Shown here piece after piece: positions 1-64,000 of a stretch of 64,000 nucleotides of DNA. Position 1 is the first letter of the stretch. Every line of letters begins with the position of its first letter. The position numbers and the translations under genes are program-made. This DNA is from Buxus sempervirens (taxonomy: Eukaryota > Streptophyta > Magnoliopsida > Buxales > Buxaceae). The stretch is from the NCBI GenBank assembly GCA_947561395.2, contig OX387183.1, forward strand, positions 16,357,402 through 16,421,401, given 5' to 3'. Below the pieces are notes generated by a model that was not told the origin of the DNA, made no database searches, and worked only from the letters and a program-made list of their open reading frames with translations.

Positions 1-546
1 AGAACCGCAAGAGATCGAGGCCCAATCCTTAATAAATGATGCCAAAGATGATGCATCAATGAACTTGTGGAGAAAGCACATACCGACGGCTAATCCACCG
101 CAATCAAAGTTGTTCACTTGAATGGCTAATTGAGCTAAACTATGATTAGCAGCTGGTTCACTGACCGTGGGATCGCATGGAACGAAATGATTAAGTAGCT
201 CAATTTCAGGTTTCCTCAGAAACTTGGAAAGGTCACAGTTAACATGAGCTTCTATATAATCAGCTCCTTCGTCGTTGCAGTTGATATAGGAGGAGCCATC
301 GTTCAGCCTTCCGGCAAATGGATAGTATCGGGACAAGGTATCGGATAAGGATTTCTTGAGCTGAACAGATCTCTCGGCTGTTGGGATTCCTGGATTGTTG
401 CTGACTAATGCACGGTAAAAGAAAACAAAAGGTTCATAAGAGAGAGGGATGACCTGATCAAGAAGGGAGAGCTTAAAGATTCTAAGGTGAGGGGGAGTTG
501 GAGAGGATGGTTTGATAGTCTCTCTTGAGACGATTTCAACCTTCAT
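1..546 (-). CDS. BAHD acyltransferase, N-terminal part, cut by left window edge (copy 1)
   Basis: The family transfers an acyl group from acyl-CoA to an alcohol or amine, usually in the cytosol. Reading leftward from the ATG at 544-546, the frame stays open for 182 codons to the edge. The start MKVEIVSRETIKPS matches copies 2 and 3. The catalytic HXXXD motif is present as HKFID, H160 and D164, on codons lying at 55-69. The conserved stretch IQVNNFDCGGLAVGMC precedes it. The DFGWG motif and C-terminal half lie outside the window, so intactness cannot be judged. The sequence style (VNNFDCGGLA, HKxID, short N-terminus) suggests BAHD clade III, the group with vinorine synthase and related acetyltransferases; the substrate cannot be inferred. 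It is closest to copy 2, including the upstream flank. Confidence 0.9.
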   Translation of the reverse strand, partial: MKVEIVSRETIKPSSPTPPHLRIFKLSLLDQVIPLSYEPFVFFYRALVSNNPGIPTAERSVQLKKSLSDTLSRYYPFAGRLNDGSSYINCNDEGADYIEAHVNCDLSKFLRKPEIELLNHFVPCDPTVSEPAANHSLAQLAIQVNNFDCGGLAVGMCFLHKFIDASSLASFIKDWASISCGS

Positions 547-955
547 CGATCTTCTTCCCTTTTCTCCGAATGGGAATTCTTTCACAGGCTTCTGCTCTTA
601 GGCTTGTATGCAAATGGGTGTTATGACATAAATATTATTTAAGCTTACGCTATGAAACCAATATCACATTTAAATTTTATATAAATAAATCTCATTTTTT
701 TGGGGCATCCCCAACCCCATGTGAACGTCAAGAAAACAAAAAAATGACAAAAAAGGGTTTCTTTAAAATGGAAAACCCCATCAAAATGAGACTATTTTCA
801 CGTGGTCTGACTACGTTATTAAGGCGCTTATCTCTTCCCACCGCCAAAAGACTTTCGGGACAGGCACCAGTCAAATGATGCGCCGAAAATGATGGGCACC
901 ATTTTTCTTCCTTTTTTGGTGAAAGACAAGAAGCTAATTTTACCACTACTTCCTT
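547..955 (-). promoter_or_regulatory. Promoter and 5' flank of BAHD copy 1
   Basis: This flank is collinear with the flank of copy 2 from 19185. On the minus strand a TATATAAA-type box lies at about 675-684, some 130 bp upstream of the ATG, in the same place as in copy 2. The homology continues to about 950, is interrupted by the LINE and its nested elements, and resumes at about 15916. The LINE therefore sits about 410 bp upstream of the start codon. Confidence 0.7.
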
Positions 956-3900
956 AAGATCATTACATGCGAGATATAGTCATCGTTTGCGGCAATATTC
1001 ATAATCGCAAATCGGAGATCACCTACCTGATCCAATGTATACAAGAGGTTCTCAACTCTAACCCGTCAGAAGAAAATCGTCAAAAAGAAAAGCAATTGCA
1101 AAAGGATTATTCTACGGTGTTGAGTCAAATTGAAGCGCTATGGCATCAAAAGTCTCATATAGCTTGGCTGCGGTTTGGTGATAGCAACAACCGATTCTTT
1201 CAACAGTCCACCCTGTTTAGGAGACAGCGAAATTTCATCCACTCCCTAAAGAACTCTGAAAATGCTGAAATCTCATCCATTTGGGAGCTGGAATTCTTTG
1301 TGGAGAGTTACTTCAAGGAGTCCTTCGCCCGGGAAGACAGATGGGGAGAGGCTGAGTTACCAGGTCTTATGATCCCAAGATTGGTGACAGAGGAGCACAA
1401 CATGACCCTTATCCCCATGGCCACGGAGATCTGGTTCACGGTTCAAGGACTGGCCCCGTACAAATGCCCCAGCCCAGATGGCTATCAAGGTATATTATTT
1501 CACTCTTTTTAGGATATTGTGGGCCATCATGTTATCTCAACAGTCCAAGACTTTTTTAGAAATGGGGATTTCCCTGCTGGTCTCAATGATATATATTTCT
1601 TTAATCCCCAAGACTGATCACCCACGCAAAATCCAAGATTTCTGCCCAATCAGTCTTTGCAATTTTGTTTATAAAATTATTGCTAGAATTTTGGTAAATC
1701 GGTTGAGACCTTTACTTCACAATATGATCTCTCCCTTCCAAGTGGCTTTTGTTCCAAACAAATCAATTAGGGATAATATCATGGTGAACCATGAGATTAT
1801 GCACCTCTTTCAGAAGAAGAAGAATAAAGTGAAAAAATCTGCCTCCAACAAGTCCCAAGATACAGGTATGTATGCACTCAAGCTTGATTTCTCTAAGGCC
1901 TATAATTGGGTTAGTTGGCATTTTCTGGAAAAGGTTCTGCTGTCCTTTGGCTTTAACAACGCAGTGCTGAAATTGCTAATGGCTTGTGTTACTTCTGTGT
2001 CTTACAGTATTCTGTTAAATGGTACAGTGGTTGGTAACTTCCTCGCTAAGAGGGGGCTTCACTAGGGAGGCCCCTTCTCACCTTACCTTTTCATCATCTG
2101 CTAACAAGTCCTCTCTCTGGCTACTAACAAGGCTGAATGTGATGGTTGGTTTCGAGGGGTTAGCCTTCGATGGGGTGGTACGCCTATTTCTAATGTATGC
2201 AAATGATGTCATGATATGTGGCTACACCAATGAAAAGGAGTCACATGCAATGGTGAGGCTACTGCACAAATACTTCAAAATCCAGGAGAGTGCAGATAAG
2301 AAGGAATTTTAAGGTGGCAAGGTCAAACAATATGCCAAAGTATTGGGGATGCCCATTCTTGGCCGTAAACCAAAAGCCCAGGATTGCAAAATACTGTTGC
2401 AAAAATGAATGCTAGATTATTGGGGTGGAAAGCATTGGTATTATCTCAAATGGGTAAGTTGATCCTCATTCAATCTGTGCTTAGTGCCCAACCCCTCCAT
2501 TTTACGAATTGCTTCAGTATTCCTAGAGAAACAACAAACCAAATTGACAAAATAGCTAGGACATTTTTTGGGAGCAAGGGTTCTCATTCAAAGAGCATGC
2601 ACACTGTTTGCTAGGAGAGGATAAATCTGCCATGGCTCAATGGGGGTCTAAATGTCAAGAAAGCATGGGAAATGAACCAGGCTTTGTTATTGAAATCAAC
2701 ATGGCAACTTGCAGTAAATCATCATGGCTACAGGGCACAGGTAATGAAAAACACTTATTTTCTTAATTGTAATTTTGTTTACACCCGCCATAGCCTGGCG
2801 GTAAAATAGAGTCCTACGTGGCTACAAGTCTCCCTAAATTAGGGAAGTGGGGTCCGTTAAGAAACCCACTATTACGTAGGAGGTTGGGAAAAAGTCCACA
2901 AGATAAGGACTCATTAAAAAAACATGGGAAGTGGGGTCCCCCACTTTCTAAAAATGTGGAGTGTTTGTACAATGTGGGGTTCAACTTCTTAAAAGTGGGA
3001 TCGTTGAGAGACTTGTTGATCAAGCAAAGCAGCTTATAAATAGGGATCTGCAGGCAAGAAAAAGAGATCCCTCGATAAACACACAACACAACTATATTTA
3101 TCTATTCTGGTCTCCTTAGACCCCTTATCTAGTCTCCTTAGACCATCTTACTCTCATGCTATCCTCATAGCGTGAAGTAGCCTATCCTCCTGTTGCTTTC
3201 TGTCGCAACAACACATGGAGATTCCTCTTACTCCTCTTGGACAAGGTAAGAAGATACGCCTTACTCCGATCACAGCTAGGTATGATCTCGCTTACTCCTT
3301 CAACTAAGGCTAAGGGCAGTCACTATGTGCACGTCGGAACTAGTAATTATCAAGGCGACCCCGATCTCTTCTCTCTATACTCCGATCAAGGCTATAGGGA
3401 AACAAGCAGCAGGTACCAAGATATTGTTGATATTCTTTTTACCTTTTATTTATTCTCGTCACTATCTATCCTTGAAGTGGCCGTCACTCCACACGACACT
3501 CAGTTTTTGCAGATTCTACATCAAATGGCCACCACCAACGTGGCCGTCATCTATGTTGCCATAAAATTGGGGGAAGAACCTTGGAGGACAAACCCCAATC
3601 CTCTCATGAATCGTCGGATCAGAAGTCTCCAAATCTACAGGTGGTTGGGTCGTATTGGAATCGCAACATGTCGGGTTCTGTGTGCGATCGGCGCCGGGGT
3701 CAAAAGTTTCCGACTCCTTGCATCAACACAGATGCGGGCACGCCTGTGCACTCATGCATCCTCGAGTTGAGCCGGAAATGATGGGAACAACTTTTTGGCA
3801 CGTTCAATGGGACCCTATATTGGCAAAATACTTTATGTTTGTTTTCCATAACACCCGGGGGCAAAACAAGATAAACTATGACCATTCGGCCAATTTACAG

Positions 3901-4684
3901 TTCACATAACATCCAGATGTGGGGTCCTAAATGTTGGATCACAGCCTAAACATCTCTGAAAGAGATCAAGATTACTGGATGCGCATCAAAAGATAAAGCC
4001 GTGATCACGTCATAAATCTTTATGCCGTAATATTTTATAACATGGCTTGTCCATGACGACGGCTATAAAACTGTAACGCCCTGGATCCGTGTTGTTCAAT
4101 TAAGATATAACACGTCTCACGAAGTGTTAGGTAAGGATCCAATAAACATGTGATCGCTGGATAATCACCAAAATTCTACCATGTCAGAGTGCACAAGCAA
4201 CTATCAACTAAGAAATCCAAATAATTAACCTTTAATTATAGACAAATGATTCAACACCAGACTACTTTATTACACTTCCAAAATTAAACAAATCAAAAGT
4301 TCCAATCCAAAATAAACCTACTATTCTAAGGAATGTAATAATAATCCTCCTCCCTATAAGTCTCAGTCGGATCTACCCCAGTAGTCGGCTCACCATGAGT
4401 ATCTGAAAACAAAAACAAAAACAAACGGGGTGGGATATGAATATCTCAGCGAGTAACATATGCATGCAGAAATAGTTATCACAGTTATAAATATGCATCG
4501 ATAAATAACTAACACGAATTTAGTCAACGAAGATAATTCCGAAGTTAAGATCCAAAATCCCAATAATAGTATCAAATCATAGTTCAACAACAATACCGAT
4601 AAAACATCAAATGGTCAATGTCATGCATATTGTTTACATCGGTTAATTGAAATGCCAAGCAGACATCCACACCTCCATGTACAC

Positions 4685-4806
4685 AGTTTCGGCCTACTCA
4701 GGGTTTCGGAACTTTGAAATGACGGCTTACTTAGGGTTTCATCATCCAATGCTGGCCTACTCCCGGGGTTTCGGTATTGACAACCAGGCCTACTCAGGGT
4801 TTCTGG
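4685..4806 (-). repeat. Stem-loop array with AAACCCTGAGTAGGC loops (copy A)
   Basis: Read on the minus strand there are four consecutive inverted repeats. The first is CCAG / CTGG around a 15-nt loop AAACCCTGAGTAGGC (4784-4806). The last is AGTTCCG / CGAAACT around the same loop (4685-4713). The third pairs ATGATG with CGTCAT through a G-T wobble. The second is partly decayed. The array corresponds to 48870-48992 in copy C and 29889-30009 in copy B. Confidence 0.8.
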
Positions 4807-5404
4807 CTGCTCTACACCGGTCGTGGCAATACACAAGGCCATGCAATTACACCAATGAACAATACCATCACATTACTAAGCTTAGACATGGATCAAGGTG
4901 AAGCTAAACCAAAATAGAAAACCATCGCATAAACTCAACACTGACATCACATTAAACCAAACATTTCCATCATCATGTATAACACAATACAGCTCAACAT
5001 AGGTCACTCCGAACCAGAACAGTAACTTCTGGAACATCAATAGATATTCTAACCCAAACCAACAAATCTCATCTGTAGTAAACTCCTTTTACTCACACAA
5101 AGATAATTTTTACAAATACGGCTCAGTACTTTAAAATCACCTAAACTCAGGTTAAATAAATTCATAGACTGGAAAACAATTGCAAAACACAGATGAAACT
5201 AGAATACTAAAACAGGGGTATCAAGAACAGCAATTCAACTAAAACAGTCCTTCGAAAATCATTCTGGGAGCTCATAAAACCTACCAACAATTTAATCCAA
5301 TGATCTCCGAAGGTTTGGAGCAGGCTAAAATGTTTCTAGCAACCTAATCGAACTTCTAGCTAATAAGGTTAAACATTTGGGTACCAAAATGGGTTCAATT
5401 TGGT

Positions 5405-5560
5405 CAGCCGCACCTTACTGGAGAACTTAGTGGGTGCGCTGACCTTGGCTTAGTTGGCGCCAGGTCGGCGGATCCAACATCTTACTTGCGCTGAGCTGCC
5501 GCTGAGATGAAAGAGGTTGGCGGCAGCTCGGCGGATCCAACCTTGTACTTACGACTCACT
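5405..5560. repeat. Copy-specific GC-rich cassette of S-family LTR (copy A)
   Basis: A GC-rich block within an otherwise AT-rich LTR. It has two copies of CTCGGCGGATCCAAC-like sequence and a perfect 10-bp inverted repeat, GAGCTGCCGC (5493-5502) with GCGGCAGCTC (5520-5529). It sits about 1.3-1.5 kb from the TGTAACGCC end. Copies B, C and D hold unrelated GC-rich blocks in a similar place. Confidence 0.65.
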
Positions 5561-6649
5561 GTTAATGCAAAAACTCTATGACTGTCCTAATTTCTCACCT
5601 CTGTAACGATTTTCCTATACTCCTACCACCTTCAAAAGACTATTAAACATGATTCGAAATTAATCTACAAACATTTATATTACGCCTTTAAAATTCTTCC
5701 AAAAACCATGTTCGAAACTATATTTCCCGAAATCATGCATTACGGCTAAACTCATAATACAAAACCCAAAACAGCAGATCAAAACGATGCTACTCACCTG
5801 TTATACGCTCAAATCCTTGCAACTGCAACTCCTATAACAGCAAGTTCAACAGTTGATCTCCATCCAGTTTCTCTTCTGTTCGCAATATGGTTTCTCGAAC
5901 TCTCTCTCTCTGATCCTGAACACCCCGATCGGCAGGAAATCTCACGTCTGCTTCTCTCCAAAACCCTAGGACTCTAGCCGCAGTTTTCTTCGACTCAGGG
6001 TATGCGAAAACCTACGCATCTAAATACGTTGAGTATTTATACTCACCCTACGCTTTGCCGCTCAACCAATTTAAACTCATGATTCAGTGCACGCTCGTCC
6101 ACAAAGTCTCCTTACATACACAGCTTTCCAGCCATTGATTCACAGACTTGACTTTCCACCTAAGCACCCATATAAATAAATATTTTATTCATAACGACTA
6201 AATTCAAACAACAATATACTTCTAATTAAAATTGACACATACTCACCTTAGTTCATCTTGCTTCACGCCTAATGTCTCAAATTCCAAATACACCCCTGCT
6301 TGACAGATTTCTGCAATTTCACCCATACAGACTTATTAATTCAATAAAATGCAGAAATTTGGGGTTTTACAAAAACGATCTGTTTTGAGGACTCTCTAAT
6401 AGACGGTCATGATCCATCACAGTCATCATGACCAATCGAATTTAAAATTTGGTCATAAACATGACCGTCCATGAATTTAAAATTTGGTTACAAACATGAC
6501 CAATTTTTTAAATCAGAAAGATTGGTCAACAATAGTGAATGATAATTCTTTTTGCCATTAAAGGAGTTATCATTGGCATGTATTACTTTATTGGGTTTGA
6601 TGAAAAATTTCCAGACGTTTGATCAACCCCATGATCATATGATCATTGC

Positions 6650-7271
6650 TTGGGCGATATAATCGTTTTGGTCATCTTTTATTTTAAAAAAAAGATATTC
6701 CGATATCTTTTATTTAATAGAAGTTGTTTTAGTTGCCTTTAATTTAAGAAAATGTGCTTTTGGATGATTACGGTCGTTGAAGATATTTTGGTATCTTTTA
6801 TTTAATAAAAGGTGTTTCAATTACCTTTTATTTAAGAAAAGGTGTTTTTGACCGATTACGGGGTCGTTAAAGATATTCCGGTATCTTTTATTTGATAAGA
6901 AAAGGTTCTTTTTGTTAAAGATATTTCAGTATCTTTTATTTAATAGAAGGTGTTTCAGCTACCTTTTATTTAAGAAAATGTATTTTTAGCCTAGTTTGGG
7001 TCGTTAAAGATATTCCGGTATCTTTTATTTGATAAGAAAAGGTTCTTTTTGGTCAATTACGGGTCATTAAAGATATTTCGGTTTCTTTTATTTAATAGAA
7101 GGTGTTTCAGTTACTTTTTATTTAAGAAAATGTGCTTTTTGGCCGAGTCTGGGTCATTTAAGATATTCCGGTATCTTTTATTTGATCAGAAAAGTTTCTT
7201 TTTGGCCGATTACGGGTTGTTAAAGATATTTCGGTATCTTTTATTTAATAGAAGGTGTTTCAATTACCTTT
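6650..7271 (+). repeat. AT-rich tandem array of inverted-repeat units (T-family internal region, part 1)
   Basis: Two alternating modules are repeated. One is AAAGATA-TTCCGG-TATCTTT (for example 6869-6888), the other AAAAGGT-GTTTCAATT-ACCTTTT (for example 6807-6829). Each is a short stem with a conserved loop, linked by TTTATTTAAGAAAA and GGCCGATTACGGGTCGTT spacers. The array is split by solo LTR U1 and continues at 10552-10900. Short open frames here (the repeated KIFRYLLF pattern) are by-products of the repeat. Confidence 0.8.
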
Positions 7272-7860
7272 TGTAAGCACCTCATTTTTGCGCTCCCGGA
7301 AGAGCTGGAAATGCAAACCCTGGACTGAAAGTCAAACCCTTAGGGGTGAAAAGTTGACTTTTTGATTAAGTGAAAATTGGCCACCTTGCTTTACCTTAAT
7401 GGATAGAGAATCCCGATACGATTCCAACGCAACTGAGTTTGCAGGAATTGGAGTCCGGATGAAGGTTCTGCGGGCCGGTCAAACCCGAGGGGGAGCCGAA
7501 AGTTGATTTCAGCTAGGCCCCGGGCCAGGTGTTTAGCCCTGTGTCATTGGATAGAGGGCTCCGATACCGTTCTAACACAACTGAGTTTGCTTAAATCGGA
7601 GTCCAGATGGAGGAGATATGAGTTGTTGAAGTTTCTGTGCACCAATGTCGAAAACTGCACATGTGGCAAAGAAACTGCACACATGGCGAGAAACGCAGAA
7701 AAATATCTCAAGGGGCTATCCGTAAATATCCAAAATCTGCAAAATATCTCAGGGTTTAATCCAAAATTGTGCAGGGGGCAATTCGCGAATATCTTAGTGT
7801 CAAATCGGTCAAATCCCGGGGGGGGGGGGGGTCTGTAAATATAAAAAATATTGGCAGAAT

Positions 7861-8111
7861 AACCGAAAATAAATTTCGGTTATATAACCGAAAATAAATT
7901 TCGGTTATATAACCGAAATATATTTTCGGTTCATAAAGCGAAATCAAAAATCGCCTGACAGATTTTCTGATTCCGTACTTGACAGAAATTAATTGCTAAT
8001 CGAGTGCAAAAGTAACCGAAATGTTATTTCGGTTACAAACAAATCCCGTATAACCGAAATTAATTTTCGGTTATAATGAAAAATCAGTGTAACCGAAAAT
8101 TAATTTCGGTT
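7861..8111. repeat. Palindrome cluster 1 of LTR U1 (six units)
   Basis: Six 21-bp units of the form AACCGAAAT-N3-ATTTCGGTT or one-base variants start at 7861, 7886, 7911, 8014, 8052 and 8091. The first three are spaced exactly 25 bp apart. The last ends 14 bp before the TATA box at 8126. Each unit contains CCG-N11-CGG. Confidence 0.9.
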
Positions 8112-9380
8112 ACCCTTTTTCTGGCTATAAATAGGGACTCCAGCCATTTGGCTGGGGTTTGCTGGCTTGCCGAATTTTTGCCCCTCCCTACCCTGTTCGT
8201 CCGTCTCTTCTCTACCCTCTCCACCCTTCGAAAACCCCTAAAACCCTAATCCAACCCCTCCCAAGCCCCTTATCCACCATTCTTCTTCATTTCTACCACT
8301 TGGAGAGGATCTTGGAGGACTTGCTGGAGTTGAGAGGAAGCTCAAGCTGCTGTGGAGCCTTCAAGTGGGTTCAAACACTATCCAAGGAGGGTTTCAACTG
8401 TAAGGTATGGCTCCCCACTAAGTTTTGTTCATCATATGTAAATTTTAGCTCATTTGGAGCATGTTAGTTTTCAAGCAGGTTGTGACATGATGTTTGGGCA
8501 TATTATGGATGTTCTTCCCTTGTTTTATTACCTCCTCATAACTTTTATGGTTCATTACCCTTCTATGGTAAGAGAAGGGGGGATTGGCAACATCAAGAGA
8601 GTAGGGTGAGTCGCTTGCGTGGTTTAAAGGGGTCTTGCAACCACCATTTCGACCACTGTTTTGCGGGTTCCCATTTTGTGTTATTTTTATCAAAGAGAGG
8701 AGTATGTTCCTCCTATGCATGCCATCTAATGTACCCTTAAGTAATCCCCATTCTCCTCCCTTCTTTAAGTAGTTTCCCTTAGACTAAGGAAATGATATAT
8801 GTGGGTATTATCATGTATGGAGCATATTGCGTGTCATTGCTTGTTTTTTTTTGGGGTTCGTACATGACCTAGTGGTGGTTTGGTACGTGCATGAGGTCTT
8901 CCATCATTTGCCTCCATCTAGAGCATGTATGTCTATGTTTCATTTCCATGTGAGCATCTTATATTTGCTGTTTTAGTATACTTAGAATGATTTTCTTTCC
9001 ATGTTAGTTAAGTACGGAAAATACACACACCCACTCTAGCATGAAGTTGGGATTTCAAATTTCTTTGTGATTTATTTTCTTGCCCATGTGGTTGCTGTTT
9101 TTAGAATAAGGAGGAGGCCAAGACAGGGACACTCAGTCCCTGTTTGCTTGTGGAGACAAGGGAAGGGAACCCAACCCATTCCCTTGCTGTTTTGATTTTG
9201 GAAAACCCAAAAGGAGGGCCAAATGGCCCCATTCGGACCACTGTGGGCCCACACAGGGGCCCATAGAGACCCTATGCATGCTCACAGACCCCAAGAACCA
9301 GTTCTCTGTCCAAAAGGTGACAAAGGGAGTTTCAGCAGGTCACCTGAAAACTCAGTTCGGTCAAGGGTGTTGTCTGGTTC

Positions 9381-9518
9381 AACCGAAATTGAATTTCGGT
9401 TAAACTAGAATGACAGCATAACCGAAATTCAATTTCGGTTAAACCAGAATGACAGCATAACCGAAATCCAATTTCGGTTATGCTATCTTGCATGCTTAAC
9501 CGAAATTAAATTTCGGTT
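9381..9518. repeat. Palindrome cluster 2 of LTR U1 (four units)
   Basis: Four 21-bp units of the same AACCG-N11-CGGTT type start at 9381, 9420, 9459 and 9498, an exact 39-bp period. The first spacers contain an AGAATGACAGCAT-like sequence. They lie about 1.25 kb downstream of the TATA box in the same LTR. Confidence 0.9.
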
Positions 9519-10551
9519 GCTTTTGAAATTCTCCAAAAACTTGATTTTGAGTGTTGATTGATTTGTTATGATATTTGAACCGACCCGATTGAACTAGTAG
9601 GGTTTCCGGGTCAGCCGGAAACCCAAAATGGTGCATGGGCTCCCAAGCCCAATTGGATCCTTTTGTGGGCCTTTCAACGAGGCCCACCTAGTCCAAGATT
9701 ACTTTACATTAAACAAGATAATTAATGCAAATCAAATGGGCCAAACCCTATGAGGCACCCCAAAGCCCAATAAAAAGTGAAGCATGCTGGCTTAGTGTAA
9801 GAATGGTTTGGCCATGACCGTGGGCATGGGCCTGCCGGGCCCACTAAGCCCATCAATCCAACTGGGTAGGGTCCAATACCCTAACCCATTGAACCATGGA
9901 CCACCCGGTCCAAGTCTAGACCAAGTGGCCCCAAGCCCAAGGTTTAGCCCACTTGGAAACTTAAATAAGATAAATCCAATAAATCACTTGGCAACCATGT
10001 GTGGCCCACCCGATGGGCCCACAAACCAACCCGGCCCACCTTCGCATGAAAATCACTTAAATTCCAACTTTAACCCTAAAGCAAAATCAATCAAACTAAC
10101 CAAAGCCCAAAAGGCCTCCTAGGACTAGACAGAGGCTCACCAAGGGTACATGGGCTTGACTAAGCCCACCAAGGACACCGTGGGCCTTCCAACGGGGCCC
10201 ACCCAATCAGACTCAGATCATCTAATTAAGCAAGATAAAAGCAATTAAAAGGACCCACACCACTCAGGTGGTCCCGCCAGACTCAACCAAATGACATGAT
10301 GGATTAGGAATCGGGTGAGAACCAAAGAGAGTTGACTCAAACCAAGGAACCCATGGGACCCATCATCCGACGGGGTGGTCTGGGGTGTCTGCAGACTTCC
10401 CTAGACCACAACCGAGACCCTACTTAGAATCTCAAAGCCGCAAACCAAGCCCAATAGACCAAATTAGGCACCCAGGTGTCCGCCTGTACCCCATCAGGTG
10501 GTGGCGACTCTGAATTTTCCCGTGCGGTGTTTCTGACGCACGCACACCTTT

Positions 10552-11127
10552 CATTTAAGAAAATGTGCTTTTTGGCCGAGTTTGGGTTGTTAAAGATATT
10601 CCGGTATCTTTTATTTGAAAAGAACAAGTTCTTTTTGGCCAATTACGGGTCGTTAAAGATATTTCGGTATCTTTTATTTAATAGAAGGTGTTTCAATTAC
10701 CTTTTATTTAAGAAAAAAGGTGCTTTTGACCGATTACGGGTCGTTAAAGATATTCCGGTATCTTTTATTTGATAAGAAAAGGTTCTTTTTGGCCGATTAC
10801 AGGTTGTTAAAGATATTTCGGTATCTTTTATTTAATAAAAGGTGTTTCAATTCCCTTTTATTTAAGAAAATGCGCTTTTTGGCCGATTCTGGGTTGTTAA
10901 AGAAGCTCACGGCCGATTCCACAAATACTTTGCGTTGGCCACATTTTTAAACAAAAAAAATGTTTCGGTCAATAAGTAAAAATCAAAATTTTGACTGATT
11001 CTCATCTTACCACCTATGGGTCAAGTGAGACCCATCATAGGACTGGTCCCATGACAAGTATACACTTCCTTATCACGTCTTACTGCAGCGACGTAATGAG
11101 AAAGTGAGGGGGGGGGGGGGGGGGCAA
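10552..11127 (+). repeat. T-family internal region, part 2, with polypurine tract
   Basis: The AT-rich stem-loop array resumes right after the target duplication of U1 and ends near 10900. It is followed by a conserved 3' block (GGGTCAAGTGAGACCCATCA, then TACTGCAGCGACGTAATGAG) also found at 44080-44163 and 52430-52520. A run of about 17 G forms the polypurine tract just before the 3' LTR at 11128. Confidence 0.8.
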
Positions 11128-12647
11128 TGTTTACACCCGCCATAGCCTGGTGGTAAAATAGAGTCCTACATGGCTACAAGTCTCCATAAATTAGGGAAGT
11201 GGGGTCCGTTAAGAAACCCACCATTATGTAGGAGGTTGGGAAATAGTCCACAAGATAAGAACTCTCTAAAAAAACATGGGAAGTGGGGTCTCCTACTTTC
11301 TAAAAATGTGGAGTGTTTGTATAATGTGGGGTTCAACTTCCTACTCTCATGCTATCTTCATAGCGTGAAGTAGTCTATCCTCATGTTGCTTCCTGTCGCA
11401 ACAACACATGGAGATCCCCTTACTCCTCCTGGACAAAGCTAAGAAGATACGCCCTACTCTGATCACAACTAGGTACGATCTCGCGTACTCCTTTAACTAA
11501 GGCTAAGGGCAGTCACTATGTGCACGCCGAAACCAGTAATCGTCAAGGCGGCCCCAGATCTCATCTCTCTATACTCCGATCAAAGTTATAGGGAAACAGG
11601 TAGCAGGTACCGAGATATTGTTGGTATTCTTTTTATCTTTTATTTATTCTCGTCATTATCTATCCTTGAAGTGGCCGTCACCCTACACGACTTTCAGTTT
11701 CTGCAGAATCTACATCAAACGGCCACCACCAACGTGTTTGTCGTCTATGTTGCCATAAAATTGGGGGAAGAACCTTGGAGAGCAAACCCCAATCCTCTCA
11801 TCAATCGCTGAATCAGAAGTCTCCAAATTTACAGGCAGCTGGGTCGTATTTGAACTGCAACCCGTCGGGTTCTGCGTGCGATCGGCACTGGGGTCAAAAG
11901 TTTCCGACTCCTTGCATCGACAAAAATGCTGGCATGCTCGCGCACTCACGCATCCCCGAGTCGAGCCGGAAATGATGGGAACAAATTTTTTGGATGCTCC
12001 TTGCAGATTGAACCATCCGTGGGGATAGAAGCAGTTATGTCAGTTAAAACATTGGGTGATGCGGGGAAGCGCTTGGACAGTGGATAATTGAAGAATAATT
12101 AAGATTATGGAGGACAATTGGATTCAATCATCATCAACCCAGTTACAGATTCACCAAAACCCTAAGCTCTTTGATCTCTCATTTGTAAGTCAGCTTCTCA
12201 ACCACGAAACAAGAGCTTGGAAGGTGCTGATACTTAACATGTTTTGGGATGCTCCTACTGTAAGCAAAATCATTGCAACCCATGTCGATATAAGTGAAGT
12301 AAAGGATCATAGATTCTGGGCACACACTGCATCTGGGAAATTCTCTTTATCATCAGCTTATCGGTTGATAAGTAACACAGACAATTTGGAAGTTCATCCT
12401 TTATGGCTTCAAATGTGGCATCTCAAGTGCCCCCAATAGAACTAAACTCTTCTTATGGAAATGTTTATCTAATGGTGTGCCAACTGCTGTGTTTTTACAG
12501 AGAATAATTGGTATGAGCGAAACTGAATGCCCATGTGTAATGAAGCCTCGAAAACCATCGAACACTTGCTGCTGCAATACCCTCTAGCTCGAGCCATTTG
12601 GTTTAGGGCCATTGGTGGTGCCACCCAAGCTTATGGGCCACAGGACT

Positions 12648-15122
12648 TGTAGCGCCCCGAACCCGGGTCAATGCAAAACCGGCATCCGAACTTGAATCCA
12701 AGTACTACTGGGCCCATATGAATATAACATCAAAAATTAACCAGACTGAAAATTTAATAACTAATCCATTTTATTACTATCAGAGTGCGGAAGAATAATG
12801 TGCGGAAGTGTAAACCTAACATCACCATAAATATCAAATAAAAAGAATGACCATCATGTCCAAATGAATCAAGTCTGGTAATTCAAAGGGTGCTAAAAAC
12901 TCTTAATCTCTCTGTCTTTAGATACATCAAAGCCAAATAAATAAAATAAAATGTCAATAAGTTCATAAATCATCTCTCCTCAACCTCAGCTCAAATTTGG
13001 ATAATAGTAATCGTCTGGCAAAAAGTCAGCAAACTCTCCCTGGAAATCGCCACTAAGTTCCCCCTATCGCGTATCAGCTGAAAAACAAAATAAAAGATAG
13101 GGTGAGATACGAATATCTCAGTAGGTAACACATGCATGCTAGAAACAGTTTATATAATGAAGTATTCATTCATGCACGATTAATCAGGCACGGATAAGCA
13201 GGCTCGATTAAATAGTCATAGCAAACGTGAAACAGAAAACAACATTTAAACATTTCTAAGAATCAAAGAGTAGTAGAAATAATAATATGAATCAAGATTC
13301 AGAATTTAACAGCATAATCCCAAACAATACCGGCAACTTAGTATCCAATATCACTGGGATGTACTAAACAGTCACATCCAACCATAATGTATCACATACA
13401 TGCATCTCACATGTGTCTACAAAATAGTAACAAGTGTATCATGATATTAATGTCATTGTAGGACTCACAAAGAAAGATAAACCTTTGAGATGATTCTCAA
13501 CCAATTGCTATACCACTGTACGTCTTATTGGTGAAGCTACTGTGACACTCAAACCTGAGACATCTCCTTAGATAAGAGCCGTAGTCATCGACTTATTACA
13601 CACGAACTCAACAGAGTTGGTATGTACCACCAGCATGCAGCACCTAAATCAATATATGGAGATAGCCGCTAATCCACATATACAAGAATCACCAGGGGAC
13701 GCATCGGGGTGACCCTACAGACACGGGATCCTCCAATGCAAACTAACTTGCAAAGGAAGCGCACTCGCACAAGGGAGTAACTCAACCTAAATTAAATATC
13801 CCTTAGCTATCTAGCTTATTATATGGATCCATAATCAGCTATGCCCACTAGACACCAAAATACCTAAGGACTCATCTTTATGTAAATCATAGTGCCTAGC
13901 GGCATATAAATGTCAAATCTGAAATTTTAATCAAAATCAGGTTATTTGGGTTGAAATTCTGATTTGAAAGTTCTGTCTGTAGAAATCTGATTTATGGTAT
14001 GTAAAATAATGTCTTTTAACTAATTACTCCAAATATATAAAATTTATTTGTACTAAAGCTTAGAATTTCTTATTAAGTACAAATTTAGGCAACTAATAAC
14101 CTGAAATAACTCCCTAATTATTTTTGTGAAAAACAGGGTAATTTGGTAATTTATTTTGTCTTAAATTATCTAATTTAATTGATAAAATTCATTAAAAATC
14201 ATTTAGTATTGAATTTGGAATCAAATTATGAAAATAAGAAGTTTTTTGTTAAAGGCGCTCAGTACAGGGCACCTAGGCGCACTAGATAAGCGCTAGTTCA
14301 AATTCGGGTAATTTTAGTTTTCAACGGGCACTCAGGGATCGCCTAAGTGGTCCCAATAGACTACCGTTATATATCTCAGCGCCTACCCATTCCTCTAAGC
14401 GATGGTGGGCGGCCAAAATTAAAAACAAGGGCGCCTACGATCACCTAGGCGGTTGTAGTAGGCGCCCATACAATGACGGAAAACAGTGAATGAAAACTAG
14501 ATTTTTGGTTGTTCTAAACAGTTCTAACATGTATATTCGATCATAATCAAGCGAAATACATATATATACATCATAAAATCATGCAATACGTTTAATCAAT
14601 CAAGAGCACAAAAACAAACGATGAAAATGTGTGCTACCTACCTCTGTTCGTGCGTTCTCCTCTTCCTCCTCTAAACCAGCAGTGATCACACCCTTCACGG
14701 TGGCAAGACAGGTCTTGGAACAAGGAGAAACTCAGTTCTCTCTCCCTCCTCCTTCTTATTCATTTCTTCTTCCTTGGTCATTCTCAGTCGTGGTCGTTCT
14801 TAGCCGCAATACACCAACGAATACAAAGTATACAAAGAGAATACAAAACGTATTCTCTAGGGCTACTAGACTTAAATACCTACAATCCCATGCAACGCTC
14901 AAACATCAACCACCATACACTCATCCAATCCGAATACAGCAACATAAAAATATTTAGTCTCACCTCGATATTTTACGATCGAACAGTCTGATCTGCGCCT
15001 AACTTCGGATCTCCGCTAACCATGATATCACCTATGGTTATAAAAAATTCCATCAATTAAACCTCAATTAAATATTAATTATTAATTTAATTTAAAATTT
15101 AGGAAAATTTCGGGGTCTTGCA
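12648..15122 (-). mobile_element. Solo LTR, S family, copy D
   Basis: The ends are TGTAGCGCCCC and GGGGTCTTGCA with a perfect target duplication GGACT (12643-12647 and 15123-15127); length 2475 bp, no internal region. It is inserted in the LINE between the zf-RVT and RNase H parts. It shares GARTATCTCAG and an ACACATGCATGC-like block with copy A. It lacks the AAACCCTGAGTAGGC stem-loops. A GC-rich cassette at about 14250-14475 holds a perfect 10-bp inverted repeat, GGGCGCCTAC (14429-14438) with GTAGGCGCCC (14458-14467). Orientation is inferred from copies A to C. Confidence 0.88.
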
Positions 15123-15322
15123 GGACTCTTACTTTCATTGGTTTAATAACATTACCAGAAGTTCGCTTCCGACTCACAAGCTGACAAAGATGAATTCTTA
15201 TCGCAGGTTGCACATTTCGCTTGGAATGTATGGAAGGAACGAAATGGCTCCATATTTGAAGGCAGGTCACCATCCATTGAGAGACTCTGCTCCATCCTAA
15301 AGCACACAAGGGAGGAATCTCA

Positions 15323-15754
15323 GTGGATAGCGTCATCTGGTATTTCTGGGAAGGGTCCGAACAACACATTCAACAACACATTACAGTTTCATGGACTCAT
15401 CCCCAGCCATTGGGGTTCAAAGCAAATTTTGATGGTGCTTTCTGGAAATTGTCCAAGCGATCTGCAATTGGTGGCATTGTTAGAGACTGCAGGGGACAAT
15501 GCGTTGCTGTGTTTGCATCTTCAACAGAAGCTTTTTCCAGCAACTCCACAGAAGCTTTTGCAGTCCTTGAAGCAGTGACACTGGCAGCAAATTTTAGCAT
15601 CTCTCATCTAATCTTGGAAGTGGATTCCAAGTTCATCATTGATTTACTTGCTTCATCTTCAATCGAGGTGCCGTGGAGAATTAGAGCTATTTTAAATCAG
15701 ATCAGGTCTACTTGTTTATGTTTCCAAAGTGTCTCCTTTTCACATTTCACATAA
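15323..15754 (+). pseudogene. LINE RNase H (RVT_3-type) domain
   Basis: The frame encodes PLGFKANFDGAFW, GGIVRDCRGQCVAVFAS, STEAFAVLEAVTLA and LILEVDSKFIIDLL, which is the pattern of the RNase H domain at the end of plant LINE ORF2. The acidic residues of the active site are visible: the D of NFDGAF, the E of TEAFAVLEA and the D of LEVDSK. It is preceded by FAWNVWKERNGSIFEGR, also typical of plant LINEs, at about 15215-15265. It is the tail of the split LINE rather than a host gene. Confidence 0.8.
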
Positions 15755-15915
15755 CTTTCGTGAAGGAAATCTGCAGGTAGCGGATAAATTAGCTAATTTT
15801 GCATTAGATAGCTATTCTTGTTTACCAAAAAAAGTATTCTGTTTGATGAGGCTAGGGGTGTAACTTATGTTCAGAAAGTGTTACAATACCATACTCCTTT
15901 GTTTACCAAAAAAAG

Positions 15916-16720
15916 TTTGTCGGCCACTCTGTTAGCCTCTCTATGGACATGCTTCAGAATAAAAAAGTTCAAAATGATAACTCAAGTTTTTAGCTTCTTC
16001 TAATATGTCAGCAAAATGATAAAATAGGTGGTTGAGCGACTACTTGTTATTTGTTTTTGTTTGAAAAAAAATTAATCACCAGCAGTATGCTGCCATTAGC
16101 AAATTTCTTTAACAAATAAAAAGAAATTAATATACAGCTATAAGCTGCCATTAGAATACAATAAGCTGACGTGTACACACTACACACCCTGGACCGGCAG
16201 ATCTTCCTGTAGAGGAGGCTTTGATACTCTCTTTTGAGCGGTTTTTCTTATTCTGGTAAAAGGCAAAATAAACCTGCCTGTCATATAGCACTCCATCATC
16301 AGATGATAGGAAAAGATATATTGAAAGGACAAATTTTGGATGACTCAAAATTTGAGAGAGAGAGAGAGAGAAATTTTGGATGTATAATAGGAAAATTATT
16401 GAAAGGACCGCCTTTTCGACACTAATTGCAAAAAAGCACATTGAAAAGTCATTGGTCCAAAAACCAAAAACTTTTCAAAACTTATTGTAAAGTGGTTCAA
16501 AATCACTGTAGCACATTTTGAAGTGCCCAAAATGCCCTTATACGTTCGATTGAGCGCCAAATCAAACTCAACGAATATTCGATTGAATGTGCAATGTAAC
16601 TCAACAAAGCCGACCTTCCCTTCCCTTCCCTTCCAATCTATACGACAATGATCATCAACGTTTGAAACCCTGCGAGGACCATCGATCAAAATTTTTAGGG
16701 GGAAATCGATTGTGGTACCT
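15916..16720. other. Distal 5' flank of BAHD copy 1, duplicated upstream of copy 2
   Basis: This stretch is collinear with 19720-20402 plus 22177-22330. Shared marks include AAAAGTTCAAAATGATAACT, ATCACCAGCAGTA, the AAGCTGCCATTAGAATACAA stretch and the ATCGATTGTGGT end. It holds a (GA)n microsatellite at about 16352-16371. No gene is seen. Confidence 0.75.
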
Positions 16721-17788
16721 TAAATAAAATCTTTAAAAACCAAGATTATAGGATTCTAATTGATATATTAATACCATATGGTATAACAACTTATGAGATT
16801 ATGATAAATTTATTACTATAAAAATATAAATATAATGTACAATATTATAAATAATACAATATAAAATTATAAATTATAAGAAAATATATTATTTATAATA
16901 TATGATAAACGAACTAATGTTAAGTCCCCATAAAAGACTAAAAAACCTCTTATATCTTCAACATAACATTAAGTGCTAACTTGCTATCTAAGAAAAGACA
17001 AATATAAATCAAACTTTTGACACCAAAAACAATCTATCAAAGTAAATAAACAACATGTGTCTAGCTTATACAACTAACATAAAGCTGTATGATCACTATG
17101 TAGCTTCATAGACACCGACAGACACAAATTAAATAAAGCATTTATTCATCAATTTCGGAATTAACAGGGAATGAAATCGTCTGTGGCCTTTTCCTAAAAC
17201 GGTCCCTGATGAGAGCATGAGATGCTGCCATGTGTAGCATCTCATGGCCAATGTTTTGTCATGTGGGTCCCATTTAAAAACATTTAAAATAATGAAAAAT
17301 TTCTGGCTGTGAGATGCTCCACATAGTAGCATCTCACGGTCACATCAAGAACCGTTTCAGGGAAAGGCCAGAGACGATTTCTTCCCCAACACATATTTGT
17401 ATAGAAAAGCCAAACAAAAGAACATGTGTTTGCAAGTAATTAGAATCCACTGAGGAAGACATCATGACAGTATAAAATGCAAACAGAGATTAAAAAAAGA
17501 CCATCTAATTAATAATAAGAAAAGGCAAACATAAATCAAACTTTGGCACCAAAAACAGTCTACCAAAGTAGACAAATAATAAAATGTCTGGCTTATACAA
17601 CTAACATAAAGCAGTGTATAGAAAAGCCAAACAAAAGATCATGTGTTTGCAAGTAATTAGAATCCAGTGAGGAAGACATCATGACACAGTATAAAATGCA
17701 AACAGAGATTAAAAAAAAAAAAACATCTAATTACTAATAAGCAGTGAGGAAGACGTCATGATCACGAGTTTGAGCTGCTTTAGATGCA
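16721..17788. repeat. AT-rich 3' flank of BAHD copy 2 with duplicated segments
   Basis: From 16721 to about 16985 the sequence is AT-rich with no feature. Segments then recur: 16990-17096 resembles 17516-17613 (ATAAATCAAACTTT...CACCAAAAAC), and 17397-17515 resembles 17613-17735 (AGAAAAGCCAAACAAAAG, then TTTGCAAGTAATTAGAATCC). This is a degenerate tandem duplication of about 215 bp, with a MITE inserted in one copy. Confidence 0.7.
17167..17387. mobile_element. MITE with about 30-bp terminal inverted repeats
   Basis: The left end GGGAATGAAATCGTCTGTGGCC pairs with the right end GGCCAGAGACGATTTCTTCCCC with few mismatches, and inner parts continue the pairing (CTAAAACGGT with ACCGTTTCAG). A second inner inverted repeat involves GAGATGCT and AGCATCTC. 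The element is 221 bp and non-coding. Flanks share ACA or AACA, too short to fix a superfamily. Confidence 0.7.
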
Positions 17789-19184
17789 TCACAGTGAAGA
17801 TCTGGTAAAACTTATGCCGTCAACACTAGGATTGGGTGAAGCAAAAGCAAGGAAGTCCTCATCACGTTCCAGCACCGCCATTATTTGTTCATCCAAGTTC
17901 ACCCGTGCTTCTATTCCATTGCCCTCTCTAGTTTCCATCAGAACAACGAGATTGGTCGTTCCTTCGACTCTATCATTGATATAAGATAACCATGTAGGCC
18001 TCCCCCAGCCAAAATCAACTTCATAGAAAGGCAATTTGCACGCACTCCTTCATAGAAAGGCAATTTGCAGATATATTCTCTTCAGAATATATCTGCACCC
18101 ACTCCTCCATGTCTTCAAGAAATCTCATAGTCCCCTCATCACCTTGAAATTCTCTTAAATATTCACTGTCAATTTTTCTATTAGCTTCCCTCAGTTGAAG
18201 CACCAACTCAACCAACTCGCTCTCGCTCTCGCTCTCATTCCTCAATGATACGACCGATTCCCAAACCATATTTCCGATGCTGTTTCTTGGCAAAGCTGGA
18301 ACCATCCTCCCTCGCATGTCAATCATTTGTTTCGCCACAAAAGGAAGTCTTTTTGGACCTGGTTTTGCTCTAAACGCAGCCATGATACGTTGGCAGAAGA
18401 GCGACGACACCACTTCAGTCCTCGTGGGGTGCTTCACACTACTTGATGAAGAGATGTTGTTACTCACTTTCGCCTTGAGAGCAGCTATGCTTGCGCCTGT
18501 AAACACAAACCTTGCTTTCCTTATTGTAGTGATCAACTCCTCTTTGGATGACTCAACATTTACATTTGGAAACAATTCAGATAAATCCCTTGATGGGTAG
18601 AAAGAATCTTGTAAGAAGATGGGAGACACAGTTTCACTAGAACCACAAGAGATCGAGGCCCAATCCTTAACAAATTCCATCAAAGATGATCCATCAATGA
18701 TCTTGTGTAGAAAGCACATGCCGATCGCTAGTCCACCGCAATCAAAGTTGTTCACTTGAATGGATAATTGAGGTAAACTATGATAAGCTGGTTCGCTGAC
18801 CGTGGGATCACATGGAAGGAAATGATTAAGTTCCTCAATTCCAGGTTTGCTCAGAAACTTGGAAAGGTCGCAGTTAACATGGGCTTCTATATAATGAGCT
18901 CCTTCGTCGTTGCAGTTGATGATAGTGGAGGAGCCATCTTTCAGCCTTCCGGCAAATGGATAATATCGGGACAAGGTCTCGGATAAGGATTTCTTGAGCT
19001 GAACAGATCTCTTGGAAGTTTGGATTCCTGGATTGTTGCTTACTAATGCACGGTAAAAGAAAACAAAAGGTTCATAAGTGAGAGGAATGACCTGGTCAAG
19101 AAGGGAGAGCTTAAAGATTCTAAGGTGAAGGGGAGTTGGGAAGGATGGTTTGATGGTCTCTCTTGAGAAGATTTCAACCTTCAT
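17789..19184 (-). pseudogene. BAHD acyltransferase copy 2, C-terminal part out of frame
   Basis: The 387-codon frame starts at 19184 with MKVEIFSRETIKPS and holds the catalytic HKIID (H160, D164) and LSRYYPFAGRLKDG. It ends at 18021 before the DFGWG motif. That motif (MPFYEVDFGWGRPTW) and the normal C-terminus (FASPNPSVDGISFTRSSL) sit in another frame at 17789-18034. The cause is a local rearrangement at 18020-18092: a 21-bp segment occurs twice, 29 bp apart (18020-18040 and 18049-18069), next to a perfect 10-bp inverted repeat with a 4-nt loop (about 18069-18092). Compared with copy 3 the local length change is +7 bp. Without the DFGWG motif and final sheet region, full activity is unlikely. 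A truncated product remains possible. Confidence 0.88.
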
Positions 19185-20402
19185 CTTCTTCGCTTTCTAC
19201 GAATGGGAATTCTTTCGCAGGCTGATCTGCTCTCAGGCTTGTCTGCAAATGGGTTTGATGAGATAAATATTATTTAGGCTTACCCAATGAAACCAACATC
19301 ACATTTAAATTTTATATAAATAAATATCATTTTTTTCAGGCATCCTCAGCCCCCATGTGGTCGTCAAGAAAACAAAAAAGAGAAAAAAGGTTTCTCTTAT
19401 ATGGTTTGAAGAACTTCAAGCATGTCCATTTCCGGTATGTCTCCCAACTTGAGATTATTAAAATGGAAAACCCCATCAAAATGAGACTACTTTCACGTGC
19501 TGTGACTACATTATTTTTTTATTTTTTATTTTTGGTAATACGCTGTGACTACATTATTTACTAGAATGCTATTTAGTAAGGCACACTACCAAAAAAAAAA
19601 AATATTTAGTAAGGCACTTATCTCATTGGGACGGGCACCAGCCTCGAAAGGCGGGTACCATTTTTCTTCCTACTTTGGTAAAAGACAAAAGGCTAATTTT
19701 ACTACTACGTTTTTTGGGCACTCTGTTGGCCTCTCGGTAGACGTGCGCTACAGAATAAAAAAGTTCAAAATGATAACTCAAGTCTTTAACTTCTTCTGAT
19801 ATGCATGTCTGCAAAATGATAAAATGGGTGGTTGAGAGACGTACTACTTGTTATTTTTTTTGTTTGAAAGAAAATTAATCACCAGCAGTAAGCTGCCATT
19901 AGCAAATGTTTTTAATAAATAAAAAAAATTAATTAATCACCAGCTGTAAGCTGCCATTAGAATACAATAAGCTAACGTGTACAAAATACACACCTGGACC
20001 AGCAGATCTTTCAGCAGAGGACGCTTTTATACTCTTTCTTGAGCGATATTTCTTTTTTTGGTAAAAGACAAAAAAAAACCTGCCTGCCATCTAGCACTCG
20101 ATCATCAGATGATAGGCAAAGGTGTACTAAGAGAGAGAGCGATACTGAGACAGAGAGAGCGATACTGAGACAGGGACAAACTTTGGATGACTCAAAATAT
20201 AATGGAAAAATTATTGAAAGGACCATCTTTTCGAAACTAATTGTAAAATAACCCATTGAAAAGCCATTGGGCCAAAAACCACCAACTTTTTCAAAACTAA
20301 TTGCAAAGTGGTTCAAAATCACTCTAGCACATTTTTTAGTGCCCAAAATGCTCTTTCTTATAACTTCGATTGAGTGCCAAATCAAACTAAACGAATGTTT
20401 GA
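19185..20402 (-). promoter_or_regulatory. Promoter and 5' flank of BAHD copy 2
   Basis: A TATATAAA-type box lies on the minus strand at about 19310-19318, about 130 bp upstream of the ATG, as in copy 1. Homology with the copy-1 flank runs through the whole stretch. Open frames here are short, differ between the two copies and show no domain. The Pack-MULE-like element starts at its distal end. Confidence 0.65.
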
Positions 20403-22176
20403 GGGAAAATTACGGTACGGTCTGTTTTTTTGTTAAAAAAGAAATTTTGATCCATGCTATTTATTGTATGACAACTCCAAAACCTTTTTACAAAATTTTT
20501 GACTATTTAGGCTTCCCCGTCAGCATCTCCTATTCTCTAAGTGAAGTGAGACAAATTTGCGCTCTTCAATTGGAGAACCAATCTTCAATCATTAAACCGG
20601 TCAACCCTCTGCTTAAACTAAATCGGTCCACTCTTATTTTATTTCATTTATTTCCCAACACCAAACCAGACGTTGAAAACCTCATCCCTTCTCCACCGTC
20701 CGACCCTTCTTCTTCATTATTCTGGTGAGAGCAACTGACAGCGGGATCTTCTAGTGGTGGAGTCTACCAGCGGCGGTGAGACCCTTCTCCCTTCTTCTCC
20801 CCATTCTCTACTTCACATTGTCATCATTCAAAACCCTGTATAATATGGCCTGTGAACAAAGGAATTTAAGTTCTCGAAGCCTTTGTCATTTCTGTATATT
20901 CTGAACTTCATATGCATTAAAGAGTACTATGTAATGTTGGTAGCTGTTTTGAAAGAGTTGATGATGCTTTACTCATGTAAGAATATTTTGGAAGTTCTTC
21001 AAAAGCACACAATAGTCGCTACAAATTAATGAAACGTAGAACTTCATAAATTCTATTAAGTATCAAGCAACATGATGGAAACTTTAGCTTTCTGCGTGTT
21101 GAATTTTTCTTTCTTCTCGTGTAAAATTCTGGGTTTCACCCCCTAATTCACTGCTCGTTGAGAATCATTGTCATCGTCCAAACTCTTTGAACCATCTCTC
21201 AAGACATGATTACGAATGTTTATTTAACCTTCTCTATAACTGACATAACTGTATCAAAGATACACTATTCCTCAGAGATATCAAAGATTAGTTGGACTAC
21301 TGGATATATAACCTTCTCCATAACTGACATTGGATGGATGGCAGCAACAGTCATTCAATTGCAGCATGTGGGTAGGGCCAAGAATACAAAAATGTTGTGG
21401 AAGAGAGCTCCCTCTTTAAGATGAGGCTTCAATGCCTGGTTCATGAATCTGAATTGATGCTTTTGATAGGCTGGCTTCAAGCTCATTTAACTCATCCAAG
21501 TCCAATTCATCATCATCATCGTCTGGAAGCACTTCTTCAGTGTTTGAATTTGCAGTGGCTGAGGTACTTGATCCTTCTACAATAGAATTGCCATGTGCCT
21601 GAAGAATCCAATCAAAATGTAATAGGTTAAGAAAATAACCTATTAATGATACTTTTTGGTAGATTCCATTGCCAGTTGCTCTCACTGGAATAAGGGAGAA
21701 GAAGCAATGGAAGTAATGGAAGAACTTGAAAGATTGGGTTTTGAATGACAACAATGTGAAGTAGAGAATGGGGAGAAAAAGGGAGAAGGGTCTCACCGCC
21801 GTTGGTAGACTCCGCCACCGGAAGATCCCACCGCCAGTTGCTCTCGCCGGAATAATGACGAAGAAGGGTCGGATAGTGGAGAAGGGAAAAGGGAAGAGGG
21901 TTTCAACATCTGGATTGGTCTTGGGAAATAAATGAAATAAAATAAGAGTGGACCAGTTTAGTTTAAGTAGAGGGTTAACTGGTTTAATGATTGAAGATTG
22001 GTTCTCCGGTTGAAGAGGGCAAATTTGTCACACTTCACTTAGAGAATAGGAGATGCTGACGTGGAGGCCTAAATGGTAAAAAACATTGTAAAAAGGTTCT
22101 GCAATTGTCATACAATAAATAGCATGTATCAAAAAATCTTTTTTAACAAAAAAACAGACCGTACCGTAATTTTCCC
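20403..22176. mobile_element. MULE-type element with about 440-bp terminal inverted repeats (Pack-MULE-like)
   Basis: The left arm (20403 to about 20838, starting GGGAAAATTACGGTACGGTC) is the reverse complement of the right arm (about 21738-22176, ending GACCGTACCGTAATTTTCCC). The flanks AATGTTTGA (20394-20402) and AATGTATGG (22177-22185) match at 7 of 9 positions, fitting a Mutator-type 9-bp target duplication. The copy-1 flank at about 16575 shows the same locus without the insertion. No transposase is seen. The centre carries a probable captured host exon. Confidence 0.85.
21416..21599 (-). pseudogene. Probable captured terminal exon inside the MULE
   Basis: On the minus strand a 3' splice-site-like context (pyrimidine-rich stretch then GATTCTTCAG) is followed in phase by AHGNSIVEGSSTSATANSN, EEVLPDDDDDELDLDELNEL and EASLSKASIQIHEPGIEASS, then a stop: about 60 residues. 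The mix of an acidic run, low repetitiveness and a clean stop looks like the last exon of a host gene. I do not recognise the parent. It could also be chance coding potential. Confidence 0.5.
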
Positions 22177-22330
22177 AATGTATGGTTCAATGTGCAATGT
22201 AACTCAACAAAGCGGACCTTTGCTTCCCTTTCTATCTGTGTGACAACGATTGTCAATGTTTGAAACTCTGTGAGGACCATCGATTGAATTTTTTAGAGGG
22301 AAATCGATTGTGGTGCTCTCCCCTTTCAAG

Positions 22331-24391
22331 TTTTGACATTGAGAAGCATTGAATCCCAAATTAATTGAGCATCATTGTTGAAGCCCTAATGCTATGAGGA
22401 AAAATCAATGACTGAGTGCCACTGTTGAAGCCCTAACTCCATAATAAGGTGCGTATATGTGCAAAGCCGATTTCATTCACGCCATTTCTAACCCGAACAT
22501 TTTCAACAGAAATCAAACGAGTTTGAGTATTTGGTTGAAATACAAACTCACTTATTTTTTGTACATCCGATTGAATGAAATTATTTTTGTACATATGATT
22601 GAATGAAAAATAAAAATGTCACTAGTTATTTTTGTATTATCTTGGAAAGGATTGAGCTTTGATGATATCAATGGGGCTTTGATGGATTTGCTGAATTTCT
22701 GATTAATTTTCTCTAATATTTTTTGTATTCTCTTGGAAAGGATTGAGCTTCGATTTTCTCAATGGGGCTTTGATGGATTTGCCAAATTTTCGATTAATTT
22801 GCCCTATTTTTTTTGTATTCTCTTGGAAAGGATTGAGCTTTGATAATCTCGGTGGGGCTTTTATTTTTGAATTGGGTAGTTCAAGTATATATGTAGAGTA
22901 GAAATGGGTCTTGGGATCCTACATTTGCAAAGTTGCTTAACATTCTTGTTATAATTATTCATGGCTTTTATCATCAAGAAGATTGCGTGTGATGTACATT
23001 TTAATGTTGTTCCGATACAATAATTGTTTAACAAAATATACTTTACACAAGTATTACACAATGGTTATGAATCTATATTTTTGTACAGATTTGTCCAACA
23101 CATATGGCAAGTAAAGGAAAAGCCACGAGTACAAATGGATTGCCCGATAATCTATCTCAGGTGGAAGAAAGCACAAAGTTCTGACTGGCTCCATAATAAA
23201 TAATATTGTACTCACTGTAGAATCTAATGTTGACACTTAATTATTCATACAGACATTACGAGAACAAATGAACCAGATAGCGGTTGTTGCTCAGGCGATG
23301 TAGCGTCATTGCACGAAGCTAGACTCGTACCTCCAGGGACTTGGAGACATATCAATCAATGATGAACTGCCAGGTTCAGCCCACATCGGGGTTCATCCCA
23401 TCACTTGAGACGATCACCATCCCCGGTGCAAGTTGCTCATGACGTTCCCATGCAAGCTGTTCATGATGTTGGGTCACTGGTCCAAGCTGCTCATGATGTC
23501 GGGTCACCACAACCAAGGCATGTTTCTCCAAGTAAACACAAGTGATTCATTAAGAAAGCAAAAAAATCTATTCTCCATTCATTGTGCAACACAAATTCCC
23601 TCCATTGAAGCCTGATGAAAAGCGGATTGTTGAATATATACTTCTATTGCGTCAAGAGAAGCAAGTAGTCCTTTATATATATATTGTTTCTTTTGTAATG
23701 TGAAGTTAATACGTGGAGTTGTTTGTCTTTGTGTGCCTCATCAAGGGAAAACACACATAGTTTTCCCTTGATGTATTGTTTCTTTTGTAGCATGAATTCC
23801 TCCGGGTATAGCTTGGTTGTTGTAGATTATATTTGAATGCATATTTCAGTAGAAGAGATACATTGCTTGGTGGATGAATGTTAGGTCAACAACATGGTAT
23901 GTCGGTTTTATCTCGTTCTATAATTAGTGAATTCCACAATCATATTAGAAGTTATATTTGTTTTATGTCATGTAATGTAGGTAATAGTAGCATATGCTAT
24001 TTGCCTTGTCAACCGACAAAGTTTACATTCATCAGCAGTCACAAAGCATTATTGTTCTGACCTATTGTCACTGTAAGCATATTTCAGTACTCTATCTTAC
24101 ATTAATCTCATGCATGCGTAATAAGCTATGCATGTTTCTAATTATATTGCAAATCACAGGAAGCAATCATAAACGGCGAAACGAAGGTTGATACGATGTA
24201 TAGGAATTATTTTTCTATCAATGCAATTGGGTATCTCATCCCTGGATGTGAAATGGTACGTTAATAAATTATCCATGTATTGCTGGACATACAATTGCAT
24301 GTGGTGGTTTAATATTCTTTTTTGAGGAAGTTCTAGAAGTTTCTTCCTATCACATATTTAGATAGGGCTTCTACTAGTTACATTACATTTA
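22331..24391. other. Intergenic region, no confirmed gene
   Basis: No convincing coding region is seen. A roughly 90-bp unit is repeated 2.6 times at 22631-22861. Around 23250-23400 the reading REQMNQIAVVAQAM followed by KLDSYLQGLGD resembles the tail of a plant transposase-like protein, but it is short and broken. Confidence 0.5.
22631..22861. repeat. About 90-bp tandem repeat, 2.6 copies
   Basis: Units begin at about 22631, 22722 and 22812 with TTTGTATT, then CTTGGAAAGGATTGAGCTT and TCAATGGGGCTTTGATGGA. The copies differ at several positions, so the array is not very recent. Confidence 0.75.
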
Positions 24392-24396
24392 ACGTA

Positions 24397-24909
24397 TGAG
24401 ATCCTGAGTCCCACATTGTTCAAGGAGGAGAAGGTAAAGGGCTATATATATAGGCTTGTGACTCCCTCAAGCAACGAGGCCTTTTGGGGTAAAACCCAAG
24501 AGCAAAACCATGAGGCCCGGTGGGCTAAAGCGGATAATATCTTTGTTGTAGGGATCAAGGCATTACAAAATGGTATCAGAGCCGAAACCTAACTAGAAAT
24601 GTGGGACTCGGACATTGGTTGGTGCATGTGGGCATGCTACCATGTGGGCAAGCCCGAGATAATGGGCTGGCAGGCTACTGGGACTGGCAAACTACTGTAC
24701 GGGGACATGCAGGCCTTAAGGGGGGGGGGGGTGGATTATGAGATCCCTAGTTCCACATTGCTCAGGGAGGAGAAGGCGAAGAACTATATATGTAGGCTTG
24801 TGACTTCCTCAAGCAACGAGGCCTTTTGGGGTAAAACCCAAGAGCAAAACCGTGAGGCTCAGTGGGCCAAAGTGGATAATATCGTTGCTGTAGGGAGCGG
24901 AGCATTAAA
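24397..24909 (+). mobile_element. TRIM (terminal-repeat retrotransposon in miniature), fossil
   Basis: Two direct repeats of 171 bp (24397-24567 and 24739-24909) start TGAGATCC. The first is followed by a methionine-tRNA primer site TGGTATCAGAGCC (24571-24583), and a G-rich polypurine tract (about 24717-24735) precedes the second. The total is 513 bp with about 170 bp of non-coding internal sequence, which is the TRIM layout. The flanks share TAACG-like sequence (24390-24396 and after 24909). LTRs differ visibly, so it is old. Confidence 0.85.
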
Positions 24910-25529
24910 TAACGGTCTATGTAGATTTTTCTACCAATATGCCAAAGGAACCATTGGTTCCTTGTTGTTCTGAATTTGAAAAAAAAAAGAAGAAGAAAAG
25001 AACTAAAGTGTTTTGGTCTCAGATAATAGTGCAAGACATGGCTTGTAGGGGGATGCCATAAATAAACCGGTAGGTTTGTCTTGTTATTGTAATGTTAAAG
25101 TACAAATAATTGTTCTTCGTTGACACAGGAGACACCTTTAGGAACATATATTGAAATCCCAATTAGACCTATCTAAGCCAATTTAATTGTGCAGGTAATT
25201 TTTTTAGGATTTATTTGATACCTTTGACCACGAAAGACTGATTGGGATTCCATATTGGGGCAAGGAGTATGTATCTGTGCCCCATAAAAAAAATGGGTAA
25301 GTGATATTGTTTATGCTTGGTGTTCTACACTGTTCCAATCCATGTATTAACCTTTACCCTTAACTCCTGATGTAGGTTTGATTCTGGTGTTTTTGTGTTG
25401 AAGTATATGGAGTTTTGGACAGGCATGTTTCTTTTCAGCCAATGCCTAATACGTGAAAAACACCATATTTTTTTTATTTTCATGAGAACACAATATTTAA
25501 ACATGAATTATAGATGCTTTGATACCAAT
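24910..25529. other. Intergenic stretch, nothing recognised
   Basis: AT-rich sequence without a credible open frame. The last 90 bp may be the start of the internal region of the outer LTR element, because a CTTTGATACCAAT primer-site-like sequence (minus strand TTGGTATCAAAG) abuts the LTR at 25530. Confidence 0.4.
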
Positions 25530-27830
25530 TGTAAGATTTAACATACAGCTCTCATGCATGAATCTAGAATAAAATATAAATAAAATTCTGTACTTACCTG
25601 ACAATATGGTTGATTTGTAACTTCTTGAATTCCCTGCAGAACTCAACGTTAAGGCTAGTTCTTCCTCTCCTTTCTCCTCTTGATCAGAACTACATGTGTT
25701 GAGTTGTGTGGAGCTTGATCATATTGGACACCCAGCTACAGCTGTCGTAGGTCGAGCTCTACCAGAGAGGTGGGGCTTCGAGGTCGGAGCCCCTAAGGCG
25801 AAAATTCACAAGAGGGTATTTCGAGTATTTCCATTGTATTAGGGTTATATTTCCCTTGTTATTGTTTTCTCCTTGTAAGTTTTCTACTATTTAGAAAAGA
25901 TAGTGAAACAGTACCAGCGGCCGTAGACGTAGCCCTATTCTGGGGTGAACTACGTAAAATCTCTGTGTCTTCTTCTTCTTTGATTCTTTCTATCGTTTTC
26001 TTTGCTTCTCATGATCTCTAGGAATTAGGTCGGATTCCTAATAATTGGTATCAGAGCTTTGGTTTGAGTGGGAGCAATGGCCGCAGAAGATGGAAAGATC
26101 AAGATCAAGATCAAGAAGTTTGATAGTATAGACTTCGGGTTCTAGAAGATGCATATTGAAGATTATTTGTATGGCAAGGATCTATATCTACCTCTCACAG
26201 GAGAGAAACCGAAAGAGATGAGTGATACAGATTGAGCGATTCTGGACAGAAAATTCCTAGGGGTTATTCATCTATCACTAACTCGCAAAGTTGCATTCAA
26301 CATTGCGAAAGAGACAAGTACAGCATCTCTCATGAAAACCCTATCAGATATGTACAAGAAACCCTCCGCCTGTACTAAGGTATATCTAATGCGACGTCTA
26401 TTCAATCTGAGAATGGAAGAAGGTGCCTCTGTGATAGAACATTTAAATGAGTTCAACACTATCACAACTCAGTTAAGTTCTGTGCATATTGATTTCAAAG
26501 ACGAAATCAGGGCTTTGATTCTCCTTTCATCTCTGCCAGAAAGCTGGAATGGCACTGTGACAGCAGTGAGCAGTTTAGCAGGAAAAACGAAATTAAGTTT
26601 TAATAATGTGCGGGACCTAATTCTAAGTGAGGATGTTCGCAAAAGAGAACTAAGTCAAACATTAGGATCAGCTTTGAACACAGAGACTAGAGGCAGGATG
26701 ATAAACAGAAAAAATTGTCATGCTAGATCAAAATCCAAACACAGAAGCAAGTCAAAATCCAGAAGTTCATCAAGATGTTGGAACTGTGAAAAACAAGGAC
26801 ATTTCAAACATGAGTGTCAGGCACCCAAGAAGAAGTTTGACAAAGGTGAGGACAAGCAATCTGTGAATGTTACTGAAGAGATCAGTGATGCTCTTATTTT
26901 CAGTGTGGACAGTCCATTTGAATCATGGGTATTGGATTCAGGAGCATTGTTTCATTCTTGCCCACATAAGGAAATCACGGAAAACTATGTTAGTGGTGAT
27001 TTCGGAAAGGTTTGCTTGGCTGATGACGAACCTTTGAGTGTTATGGTAAAGGGAGATGTTCGGATCAATACCCCTAGCGGAGGTGTATGGCTACTGCAGA
27101 ATGTGAGACACATTCCGAGTTTGAAAAGAAATCTAATTTCTGTTGGGCAACTTGATGTTGAAGGGTATGTAGTATCCTTCATGGGTGGATTGTGGAAAAT
27201 CACCAAAGGTGCCATGGTAGTGGCTCGTGGGAGAAAGACGGGCACACTCTATATGACTACTAGTATCCGAGATACTGTTGCAGTTATAAACAAAGAAGTA
27301 GATTTAGATTTGTGGTATTGCAAACTTGGCCACATGAGTGAGAAAGGAATGAAGGTACTCTATTCAAAAGGAAAACTATCGGGACTTAAATCAGTCGATA
27401 TTGGTCTCTGTGAAGATTGTATTTATGGTAAACAGAAAAAGGTTGGATTCTCTAAGAGTGGCAGAACACTGAAGACATAAAAGTTAGAGCTAGTTCACAC
27501 TGATTTATGGGGACCTGCTCCAATTTCATCCCTTGGTGGCTCATCTTATTATATTACCTTCATTGATTATTCGACAAGGAAGGATGGGTTTATTTTCCGA
27601 AAAATAAATCTGATGCTTTTGATGCTTTCAAGAAATGGAAATCCTTGGTAGAAAATGAAACAGGTTTAAAGCTGAAGTGCTTGCGATCTGATAATGGAGG
27701 AGAGTAAAATCTTATAGAATTCAAGGAATACTGTGCTGTCAATGGAATTAATATGGAGAAAACCATCAAGGGAACGCCTCAACAGAATGGAGTTGCAGAA
27801 CATATGAAAGAACTCTTAATGAGAGGGCTA

Positions 27831-30634
27831 TGTAAAACCCCAAAATTTTTATTGGCAAATTTAGAAGCTTATTTAACATTATTAATTATTATTGTTGGTG
27901 GAAATTTCAGGAAGAATGAATTGAGGGATATTTAAGTAAATTTCAGAAGTTAAAAGAGAATTATTTAAGTGATGTAAATAAGTATTATAATTTCCTAATG
28001 AAATTAAGTATTGTTTCTTTAAGGGTTGTTTATACTTGAGATGGATGTGTAGAGGAATTCTGGAGTAGCGGTGCAGCAAATCGGTTGGTGTTTAAAGAAG
28101 GATTGGCGGCAAAATCCCAAAGTATAAAAGGGGGCAAATTTTAGTTAGATGGTTTTGTTAGTTAATTGCTTGATTGGAGTGGGAGTTTCTGGAGAGTAGA
28201 GAGAAGAGACAGAATCAGATCTGTGAGAGATTGAGGAGAGTAAGAGAATTCATGACAGATCTGGAGGAGCATTGAAAAGTTGATCAGACTTGGAGAACTC
28301 TAGTTCGTGAGTGCTGATTTTAGATAGAGATCTGGAATTCCTGAAGAGATTACTTCAAGTTCGTCCAAATTAGTGGGAATTTAGGTAAGAGAAGTTTGAT
28401 GTAATCTTATTTACAACTATTAAGGTGGATTCGTTCAGTTAGATCAGATCTGAAATCAATTTGAATGAAACAGTGAAATTCTGTAGACATCAGTTGGTTT
28501 GGAGCTTCTAAGATCTGAGGAATTGAATTTGAGGCTAATTTGTGCTTCCTAGAGGTAAGTAGCACTTTTCCCAAAACCATTCATGCTGATTTCGTGGTTT
28601 GATTTCACTGAATACGAATTTAAAGGTGTAATTCCAGATTTGAGCATGTTTAAGAAATTGGAAGATTAATCGTAGATCTGGTGTGCTTTGTTAGTTAATT
28701 GATAATTGAATTATTTAGAAATTGTCTTTAAATCAATTAGAAGGCGTATCCCTAATTTTAGAGCGATCAAAATAGGTTTCAGAAGTCAAATTTCGTGGAG
28801 AAGTCGGAGTTTTCGCTTTTCTGTCGTAACCTGAGATTTACCTGAAAAATAAGCTAGTCGCCCGAAAGATGGCTCGAGCGCCCAAGCCAAATCTGAACTT
28901 GAAGTCATAAATTGTTAAGTAAGCCCAGTCGCCTGAAAGATGGCTCGAGTGCCCGGCCTATTTTCCTGAACTTGAGAGTCAAATCTCCAAAACAATTGGT
29001 CGCTTGAAGCAGGCTCGAGCACCGATTCAAGCGACCATATTTGTAAACCTTAAATTTTCCAATTCAAGTTGATTTTCACTACAGAATTATTTTTAACCAA
29101 ATCCAACCTATGTTGCAGTAAGGTTTAGGTATTTAGGTAGTGCTTGCACATGAATTGTATTAAAATTCAAATAAACGAAGAGTTTGTGCATACTTTCTAA
29201 AGTAGAGTTTTGAGAGACTTTTAGTCCCAAATTCTTATAGAACAAGATTATGTTGATTCCACCACTTGTAACACTTCTCTAAGATCATTCTTAAGGTGTC
29301 TCTGAAGGCCAATTATACTAAAAAGTTCATATTATATATTTGACCACCTTGTCTTATGATTTAGTACAATTTGGGGTTTAAAGAGGATCTTAGGTTTCCA
29401 ATTTCACTTGTAATGATTCCAGGGATTCTATATAGGTAACTCTCATCTCAAATTACTAGTAGGAGATTAAGTCTTTGGGAAAATGTTCCTGGTCAGGTTT
29501 TAGTATTAGAGTTGTGAACTATAACTTTTAAATCATTTTGCTTTACCTCGGATTTGGTTGGTACTTGCATGGGTTTTGGTTTTATAGTGAGTCATCTTAT
29601 TCAGAAATGGAATGTTGTTTTATTTAACATGCATAATTTGTTATACAAACTGTTTTGAGAAAGTTATTTTCCTTGAAAGATATGAATTGGGAATCCTCCA
29701 TGATGGAGTGGATTTGGTCATGATTGACCGATGCTTTGGATTGAACTCATTTGAATATTTGCTGATTTGGTTACAAGCTATTGGTCTAGCTTGCCTTGGA
29801 TCCATGTCTTAAGCTTAGTAATGTAATGAGTTGACTTTGTTGGCATAATTGCATGGCCATGAGTGTTGCCATGACCAGTGTAGAGCAGCCCGTATTCTTG
29901 TATAGGCTGGGTTGTCAATGTCGATACCCGAAGTAGGCCGACATTGGATGACGAATCCCTGAGTAGGCCATCATTTCAGAGTGTCATGTCTATGGTTAGA
30001 CCGGACTGTGTACAAGGAGGCTTGGATGTCACTCCGGCATGCGAATTACACAATATAAGTAAACTTCATGACATTGACCACAAATTGAATTGTTTATTAT
30101 TGCTATTTGGACATTTGTACTACTTTGTTATTGAGAACATGCTAATTTCTGTATTCATGATAATTACTATTGTTTACTCATGATCGATTATTATTCTTGG
30201 CATGTTTTAGAACTGATGTAAATTGTTTTCTGCATGCATGTGCTACTTCCTGGAATATTTGTATCTCATCACGTTTGTTTTTGTTTTGTTTTCAGATACT
30301 CTCGGTGAGGATCCATCCATCAGGGTAGAGCAGGTAGATTACTATAGGGAGGAGGATTACTATCTTCCATAGCCTTAGTAGGTTTCATTGAGGGATTTGA
30401 ACTATTAAATTTGTAATAGCATAATCTTTGATTTGATATTCAGATTTGTTAAGAATTGATAACATTCATGATTAATTAGATTTCCCATGCTTAAATAAAA
30501 GAATCTATATTTCCGCACTCTGATGAATGTCCCATGTTGATAATTGGAATTGATAAATGAAATGTGGGCCCATACATAACCCTCTGTGAGACGTGTTATA
30601 TCTTTAATGAAAAACACGGATTCGGGGCATTACA
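27831..30634 (+). mobile_element. Solo LTR, S family, copy B
   Basis: The ends are TGTAAAACCCC and GGGGCATTACA with a perfect target duplication GGCTA (27826-27830 and 30635-30639). Length is 2804 bp and there is no internal region. It is inserted in the integrase part of the copia element. A TATA box (TATAAAAG) lies at 28123-28130. The GC-rich cassette at about 28850-29040 contains a repeated CGAAAGATGGCTCGAG unit and a perfect 11-bp inverted repeat, GGTCGCTTGAA (28998-29008) with TTCAAGCGACC (29026-29036). The stem-loop array is at 29889-30009. Confidence 0.9.
29889..30009 (+). repeat. Stem-loop array of S-family LTR (copy B)
   Basis: First stem CCCG / TGGG (29889-29892 and 29908-29911) around a 15-nt loop. 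Second AATGTCG / CGACATT (29917-29923 and 29939-29945) around ATACCCGAAGTAGGC. Third ATGACG / CATCAT (29948-29953 and 29969-29974) around AATCCCTGAGTAGGC. The fourth is decayed. Stems 1 and 2 differ from copies A and C at both paired positions, so pairing is kept. Confidence 0.8.
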
Positions 30635-33585
30635 GGCTAGATGTTTGAGAATTCATGTTGGGTTACCTAAGATGTTTTGGGCTGATGCAGTTAACACTTC
30701 AGCCTTTCTAATCAACTGAAGACCTTCTGTACCTTTGGATGAATGTATACTAGAGAAGGTTTGGAGCGGAAAGGAGGTAAATATTTCTTTTCTAAAAGTC
30801 TTTGGTTGTGTTTCCTATGTGCATATTGATTCTACTGCTAGAAATAAGCTTGATGCTAAGTCTGTGAAGTGCATCTTTATTGGGTATGGTGGCGATGATT
30901 TCGGATATCGATTTTGGGATGATCAGAATCAGAAGATAATTCAAAGTAAAGATGTTATATTCAATGAACAGGTTATGTACAAAGCCAGATTTGGAGCAAT
31001 AGATTCGGACAATGCAAGTGCCCAAGTTAAAGACTTTGAGTATATAGAGTTCGAAGATATTACTAACCCTAATACAAAGGGGAGTACTCAAAACAATCAG
31101 GAGGTAGCAAGCCCACAAGCAGAATCCATCACACAAGTTACTGAGCTTAGAAGGTCAACCAGACAACATAGAATTCCACAAAGATATTCACCATCACTTC
31201 AGTATCTGCTGTTAACAGATGGTGCGGAACCTGAAAGTTATGATAAAGCTTTGCAGACAGAGGATGCAAGTAAGTGGGAATTGGCCATGCAAGATGAAAT
31301 GGATTCTCTAATGTCAAACAGGACATGGGAATTGACAGAGCTTCCTAAAGGCAAAAGGGCCTTACATAACAAGTGGGTTTATAGGATAAAAGAAGAGACT
31401 GATGGCAGCAAACGGTTTAAGGCCAGGTCAGTTGTGAAAAGTTTTCAACAAAAGGAAGGTGTTGATTACACAGAAATCTTCTCACCTATGGTGAAGTTAA
31501 CTACTATTAGATTTGTTCTGGGAATTGTGGCTGTTGAGAATTTGTATCTGGAGCAGATGGATGTAAAGACAACGTTCCTCCATGGTGATCTGGAGGAAGA
31601 GATTTACATGAAGCAACCACAGCGTTTCATAGTTGAAAGCAAAAATGAACTTATGTGTAAGCTGCAAAAGAGCCTATATGGTTTGAAACAGGCCCCAAGA
31701 CAGTGGTACAAGAAATTTGATGGATTCATACACAAGATTGGCTTCTTGCGATGTCAAGCAAATCATTGACGTTATGTAAAAAGGTTTGACAATAGTTTCA
31801 TTATTTTACTTTTGTATGTGGATGATATGTTGATTGCAGGCTCTTGCATTCAAGAGGTAAATAATGGGAAGAAACTGTTGTCTGAGCAATTTGCAATGAA
31901 GGATTTGAGAGCTACAAATTGGATTCTTGGAATGCAGATTATAAGAGACAAAGTAACTGGTACCTTGAAGCTGTCACAGGCTGACTATGTTAGAAAAGTC
32001 TTAAGCAAATTCAATATGCAGAATGTGAAGCCAATAAACAATCCTTTAGCTAGTCATTTCAGATTAACTAAAGAACAGTCACCTACAACTGAGGTGGAGT
32101 GTGCCTACATGGAAAGAATCCCCTATGCTTTAGCTATTGGCAGTCTTATCTATGCAATGGTGTGTACCAGATCAGACATAGCACATGCAGTGGGAGTAGT
32201 GAGTAGGTACATGAGTAATCCAGGAAAGCAACATTCGGAGGCAGTGAAATGGATCTTTCGGTATTTACAGGGTACCACAAATACATCATTGTGCTTTAAA
32301 GGAGGAGGCTTGAAATTGCAGGGTTATGTTGACTCTGATCTAGCTAGAGATGTTGAAAACTGGAAGAGTACTATAGGGTATATTTATATCTTGAATGGTA
32401 CTGGAGTTAGTTGGATCTCTCAATTGCAAAAAATTGTAACTCTTTCTACAACAGAAGAAGAGTATGTTGCAGTTACGGAAGCTAGCAAGAAGATGATTTG
32501 GTTACAAGGTTTCTTAACTAAATTGGGAAAGGGGCAGGAGAATAGTGTTTTGTACTGTGACAGTCAAAGTGACATCCATCTTGCTAAAAATCCAGTATTT
32601 CATTCAAGAACCAAGCACATATAGTTGAGTTACCATTTCATTCGGTCTCTATTAGAAGATAAAGTATTGGCTCTTGAGAAGATTTCAGGAAGTGAAAATC
32701 TGGCTGATATGTTAACCAAAACAGTCACTTTTGACAAACTAAAGCTATGTAGAGCTTTAGTTGGTTTGGGCACTTGATGATTAGGATCATTGTAACTGGT
32801 CTGTTTCTCAGCTATGTTTCTTTGAGGATTTGAAGCTTGAGAACTTGGATGAGATTAGTCTCCAAGTGGGAGATTGTTGAGTTGTGTGGAGCCTGATCAT
32901 ATTGGACACCTAGCCACAGCTGTCGCAAGTTGAGCTCCGCGAGGGGTTGCAGGTGGTAGCGCCCTTCTACCCGTAAGGTGGGGGTTCGAGGGCAAAGCCC
33001 TCGAGGCAAAAATTCGCAAGAGGGTATTTCGGGCATTTATATTGTATTAGGGTTATATTTCCTTTGTTATTGTTTTCTCTTTGTAAGTTTTCTACCATTC
33101 AAAAAAGATAGCGAAACAGTACCAGCAGCTGTGGACGTAGCCCTATTAAAGGGTGAACCACGTAAAATCTCTATGTCTTCTTCTTGTTTGATTCTTTCTG
33201 TCGTTTTCTTTACTTCTCACGATCTATAGGAATTAGGTTGGATTCCTAACAAGATGGGGAACAGTTTCAGAGAGTTCTGTGTATGTTAGGAGAGGAGAGG
33301 GGACTGGGCCTATTTATTATATAAGTCCTCTCACTAAGGACTTGAATTCCAATTAGGATACTATGGAGACACCTTATTCTACACGGTCTCCTGGCCTACA
33401 TACAATTCTTATCACATTATAATTATATAGAAAATATCCATGTACAACTAAGGTGCACCAAACCCAATTAAATTGATCACACATAATATTGGGTCAACCG
33501 TAATATCATCACAAATTATATATTCAACCTTTTTATAAAACCAAAATACAATTAATGTGAGCCCACATAAAGGAAAATTCTAACA

Positions 33586-35026
33586 AGCTGGACGTTGATA
33601 ATAGGAGGTTTCCTCGTTAAAATAATCCTCAAATCTAAAGATAACACTTAATTTAGGAAACTTTCAAAAGATAACTTTGAATCTTACAAAATTTTGGAAG
33701 TTTGCTTTGTAAAGAATTTAAGAGAAAAAACGTTGAGAAGACTCCTAAAGATGAATAACTCTTTTCTTGATTGGTGGATAACAAGGAGATCAAGGATGAC
33801 AAGAACTCCACAAATCTAAAACACTTATTGAAGGATAGCAAATTGTGGATAACTTCTCAAGTAAATTTTATTTCTTTGAAGTATTCTATTATAGCAAGTA
33901 AATCACAAGAGACCCACATTCATATGATTACACGTCAATGTGTGTTTTTTTCTTCTTTTTTGTGTGTTTTATTTGACTCTTTTTTATATTTATTTTTATT
34001 ATCTTTTTTCTGAATATTTTATCCATGAAAAACAGATTCAAAGTTGCACGTCCATGTTAATTTTATCTTCTTATTATCATTTTTTAATATTTCTTTTTTT
34101 TATGTATATTTCGTAAAATTTTATCTATTATAAGCACATCCATATTCACATAAGCAAAATTTTTTTTTATCTTATTTTTTGAAGGAAATAATGTCAACTC
34201 AAGTTCTCAACCAACTTCTATTTTTTGGTTTTATTTTTATACATTGCATTTGTAATTTTCATAATTTCTATATCTTTTTATTATTTTTCCATTTAAAAAT
34301 ATTAATATTATTTTTGTAATAACAAGCTAGTAACTCGGTCTGAGTTACCGAGTTACAAGGATAGGTGCACTCCCGAGTTATTATGCCTATCCGGGTTTTT
34401 AAACACTGAGATGAGTCCATCTCACATGTGGTCCCTTAAATTTGAAAAAGCAAAAACTTATTAATTTATTTTTAGACAAAATTTATTTAGGAAATACCAT
34501 GAGCCAATTCCAGGCCCATAATATTGAGTGGTTGCACAATACGTACCCCACTTGAAACATTAATTTATAGCAATAAAAAAACACTGGCCATGAGATGTTC
34601 ACATTAGGGACCTATTCAGGAAATTAGCATAGCAAAAGATTTCAAGTGGTTTATAGGGTATCATTGGCTCGAGCAATCTCATGTGGAAAGATGTTTTATG
34701 TAGCTATATTTTGAATTTATTATATTTGGAGTGATATTTGGAGTGAGCAGTGCATTTTCAATTACTTAGGCGTTACCAAAAAGAAAAAAAAAAAAAAAAC
34801 AGAATACTTGGGCCTTGTTTATTCTTTATTTTGGGAACTCATTCTGCGGCGGCTTGGAATGAGTAGCAGTTCTTACCTTACCAACGGTAAAAATAAAAAC
34901 CTTGTAAATACTGGTGGGAAGGCCTCCTACCTCAAAATAGGTTGTCGGGAATACTTTTGACAGCAGTAAATCCTTTACTGCCACTATTATTTTACTTTTA
35001 CTGAAAGTAAGTAGCCACGGGTGAAC
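33586..35026. other. AT-rich intergenic stretch, no gene seen
   Basis: No coding region is supported. A perfect 10-bp inverted repeat with a 7-nt loop lies at 34330-34356 (GTAACTCGGT and ACCGAGTTAC). Confidence 0.5.
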
Positions 35027-35039
35027 TTTTTCAAAACCT

Positions 35040-35956
35040 TGTTTTATGAATAAAAAATAATAGATTCATATATAAAATAGAGATAAAATATATACCCATG
35101 AAATTAGGTACATAGACAAAAGGTCATATCCTTGAAACAAGGACTCTTAGCCAATACATTAACAAAAAACATGAAACCAGGCAATTAAAAGCCAAGCCCT
35201 TTATCTTTTTTCCCTAGCTGACGTATCCCACTCACTAATTATTTCACCGAAGGATACTCCCCGGAAGAATTTGTGCAAACTCTGCTGTCTACCAACATTA
35301 GACACTACATCCTCTATTACCCCTCGGGAGCTTGGCCTGCAATTCTCAAAATTACATCTGATTCTAACTTTCTGAATGTTCCATCCCACTGCAAAAATCA
35401 CTGCCCAGTACATGATTTTGCCTTTCTTCTCTAGAGCTGAGAACCTCCATTGGTATGCTAATTTGTCTATTCTTTTTGGCATCACCCAAGACATTTGTAT
35501 TAAATCGAAGAAATGATTCCATATTTTCGTAGCTAAACTGCAGTGGATAAGGAGATGATCAACACTTTCTTCATCCTAGAAACACAATACACATACAGAA
35601 GGTGATCTACACATGTTCTTAATTCCATCTATGCTGTAACATGTCTGAAGTGTTAATTCGGTACAGCATCGCTGTCCAAATGAAGCCTCTTATTTTTTGT
35701 TGGGCAGGAGCTTTCCATAGGAACTTGTGGGGGAAAGTAGAAGAATAAGATTGATCCCCAAGAAGCAAATGTTCAAATAAAGACTTAGAAGAGAACCTAC
35801 CTGATTTATCTACCATCCTCACATAAGAATCTTCTGTAGAAACCAGATTCACATCTTTGAGAAGTTCGATCAATAATCCTAAGTCAGTCATCTCCAAATT
35901 CCTCAAATCCCTCTTGAATAGTAAATTCCACTGAATACCAAAATTGGTATTCAGTG
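35040..35956 (-). mobile_element. 5'-truncated L1-type LINE with 13-bp target duplication
   Basis: The target duplication TTTTTCAAAACCT is perfect (35027-35039 and 35957-35969). The minus strand encodes the zf-RVT part of ORF2 (SGRFSSKSLFEHLL, FLWKAPAQQKIRGFIWTAML and RINTSDMLQHRW at 35619-35906) and the ORF2 tail (35201-35494), out of frame with each other. Only the last 0.9 kb was inserted. The 5' end, right at the duplication, is a 12-bp inverted repeat with a 4-nt loop (35929-35956). Confidence 0.9.
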
Positions 35957-35969
35957 TTTTTCAAAACCT

Positions 35970-37222
35970 AAATTGGTTTAACTTTTACTAGTAGTAATAG
36001 GGAAAAAGTCAATTTGAAATTTATTAAATACCCTTTAGGGGTGGTAAACTACTGTTGCTAAAGAATGTATAAAATATTTTAAAAAATAACCCGCTATCCG
36101 AGAGACCGTTTCCTTTGGTGCTACTCAGTGGTACCAGCATGGAATGGATGGACGGTTGCCCCATGTCAATAGGGAGCCCCCACACTCCAAAACACATCCC
36201 AGCCAATGGTTTTATTGAACCATCGGATTTTTTCCTAGCCAGTGATTACCGGACAAATATAGGCGGAGAGAGAGAGAAGAGAGCTTATAGGTGAACGTTC
36301 TGGTAGGCCTCTCTGAGGTCTCCAAACGTGCTATTGGGTAAGACGAATGGTATTGTTTGTACACATGTTAGAGCTGATATGGGATAGCATTCTTCAGACA
36401 TAAAAAATGCTTCGAGAGAATTTTTATTGCTAATAAGCTCTAAGGGATGGCTACATTGAGACCAACAATGATTTCGAAGGATCAAACCACCATTTGCACT
36501 TGTAGATAGTACTATTTAATTTGTACCTACTGCGAACGTTCAAGGAAAAAACAAAGTCAAGATGTTAAACAGAGGGAAGATATATCTAGAGAGAAAGAGT
36601 TAGGAAGAAATAGTCATAAATATAAAAACAGAAAGAAATTTAAATAGACACATATGAGAATACAATGTGAGGAGAAAGAAAAAAGAAATTGAAGCAAAAG
36701 AAGAAATGAAAGGTTAAAAGGGTAAGGCGCGTTTTAAAAACTTTTATCGGCTGTTCAAACATGCTTGTGGAAGTCAAATTATCTATACTATTAATAAAGA
36801 GAAGAGGAGAGAATATTCTCTCAAGATTCTAGCCTCCCTTTTTTTTTTTTCCAACTATTGCTATTCTCAACTAATCCAATCCAACATATAACCACACAAT
36901 TGCTTTTCCTTCCATTTTTAAATTGAAACCCTCCAACTGTTCCCTTCCCTACGAGCAGTTCTGCACATGTACCCTATTAGTATAAATATATTGTTGCTTG
37001 GTATTTATATTGTTTATATTGACAAGAATGGACTTGACATTTATGAAAAACTTGTTTAAGGTTAAACAAAGGACTAATGGTACACAAACTCTCTGCCTAA
37101 CGGGTGAAATCCAAATTGCTGAAATTAAGTTAAAAAAACCATCAACACAAATAATTATATAGCAAATGCATTGGGAGATACCATGACAAAGTATAATCCA
37201 TTAGTCTGCAGGTTTAGATCCA
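35970..37222. other. 3' flank of BAHD copy 3, no gene seen
   Basis: No open frame here has recognisable motifs. There is a short (GA)n stretch near 36257. The sequence is AT-rich and unlike the 3' flank of copy 2. Confidence 0.5.
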
Positions 37223-38632
37223 TCACAGTGAAGATCTTGTAAACCATATGCCATCAACGCTGGGATTGGGTGAAGCAAAAGCAAGGAAGTCCTCGTCACG
37301 TTCCAGCGCCGCTATTATTTGTTCATCCAAGGTCACCCAGGCTTCTATTCCATCGCCCCATCTCGTGTCCATCAGAATAACTTTATTCGTCACTACTTCC
37401 TCTGCTTCATTGATATGGCTTACCCATGCAGGCTTCCCCCACCCAAAATCAGCTTCATAGAAAGGAAACCTACACAAACTGCTGAAGAAACAGGAATCTA
37501 CTTTCTCCTTGGAATAGATCTGCTCCCACCCATCCACGCCTTCAAGCAATCTCAATTTCTCATCACCACCTTGATTTTTTCTTAAATATCCGTTGACAAT
37601 TTTCCTATTAGCTTCTCTCAGTAGAAGCACCAAATCAACCAACTCGCTTACGCTCTCATTCCTCAGTGATACAGTCGAGTGCCCGACAATATTTCCAATG
37701 GTGTTTTTCGGTAATGGTGGAACCATCCTCCCCCGCCTGTTAACCGCATGTCTGGCCATAAAAGGGAGCCTTGTCCGAGTTGCTTTTGCTCTATACGCAG
37801 CCATAATACGTTGGCAGATGAGCGACGACACCACTTCAACCCTTGTGGGGCATTTCACAGCACTACTCACACTGGCCTTGAGAGCAGCTATGCTTGAGCC
37901 TGTAAACACAAACCTTCCGTTCCTTGTAGTGATCAACTTGGCTTTGGATGACTCAACATTTACATTCGGAAAAGATCGAGATAAATCCCTTAATGGGTAG
38001 AAAGAATCTTGTAAGAAGATGGGAGACACCGTTTCACTAGAACCGTAACAGATCGAGGCCCAATCGTTAACAAATACCATGAAAGATGATGCATCAATGA
38101 TCTTGTGTAGAAGGCACATACCTATTGCCAGTCCACCGCAATCAAAGTTGTTCACTTGAATGACTAATTGAGCTAAACTATGAGCTGGTTCAGTAGTAAC
38201 AGAATGGCATGGAAGGAAATGAGTAAGTAACTCAATTTCAGGTTTGCATAGAAACTTGGAGAGTTCACGGTCAACATGGGCTTCTATATAGTCAGCTCCC
38301 TCATCGTTACAGTTGATGATATTTGAGGAGCCATCTTTGAGCCTTCCGACAAGTGGATAGTATCGGGACAAGGTCTCCGATAAGGATTTCTTGAGCTGAT
38401 CAGATCTTTTGGCAGTTGGGTTTCTTGCACTGTTGCTTATTGCACGGAAGAAGAAAACGACTGGGGAATAAACGAGAGGCATGACCTGGTCAAGAAGGGA
38501 GAGCTTAAAGGTTCTAAGGTGAGGGGGAGTTGGAGAGGATGGTTTGATAGTCTCTCTTGAGACGATTTCAACCTCCTTCATCTTCTTCCTTTTTCTCTGA
38601 ATGGGAATTCTTGTTTTGCTAAAGGCTTCCAA
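37223..38632 (-). CDS. BAHD acyltransferase, intact (copy 3)
   Basis: Acyl-CoA-dependent transfer of an acyl group to a hydroxyl or amine is the family role, normally by a monomer in the cytosol. The open frame has 469 codons. The more likely start is the internal ATG at 38579-38581 (MKEVEIVSRETIKPSS), matching copies 1 and 2 and giving 452 residues, the usual family length. From that start the catalytic HKIID is H159-D163, the structural DFGWG is 378-382, and the N-terminal LSRYYPLVGRLKDG block is at 71-84. The C-terminus ends ASPNPSVDGIWFTRSSL. VNNFDCGGLA, LHKIID and VVSSLICQRIMAA point to clade III (vinorine-synthase-like), many of which use acetyl-CoA; the substrate is unknown. No intron is visible. 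It is the only complete member of the cluster in the window. Confidence 0.93.
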   Translation of the reverse strand: MEAFSKTRIPIQRKRKKMKEVEIVSRETIKPSSPTPPHLRTFKLSLLDQVMPLVYSPVVFFFRAISNSARNPTAKRSDQLKKSLSETLSRYYPLVGRLKDGSSNIINCNDEGADYIEAHVDRELSKFLCKPEIELLTHFLPCHSVTTEPAHSLAQLVIQVNNFDCGGLAIGMCLLHKIIDASSFMVFVNDWASICYGSSETVSPIFLQDSFYPLRDLSRSFPNVNVESSKAKLITTRNGRFVFTGSSIAALKASVSSAVKCPTRVEVVSSLICQRIMAAYRAKATRTRLPFMARHAVNRRGRMVPPLPKNTIGNIVGHSTVSLRNESVSELVDLVLLLREANRKIVNGYLRKNQGGDEKLRLLEGVDGWEQIYSKEKVDSCFFSSLCRFPFYEADFGWGKPAWVSHINEAEEVVTNKVILMDTRWGDGIEAWVTLDEQIIAALERDEDFLAFASPNPSVDGIWFTRSSL

Positions 38633-39556
38633 GAAAGAAGACGCTCTCAGGCTTGTATATGCGTGAAGATGTGATGAGAAAAAACTATAAACTTAATATA
38701 AGGACTCAAATCTTCTCCTCTAAGGCCAAGCTGTTAAAAAACCAAACCTTTCTTTTATTCACAAATCCCCATGTCAAAGACCAAAAAAGGCTACATTTGT
38801 AGTTTAATAAGGATCCTTAAAGACGATCACATCTTCGTATAATGGGCTAATCTTTTTTTTTTTTCTGGTTTTTATAGTGTTAAATGGAATGGAAATCTCC
38901 TCGTACATTTTTATATTTTCGTACTAAATTACTCCTCGTAAGTATCAAGGTCACGATTTCAAAATCTCTCCGGTATGTAAATGAGATTGCTTGGAGTTGA
39001 AACTTGAATGGGAATCACCGACTGCATTTCCTCCTTGATTAGATTACTGCATAGAAAAGCCAGCGTCGCATGCGCACCTGCTTACGTTACGTTACGGGGA
39101 TAAAGAAAACAATGCATCAAAGTCAATGAAGTACCCGACCCAAAAGAATAAAAAATTGTTAATGGAGTCTCTGCTAAAAGAAATGCATTATTCTAGAATT
39201 GCTAAAACAAAATTTATAAAGAATAAGGCAATTGTAGTATATTACTCAAACCTAATTGACAACTTGACACTAGAAAATAAGTCACTTTCCTTAAAAAAAA
39301 ATTGTTCTTGCAATTGGTTCAAATTTTACCAATTGAGATATCTGGAAACAATATTTTATTATTTCTTCAGTTGAAGAGGCCCTTATTCTATTTTTATATT
39401 TCTATATTCTTTCTAGATCCAAAGACTACAAATTAATTTCAAATAAAAAAACATGGAATAAATCCATAGCTAGGTTCAATATATTGAAGCTACTTTATTG
39501 CGAGCTTTACTGCGTCTTGCTCCTCTTGAATTGTGTACAGTTCAATCACATGAGTG
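38633..39556 (-). promoter_or_regulatory. 5' flank of BAHD copy 3
   Basis: The first 70 bp still resemble copies 1 and 2 (GAATGGGAATTCTT and CTCTCAGGCTTGTAT on the plus strand). Beyond that the similarity is lost, so the promoter of copy 3 differs from the duplicated promoter of copies 1 and 2. No clear TATA box was found and no other gene is seen. Confidence 0.45.
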
Positions 39557-39773
39557 CACTACAAAAAATAGGAGTTTTAGTGGCGAACTAAGACCGCTGC
39601 AAAAACCCAAATGATCACCACTAAAGGTTATTCCACCTGACCCTTGTCCACGTAATTGTCCCGTCAGTGAATCCTTTAGGCTATGTTTGGAACCCTGGAT
39701 TTAGGGAGAAAACAAAAGAATATGCTAAGATTTTCTTTTCTCTTGTTTGGTTTAGATGAAGAAAATGAGATTT
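39557..39773. mobile_element. Terminal fragment of a CACTA-type DNA transposon
   Basis: CACTACAAAAAATAGGAGTT is the characteristic end of plant CACTA (En/Spm) elements. Sub-terminal repeats such as TTTAGTGGCGAAC and GATCACCACTAAAGG follow. The opposite end was not found, so this is a fragment. Confidence 0.6.
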
Positions 39774-40255
39774 TGTTTACACCCGTCGTAGCTCAGCAGT
39801 AGTGTTTTACGATCACGTATATCTTTTGACCGATTTGTGTCCTACCATATACGGGTCAAGTGAAACCCATGTTTACACCCGCCGTAACCCGGTGAAATCG
39901 GAGTAAACAGGCGTCTAAGGATAATATATATATGTTTATTGGGTAAACGATGATGAATGATTTTGCCATTAAAGTCATTAAAGGAGTTATCATGGCATGT
40001 GCTACTTTATTGGGTTTGAGGAAAATTGTTGGACGCTTGATCAACCCCATGATACTTTTATTTGATAAAAGGTATGTTCAGTTGCCTTTTATTTATGAAA
40101 ATATGCATTTGACCAATTATGCCTTTTGGCCGATTACGGCTCATTAAAGATACTCCGGTAATTCTCTAAAGATGTGGAGAGTGGGATCCCCCACTTTCTA
40201 AAAACGTGGAGTGGTTATATAAGGTGGGTTCAACTTCCTAAAAGTGAGTCGTTGG

Positions 40256-42076
40256 TGTAGACACCCCAAATTGCACTAAAAATGAGAAAATAATTGAAAA
40301 TATTAATTGGGATTTGAAACAGGTCAAAAAAAGTGTAAAATCTGGCCAAACTGGTCATGACCGTATTTTGTTTACGGTCTAACCATACCTGCAGTTGATA
40401 TACGGTCACGGCGTGCCCGTATTAATAATACGGGCAGGGCGCGAGCGTAATATATATACGGGCACGGGGGTCTTTGTGCGAATTTTACCTTTTTGATTTT
40501 TGAGCCTTATCTGCACCCAAATATCTCTCTTGGATAAGCGAATTCTCTTATTTATCTATTCGAATTAGCTCATTTATCCTTGTTGGCCAAGGATTAGCAT
40601 TATCCTTGTGTTTAACTCAATCTGAAACTCTATCTTGCCAAACCTTTGGACCAACCATACCCCTAGCTCTGCTTATAAATAGAGGGTCTCTCCTCTAGCA
40701 AAAGGCCACGAAATTTTGAAGAATCAAAAGCTCCAAGAGAAGGAAAGGAATCCCTGCTGCTCTGCCTGCTCAATCCAGGTAAGTCCCCTATCCTTTTTAT
40801 TTTCTGTCTTCAATTCTAGAAGTAATAGGATCATCTCTATTGCTGTAGAATAAGGCCATATCTGTTTTTGTATCCCTAAACTTGTCTCTAAGTACCTCAA
40901 GGGTCTCTCTAGCCGTAAAACGTGAGGAGAGAACTAGGGGAAAGGGGAACAGGTGGATCCCTAGAATAGAACCCCATATTTGTTTTTTTCTTTTTTTTTC
41001 ATAGAATAAGGCCTGTGATTGTGTTTGTGTAACCAAACCTATCTCTAAGTACCTCAAGAGTCTCTCTAGCCGTAAAACGTGAAGAGAGAACTAGGGGAAA
41101 GGGGAACAGGTGGATCCGTAGGGTAGACCCCCATGTGCTCTAATCTGTGAGATGTGGTTGTTTTAAATATCCTGATCATGTTTTAATGCTTTTTATGATA
41201 TATCTAAATGAATAACATGAATCTATGATGTTAATAACATGAAATCCCCTATTTTTGTTAAAATTTGGATTTTCCACATATTTGCACCTACAGCACTGTT
41301 TTCGTGATTTTTGTGATTTTAGGTTAAGATCTTGGATTTATCATGATCAATATGGTAGATCTGAATCTAGAAGCCTGAAAATAACTTCTAGGGTTTCATG
41401 AGATGATTTTTAAATTGTTTTTAATTATTGAGAGAAGACCCTACGGTCTCAGTTCTCCCCTTTTGGTGTTTTTCATCAACGTGGATATTTTTGGTTTTTA
41501 TTTCTGGATTTAATGTGAAATTGGGGCTTTATCTATGTCCTGGACTGTTCAAGTTCAATTTTGAAATATTTTATAAAAATCATATTTTTCTAGATTTCTA
41601 GAATTTTGACTTGAAGCCAGATTTTTGGATTTTTCACTTTAAATTGATTTTATTTGATTTTATCTCAATTTTATTTTGATCATGAAACCCTAGGAATGGT
41701 ATGATCATGTTTGATAGTTCTGAATCAATCAGACTATTCATATGAAAAAACCATATATTTTTGTCTTTTTTGTGATTTTTCCTGATTTTATAGCAAGCCT
41801 TTTTTATTTGTAAAACATTAACAATACCTGGCAACCACCTTGTGTGGATGAATAGGGGTGCCTAACACCTTCCCATGTTCATAACTTAATCCCCTTATCC
41901 ATCTCTGGTTGTTTTTTTTAGGAGGGATATTTTGCCCTAAAAATTGCCTTTTATGCTTATTTGATATTTTGGTGTCCATTCACACCTAAATTGAATGGTG
42001 GCGACTCTTTGTTTAATTTAATCCCGTGTGATGATTGAGGAAATCATTAGATTGATTTTTTTTCCCATGTCTCACA
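40256..42076 (+). mobile_element. Solo LTR, Tat/Ogre-like, copy W
   Basis: The ends TGTAGACACCCC and CATGTCTCACA are flanked by a perfect target duplication GTTGG (40251-40255 and 42077-42081). Length 1821 bp. The same site without insertion is visible in the sister LTR near 53013. It is related to the LTR of the 54-kb element (shared ends, CTCTCTAGCCGTAAAACGTG, GGTGGCGACTCTTT). A TATA box lies at 40674-40682. A block of about 156 bp with TAGAATAAGGCC and CTCTCTAGCCGTAAAACG occurs twice in tandem (about 40846 and 41003). CCG-N11-CGG palindromes lie at 40359-40466. Confidence 0.92.
40359..40466. repeat. Palindrome cluster of LTR W
   Basis: Two clean units: GACCG-N11-CGGTC (40359-40379) and TGCCCG-N11-CGGGCA (about 40414-40436), both with CCG-N11-CGG. 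Two decayed units with CGG at 40403 and 40459 have one changed base in the left CCG at the expected distance. The cluster ends about 210 bp upstream of the TATA box. Confidence 0.75.
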
Positions 42077-43299
42077 GTTGGGAGACTTTGTGGTAAAGCA
42101 AAACGGGCATGCAGACATGGGAAAGGGATCCCTCGAAGATCGTGCAAGAGTGGGACGTTGAGCAACCGTCAAGGATCGGTTATAAAAGGCACAAACTCGA
42201 AGAGCTCCAGGACACAATCCATCCAACCGCAACCGGTTATAATATTATTTTGATCATCCGTGATCTTTATCCCCTTTCCTACACTGTAGTCAGAAGGATA
42301 AACTAGGACCTCTCTCACTGCTTCCAGTCGCAGTGACATCTTAGACCCCTCTTTACTCCGATTAACACCAGAATCCTGCCACCGGAGAGTAAGTTGAGGT
42401 CGCCCCTGACTCGCAGTTCTGTGTTTACAGAATCCCGAGCAGTCGGTCCCGAGACTCGCTCTGATTACGCCAGGTGACTTGTGTATTTTCGGGTAAGCAG
42501 CAATCCAAGGTGAACCCCCTGAATTGGCTTTGCTAGCAGCCGCCCCCTTCCTCTCGTGCTTATACACGATTACGGCTATAAGACCAGGACAGGCCGGTCC
42601 TGCAAGCCCTGTCAGTTTTCTTTTTACTTTTGTTTCCTTTTTGAGGATTATCTGTTGTCGCTTTCGGCCCGTCGACTGATTTTATAATAAAGGATTTGTA
42701 TGCCATTAGTTGCTTTTGCTTTCAAACACTTACAAGAACCTAAACGAAGACCGAACCCCTAGTCTTCATATCATCGCCTGATCGATTTTATTACAGGTGA
42801 CTTGCAGTACGACTGAACCGATCCCGATTTAGATTCGGAACAGGTGCCCGGGGTCAGGGCTTGACCCGAAATCATTGTATCAAACGATACTGGCACGCCC
42901 ATGTAGGGACACATCATCAACACCGACACGTGTCCACACCGGCCCAATTTCGGAGCAACATCCCTTTTTGGCACGCCCGGTGGGACCATTAGTCTTTGAA
43001 AGAGCACTAATGGCGGCAAGAAAAAATACTCGGCATGCTGAAAATGCAACGCCAGAGGAACCTGCCGAATCTCAGGTAAATCCTCTTCCTATCCCAGAAA
43101 TCCCAGAGGAAGGACCTTCTAGTTCACAGCCGAATCTAAATGAACGGCTGATCCAGGCCATACAAGGTTTTAGCCACCATTTGGGGCTAAGACCCTATAT
43201 TGGCAGAATATTTCATATTATCTTGTTTGCCATAACATTCGGGGGGCAAGACAAGGTAAACTGTGGCCATTTGGCCTGTTTACAATTCACGTAACGTCT

Positions 43300-44163
43300 A
43301 AATGTTATGTAAATCGGTTGTAAACAAACGACCGATTAATTTAAAGTTTGGTCATAAGAATGACCAATTTTTAAGTTTGAAAAAACAGTTGAAAAAGCAA
43401 TGCAAGCGACCATGATTACTTACAAAATTAAAAAATAGTCATTGGCTGCATGTTTCATTAAAGAAAAATGTATTTTCGACCGTAATAAAAAGGTTCGTTA
43501 AAGTTACTTTATTTGATAAAAGGTATTTCAATTGCTTTTTATTTAAGAAAAAACACTTTTGGCCGTAATGATTACGGGCCATTAAAGTTATTTTATTTGA
43601 TAAGAGGTGTGTTTGATGCCTTTTATTTAAGAAAAAGGTACTTTCGGCCGATTATGGGTAGTTAAAGCCTCTTCATTTGATAAAAAGGTATTTTAATTGC
43701 CTTTTATTTAAGAAAAAAATACTTTTGACCGTAATGATTACGGGCCATTAAAGTTATTTTATTTGATAAGAGGTGTGTCTGATGCCTTTTATTTAAGAAA
43801 AAGGTACTTTCCACTAATTACGGGTCGTTAAAGCCCCTTCATTTGATAAAAAGGTATTTTAATTGTCTTTTATTTAAGAAAAAATACTTTTGGCCGTAAT
43901 CATTACGGGTCATTAAAGTTATTTTATTTGACAAAAGGTGTTTCAGTTGCCTTTTATTTAAGAAAAGGGGATTTTTGGGTCGATTTCTAAGTTGTTAAAG
44001 AAACTTACGGCCAATTCCAAGGGTATTGTGAGTTGGCCACGCTTTAAAATTTTGACCGACTCTCATCTTATCACCTATGGCTACGGGTCAAGTGAGACCC
44101 ATCACAGGGCTGGTCCCATGACAAATATACACTTTCTCATCACATCTCACTGCAGCGACGTAA
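43300..44163 (+). repeat. AT-rich tandem array of the T-family internal region
   Basis: Units with AAAAGGTATTT...GCCTTTTATTTAAGAAAA and CGTAATGATTACGGGCCATTAAAG recur about every 120 bp up to 43970. They end in the conserved GGTCAAGTGAGACCCATCAC and TGCAGCGACGTAA block. This is the counterpart of the 6650-7271 array. Confidence 0.75.
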
Positions 44164-45120
44164 TACACCCGCCGTAGCCCGGCGGTTGAATTGAAATGTT
44201 ATGTAGCTACAAGTGTCCCTCAATTTATGGAAGTGGGGTTTGTTAAGAAACCCACCATTGTGTGGGAGGTTAGCCACGAGGAAGAACTCACTAAAAGAAC
44301 ATGGGAAGTGGGGTCCCCCATTTTCTAAAAACATGGGTGGTTTATGTAAGGTGGAGTTCAACTTCCTAAGAGCGGATCGTTGGGAAAGTTATAATAGGGA
44401 TCTGTAGACAAGGGAAAGAGATCCCTCGATCAACACACAACTACAATAGCTACTTTGGCCTTTTCAGACCCCTTATTCGGTCTTCTCAGACCACCCTACT
44501 CTCATGCTATCCTCATAGCATGAAGTAGCCTATCCTCCTGTTACTTCCAGTCGCAACAACACATGGAGATCCCCCTTACTCCTAGACAAGGCTAAGAAGG
44601 TACGCCCTATTCCGATACGGCTAGGTACGATCTTATGATACGCCCTACTCCGATCGCTAGGTACGATCTCACTTACCCCTTCAAGCAAGGCTAAGGGCAG
44701 TCACTATGTGCACCCCGGAACCAGTAATCTTCAAGGCGGCCCCCGATCTCTTCTCTCTATGCTACCAATCATGGCCATAGGGAAACAGGCGGCAGGTACC
44801 GAGAGTTTGTTGGTCTTCTTTTTACCTTTTTATTGATTCTCATCACCATCCATCCTTGAAATGGCCGTCACCCCACACGGCCCGTCTATCCTTAAAATGG
44901 CCGTCATCCCACACAGCCCTCAATTTCTGCAGATTCTACATCAAACAGCCACCACCAAAGTGGCTGTAGTCCATATCGACATAGAATTGGGGGAAGGACC
45001 TCGGAGGACAAGCCCCAATCCTCTTAGCAATCACTGGATCAGAAGTCCTCACATCCACAGGCGGCCAGGTCATATCTAAACTGCAACCCGTCTGGTTTTG
45101 TGTACGAAATGATGGCAACA
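44164..45120 (+). mobile_element. Additional T-type LTR remnant inside the larger element
   Basis: The sequence runs parallel to the LTR at 2776-3789 (ACACCCGCCGTAGCCCGGCGG start, CATGGGAAGTGGGGTCCCCC, TACTCTCATGCTATCCTCAT). It directly follows a T-type internal 3' block. No target duplication was found, so it may be the middle LTR of a recombined LTR-internal-LTR-internal-LTR array rather than a separate insertion. It is a broken fossil. Confidence 0.65.
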
Positions 45121-45768
45121 TACCCATAGCATTGAAGAGGATGAGGTGTATAAGGATGATCAGATCGATTTCAAAAAAGTCAAAGACCACAACATGCATT
45201 AATTGCTGTTGTAAGCACCTCATTTTTGCGCTCCCGAAAGAGCCAGAAATGCAAACCCTAAATAGAAAGTCAAACCATAAGGGATGAAAATTTGACCTTT
45301 TGATCAAGTGGTGATTGGCCACCCTGCTTTATCCCATTGGATAGAGCATCCCGACACGAGTCCAACGCAACTAAGTTCGCTGGAATCGGAGTCCGGATGA
45401 AGGTTCTGCAGGCGGTCAAACTTAAGGGAGAGTCGAAAGTTGACTTTTCCTCGAACCCCGTGCCAAGTGCTTAGCCCTATGTCATTGGATATAGGGCTCC
45501 GATACGAGTCTAACGCAATTGAGTTTGCTCAAATCGGAGTTCGGATGAGGGAGATATGAGCTGTCGAAGTTTTCGAGCAGCAAAACCAGAAACTGCACAC
45601 GTGGCGCAGGAACTGCACACGTGGCAACCAACGCAGCAAAATATCTCAAGGACTAAATCTTAAATATCCAAAATTCGCAGGGACCAATCCGTATATATCC
45701 GAAAGTGTCAAATCAGTCGAATCGGTCGAATCGGTCAAGTCGAAGGGCAAATCCGTAATTTTTCGATT

Positions 45769-46016
45769 TGTATCCAGTCAAATATACCGGATACACTGGC
45801 TTCCCTTCATGACCGGACTTGAAGGCCGGATACAAGAAGATTTTCGGGCGAGATTCCCGCCGATCGCCCGACAAATTCGCGGCGGCATTAATTTTTTGAA
45901 TGATTATGTCTTGTATCCGGCATTGAAGACCGGATACAAAGAAGCCTCTGTGTATCCGGACTTGAAGACCGGATAAGAGGGCACCTTAGTGTATCCGGCC
46001 TGAGTTGCCGGATACA
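45769..46016. repeat. Palindrome cluster 1 of LTR U2
   Basis: Four 27-bp units TGTATCCGG-N9-CCGGATACA or close variants at 45769-45795, 45912-45938, 45951-45977 and 45990-46016, plus one with a decayed left arm near 45809-45834. Each contains CCG-N11-CGG. The last ends 10 bp before the TATA box. Confidence 0.9.
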
Positions 46017-47999
46017 TTAAGTTGCCTATAAAAAGGAAACAGCAGCCTAATTTCCGGGGTTGGCTTGGTTTTGGCTGTTTTCCACTTCTCCCCCACTGTG
46101 CCAGCTCCGAAACCCCTTCCTTTTGGCCTCCTTTGGCTCCCCAAACCCTCCAAGCCCTACTTCAAGGATTTCCCACTCCCTCTTCCCTTCTTCTTCTCCA
46201 TTTCCTCACAAGCAAGAACAAGACTTGCTGCTGTTGGTGGTGGGAGGGAGCTGCTCCAGCAGTCTCTCAAGCTTCGAAAGGGGACTCCACGCATCTCATT
46301 CCAGGGTTCTAACCCTAAGGTATTATTTCTCGTCACCATTTGTTTCACATATATAGAGATGAAGTGATTTTGAGGAGATTTCAAGGGTCCTATGTTGGTT
46401 GTTTAAAATGCATCTTTTAATATGATTTCCATGTGTCCTCCTTCTACTTTCTCCCCATGAAATGCATCCTGGGGTAGGGAGAGTGAGTATGGTTTCGAGA
46501 GATAGAGGGTTTCCATTTGCTTGAGGTCTTAGAGGTATTTCTTTTATGCCATGTGCTGCCATGACTTGGCTCCATTTCGAATGGGGGAGGGTGTTTCCCC
46601 TTAGCTTTTTCATCCATTGTACCCCTTTATTGATCTCCCCCTCTTTCCCTTCTCTAAAATAGGTGTGCTTTGGTGATTATGTGTTTCTTTTAAGCATGAA
46701 GTTGATAGTGTGGTATGCTTGTCCCAGGTCGGTCATGCATATATATTTATTTGCTCTGCTGTAGGCACACTCACACACCCACCATAGTCAAAGCATGTAA
46801 GATAGGTTGGATTATTATTTTCTCACCACTTTACTTGTTTGTTGTTGTGCGGACTGGGGAGAACTAAACAGGGGCACCTAGGTCCCCGTTCATCTACTGA
46901 AAGTAGCCCAAGAATAGGAGGAGGCAGCACCCTAAGCCTCCTCCCCTAGGCTGGAACCACCAAGGTCCCCAAAGAAGGCAAAATTGAGGTGACTCCTCAC
47001 CTCCCGAACCACTGTGGGCTCACACCGGAGCCCACACAATCCCTAGGACACCCTAGGAGACCCAAGAAACCGACCCTGTAAAACCCCAGTTTTGAGTAGA
47101 AAAAAAAAACTAAATAATAAAATAATAAAATGAAATAATAATAATAGAATAAAAATAAACAAATAATAACAGTAGATAAAATAAAAGTATATGCACATAT
47201 GGATGTATGTACAGGTTAAATCAACTTTATTATTGCTAGAAATTTGTGGTCATTAGGGTTAAAGAAAATGAGGTGGAAATATTTATACGTAGGTCATATT
47301 CGGATCGGAAATAAATAAAAAATGGGTCAATGGTTAAAATCCGGGAAAACCCTACACTAAGGAGGGGTAGAAAGGGGATTCCCAGGGTAAATGGTGAATT
47401 AGGTTAAACCCTCACGGTGTATAAATAGGTAACTGATATAAATTTTCGGGGTTTTGAGGGAATGTTGTTGCTCTGAAATTAGGGCGGCTACTATGGCGAT
47501 TAGGGTTTCGCTGGGAAGAGATGAGAACCGCAAGAGTTGCTAGGAGTTTATTGGAGTCGGATTTCTGCGGGTTATCTCTCTCGCGAGCAGAGGAATTGTT
47601 CGGCTACCATTTCATCTTCGTGCGCACCCGGAAATCGCGATCGGCCGAATGGGGAAGAAGCTGTTGTTCTGGGATTAAGCGCATACGGTGAGTAGCACTG
47701 ATTTACAACTGGGATTTGTGTTTTCTGTTTCTCTCGAGATTATTCTGATGCATGGTTTATATATCAACTGATAGTGTGAGTTTTTCTGGTTTTCTGGTTT
47801 TCGGGAAGTTACATGAACAGAGTCTCCGGATTTAATTTTATAATTGAAAATGAAAGTGTTTAGATTAATTCCAAATATGGTTGGGAAGTCTTCTGGGAGT
47901 ATTAGGAGTGTATTGGAGTAGTTACAGACCTTCACAAACCGGCCAGTCATGTAGATCTCAAAATAACAGAGAAATGAAAACCACAGGGGGTATCCGCTC

Positions 48000-48265
48000 A
48001 CCTCGCGCTCACCGGCGCTCACCTCAGAGGTAGGCGCCCCGTTAATAACGACCTACCGCCGAGCTCGCGCCCACCTCACGCTCATCTCGCGCGAAGTAGA
48101 AAACGAGGCGCCCATCTCGCGCGAATCTAGCGCCCACCTCACGCCCATCTCACGCTCATCTCGCGCTCACCTAGCGTCGGGTGAGCGGCAGGTCGATTTT
48201 ACCCATTTTCTTCACCGCCGACCGGCGCTCACCTCGCGCCCACCTCAATAGGTGAGCGGCAGACC
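48000..48265. repeat. Copy-specific GC-rich cassette of S-family LTR (copy C)
   Basis: About twenty short motifs of the type GCGC-TCACCTC or GCGC-CCACCTC follow each other, in a surrounding that is otherwise AT-rich. The block has no counterpart in copies A, B or D, which hold other GC-rich sequences at a similar distance from the LTR 3' end. Confidence 0.75.
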
Positions 48266-48869
48266 TATTTTGCTTACCGAAATGGAATTTCTGATTTGAC
48301 CAAGAGTATTTGCATTACTTAGGGGTTAAACCACTTCACTATTCACTTGGTTAGGAACCTGGGAAACCATTTTGCCTATGAAATTAATAGAGGAAAAATT
48401 TGTGAACATCTTATGAGTTTTAAGTTGAGTTTAGGTTACTTATGAGTATTGTGCCGGACACCAAACTAGTAAGAGTTACCAGTTACTTTTCCTTGTTCTA
48501 TACACTGTTTTGATTGAGAAGTTCTTGTATTTTTGGTTTCACTTGTTGGAAACTTTATACGTATTGAAAGGTTTTCTTTGGTATGAATGGATTGAGTTTT
48601 ACTTTCATATGACTTGTGTTACGGAAATGAGAAAATACTGAATGTACTTGAGGTACTGCTTGGTCCAGAGGGACAGGTGATGAATTGTGATGAGTTCTTA
48701 CATGATGTGGAATGAATGGTTTTGTTTGATATTGAAATTGAGATTATACGATGTTTACTGTTTTGGTCTAGCTTGTCCTGGATCCAGAGTCTAAGCTTAG
48801 TAATGTGATGTTATTGTTGGTTGTTGGAATTGCATGGCCTTGTGTGTTGCCACGACCGGTGTAGAGCAG

Positions 48870-49293
48870 CCAGAAGCCCTGAGTAGGCCTGGTTGTCAAT
48901 GCAGAAACCCGGGGAGTAGGCCTGCATTGGATGACGAAACCCTGAGTAGGCCGTCATTTCAGAGTATCCGAAACCCTGAGTAGGCCGGAACTGTGTACAT
49001 GGAGGTGTGGAGTGTCTACTTGGCATGTTTAATTTATCAACTAAACGATAGTCATGACATTGACCAATGTTGGTATTTGATTTTGTTTGACGTGATATGT
49101 TTTATTCGCTGGTTGTTGGTATTTATGGTTCATGGAATATTGTTTACCGATTATTGGGTATTGTTCTTCCCGCCGGTGTAGAGCAGCCAGAAACCCTGAG
49201 TAGGCCTGGTTGTCAATGCAGAAACCCGGGGAGTAGGCCTGCATTGGATGACGTAGTCATTTCAATATCCGAAACCCTGAGTAGGCCGGATAT
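48870..49293 (+). repeat. Duplicated stem-loop array with AAACCCTGAGTAGGC loops (copy C)
   Basis: Set 1: CCAG / CTGG (48870-48892), AATGCAG / CTGCATT (48898-48928), ATGACG / CGTCAT (48931-48957) and TCCG / CGGA (48967-48989). The loops are AAACCCTGAGTAGGC or near variants. Set 2 starts at 49187 with the same first two stems; its last stem is ATATCCG / CGGATAT (49265-49293), longer and different from set 1 but perfectly paired. Confidence 0.88.
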
Positions 49294-49906
49294 ACATTTG
49301 GAGGCGTGGGCATGGTTATGAGAAGACTTGGTGTTATGTGACATTGGTATATCTGGAATTATATCTTGAGATACAAAATTATGCTTATTTGCTATGTTGT
49401 TGCCAATTAATCATTATTTTATCGATATCTTCGGGATTGGAAACGGATTGTTATTGCTTGATTTACCTGATGGTTTTCCGCACTGATATGAATTGGATTA
49501 TTGAAGTTTAGTCGGATTATTCGGAATATGCGTATTATCGTCATTGTACATTGTTATAATCATGGCATGTTTTAGAACTGAAATAAATGTATTTGTGCAT
49601 GCATGTGCTGCTCACTGGGATATTCGTATCTCATTCCGTATTGTTTTGTTTTGTTTTCAGCTGCTCCTGGAGAGGACGATACTTGCGGGTAGTTACTTGG
49701 TCATGTGAGTTTTATTTTAGTTTGGGGAATATTTTAGCGCACTCTGTTATATAGTTATTGTTGTATTCATGTTTTTCATTCACTCTGATATTGCGATCCT
49801 GTGTTTTATAATAACCTCTGGAGACGAGTTACGGGTTTTTCATGTGACTCGGATCCGAGGCGTTACAGACCCCATAGGAAAAATCCAAAAAAATGGATTC
49901 TGTGTG

Positions 49907-50011
49907 TTGATCCGGCAACTCAGGCCGGATCAACTGAAGCCCACTTGTAGCCGGCCAAAGATGCCGGATACACAGAACCCTGTGTGTAACCGGCATCTCA
50001 GGCCGGCTACA
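49907..50011. repeat. Palindrome cluster 2 of LTR U2
   Basis: Three 27-bp units with different outer arms: TTGATCCGG / CCGGATCAA (49907-49933), TGTAGCCGG / CCGGATACA (49946-49972) and TGTAACCGG / CCGGCTACA (49985-50011). The 9-nt centres CAACTCAGG and CATCTCAGG are reverse complements of the cluster-1 type CCTGAGTTG, so cluster 2 is inverted relative to cluster 1. Confidence 0.85.
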
Positions 50012-51076
50012 TTGTCAGATTGCATTTTTTGCCATTTTCTGATCTTGTGTGATTTCTTTGGTTTGTTTGATCAATCCGAGCAAGCCAGTAGGACCCGGAA
50101 ACCCAAGATGGGCCATGGACCGATCCGGTCCAAATTTATTTCCAGTGGACCTTCCAACGGGGCCCACCAAGCCCTACCAATTCATTTTTGCTTAATTAAG
50201 GTAAATAAAAGATTTGAGCGGGCCAGACCACTTGAGGCCCACCCAAGCCCTATTTGGGCCATGCATGCTTAAAGTAGATTGTGGTTTGGCCGAGACCACG
50301 GGCAGGGCCTGTCGGGCCCACTAAGCCCATGAACCCAACTAACTTAGGGTTTCAAAACCCTAACTCAGGAAGTCTTGGGCTTTCAAGCCCAAGCCTAGGT
50401 AAAGGGCCCCAAGCCCAATACCTGGCACACTTTGGCAAAGGTTAATAAAAAATAACTCAAAACACTCGGCAACCAGGGTGAGGCCCACTCAAGGGCCCAC
50501 AAACAGTCCCGGCCCACTTTGGCATGAAATCCACTTAAATAATCCAACTTAAACTTTAAAGAAAAATCAATTCATTTGAACCAAAGCCCAAAGGGCCTCT
50601 CAGGCTAGACTGAGGCCCACTAGGGGTATGTGGGCTTAACCAAGCCCACCAAGGGATCCGTGGACCTTCCAACGGGGCCCACCCAATCAGACTCATCTCA
50701 CTTTAAACTAAAGAAGATAAAATCAAGTAAAGGGACCCACACCACTTTGGCGGTCCCGCCAGACTTAAACAAAAACTGAATGCTGAATTAGGAATCGGGT
50801 GAGTGAGAGACCAACTGAGTTGACTCAAACCAGGGAAATTTTATGGGACCCGTCACTGGACGGGGTGGACTAGGGTGTCTACGGACTTCCCCAGACCGCA
50901 ACCGAGAACCTACTTAGAATCTCAAAGCCGCAGACCAAAAGCCTTAGTAGAAGAACTTAGGCACCCAGGTGTCTGCCTGCACCCCATCAGGCAGTGGCGA
51001 CTCCAAACAAATCCCAAGGCACGCGTCGTTCCGCGTGCGCCTCGTCGTGCAACCGAAATCGGGTGCGCACAGCTGT

Positions 51077-52533
51077 GTCGGCATTTACTTTTTTCATTTG
51101 CGCTTTAAATTCATGGCCATGAATTCGTTGTTCTCATGATTACATCTCTTAATGCCACGTGGCCGTCACTTTTTATCAAGTGGCCATGATTTGGTAAGAT
51201 CAAGATAAAGCAGGCCTTTTTTTGCCGTAATACTAAAGTAATTAAAAAATGGTCATCCAGCCATTTATTGCTTAGAAAAGAAGGAATTGAAAAGGTCCTT
51301 AAAATACCATTGGATTGGTTAACACCTGATTGACCGGAACTTGATTACGGTATAAGCTTTGCTACCACGAAGTGCCAATTATTACAGCCAATTGTGTGCT
51401 CTTAAATGTCCCATGATGAAAATTTCCATCCGTGGACCAACGGCAGAACTCCATGATGGCAGCAGCTTCAACCAGCATACCGATTGAAATAACCCACTTG
51501 GAGTAAAACCAGAAGGACGCTTGGAGACACATGAGCATTTGAACCTAAGTATCCCAATTGCCTCCGTCATCTTGAGCACTCGAGGATTATTCACGAATCG
51601 ATTTTGCGGGACAGGAAGATCCTAGGTCCTATTTGGAGTGCCGAACCACTCGGAGTCCCAATTTTGCAGGACAAGAAGATTCCTGGTCCTACTGGGAAGC
51701 AGCACAGTATTTGGTATTGAGATGTTCTTGGTAATCTTCGTGCACTGATTTCCAAGATTCGGGAATTCAGGCATAGGGTTGCATCATGGTCAAATGACCA
51801 TCAAAATGATTCATGGCCTCTCACGGCCATGGTTTATTACGAAAGTTTCATGGCCGAGTGGCCATGATCCATCAAAACAATTCATGACCCGGGGGCAAAA
51901 CGGTCATCTTGTTTGCAGATCGGCCGCATATTTTGTTTAAAAACGCAAGCCTTTTCAGCCGTAATCACTTAAACAATAAAATCGGCCGCATGATTCTTTA
52001 AAAAAGGTACGCTTTTTTGGCCGTGATTATATAAATAATAAAAAAATGGTCATGGCCGCCTGTTTACGGTAAAAGCAGTCCTTTTTGGTTTAAAAAGCAC
52101 CGTTATTATGTAAATAATTAAAAAATGGTCGTCAGACCGAATTTTTGATTATAAAGCGAGCCTTTTTCAGCCGTAATACTCAAGTAATAACAAAATAGTC
52201 ACCCGGCCATATTTTTCTTTGAAACCGGTAATATCGTTTTTACAAAATGGTCATATGACCATAATGGTTTTAACAAAAAGTGAAACCAGGAACGTTGTTT
52301 TACAAAGTGGTCATGTTGCTACAATTTTTAACAAAATTTGGCCGAAAAGGCCATGAAAGTTTTGGCTGATTCACATGGCCACGTCATTTTTCGGTAAAAA
52401 TAAACTTTTGGCCGAATCTTGTCTTACCTACGGGTCAAGTGAGACCCATCATAAGGCTGGTCCCATGGCAAATGTTTTATCACTTCTTCATCACGTCTTA
52501 CTGCAGCGACGTAATGAGTAAGTGAGGGGGCAA
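51077..52533 (+). other. Internal sequence of the larger T-family element
   Basis: No coding region is seen. TGGCC(G/A)TGA-type words and TTAAACAATAAAA-rich blocks recur irregularly. The last 110 bp match the 3' internal block of the family (CTACGGGTCAAGTGAGACCC and TACTGCAGCGACGTAATGAG) before the polypurine tract. Confidence 0.55.
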
Positions 52534-53895
52534 TGTTTACACCCGCCGTAGCCCGGCAGTAGTGTTTTACGGTCACGTATATCTTTTGACCGATTTGTGT
52601 CCTACCACATACGGGTCAAGTGAAACCCATGTTTACACCCGCCATAACTCGGTGAAATCGGAGTAAACAGGCGTCTAAGGATAATATATATGTTTATTGG
52701 GTAAACGATGGTGAATGATTTTTCCATTAAAGTCATTAAAGGAGTTATCATGGCATGCGCTACTTTATTGGGTTTGAGGAAAATTGTTGGACGTTTGATC
52801 AACACCATGATACTTTTATTTGATAAAAGGTATGTTTAGTTGCCTTTTATTTATGAAAAGATGCATTTGACCAATTATGCCTTTTGGCCGATTACGGCTC
52901 ATTAAAGATACTCTGGTAATTCTCTAAAGACGTGGAGAGTGGGGTACCCCACTTTCTAATAAAAACGTGGAGTGGTTATATAAGGTGGGTTCAACTTCCT
53001 AAAAGTGAGTCGTTGGGAGACTTTGTGGTAAAGCAAAACGGGCATGCAGACATGGGAAAGGGATCTCTCGAAGATCGTGCAAGAGTGGGACGTTGAGCAA
53101 CCGTCAAGGATCGGTTATAAAAGGCACAAACTCGAAGAGCTCCAGGACACAATCCATCCAACCGCAACCGGTTATAATATTATTTTGATCATCCGTGATC
53201 TTTATCCCCTCTCCTACACTGTAGTCAGAAGGATAAACTAGGACTTCTCTCATTGATTCCAGTCGCAGTGACATCTTAGACCCCTCTTTACTCCGATTAA
53301 CACCAGAATCCTGCCACCGGAGAGTAAGTTGAGGCCGCCCCTGATTCGCAGTTCTGTGTTTACAGAATCCCGAGCAGCCGGTCCCGAGACTCGCTCTGAT
53401 CACGCCAGGTGACTTGTGTATTTTCGGGTAAGCAGCAATCCAAGGTGAACCCCCTGAATTGGCTTTGCTAGCAGCCGCCCCCTTCCTCCTGTGCTTATAC
53501 ACGATTATGGCTATAAGACCAGGACAGGCTGGTCCTGCAAGCCCTGTCAGTTTTCTTTTTACTTTTGTTTCCCTTTTGAGGATTATCTGTTGTCGCTTTC
53601 GGCCCGTCGACCGATTTTATAATAAAGGATTTGTGTGCCATTAGTTGCTTTCGCTTTCAAACACTTACAAGAACCCAAACGAAGACCGAACCCCTAGTCT
53701 TCATATCATCGCCTGACCGATTTTATTACAGGTGACTTGTAGTATGACTAAACCGATCCCGATTTAGATTCGGAAAAGGTGCCCGGGGTCAGGGCTCGAC
53801 CCGAAATCATTGTATCAAACGATACTGGCACGCCCATGTAGGGACACATCATCAACACCGATACATGTCCACACCGGCCCAATTTCGGAGCAACA

Positions 53896-54072
53896 GATTC
53901 TCTCCAAAAAGATAGGAATTTTGAAAGAAAAGAAAATTCACCATCACTTATCACTATTCACATCACCCACCCACCCCACCACTAGCACCATCCACCATCA
54001 CCACAACCCACCACCCACCATCACCCGTCACCACCACCATCACCACCACCACCCACCATTGCCAACCACCAC
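53896..54072. repeat. Host remnant with (CAC)n-type microsatellite
   Basis: About 40 bp of unique sequence is followed by a degenerate CAC/CCA-rich tract (about 53940-54072). It separates the T-family element from the next LTR. The histidine/proline-rich open frame over it is a repeat artefact. Confidence 0.75.
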
Positions 54073-54185
54073 TGTAGACACCCCAAATTGCACCTCAATA
54101 TGAGAGAATACTCAAAAGGGGCTTTAAATGTCTTATTTGAGCATTGACATTTGTCAAAAACTCAAAAACTCTCAAAAGTGGTGCT

Positions 54186-54451
54186 AACCGTACTGAATGA
54201 ACGGTTTTTGTAATTTTGGTCTCAACCGCTCTGTATGTGCGGTTGTAACCGCACACACAGCACGGTTGATATCCATGCTTGTTGCGTGAGCTGCCACGTG
54301 GCTTCGCGAAGCTTTGGCCGTTGAGCCACGTCGACAGCAATCATGACGAGCGTAACTGAATTGAACCGCCCTGTATGTACGGTTTGGTTAATTTGCATAG
54401 AAACCGTACGTATAGTGACGGTTCTGTTGAAACCGCACTGAGTATACGGTT
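54186..54451. repeat. Palindrome cluster of the 54-kb LTR (six units)
   Basis: AACCG-N11-CGGTT units at 54186-54206, 54224-54244, 54247-54267, 54364-54384 and 54431-54451, and a 22-bp variant at 54402-54423. Most centres read CTGAATG, CTGTATG or CTGAGTA. The base pair just inside the CCG/CGG changes from T-A to C-G between the units at 54186 and 54224. The cluster ends about 200 bp upstream of the TATA box. Confidence 0.88.
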
Positions 54452-56483
54452 TTGGCTGTTTCGGGGATTTGCGAAATGGCTCGATCTCTGAGCCTTATTT
54501 ACGCATATTACCTCTCTCTCAGGGACTTGAACTCCCCATTTCACCCTCCGAAACTTGCTGAATTACTCCAATTCAAGCCTTGGAGGAGAATTGGAATAAT
54601 TTAGAAGGCTTTTTGGCCTACCCTTGGGACTTTTCTACCCCTGGCTTGGCCTATAAATAGAGGGGTCTTCCTCTTGCAAATGGCTAAGAATTTGAAGCAC
54701 TGAAGCTCTGCTGGAAGAAGGGAAGCTCTGCTGGATTGTCTACTCAACTACTCGAGCTACTAAAGGTAAAGCTCATTTGGGTTTATTGCTTCCTCTTTAC
54801 ATTCCAACTCCCAACTTCTACCTTTCTGTAGTGTAAGGCCAGTTTGTGGTTGTTTGCAAGCCCCAAACCCCTTCCAAAGTACCTGGGAATCCTCTCTAGC
54901 CGTAAAACGTGAAGAGAGAGCCTTGGGAAAAGGAAGGTGGAATGGATCCTCTAGGCTTAGAACCCACAAGTGATGAAGAGCATACTGTGTAGTTATTTTG
55001 AACCTATGGATGTTTGTTTTCTGATGTTTTTGCATGTGTTTCTGGAGAAGTTGAGTGAATCCTTGCTCTCAATAGCAATGGATTCCAAACTCCTCCTAGA
55101 GAGTTGATTTCCACCTATTCACACACTTTTCACCATTTTCATCAAATAGGCTAGTTCTAGGATTTCCGCGTTTAATACGGGAAATCTGAGATTATTGGCT
55201 TAAAAATGAATCTTAGAACTTCATGAGGGGGTTTTTGCTGATTTTCAAGTGTTTTGGTCGAATTCACTTGCACTAGTTTTGGTTTTCTCTTCAAAAACTT
55301 CAAAACAGGGCAGCATCTATGGCCTGTCTTGGAATGATTATAACTTCATCCTCCGGATGAATTTTTGAGTGATTCCAAAGACATGTGATAGACGGGAAAG
55401 CGTACTTCATATCTGGAAAATTTTGTTTACTTTTATGTAGCCAATTTTTGACACCATCTGTTCAAAGTTTGTAAGTCAGTTCAGCCTAGATTGCTGAAAT
55501 CGCCGCTTTGATGGTGCACCGTTTGTTCAATTTTAATCCGTTTTGAGTGATTCTAATTCCTGAGTTTTCCCTGAGAAGTCTATTTTCATTTCCAACTGGT
55601 TTTAGCAGATTTTGATCTGTTTTGTGCCTTGGGTGCTCAGTTGACTCAGAGGTGCTCGCTGGCATAGTCCAAAGCTAACCTGTGGTCTTCTAGGCCTGTT
55701 CAAGAGAGCATACAAGTCACATCCAGATAGAGTTTGGTGTGGGGTTTTTTTCTTTGGAAATATGGCACCACATACTTCCTCCATACCAATTTTCATAGAT
55801 TTTTATTTAGCCAAACTCCACGAATAGGATTTTGAAAATGCCTACTCAACACTTTTTCCAAGTTATAACAGCAGATTTCAGATGTGGATATCTCTCTCAT
55901 TTTTAATCGGATTGAGCTGAAATTTTTACTGTATACTCTACTATATAACAGTGTTCAAATGGCTTTCATTTCATTGGATTTGGATTTAAATTGAGTGAGT
56001 TATGGTTAATCGAAGTTTTCAAGCTCTTTTGGTCTGATTTCTCCAGATTTGCCTTAGCTTGATTTTTCTTCATTTTTACTTTGATTTCCATTCACTCATG
56101 AAGTTTTAGAAGTGATGAATCCATGAAGAGAGTCTAAGTTCATTGGACTTCTCATGTGGAATGGTCACACACATCGTGCTTGTTATAAGCACCTCTTTGT
56201 TCATTCTCATTAGCAAACAATTTTTCAAGCATAAGCAAGCATTTGGCAACCGTCTTAGACGGATGAGTGGGGGTGCCTAACACCCTCCCCTGCTCATAAA
56301 TAATTCCCCTTACCTAATCTCTGGATTTTTCCTTATCTTAGAGCTACTTTAGCTCTATTTGGCTTCTATGAACCCTTTGGTGCCCATTCACACCTTAAGA
56401 TGGATGGTGGCGACTCTTTACATTAATCGATCCCCGCGTGACAATATCGGAAGTCATCCGAGATGACATTTCCATGTCTCACA

Positions 56484-59400
56484 ACTGGCGACTCTACTGG
56501 GGACCTTTGTGGAATTAAGCCATGTTTTGCATGCTTAGTCTTTGTTTGATTTTATTGATTGTTTGTTGTTTTGATTGATTGTAATAAGCATGCTGATTGG
56601 AATGCTTCTGCTTATAGAGAATGTAAGACCTTAGACAATATGCCATGTGATGTGTGTATGCTTTGGTTATGTTCAAAACCATGTTAGGAGACCTAGCTAG
56701 TTTTACCATGCTAGGCTACCATATTTATATGATGAGCATGTTTTGATTAGGATTTTAATGACATTGAGCATGAGATAAGGTTTTTTTTTTTTCAAGAGAT
56801 ATTTTGAATATGTCAAAAGCATGCTCACCATGGTTGAATGCTTTTTTGTGTAAAATGATAACATGCTCCCATGTTTACATGATTTGTGAGAATGCATGTT
56901 TAGAGTGAGCATGCTAGGTTTGTATTACCTTGATATGCTTGTGATTCCTTATAAAATTTGATCTCTATATCATGCCTTGGTGAATGTGTATGGCTTGCAT
57001 GGTTACGAAAAAAGAGTGGCAAGGGTGGGACGTTGTGTTGAATGTGACCCACTTTTCCAAATGCACTTGTGCACCTTTTTCTTTTTTACACAGCCTACCT
57101 ATTATCCTATAGGAAGTTGAACAAGAATGTGTGTTGCTTGGCGCACCGAGGTCGTTACTTCGGGAAGCGAAAGTGAAAACATTCACCTTAGAGGCTTTGA
57201 GCCAATGATGTGATGACATGGTGGATCTAGAATTCTGGTCATACACTAGGCTTGAGCTCTAAGTTTCCAATGAGCCAAAACCCAAAACCCCTACACGAAG
57301 GTGGAGAAGCACCCTTTTGGCCAAAATAAACCAAATGCGATGGGGAAAGGGCTTGTAATAAGGGAAGGCCGTCTTGCATGGCTCAAGTGACCCAAGGTAT
57401 GATATGGACACCATTTTGAAGGTAACAAGGTATTTTCATTTTATTTCTTGTAAAGACCTCTATACTTCTCAAGAATCAAGCTCATGGTGTCCATTTGTTG
57501 GGATTTTGTTTTTCCCAAAGAATTGCTGTATCCTAGGATTGGTGTAGCCCATAGGACAAGTTTTAACTCTTTTTAGAGGTCATTCTACCCAAATGCCCAT
57601 AGGAAGCAACCCAAAGTCCAAGATCCATGCATTGGGTGTCCATTTTGGGTGGGAGCCTAGGCCCTCCTTTGTTTAAATAATACTAATCCTTTTCTTTGCA
57701 GGAATGTTGCATGGGAATGACACTCAGGGGCTGCTGATGTAGAGGGCATCCTCTAATTTTAGTTTAGGATTTTTCTTCCTTTTTCTCAAGCCCAAGGAGG
57801 CTAAATTGTAATTTTATTTTGATTCATGCGCTGGAAGGCCAATTTGTATTATAATGCATTTCCTTTATTGTAAAGGATCTTTTTGTGCATATTTGTGGTC
57901 TCCTCATGCAATCTCATGAAATCCATGGTATAAGTGGGTTTTTAGTACCATTTGATGTGTCAAATGTCCAATTTGGGGCAGTCTGGAAGCCACCCAATGG
58001 TGAACACTGTGTTTGGGCAAGTAATCAAGCTAATAAAACCAATTGAAAAAGGAAACAATTCGAAAATCTGTTTTTTGGCTTAAAACCGTCCTGAGTATAC
58101 GGTTTGTTGTATTTTTGGTGCAACCGCAGGATTTGTGCGGTTTGGGCCAAACCGTTCTGAATGCACGGTTTTAAGCCGAAATTCTGTTTCAGCCTTGCTT
58201 ATCAAACATTTCTGGGTCCTTTCATCCCTAAGTCATATAAGCAAACATGCAGAGGCTCCAAATAAGATAAATGGCATTTAAACCATCCCAAATCCACCCA
58301 AATCAAGAGATTAAGGTCATTTTGAACATATTCACCTAAATTGAACAAATTAACTCAACTCAAAGGTGAAAATGATAAAATAAAAGTCGGCTCAAACCAA
58401 AAAACAGGTCAAGCACCTCAATTTGGGGGTTAAGTCCACATTGGGCTCTTTTTGTCCAATTTGACCGCTTAACCCATCTTAAGTGAAGTAAATGATTCAA
58501 AGAGAATTGGTTCAAATGACCAACCTAATCATACTTCAATCTCAAGAATTGAACTTGGAGATCACAATAAGTTTCCAAAACATGCTAAGCTTAAGGTGTA
58601 ATAAAATTTATGAAAGAAAGCTCAACTCTTTTAAAATGGGGCAAATTCCAATCAAAAATCAACCTTTAAGAAATCTTTAATCATAAAGTGTCCAAACTTT
58701 TAAGATTTCTTCCAAAGAGCAATTTGTGGGTCACTTGGAAACCTTTGAATTCCAAGCAAATAATCATTTAAAAATCCAATGAAAGAAAATTTCAAATAAA
58801 TCACCACCTTAAAGGCAAATTGAGTCTCTTTTTAACTCAAAACACCTAAGGGGGGAAATAAAAAATATTTTAGGCATCTGAAAGCCTTGGAATTTCAGAA
58901 AATCAAACTCATAGGACCCCTGGAAGCCTGAAATTCCAGATCTTTTTCAAAATCTTCATAGGCCTTCTAAAGCCTGAATTTAGAAACTCATAGGATCCCT
59001 GGTAGCCTGAAATTCCAGATCTTTTTTAAATCTTCATAGGCCTTCTAAAGCCTGAATTTAGAAAATCATAGGCACCTGGAAGCCTGCGTAATTTCAGGGG
59101 GCTGTGGAAGCCTCAATTCCAACCTTGGTCGGTCTTTTTCGCACCAACCAATTCATAGGTTCCTGAAAGCCTGCGTAATTTCAGGAGGTTGTGGAAGCCT
59201 TAATTCCAAAGCATAAGCCCTTGGAAGCTTGCGTAATTCCAAGTCTCGAGTTTGTCTAAGGACTTTTACTTTGGACATCTCATCTTTTGTGGGATATGTT
59301 GGAAGCCCTAGAATTTTCCAATATTGGTTAGTCCTTTTCGTACCAACCAATGCATAAGCCTTTGGAAGCTTGCGTAATTCCAAGTTGTGATTTGTCTAAG

Positions 59401-59858
59401 GACTTTTACCTTAGGCATCTCATTTTGTGGGACGTTGGAAGCCCTATAATATTCCAACATTGGTAGGTCTTTTTCGCACCAACCAAGTCATAAGCCCTTG
59501 GAAGCTTGTGTAATTCCAATGTTTGATTTGACTATAGGCTTTTACTATAGCCACATCATCTTTTGTGGGACGTGTGAGAGGCCCTAGAATACTCCAACAG
59601 AATTTCTATGGTTCGATCTTTTTCGTATCAATCACCTCATTTTGATAAGGTTTTTTTCCATAAACCCAAAAAGTAAAAAATATGAATACAAGGAAAATCC
59701 CAAACTCATGTTCACCAAGCCTGCATGCATGCATTCATAGGCGTGTAAACATGATTTATTGGGATACTGATATTGCTTCTTTTCTTTACTTTTAAAGGTT
59801 TTCGGTTCCTACTGCAACCATTGCTCCCCGACGTTCTCAGAGACTAAAATCTACCACC
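56484..59858 (+). other. Untranslated leader of the Tat/Ogre-like element
   Basis: There is no coding support in this 3.4 kb. It starts with the primer site. AACCG-N11-CGGTT units occur at 58084-58104, 58122-58142 and 58150-58170, the same kind as in the LTR. From about 58870 to 59640 it is a dense array of short inverted repeats. A long leader before gag is usual in Tat/Ogre elements. Confidence 0.75.
58870..59640 (+). repeat. Stem-loop array of the leader (three loop classes)
   Basis: Class 1 loops GCCTGCGTAA or GCCTGAAA with stems TCTGAAA / TTTCAGA (58877-58899), CTGGAA / TTCCAG (58920-58939), TTCTAAA / TTTAGAA (58965-58985 and 59043-59063), CCTGGAA / TTTCAGG (59075-59098), and further TTGGAA / TTCCAA copies to about 59520. 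Class 2 loop CTTTTTCGC or CTTTTTCGT with stems such as GGT / ACC and, in the last copy, GAT / ATC. Class 3 loop ACTTTTA or GCTTTTA with stems CTAAGG / CCTTAG (about 59396) and CTATAG / CTATAG (about 59530). Confidence 0.82.
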
Positions 59859-62800
59859 ATGAATCCTACTGAAGAACAGTCCACTGTTTCTGCTGAGGCC
59901 TTTACTCAATTGCAGGAGCAAGTGGCAGGGATGACAAAACTGCTAGAAAATCTGCTGGCCAACCAAGCAGCTCAAGCCCAGATACAGGCACAGCAGGCGC
60001 AGGCTCAGGTTCACCAGGCTTCCTCATCCCACAATGCACCACCAACTCCACCTCAAACTGATCTTCCACCACCAGTCCAACCTATCCCACCTCAACCTAA
60101 ACTCTACCAGCCAAACCCTGAGCCTATCTTGATCCGGGAGGAGGAATCTGAATATGAGAGGGAGAAGGAGAAAGAAAAGGAGAGACTGAGGGTAGAAGTG
60201 GAGAGAAAATTCTTGGACAAGCTGGAGTCCATCCAAGAAGAACTGAAAGAAGTAAGGGGGATCAACACGTTGGGTGGTACCAACTTCAAGGATCTTTGCA
60301 TGTACCTCGACGCATGCCTACCGGCCAAGTTTAAATGCCCGGACTTTGAAAAGTATGATGGCACAGGATGCCCAATGAGCCATCTGAAGCTCTACTGTGG
60401 GGCGTTGTGCCAGTTTGGCCGGGATGATGGCATCCTAATCCAGCTATTCCAGAGAAGCCTGACAGGGGCATCTTTAAGGTGGTTCGCAACAGTGGACCAC
60501 GGCAAAATCAGAAGGTGGAAGGATCTGGCTGATGCTTTCCTCGCTCAATATCGTTTCAACGCCGACATTGTACCAGATAGGTACGATATGATGAAGATGA
60601 GCAAGGGAAGAGATGAGATGGTAAGGCAGTATGCCAAAAGGTGGAGAGAGGCCGCCTCCCAAGTCAGGCCGCCCATGATGGAGCCTGAGATGGTAACGAC
60701 CTTTATTGGCACACTAGGGCAGCCTTTTTACAATCACTTGGTGGGTCAGATAACCACCAGTTTTGCGGCCTTAGTGCAAGTAGCAGACCGGATTGAAGAT
60801 GGAATCAGATCCGGGAGAATCTACGACCATTCTGCCACGGCTCGTCAGCAGGAGCCCACATCTGATTCTTCTGCCCAAAAGCAAAGAAATGGGGCAAGAA
60901 AGAATGGAGGGAGGAAAGAAGGGGAAGTAAATATGGTACAACCCCAACCCTCCAAGAAACCACTCCAAGTCAACATTTCTGCACCTCCATCCAGCCCAGT
61001 GCAGCCGCAATCGACCTATCAAAACCCTCTCAATATTAATGTTCCTCAAGCAGCAAGCCCAACCAAAAAAGGGTATTCTCTAAAGAGGAGAGGGATGCTT
61101 GGATGGCGTCCAGAAGAAATAGGGTCCTTTCCCCTCTTCCTGTGACTCCATCCCAGCTTCTGCCAACTTTTTTAAACGTAGGGTATGTTACCCTGAAAGT
61201 GCCAAATCCGAATGCTTCAAAGGGAAAGAATTTCGATCCCTCCACCACCTGTGAATACCATATGGGTGCACCAGGACACCCTACAGATAGGTGTTGGCCA
61301 TTAAAACATGCCATCCAGGATTTGATTGATCAGGGAACCTTGTTGTTTAACACGGCTGCACCCTCTCCCGCCAGGACTGACATTGATCAGAATCCTCTGC
61401 CCCAGCATAATGGGGCAGGTCCTTCCAATTTTGTAGGGACCGTCTCTTCTGGACCTAGGAAGTTTGATCCCTCGCAGTTAATTGCACCCATAGGGACGTC
61501 CGTTACGGTCCATTTTGACCAAGAAGAGATAGGGGAACAAATCAAGGTCAGTTCTGGAAATAAAGGAAGTGGCAAGACTGCAGAGGACATTAATGCCTCT
61601 TTGAACCGGGCCTCTTCTCTCTTGGCCCAGCTTAATGTAACCAAACCCCCTCTCATCATTAATTGCAACCACGATGTTGCTCCTTCACCTACTCCATCAT
61701 CCAAACCACCTTTGGTCATTAATTATGACCCCGCCACAGCATCCATTACCTCTGTTTCTTCTCAGACCTTGAAATCCTCTCAACCCAAGGAACCCAGGCA
61801 ATCCTCGCCTCTGGTTATTGAGGTGCCTCCTTCCAACCCCACTCCCACATCAACTCCTGCACCAAGGTCTCATCTCCAGCCCTTGGTATTTAACGTTCCT
61901 AAACCCTCCTATTCAGAAACTGCTGTACCTTGGAACTACAGCGAAGGTTATACGACCACTATCCCAGTGGCCAGGAATCAGAGTCAGGAGGAAATAAATC
62001 TCATGACAAGATCAGGGAGATGTGTGGAAGGAAAAGAACAAGAAAAGAAAGAGGCAGAACAAAAACAGAGGGGGAAGGCAAAGATAGGGGAAGACACCCC
62101 CAGGTCGTCAATGATGAGGCAGCGGACCTCTTAAAAATACTGAAAAAGAGTGAATTCAATATTGTCGACCAATTAATTAAGGTCCCTGCCCAGATATCAA
62201 TATTGGTATTGTTGCTTAATTCAGAAAAGCATAGGGACTCATTAATAAAGGTACTCCAGAGTGCTAACGTGCCTAAAACGATTGAGCCAGACCAGCTCGG
62301 CATGATGATCGGCCAGATCTTATCTCAAAATGTAATAAGCTTTTCAGAGAGCGAGATAAGCCCTGGCGGATGTTATCATGTGGACCCTTTGCACATCACA
62401 GTGCTTTGTAAGGGTAATATGATAGCCCGAGTTCTAATAGATAATGGGTCAGCCTTAAACGTCTGTCCCTTAGTAACATTTGTTAGACTCGGTCTGGATC
62501 AATCCAAAATTAAGCAGAATGGAAGGATAGTGAGAGCTTTTGATAGCTCCAAAACACACTCCCTAGGGGAGATTGAATTTCCGATTACCATCGGACCGAA
62601 TATCTTTAATATCACATTCGAAGTGATAGATATTCCAGCTGCCTTCAATCTTCTCCTAGGAAGGCCGTGGATTCACTCAGCTAGGGCGATACCATCCATC
62701 CTTCACCAAAGAGTAAAATATATAAGGGGTCAGAGGGTGATAACAGTCCTAGCCGAGAGTCTAGTCCCTCCCGTCATACTACCTGACGTACCTTTTATTA

Positions 62801-63636
62801 ATGTGGAATTAACAGCAGACAAAATTGCGTTTCATTCTTTTCAGTTTGAAACAGTCAACTTCATACCTGGGGGGTGTTTAAAAAAGAATGAGAAGCTGAC
62901 ATGCGCCGACAGGATGGTGGAGAAGGTCATGAAAGATTGGGATTTTCACCCAGGAAAGGGGTTGGGAATTAATCTACAAGGAAGAGTGGAGCCCATAGAG
63001 GCACAAAGACTGGTCCCACGAGTAGGACTAGGGATGAAAATGAGAAGATGGAAGAGGGGACAACAGAAAGAAAATGGTAATGAAAGGGAAAAGAATCAAG
63101 GAAAATTCCCTCATTTAAGGGAAACTTTTCCAAAGCCCTCTCATATCATTCAACTGTCTCCTCCTACAGATTCCCCCCAACCCCCATATTTTAATGATAA
63201 TCCTTTTAGAAAACCTTTTACCTCAACCCTTCAACCTTTTATCCCCCTTTCACCCACTTTGACGCCTAAAGCCGTGGATGAACCTGAGCCACTGCCACGA
63301 GTACAGCAGGACTTCACAAAAGAGGCAGGGGCATTCTTTGCAATGACAGAGGACGAAGGAAGAAAGAAAGCAGGAAAAGAGGTTCCTTTTATTGACTGGA
63401 CCTCGATCAAGATCCCAGATGAAGTCACATCTGATCTCAGCCCAGAAGCAGAAAAGGGCAGTTTTTCAAATCCGGTAATGATGGTATTGGATCAAGAGCT
63501 TGAGGAGGAGCAGGTTTGCACTATACCACCTGCTCCAGAAGGCTTTGCGTTAAAAAATTGGGAAGAGATCCCTTTGACATTTGAGGCCGCATATGGTTGG
63601 CAATCAGCTGCGGCCTCCAAAAAAAAATTCCATTAG
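59859..63636 (+). pseudogene. gag and protease region of the Tat/Ogre-like element
   Basis: Gag starts at 59859 (MNPTEEQSTVSAEAF) with a Q/A-rich coiled stretch and a charged EREKEKEKERLR helix. The conserved capsid part includes KFKCPDFEKYDGTGCP, LTGASLRWF and WKDLADAFLAQYRFN (about 60330-60800). A knuckle-like CEYHMGAPGHPTDRC follows (about 61250). The aspartic protease has VLIDNGSALNVCP (about 62430-62465) with DNGS in place of DTGS, as in related plant elements. A G-patch-like WDFHPGKGLGINLQGRVEP follows (about 62940-62995). The coding capacity is interrupted, so no whole polyprotein is predicted. Confidence 0.88.
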
Positions 63637-64000
63637 TGGATTGCCCTTTTCCTGAAGGCTTTAATGAACCTTCATCTTCAGGAAAAGCCTCTTTAGAAGG
63701 TTCTCAAAAAAACCAAAAAGATTTTTCAACTTTTTCTTGAAAATCTAAAGCTTTCAAAATGGTCCAGACTGCTTATGAACCATATATACAGACTGAATTA
63801 GAGCAAGTTGAGTATGACTTCGACCTCGAGCTCGACTTCGACCTAATGGGGATCGAAGAGGTTACCGAGGCCGAAGACGATGACCTTCCAAGAGAAATTT
63901 CGTATCAATTGGAACGTCACGAAAAGGGTATTCAACCTAATATTGAAGAAACCATTTCCATAAACCTGGGAACCAAAGAGGACCCAAAAATTGTAAAGAT

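Follow-up and report, generated by a model that had tools for sequence, protein, structure and literature searches.

A single palindromic frame, in which CCG and CGG stand exactly 11 nt apart (CCG-N11-CGG), recurs in arrays around the promoters of four long terminal repeats (LTRs) in the window, that is, the whole 64,000-nt stretch of Buxus sempervirens DNA analysed here. We regard it as possible, with a probability of roughly 0.4, that these arrays are operators for a dimeric CCG-reading protein whose flank specificity evolves together with the element concerned, an arrangement like that of the VANC target arrays in VANDAL transposons. The LTRs are designated U1, W, U2 and E (the element at 54 kb) and have the following features.

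7272 to 10546, forward strand: U1, a solo LTR, TGTAAGCACC...GCACA, with the 5-bp target duplication CCTTT
7861 to 8112, no strand: array a of U1, made up of six units AACCGAAA...TTTCGGTT, with CCG-N11-CGG at 7863, 7888, 7913, 8016, 8054 and 8093
8126 to 8134, forward strand: TATA-like box of U1, TATAAATAG
9381 to 9519, no strand: array b of U1, comprising four units (9383, 9422, 9461 and 9500), 39-bp period
40256 to 42076, forward strand: W, a solo LTR, TGTAGACACC...TCTCACA, target duplication GTTGG
40359 to 40463, no strand: array of W, with exact units at 40361 and 40417, 28-bp period
40674 to 40682, forward strand: TATA-like box of W
45210 to 51071, forward strand: U2, a solo LTR, target duplication GCTGT, interrupted by the nested solo LTR N
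45768 to 46017, no strand: array a of U2, with units like TGTATCCGG-N9-CCGGATACA at 45774, 45813, 45917, 45956 and 45995
46027 to 46035, forward strand: TATA-like box of U2, TATAAAAAG
47077 to 49867, forward strand: N, a solo LTR nested in U2, target duplication GACCC, outside the system
49906 to 50012, no strand: array b of U2, comprising three units (49912, 49951 and 49990), 39-bp period
54073 to 56483, forward strand: 5' LTR of E, followed from about 56486 by the primer-binding-site-like TGGCGACTCTACTGGGGAC
54186 to 54451, no strand: E array a, AACCG-N11-CGGTT units at 54188, 54226, 54249, 54366 and 54433, and one N12 unit at 54404
54652 to 54660, forward strand: TATA-like box of E
58084 to 58170, no strand: array b of E, located in the leader, with units at 58086, 58124 and 58152
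59796 to 61142, forward strand: gag ORF of E (Retrotrans_gag, E 2.4e-9)
61903 to 63633, forward strand: ORF of E with a G-patch domain (E 1.4e-6)

The excess of the 11-nt spacing is clear. CCG-N11-CGG is found 33 times in the window, against 0 to 13 times for any other spacing of the same triplets (CCG-Ng-CGG, g = 0-30); the neighbouring spacings N9, N10, N12 and N13 account for 10, 1, 9 and 2, so that the comparison with neighbouring spacings and shuffled sequence proposed in the first-pass annotation came out in favour of N11 within the window. In a ranking of 64 X-Ng-rc(X) triplets over 31 spacings (g = 0-30), CCG-N11-CGG had the highest z-score (17.8; 33 against 2.85 expected), followed by CGC-N18 (12 against 0.98 expected, z 11.2). 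The four LTR/leader regions hold 28 of the 33 matches, namely a singleton at 56434 and 27 array units, which are spread over the four LTRs and the leader of E, and the other five lie outside. Moreover, N11 is the most frequent spacing in each region, with N24 reaching a count of 5 in U2. In 300 dinucleotide-preserving shuffles of each region, the N11 count reached at most 3 in U1 (observed 10), 4 in U2 (7), 1 in W (2) and 2 in E (9); tandem copies among the observed units are non-independent. The sample comprises only four LTRs, probably two related pairs. Chance, or a bias of the reader, could be invoked for W, which has only two exact units, a count that its shuffles attain at some spacing, so that W by itself is non-significant with all spacings allowed. 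For U1, U2 and E, however, this explanation is contradicted by both the ranking and the shuffles, and as the source of the arrays it is negligible. The exact spacing that had been noticed in the four LTRs is thus real, although weak for W taken alone.

A consensus scan adds three N11-frame units in which one anchor is altered: 45774 in U2 (CCA for CCG) and 40389 (CTG for CCG) and 40445 (GCG for CCG) in W. The latter two would give W four units 28 bp apart, with 40389 being doubtful (it scores 10/14 against 9 for the top background match). The flanks of the W insertion are 95% and 97% like 52534-53895, where the insertion is absent. Anchor CpGs are retained at 58 of 60 positions in the 30 N11-frame units, while the observed/expected ratio of CpG is 0.35-0.52 in the remainder of these LTRs and the E leader; as units were selected by CCG-N11-CGG, agreement of the anchors and symmetry are partly built in.

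The fixed half-site spacing with freer flanks, described earlier as what a dimer would require, was borne out, N11 being constant and the flanking letters varying. The further claim that each LTR has different arms holds less generally: U1 and E both have AACCG...CGGTT and differ only inside. Symmetry profiles vary by family (the U2 values are lowered, as one unit was taken at 45775 and not 45774), and the CTGWRTG centre of the E units is directional, though the units are dyads. With respect to layout, the final CCG of U1 array a begins 33 bp upstream of the start of the TATA-like box. A second cluster had been placed at least 1.2 kb downstream of that box in U1, U2 and the E leader. In U1 it lies within the LTR, 1.2 kb from array a. 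In U2 it is likewise inside the LTR, 3.9 kb past the box in the window but about 1.1 kb when the nested N is subtracted. In E it lies in the leader, 1.6 kb beyond the LTR end. Among the N11 matches no second cluster was found in W.

Four of the five sites in U2 array a match a site of U1 array a in distance from the TATA-like box to within 1 bp. At these matched pairs the 15 non-anchor positions are identical at only 19 of 60 (0.32), which falls inside the 0.13-0.48 range obtained when units from different families are compared. Three corresponding units are nevertheless followed by related 18-nt spacers (z 2.7, 2.7 and 2.6; the spacer tests are few and uncorrected, with 16 of 91 pairs at P<=0.02 and one of those between unrelated families), whereas arm identity at these units is 0.33, 0.40 and 0.20. 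The reverse is seen within U1: arrays a and b have common arms (identity 0.84 for three of the six array a units, and equally 0.84 with all six) and unrelated spacers (mean z 0.34). Array b of U1 is largely one tandemly amplified unit, a 39-bp repeat with 86% matches, and its arms therefore count once. No similarity was found between U1 and U2 in the long spacer preceding the -110 unit (P 0.59). Since a MAFFT alignment of the two LTRs left the arrays out of frame, their positional homology rests on the TATA distances and the spacer comparison. In the alignment of W and E, the W array falls opposite the later module of the array in E (from 54366 on) and the first module is unaligned; the units of these two were not matched one to one.

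Considering the common positions in U1 and U2 and the common general layout of W and E, the arrays are probably of common ancestry within each pair, and those of U1 and U2 are not unrelated. The first-pass annotation had named one ancestral array with ordinary divergence as the case against its proposal. Common ancestry is the part of that case that probably stands, but the divergence of U1 and U2 is not ordinary, because spacers were partly retained and the arms replaced as a set.

In the explanation preferred here, the arrays would be DNA operators. Each palindrome would receive one protein dimer, whose two heads contact CCG and CGG across an invariable interval (17 bp from edge to edge), while further contacts read flanking or inner bases peculiar to the family. 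The sites upstream of the TATA box number four to six (two exact ones in W), and in U1, U2 and E a second cluster of three or four is found 1.1-3.4 kb past it, in the LTR or leader. The bound protein might keep the LTR promoter active or unsilenced. As the units within one element have common arms unlike those that its relative carries at the corresponding positions, the specificity of binding may have shifted and the sites of the element followed; we infer a fast-evolving partner of the arrays. A factor so closely tied to one element would most simply belong to the element lineage itself, as a VANC-like trans-acting protein of LTR retrotransposons. In its full form, in which LTR retrotransposons of the Tat/Ogre kind encode their own VANC-like dimer reading CCG-N11-CGG, arms are re-tuned per family, the promoter-flanking arrays follow and each family unsilences its own promoters only, this proposal appears somewhat unlikely.

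Among the closest parallels are the target arrays of the VANC proteins, anti-silencing factors whose binding causes loss of DNA methylation, in the Arabidopsis VANDAL elements. The targets of VANC21 and VANC6 are described as short motifs in tandem arrays in the non-coding parts of VANDALs, family-specific and with units that co-evolve, the VANC21 motif being YAGTATTAY in a single orientation (PMC5735166). The present arrays likewise are dense, lie in non-coding regions of the element, have a partial tandem-repeat origin as reported there (PMC5735166), and in related families have different motifs whose units change together (U1 versus U2, in small numbers). In contrast to the short same-orientation motifs of VANC21, however, each unit here has two-fold dyad symmetry and an 11-nt spacing that is fixed (the string 'palindrom' is absent from the main text of PMC5735166). 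Also, a VANDAL is a Mutator-like DNA transposon, whereas LTR ends, 5-bp duplications and gag identify LTR retrotransposons here. No description of fixed-spacing dyads in plant LTRs appears in the titles or abstract openings of the matches listed, which is no proof of absence. The heat-responsive PHRE LTRs resemble our case in being regulated via LTR promoter sequence, but the entry listed for them (PMC8656106) makes no mention of dyads at a fixed spacing whose arms are specific to the element. A 2026 paper leaves it open whether the proteins that LTR retrotransposons encode influence the methylation of these same elements (PMC12844716). An ARF-like reading was considered and set aside.

Gal4-type zinc-cluster proteins, a fungal family, bind CGG-N11-CCG. 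The triplet pair and the 11 nt between are the same but the orientation is opposite (everted), and a Gal4-like reading was set aside. The main rival invokes host dimeric factors that measure half-site distance, either LBD proteins or MYB dimers on AACCG/CGGTT, with the arms reflecting paralogues or neutral flanks; we consider it tenable but on balance doubtful. AACNG is the core of MYB dimer half-sites, and AACCG is a MYB-like core. Both half-sites contain AACNG in the U1 and E units but not in W and most U2 units, and AACCG itself is missing from seven of eight U2 units and all W units. R2R3-MYB dimers are reported to differ by paralogue in preferred spacing and orientation (PMC11995187), and LTRs may hold various factor-binding motifs (PMC12844716). 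LBD proteins are plant-specific and form dimers; they have a zinc finger of the type CX2CX6CX3C, and 'molecular calipers' are said to let them tell palindromic sites apart (PMC10118128, PMC7178066, PMC12461856), a resemblance to the expected reader of a measured distance; spacers of 3-26 bp, 11 included, are taken as compatible with their dimers (PMC12461856). Yet the published LBD box GCGGCG, of which the window has five copies when both strands are counted (20770, 34846, 37307, 45879 and 55501), is in no unit; the copy at 45879 falls inside the span of U2 array a but outside its units. Moreover, host factors do not by themselves explain the replacement of arms at fixed positions.

Palindromes may also be created and homogenised by functionless mutational turnover, through tandem duplication, conversion or hairpin-templated correction. 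Some units clearly arose by tandem duplication (U1 array b), several spacers within arrays are related to each other, arrays a and b of U2 have both arms (0.55) and spacers (z 1.8) in common, those of E have one common spacer pair (P 0.005), and palindromes are frequent in a neighbouring repeat family as well. Duplication should, however, bring spacers along with arms, whereas arms are common without spacers between the two U1 arrays and spacers without arms between U1 and U2. Neither a single anchor spacing across four LTRs nor the retained anchor CpGs would be predicted, and turnover as the full explanation is distinctly unlikely. Hairpins in the genomic RNA, with array a at the 3' end and array b at the 5' end, could serve packaging, stability or translation; a full-length transcript would contain both arrays, and 29 of the 30 N11-frame units have predicted folding energies of -4.6 to -18.9 kcal/mol (29-nt windows, no shuffled control), the exception being one W unit at -1.0. 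In eight structures, of the first and last unit per family, loop size is anywhere between 3 and 7 and the stems are not alike, while CCG and CGG remain 11 nt apart. The inner bases of E units seldom pair (complementarity of 0.12 and 0 for the innermost two positions), and in U1 and U2 the TATA box directly follows array a, all of which speaks against a role in RNA, which we hold to be highly improbable.

An array that combines an unchanging frame with exchangeable arms offers a direct handle, as its sequences can serve as bait and a partner is predicted to vary along with them. If the partner is a host factor, the arrays would still show how LTR promoters keep pace with a factor family.

With regard to the element lineage, the LTR lengths of 1.8, 2.4, 3.1 (U2 minus N) and 3.3 kb agree with the long-LTR trait of Tat/Ogre. 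Ogre elements are described as typically having large LTRs (PMC9289625), and an average of 635 bp is given for Retand LTRs (PMC11963269). The additional RNase H and the RT phylogeny that also characterise Tat/Ogre concern pol, which in E lies past the window edge. The primer-binding-site-like sequence TGGCGACTC... follows the E LTR; the Ogre site is described as antisense to tRNA-Arg (PMC9289625). ORFs with a plant mobile domain are reported for 57% of Ogre and Transposase_28 ORFs for 23% of Retand elements (PMC6317226), DNA binding being predicted for Transposase_28 (PMC11963269). No extra ORF with a DNA-binding domain was recognised here: neither of these two domains came up among 89 stop-to-stop ORFs of at least 85 aa (thresholds E 0.1 and 0.01) in this window, where three LTRs are solo and E reaches the edge before pol.

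Searches beyond the window yielded no relatives. The gag and G-patch ORFs of E gave 8 and 4 pattern matches in viral contigs and no tblastn relative there, and the primer-site pattern gave 0 matches. The LTR-start pattern gave 0 matches in viral contigs and 2 in bacterial MAG contigs, taken as chance; CCG-N11-CGG occurs 0 times in one of these two stretches and 6 times in 8000 bases in the other. The one viral contig retrieved with the two-unit AACCG pattern has repeats that conform to AACCG-N11-CGGTT; these are GC-rich hairpins with a different sequence, and the contig was judged unrelated. Within the window, another repeat family has palindromes of other geometry (CCG-N4-CGG and AAAGATA-N6-TATCTTT), and the N11 frame is thus not universal.

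The palindromic frame CCG-N11-CGG occurs 33 times in the window, as against 1-13 occurrences for each of the other spacings from 3 to 25 (count over the 64 kb). In a ranking of all 64 triplets at spacings of 0-30 it obtained the highest z-score (33 versus 2.85 expected, z 17.8), followed by the dyad CGC-N18 (12 versus 0.98 expected, z 11.2). Within the window, the frame thus passes the test proposed in the first-pass annotation, that of an excess of the 11-nt spacing over its neighbours. Most occurrences (28 of 33) lie in the LTR or leader regions of four elements, as 27 array units and a singleton at 56434. The carrier elements are the following.

7272-10546, U1, solo LTR, duplication CCTTT
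40256-42076, W, solo LTR, duplication GTTGG
45210-51071, U2, solo LTR, duplication GCTGT, interrupted by N
47077-49867, N, solo LTR within U2, duplication GACCC
54073-56483, E, 5' LTR; downstream of it a primer-site-like sequence, a long leader and two ORFs (gag, G-patch)

The kinds of element present point to a plant. From LTR length and primer site, the elements may belong to Tat/Ogre, the pol of E lying beyond the window. An intact copy of the insertion target of W lies at 52534-53895; its similarity is 95% on one side of W and 97% on the other. N contains a GC-rich short tandem repeat, GCGCCCATCTC, of period 11 (48108-48166).

By region, the N11 matches numbered 10 in U1, 7 in U2, 2 in W and 9 in E, where 300 shuffles per region gave N11 maxima of 3, 4, 1 and 2, and maxima over all spacings from 3 to 25 of 3, 4, 2 and 3, respectively. 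The regularity is real and unusual, and for U1, U2 and E it stands on firm statistical ground; in W, where the count equals the any-spacing maximum and is therefore not outstanding by itself, it is suggestive. Tandem duplication produced some of the units and thus makes the counts interdependent; the argument is therefore built on the families and the comparisons between them and not on the raw z-score.

A common ancestry of U1 and U2 is well supported. Their identity is 82% in the initial 470 bp and 75% in a stretch of some 900 bp towards the opposite end. In the arrays before the TATA box (U1a and U2a) the sites lie at -263, -238, -213, -110, -72 and -33 in U1 and at -253, -214, -110, -71 and -32 in U2, so that four pairs match within 1 bp, which leaves two sites of U1 and one of U2 without a partner. 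For W and E common ancestry is likely, considering the shared LTR start, TATA surroundings and last 250 bp (70%), with an identity of 53% over the whole alignment (847/1610 columns). The distance between the LTR start and the first unit is 105 bp in W and 115 bp in E, and that between the last unit and the downstream TATA box is 229 bp and 219 bp. The automatic alignment sets the W array against the second E module, and the units of W and E therefore lack a one-to-one matching.

A comparison of arms and spacers provides evidence of concerted arm change in U1 and U2. At the 15 non-anchor positions (anchor agreement was left out because units were selected by their anchors) the four matched sites agree in 19/60 cases, close to what these units give when U1 is compared with U2 regardless of position (85/240) and inside the between-family range of 0.13-0.48, versus 72/90 within U1 and 58/90 within U2. 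Relatedness nevertheless holds for three of the four U1a/U2a spacer comparisons, with shuffle P values of 0.004, 0.005 and 0 of 1000 (the third of these spacers contains the TATA box) and z values of 2.7, 2.7 and 2.6 for the 18-nt spacers, in tests that were few and uncorrected, with 16/91 spacer pairs reaching P <=0.02. The long spacer before the -110 unit showed no relatedness between U1a and U2a (P 0.59). The reverse holds for U1a and the array downstream of the TATA box, U1b, 1.2 kb apart: arm identity is 0.84, U1b being largely a single unit amplified in tandem, and the spacers are unrelated (mean z 0.34). On these small numbers, the arms of U1 and U2 therefore track the element and the spacers track descent. 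The picture is less clear for U2a versus U2b (arms 0.55, spacers related, z 1.8). In E, the intervals in array b (38, then 28-29 bp) match those in a portion of array a, and the two arrays have one related spacer pair (P 0.005), which a module duplication may account for. The contrary case named in the first-pass annotation, one ancestral array with ordinary divergence, thus holds in part: shared ancestry is supported for U1/U2 by the four sites within 1 bp and is likely for W/E, but ordinary divergence does not fit U1/U2, where arms were replaced and spacers remained related.

A consensus scan, in which anchors weighed the same as all other positions, recovered three units with changed anchors in the N11 frame.

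40389, W, CTG for CCG, doubtful
40445, W, GCG for CCG
45774, U2, CCA for CCG

The scan separated the ten U1 units (17-18 of 18; next match 14) and the eight E units (14-18; next 12) from other matches; the gap was narrow for U2 (seven units 17-22, one 14; next 13) and W (10-14; next 9). The doubtful unit scored 10/14, the best background match being 9, and is in line with the 28-bp period that Tandem Repeats Finder gives for 40398-40467. With this period and 17-bp units, half-sites in the W array (40361-40461) would alternate every 14 bp, so that CGG-N11-CCG is also formed between adjacent units. One E unit (54404) is N12. Anchor CpGs are kept in 58/60 cases among the 30 N11-frame units, a figure inflated by the finding of most units via these bases; CpG observed/expected is 0.35-0.52 in the remainder of the LTRs and the E leader and 0.58 in the whole window.

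The symmetry of the units is family-specific. In U1 it covers positions three through ten counted from the axis, and it is found chiefly in the outer arms in U2, in the inner arms in W (n=3) and at AACCG/CGGTT in E. CCG/CGG symmetry is common to all four families, partly by construction, and symmetry at the tenth position is high in all (0.88-1.00). We infer that this is the pattern expected for a dimer: the protein would read CCG/CGG half-sites at constant distance, and its additional contacts would differ between element families. The main rival is binding by host LBD or MYB dimers; however, not one unit contains the published LBD box GCGGCG. The units may also act as RNA hairpins, as folding of the unshuffled sequences predicts, but loops and stems vary among the eight structures compared (first and last unit per family), whereas N11 is constant. 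The nearest functional precedent is VANC, the trans-acting protein of VANDAL transposons, whose target arrays are described as differing among related VANDAL families and evolving together (PMC5735166, PMC10398659). Additional ORFs are described as common in Ogre and Retand elements (PMC6317226, PMC11963269), and extra ORFs of this type could encode such a factor; none was found in the window, which has no complete element of these families.

Other palindromes are present in the window. Two copies of a single repeat (ACCCGCCRTAGCCYGGCGGT) each hold one CCG-N11-CGG dyad at an equivalent position (2785 and 44169), some 220-250 bp upstream of a TATA-like sequence, with imperfect relatives near 39880 and 52546. 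A second repeat family, in tandem arrays at 6691-7272, 10546-10903 and 43453-44000, has palindromes of different geometry, namely AAAGATA-N5/7-TATCTTT (nine places), AAGGTG...ACCTTT (four places) and, in its GGCCGATTACGGGTC-like unit (loosely matched 11 times across the window), an exact CCG-N4-CGG at 6852, 7206 and 10730. Searches beyond the window, in viral and bacterial MAG contigs, brought up no relatives. In a contig of the viral collection (L003:100-260), GC-rich hairpins TACAACCGTTGCRGCGCAACGGTTGTA in tandem fit AACCG-N11-CGGTT, but they look unrelated. A foldback-like inverted repeat (20403-20836 / 21736-22176) has arms of about 440 bp, 89% alike and about 900 nt apart. The window also holds acyltransferase-family genes.

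1-597, 18024-19196 and 37226-38692, minus strand, two genes and a fragment, PF02458 in the two longer ORFs

The fragment is 89% like the two genes in DNA, and the three lie about 19 kb apart.
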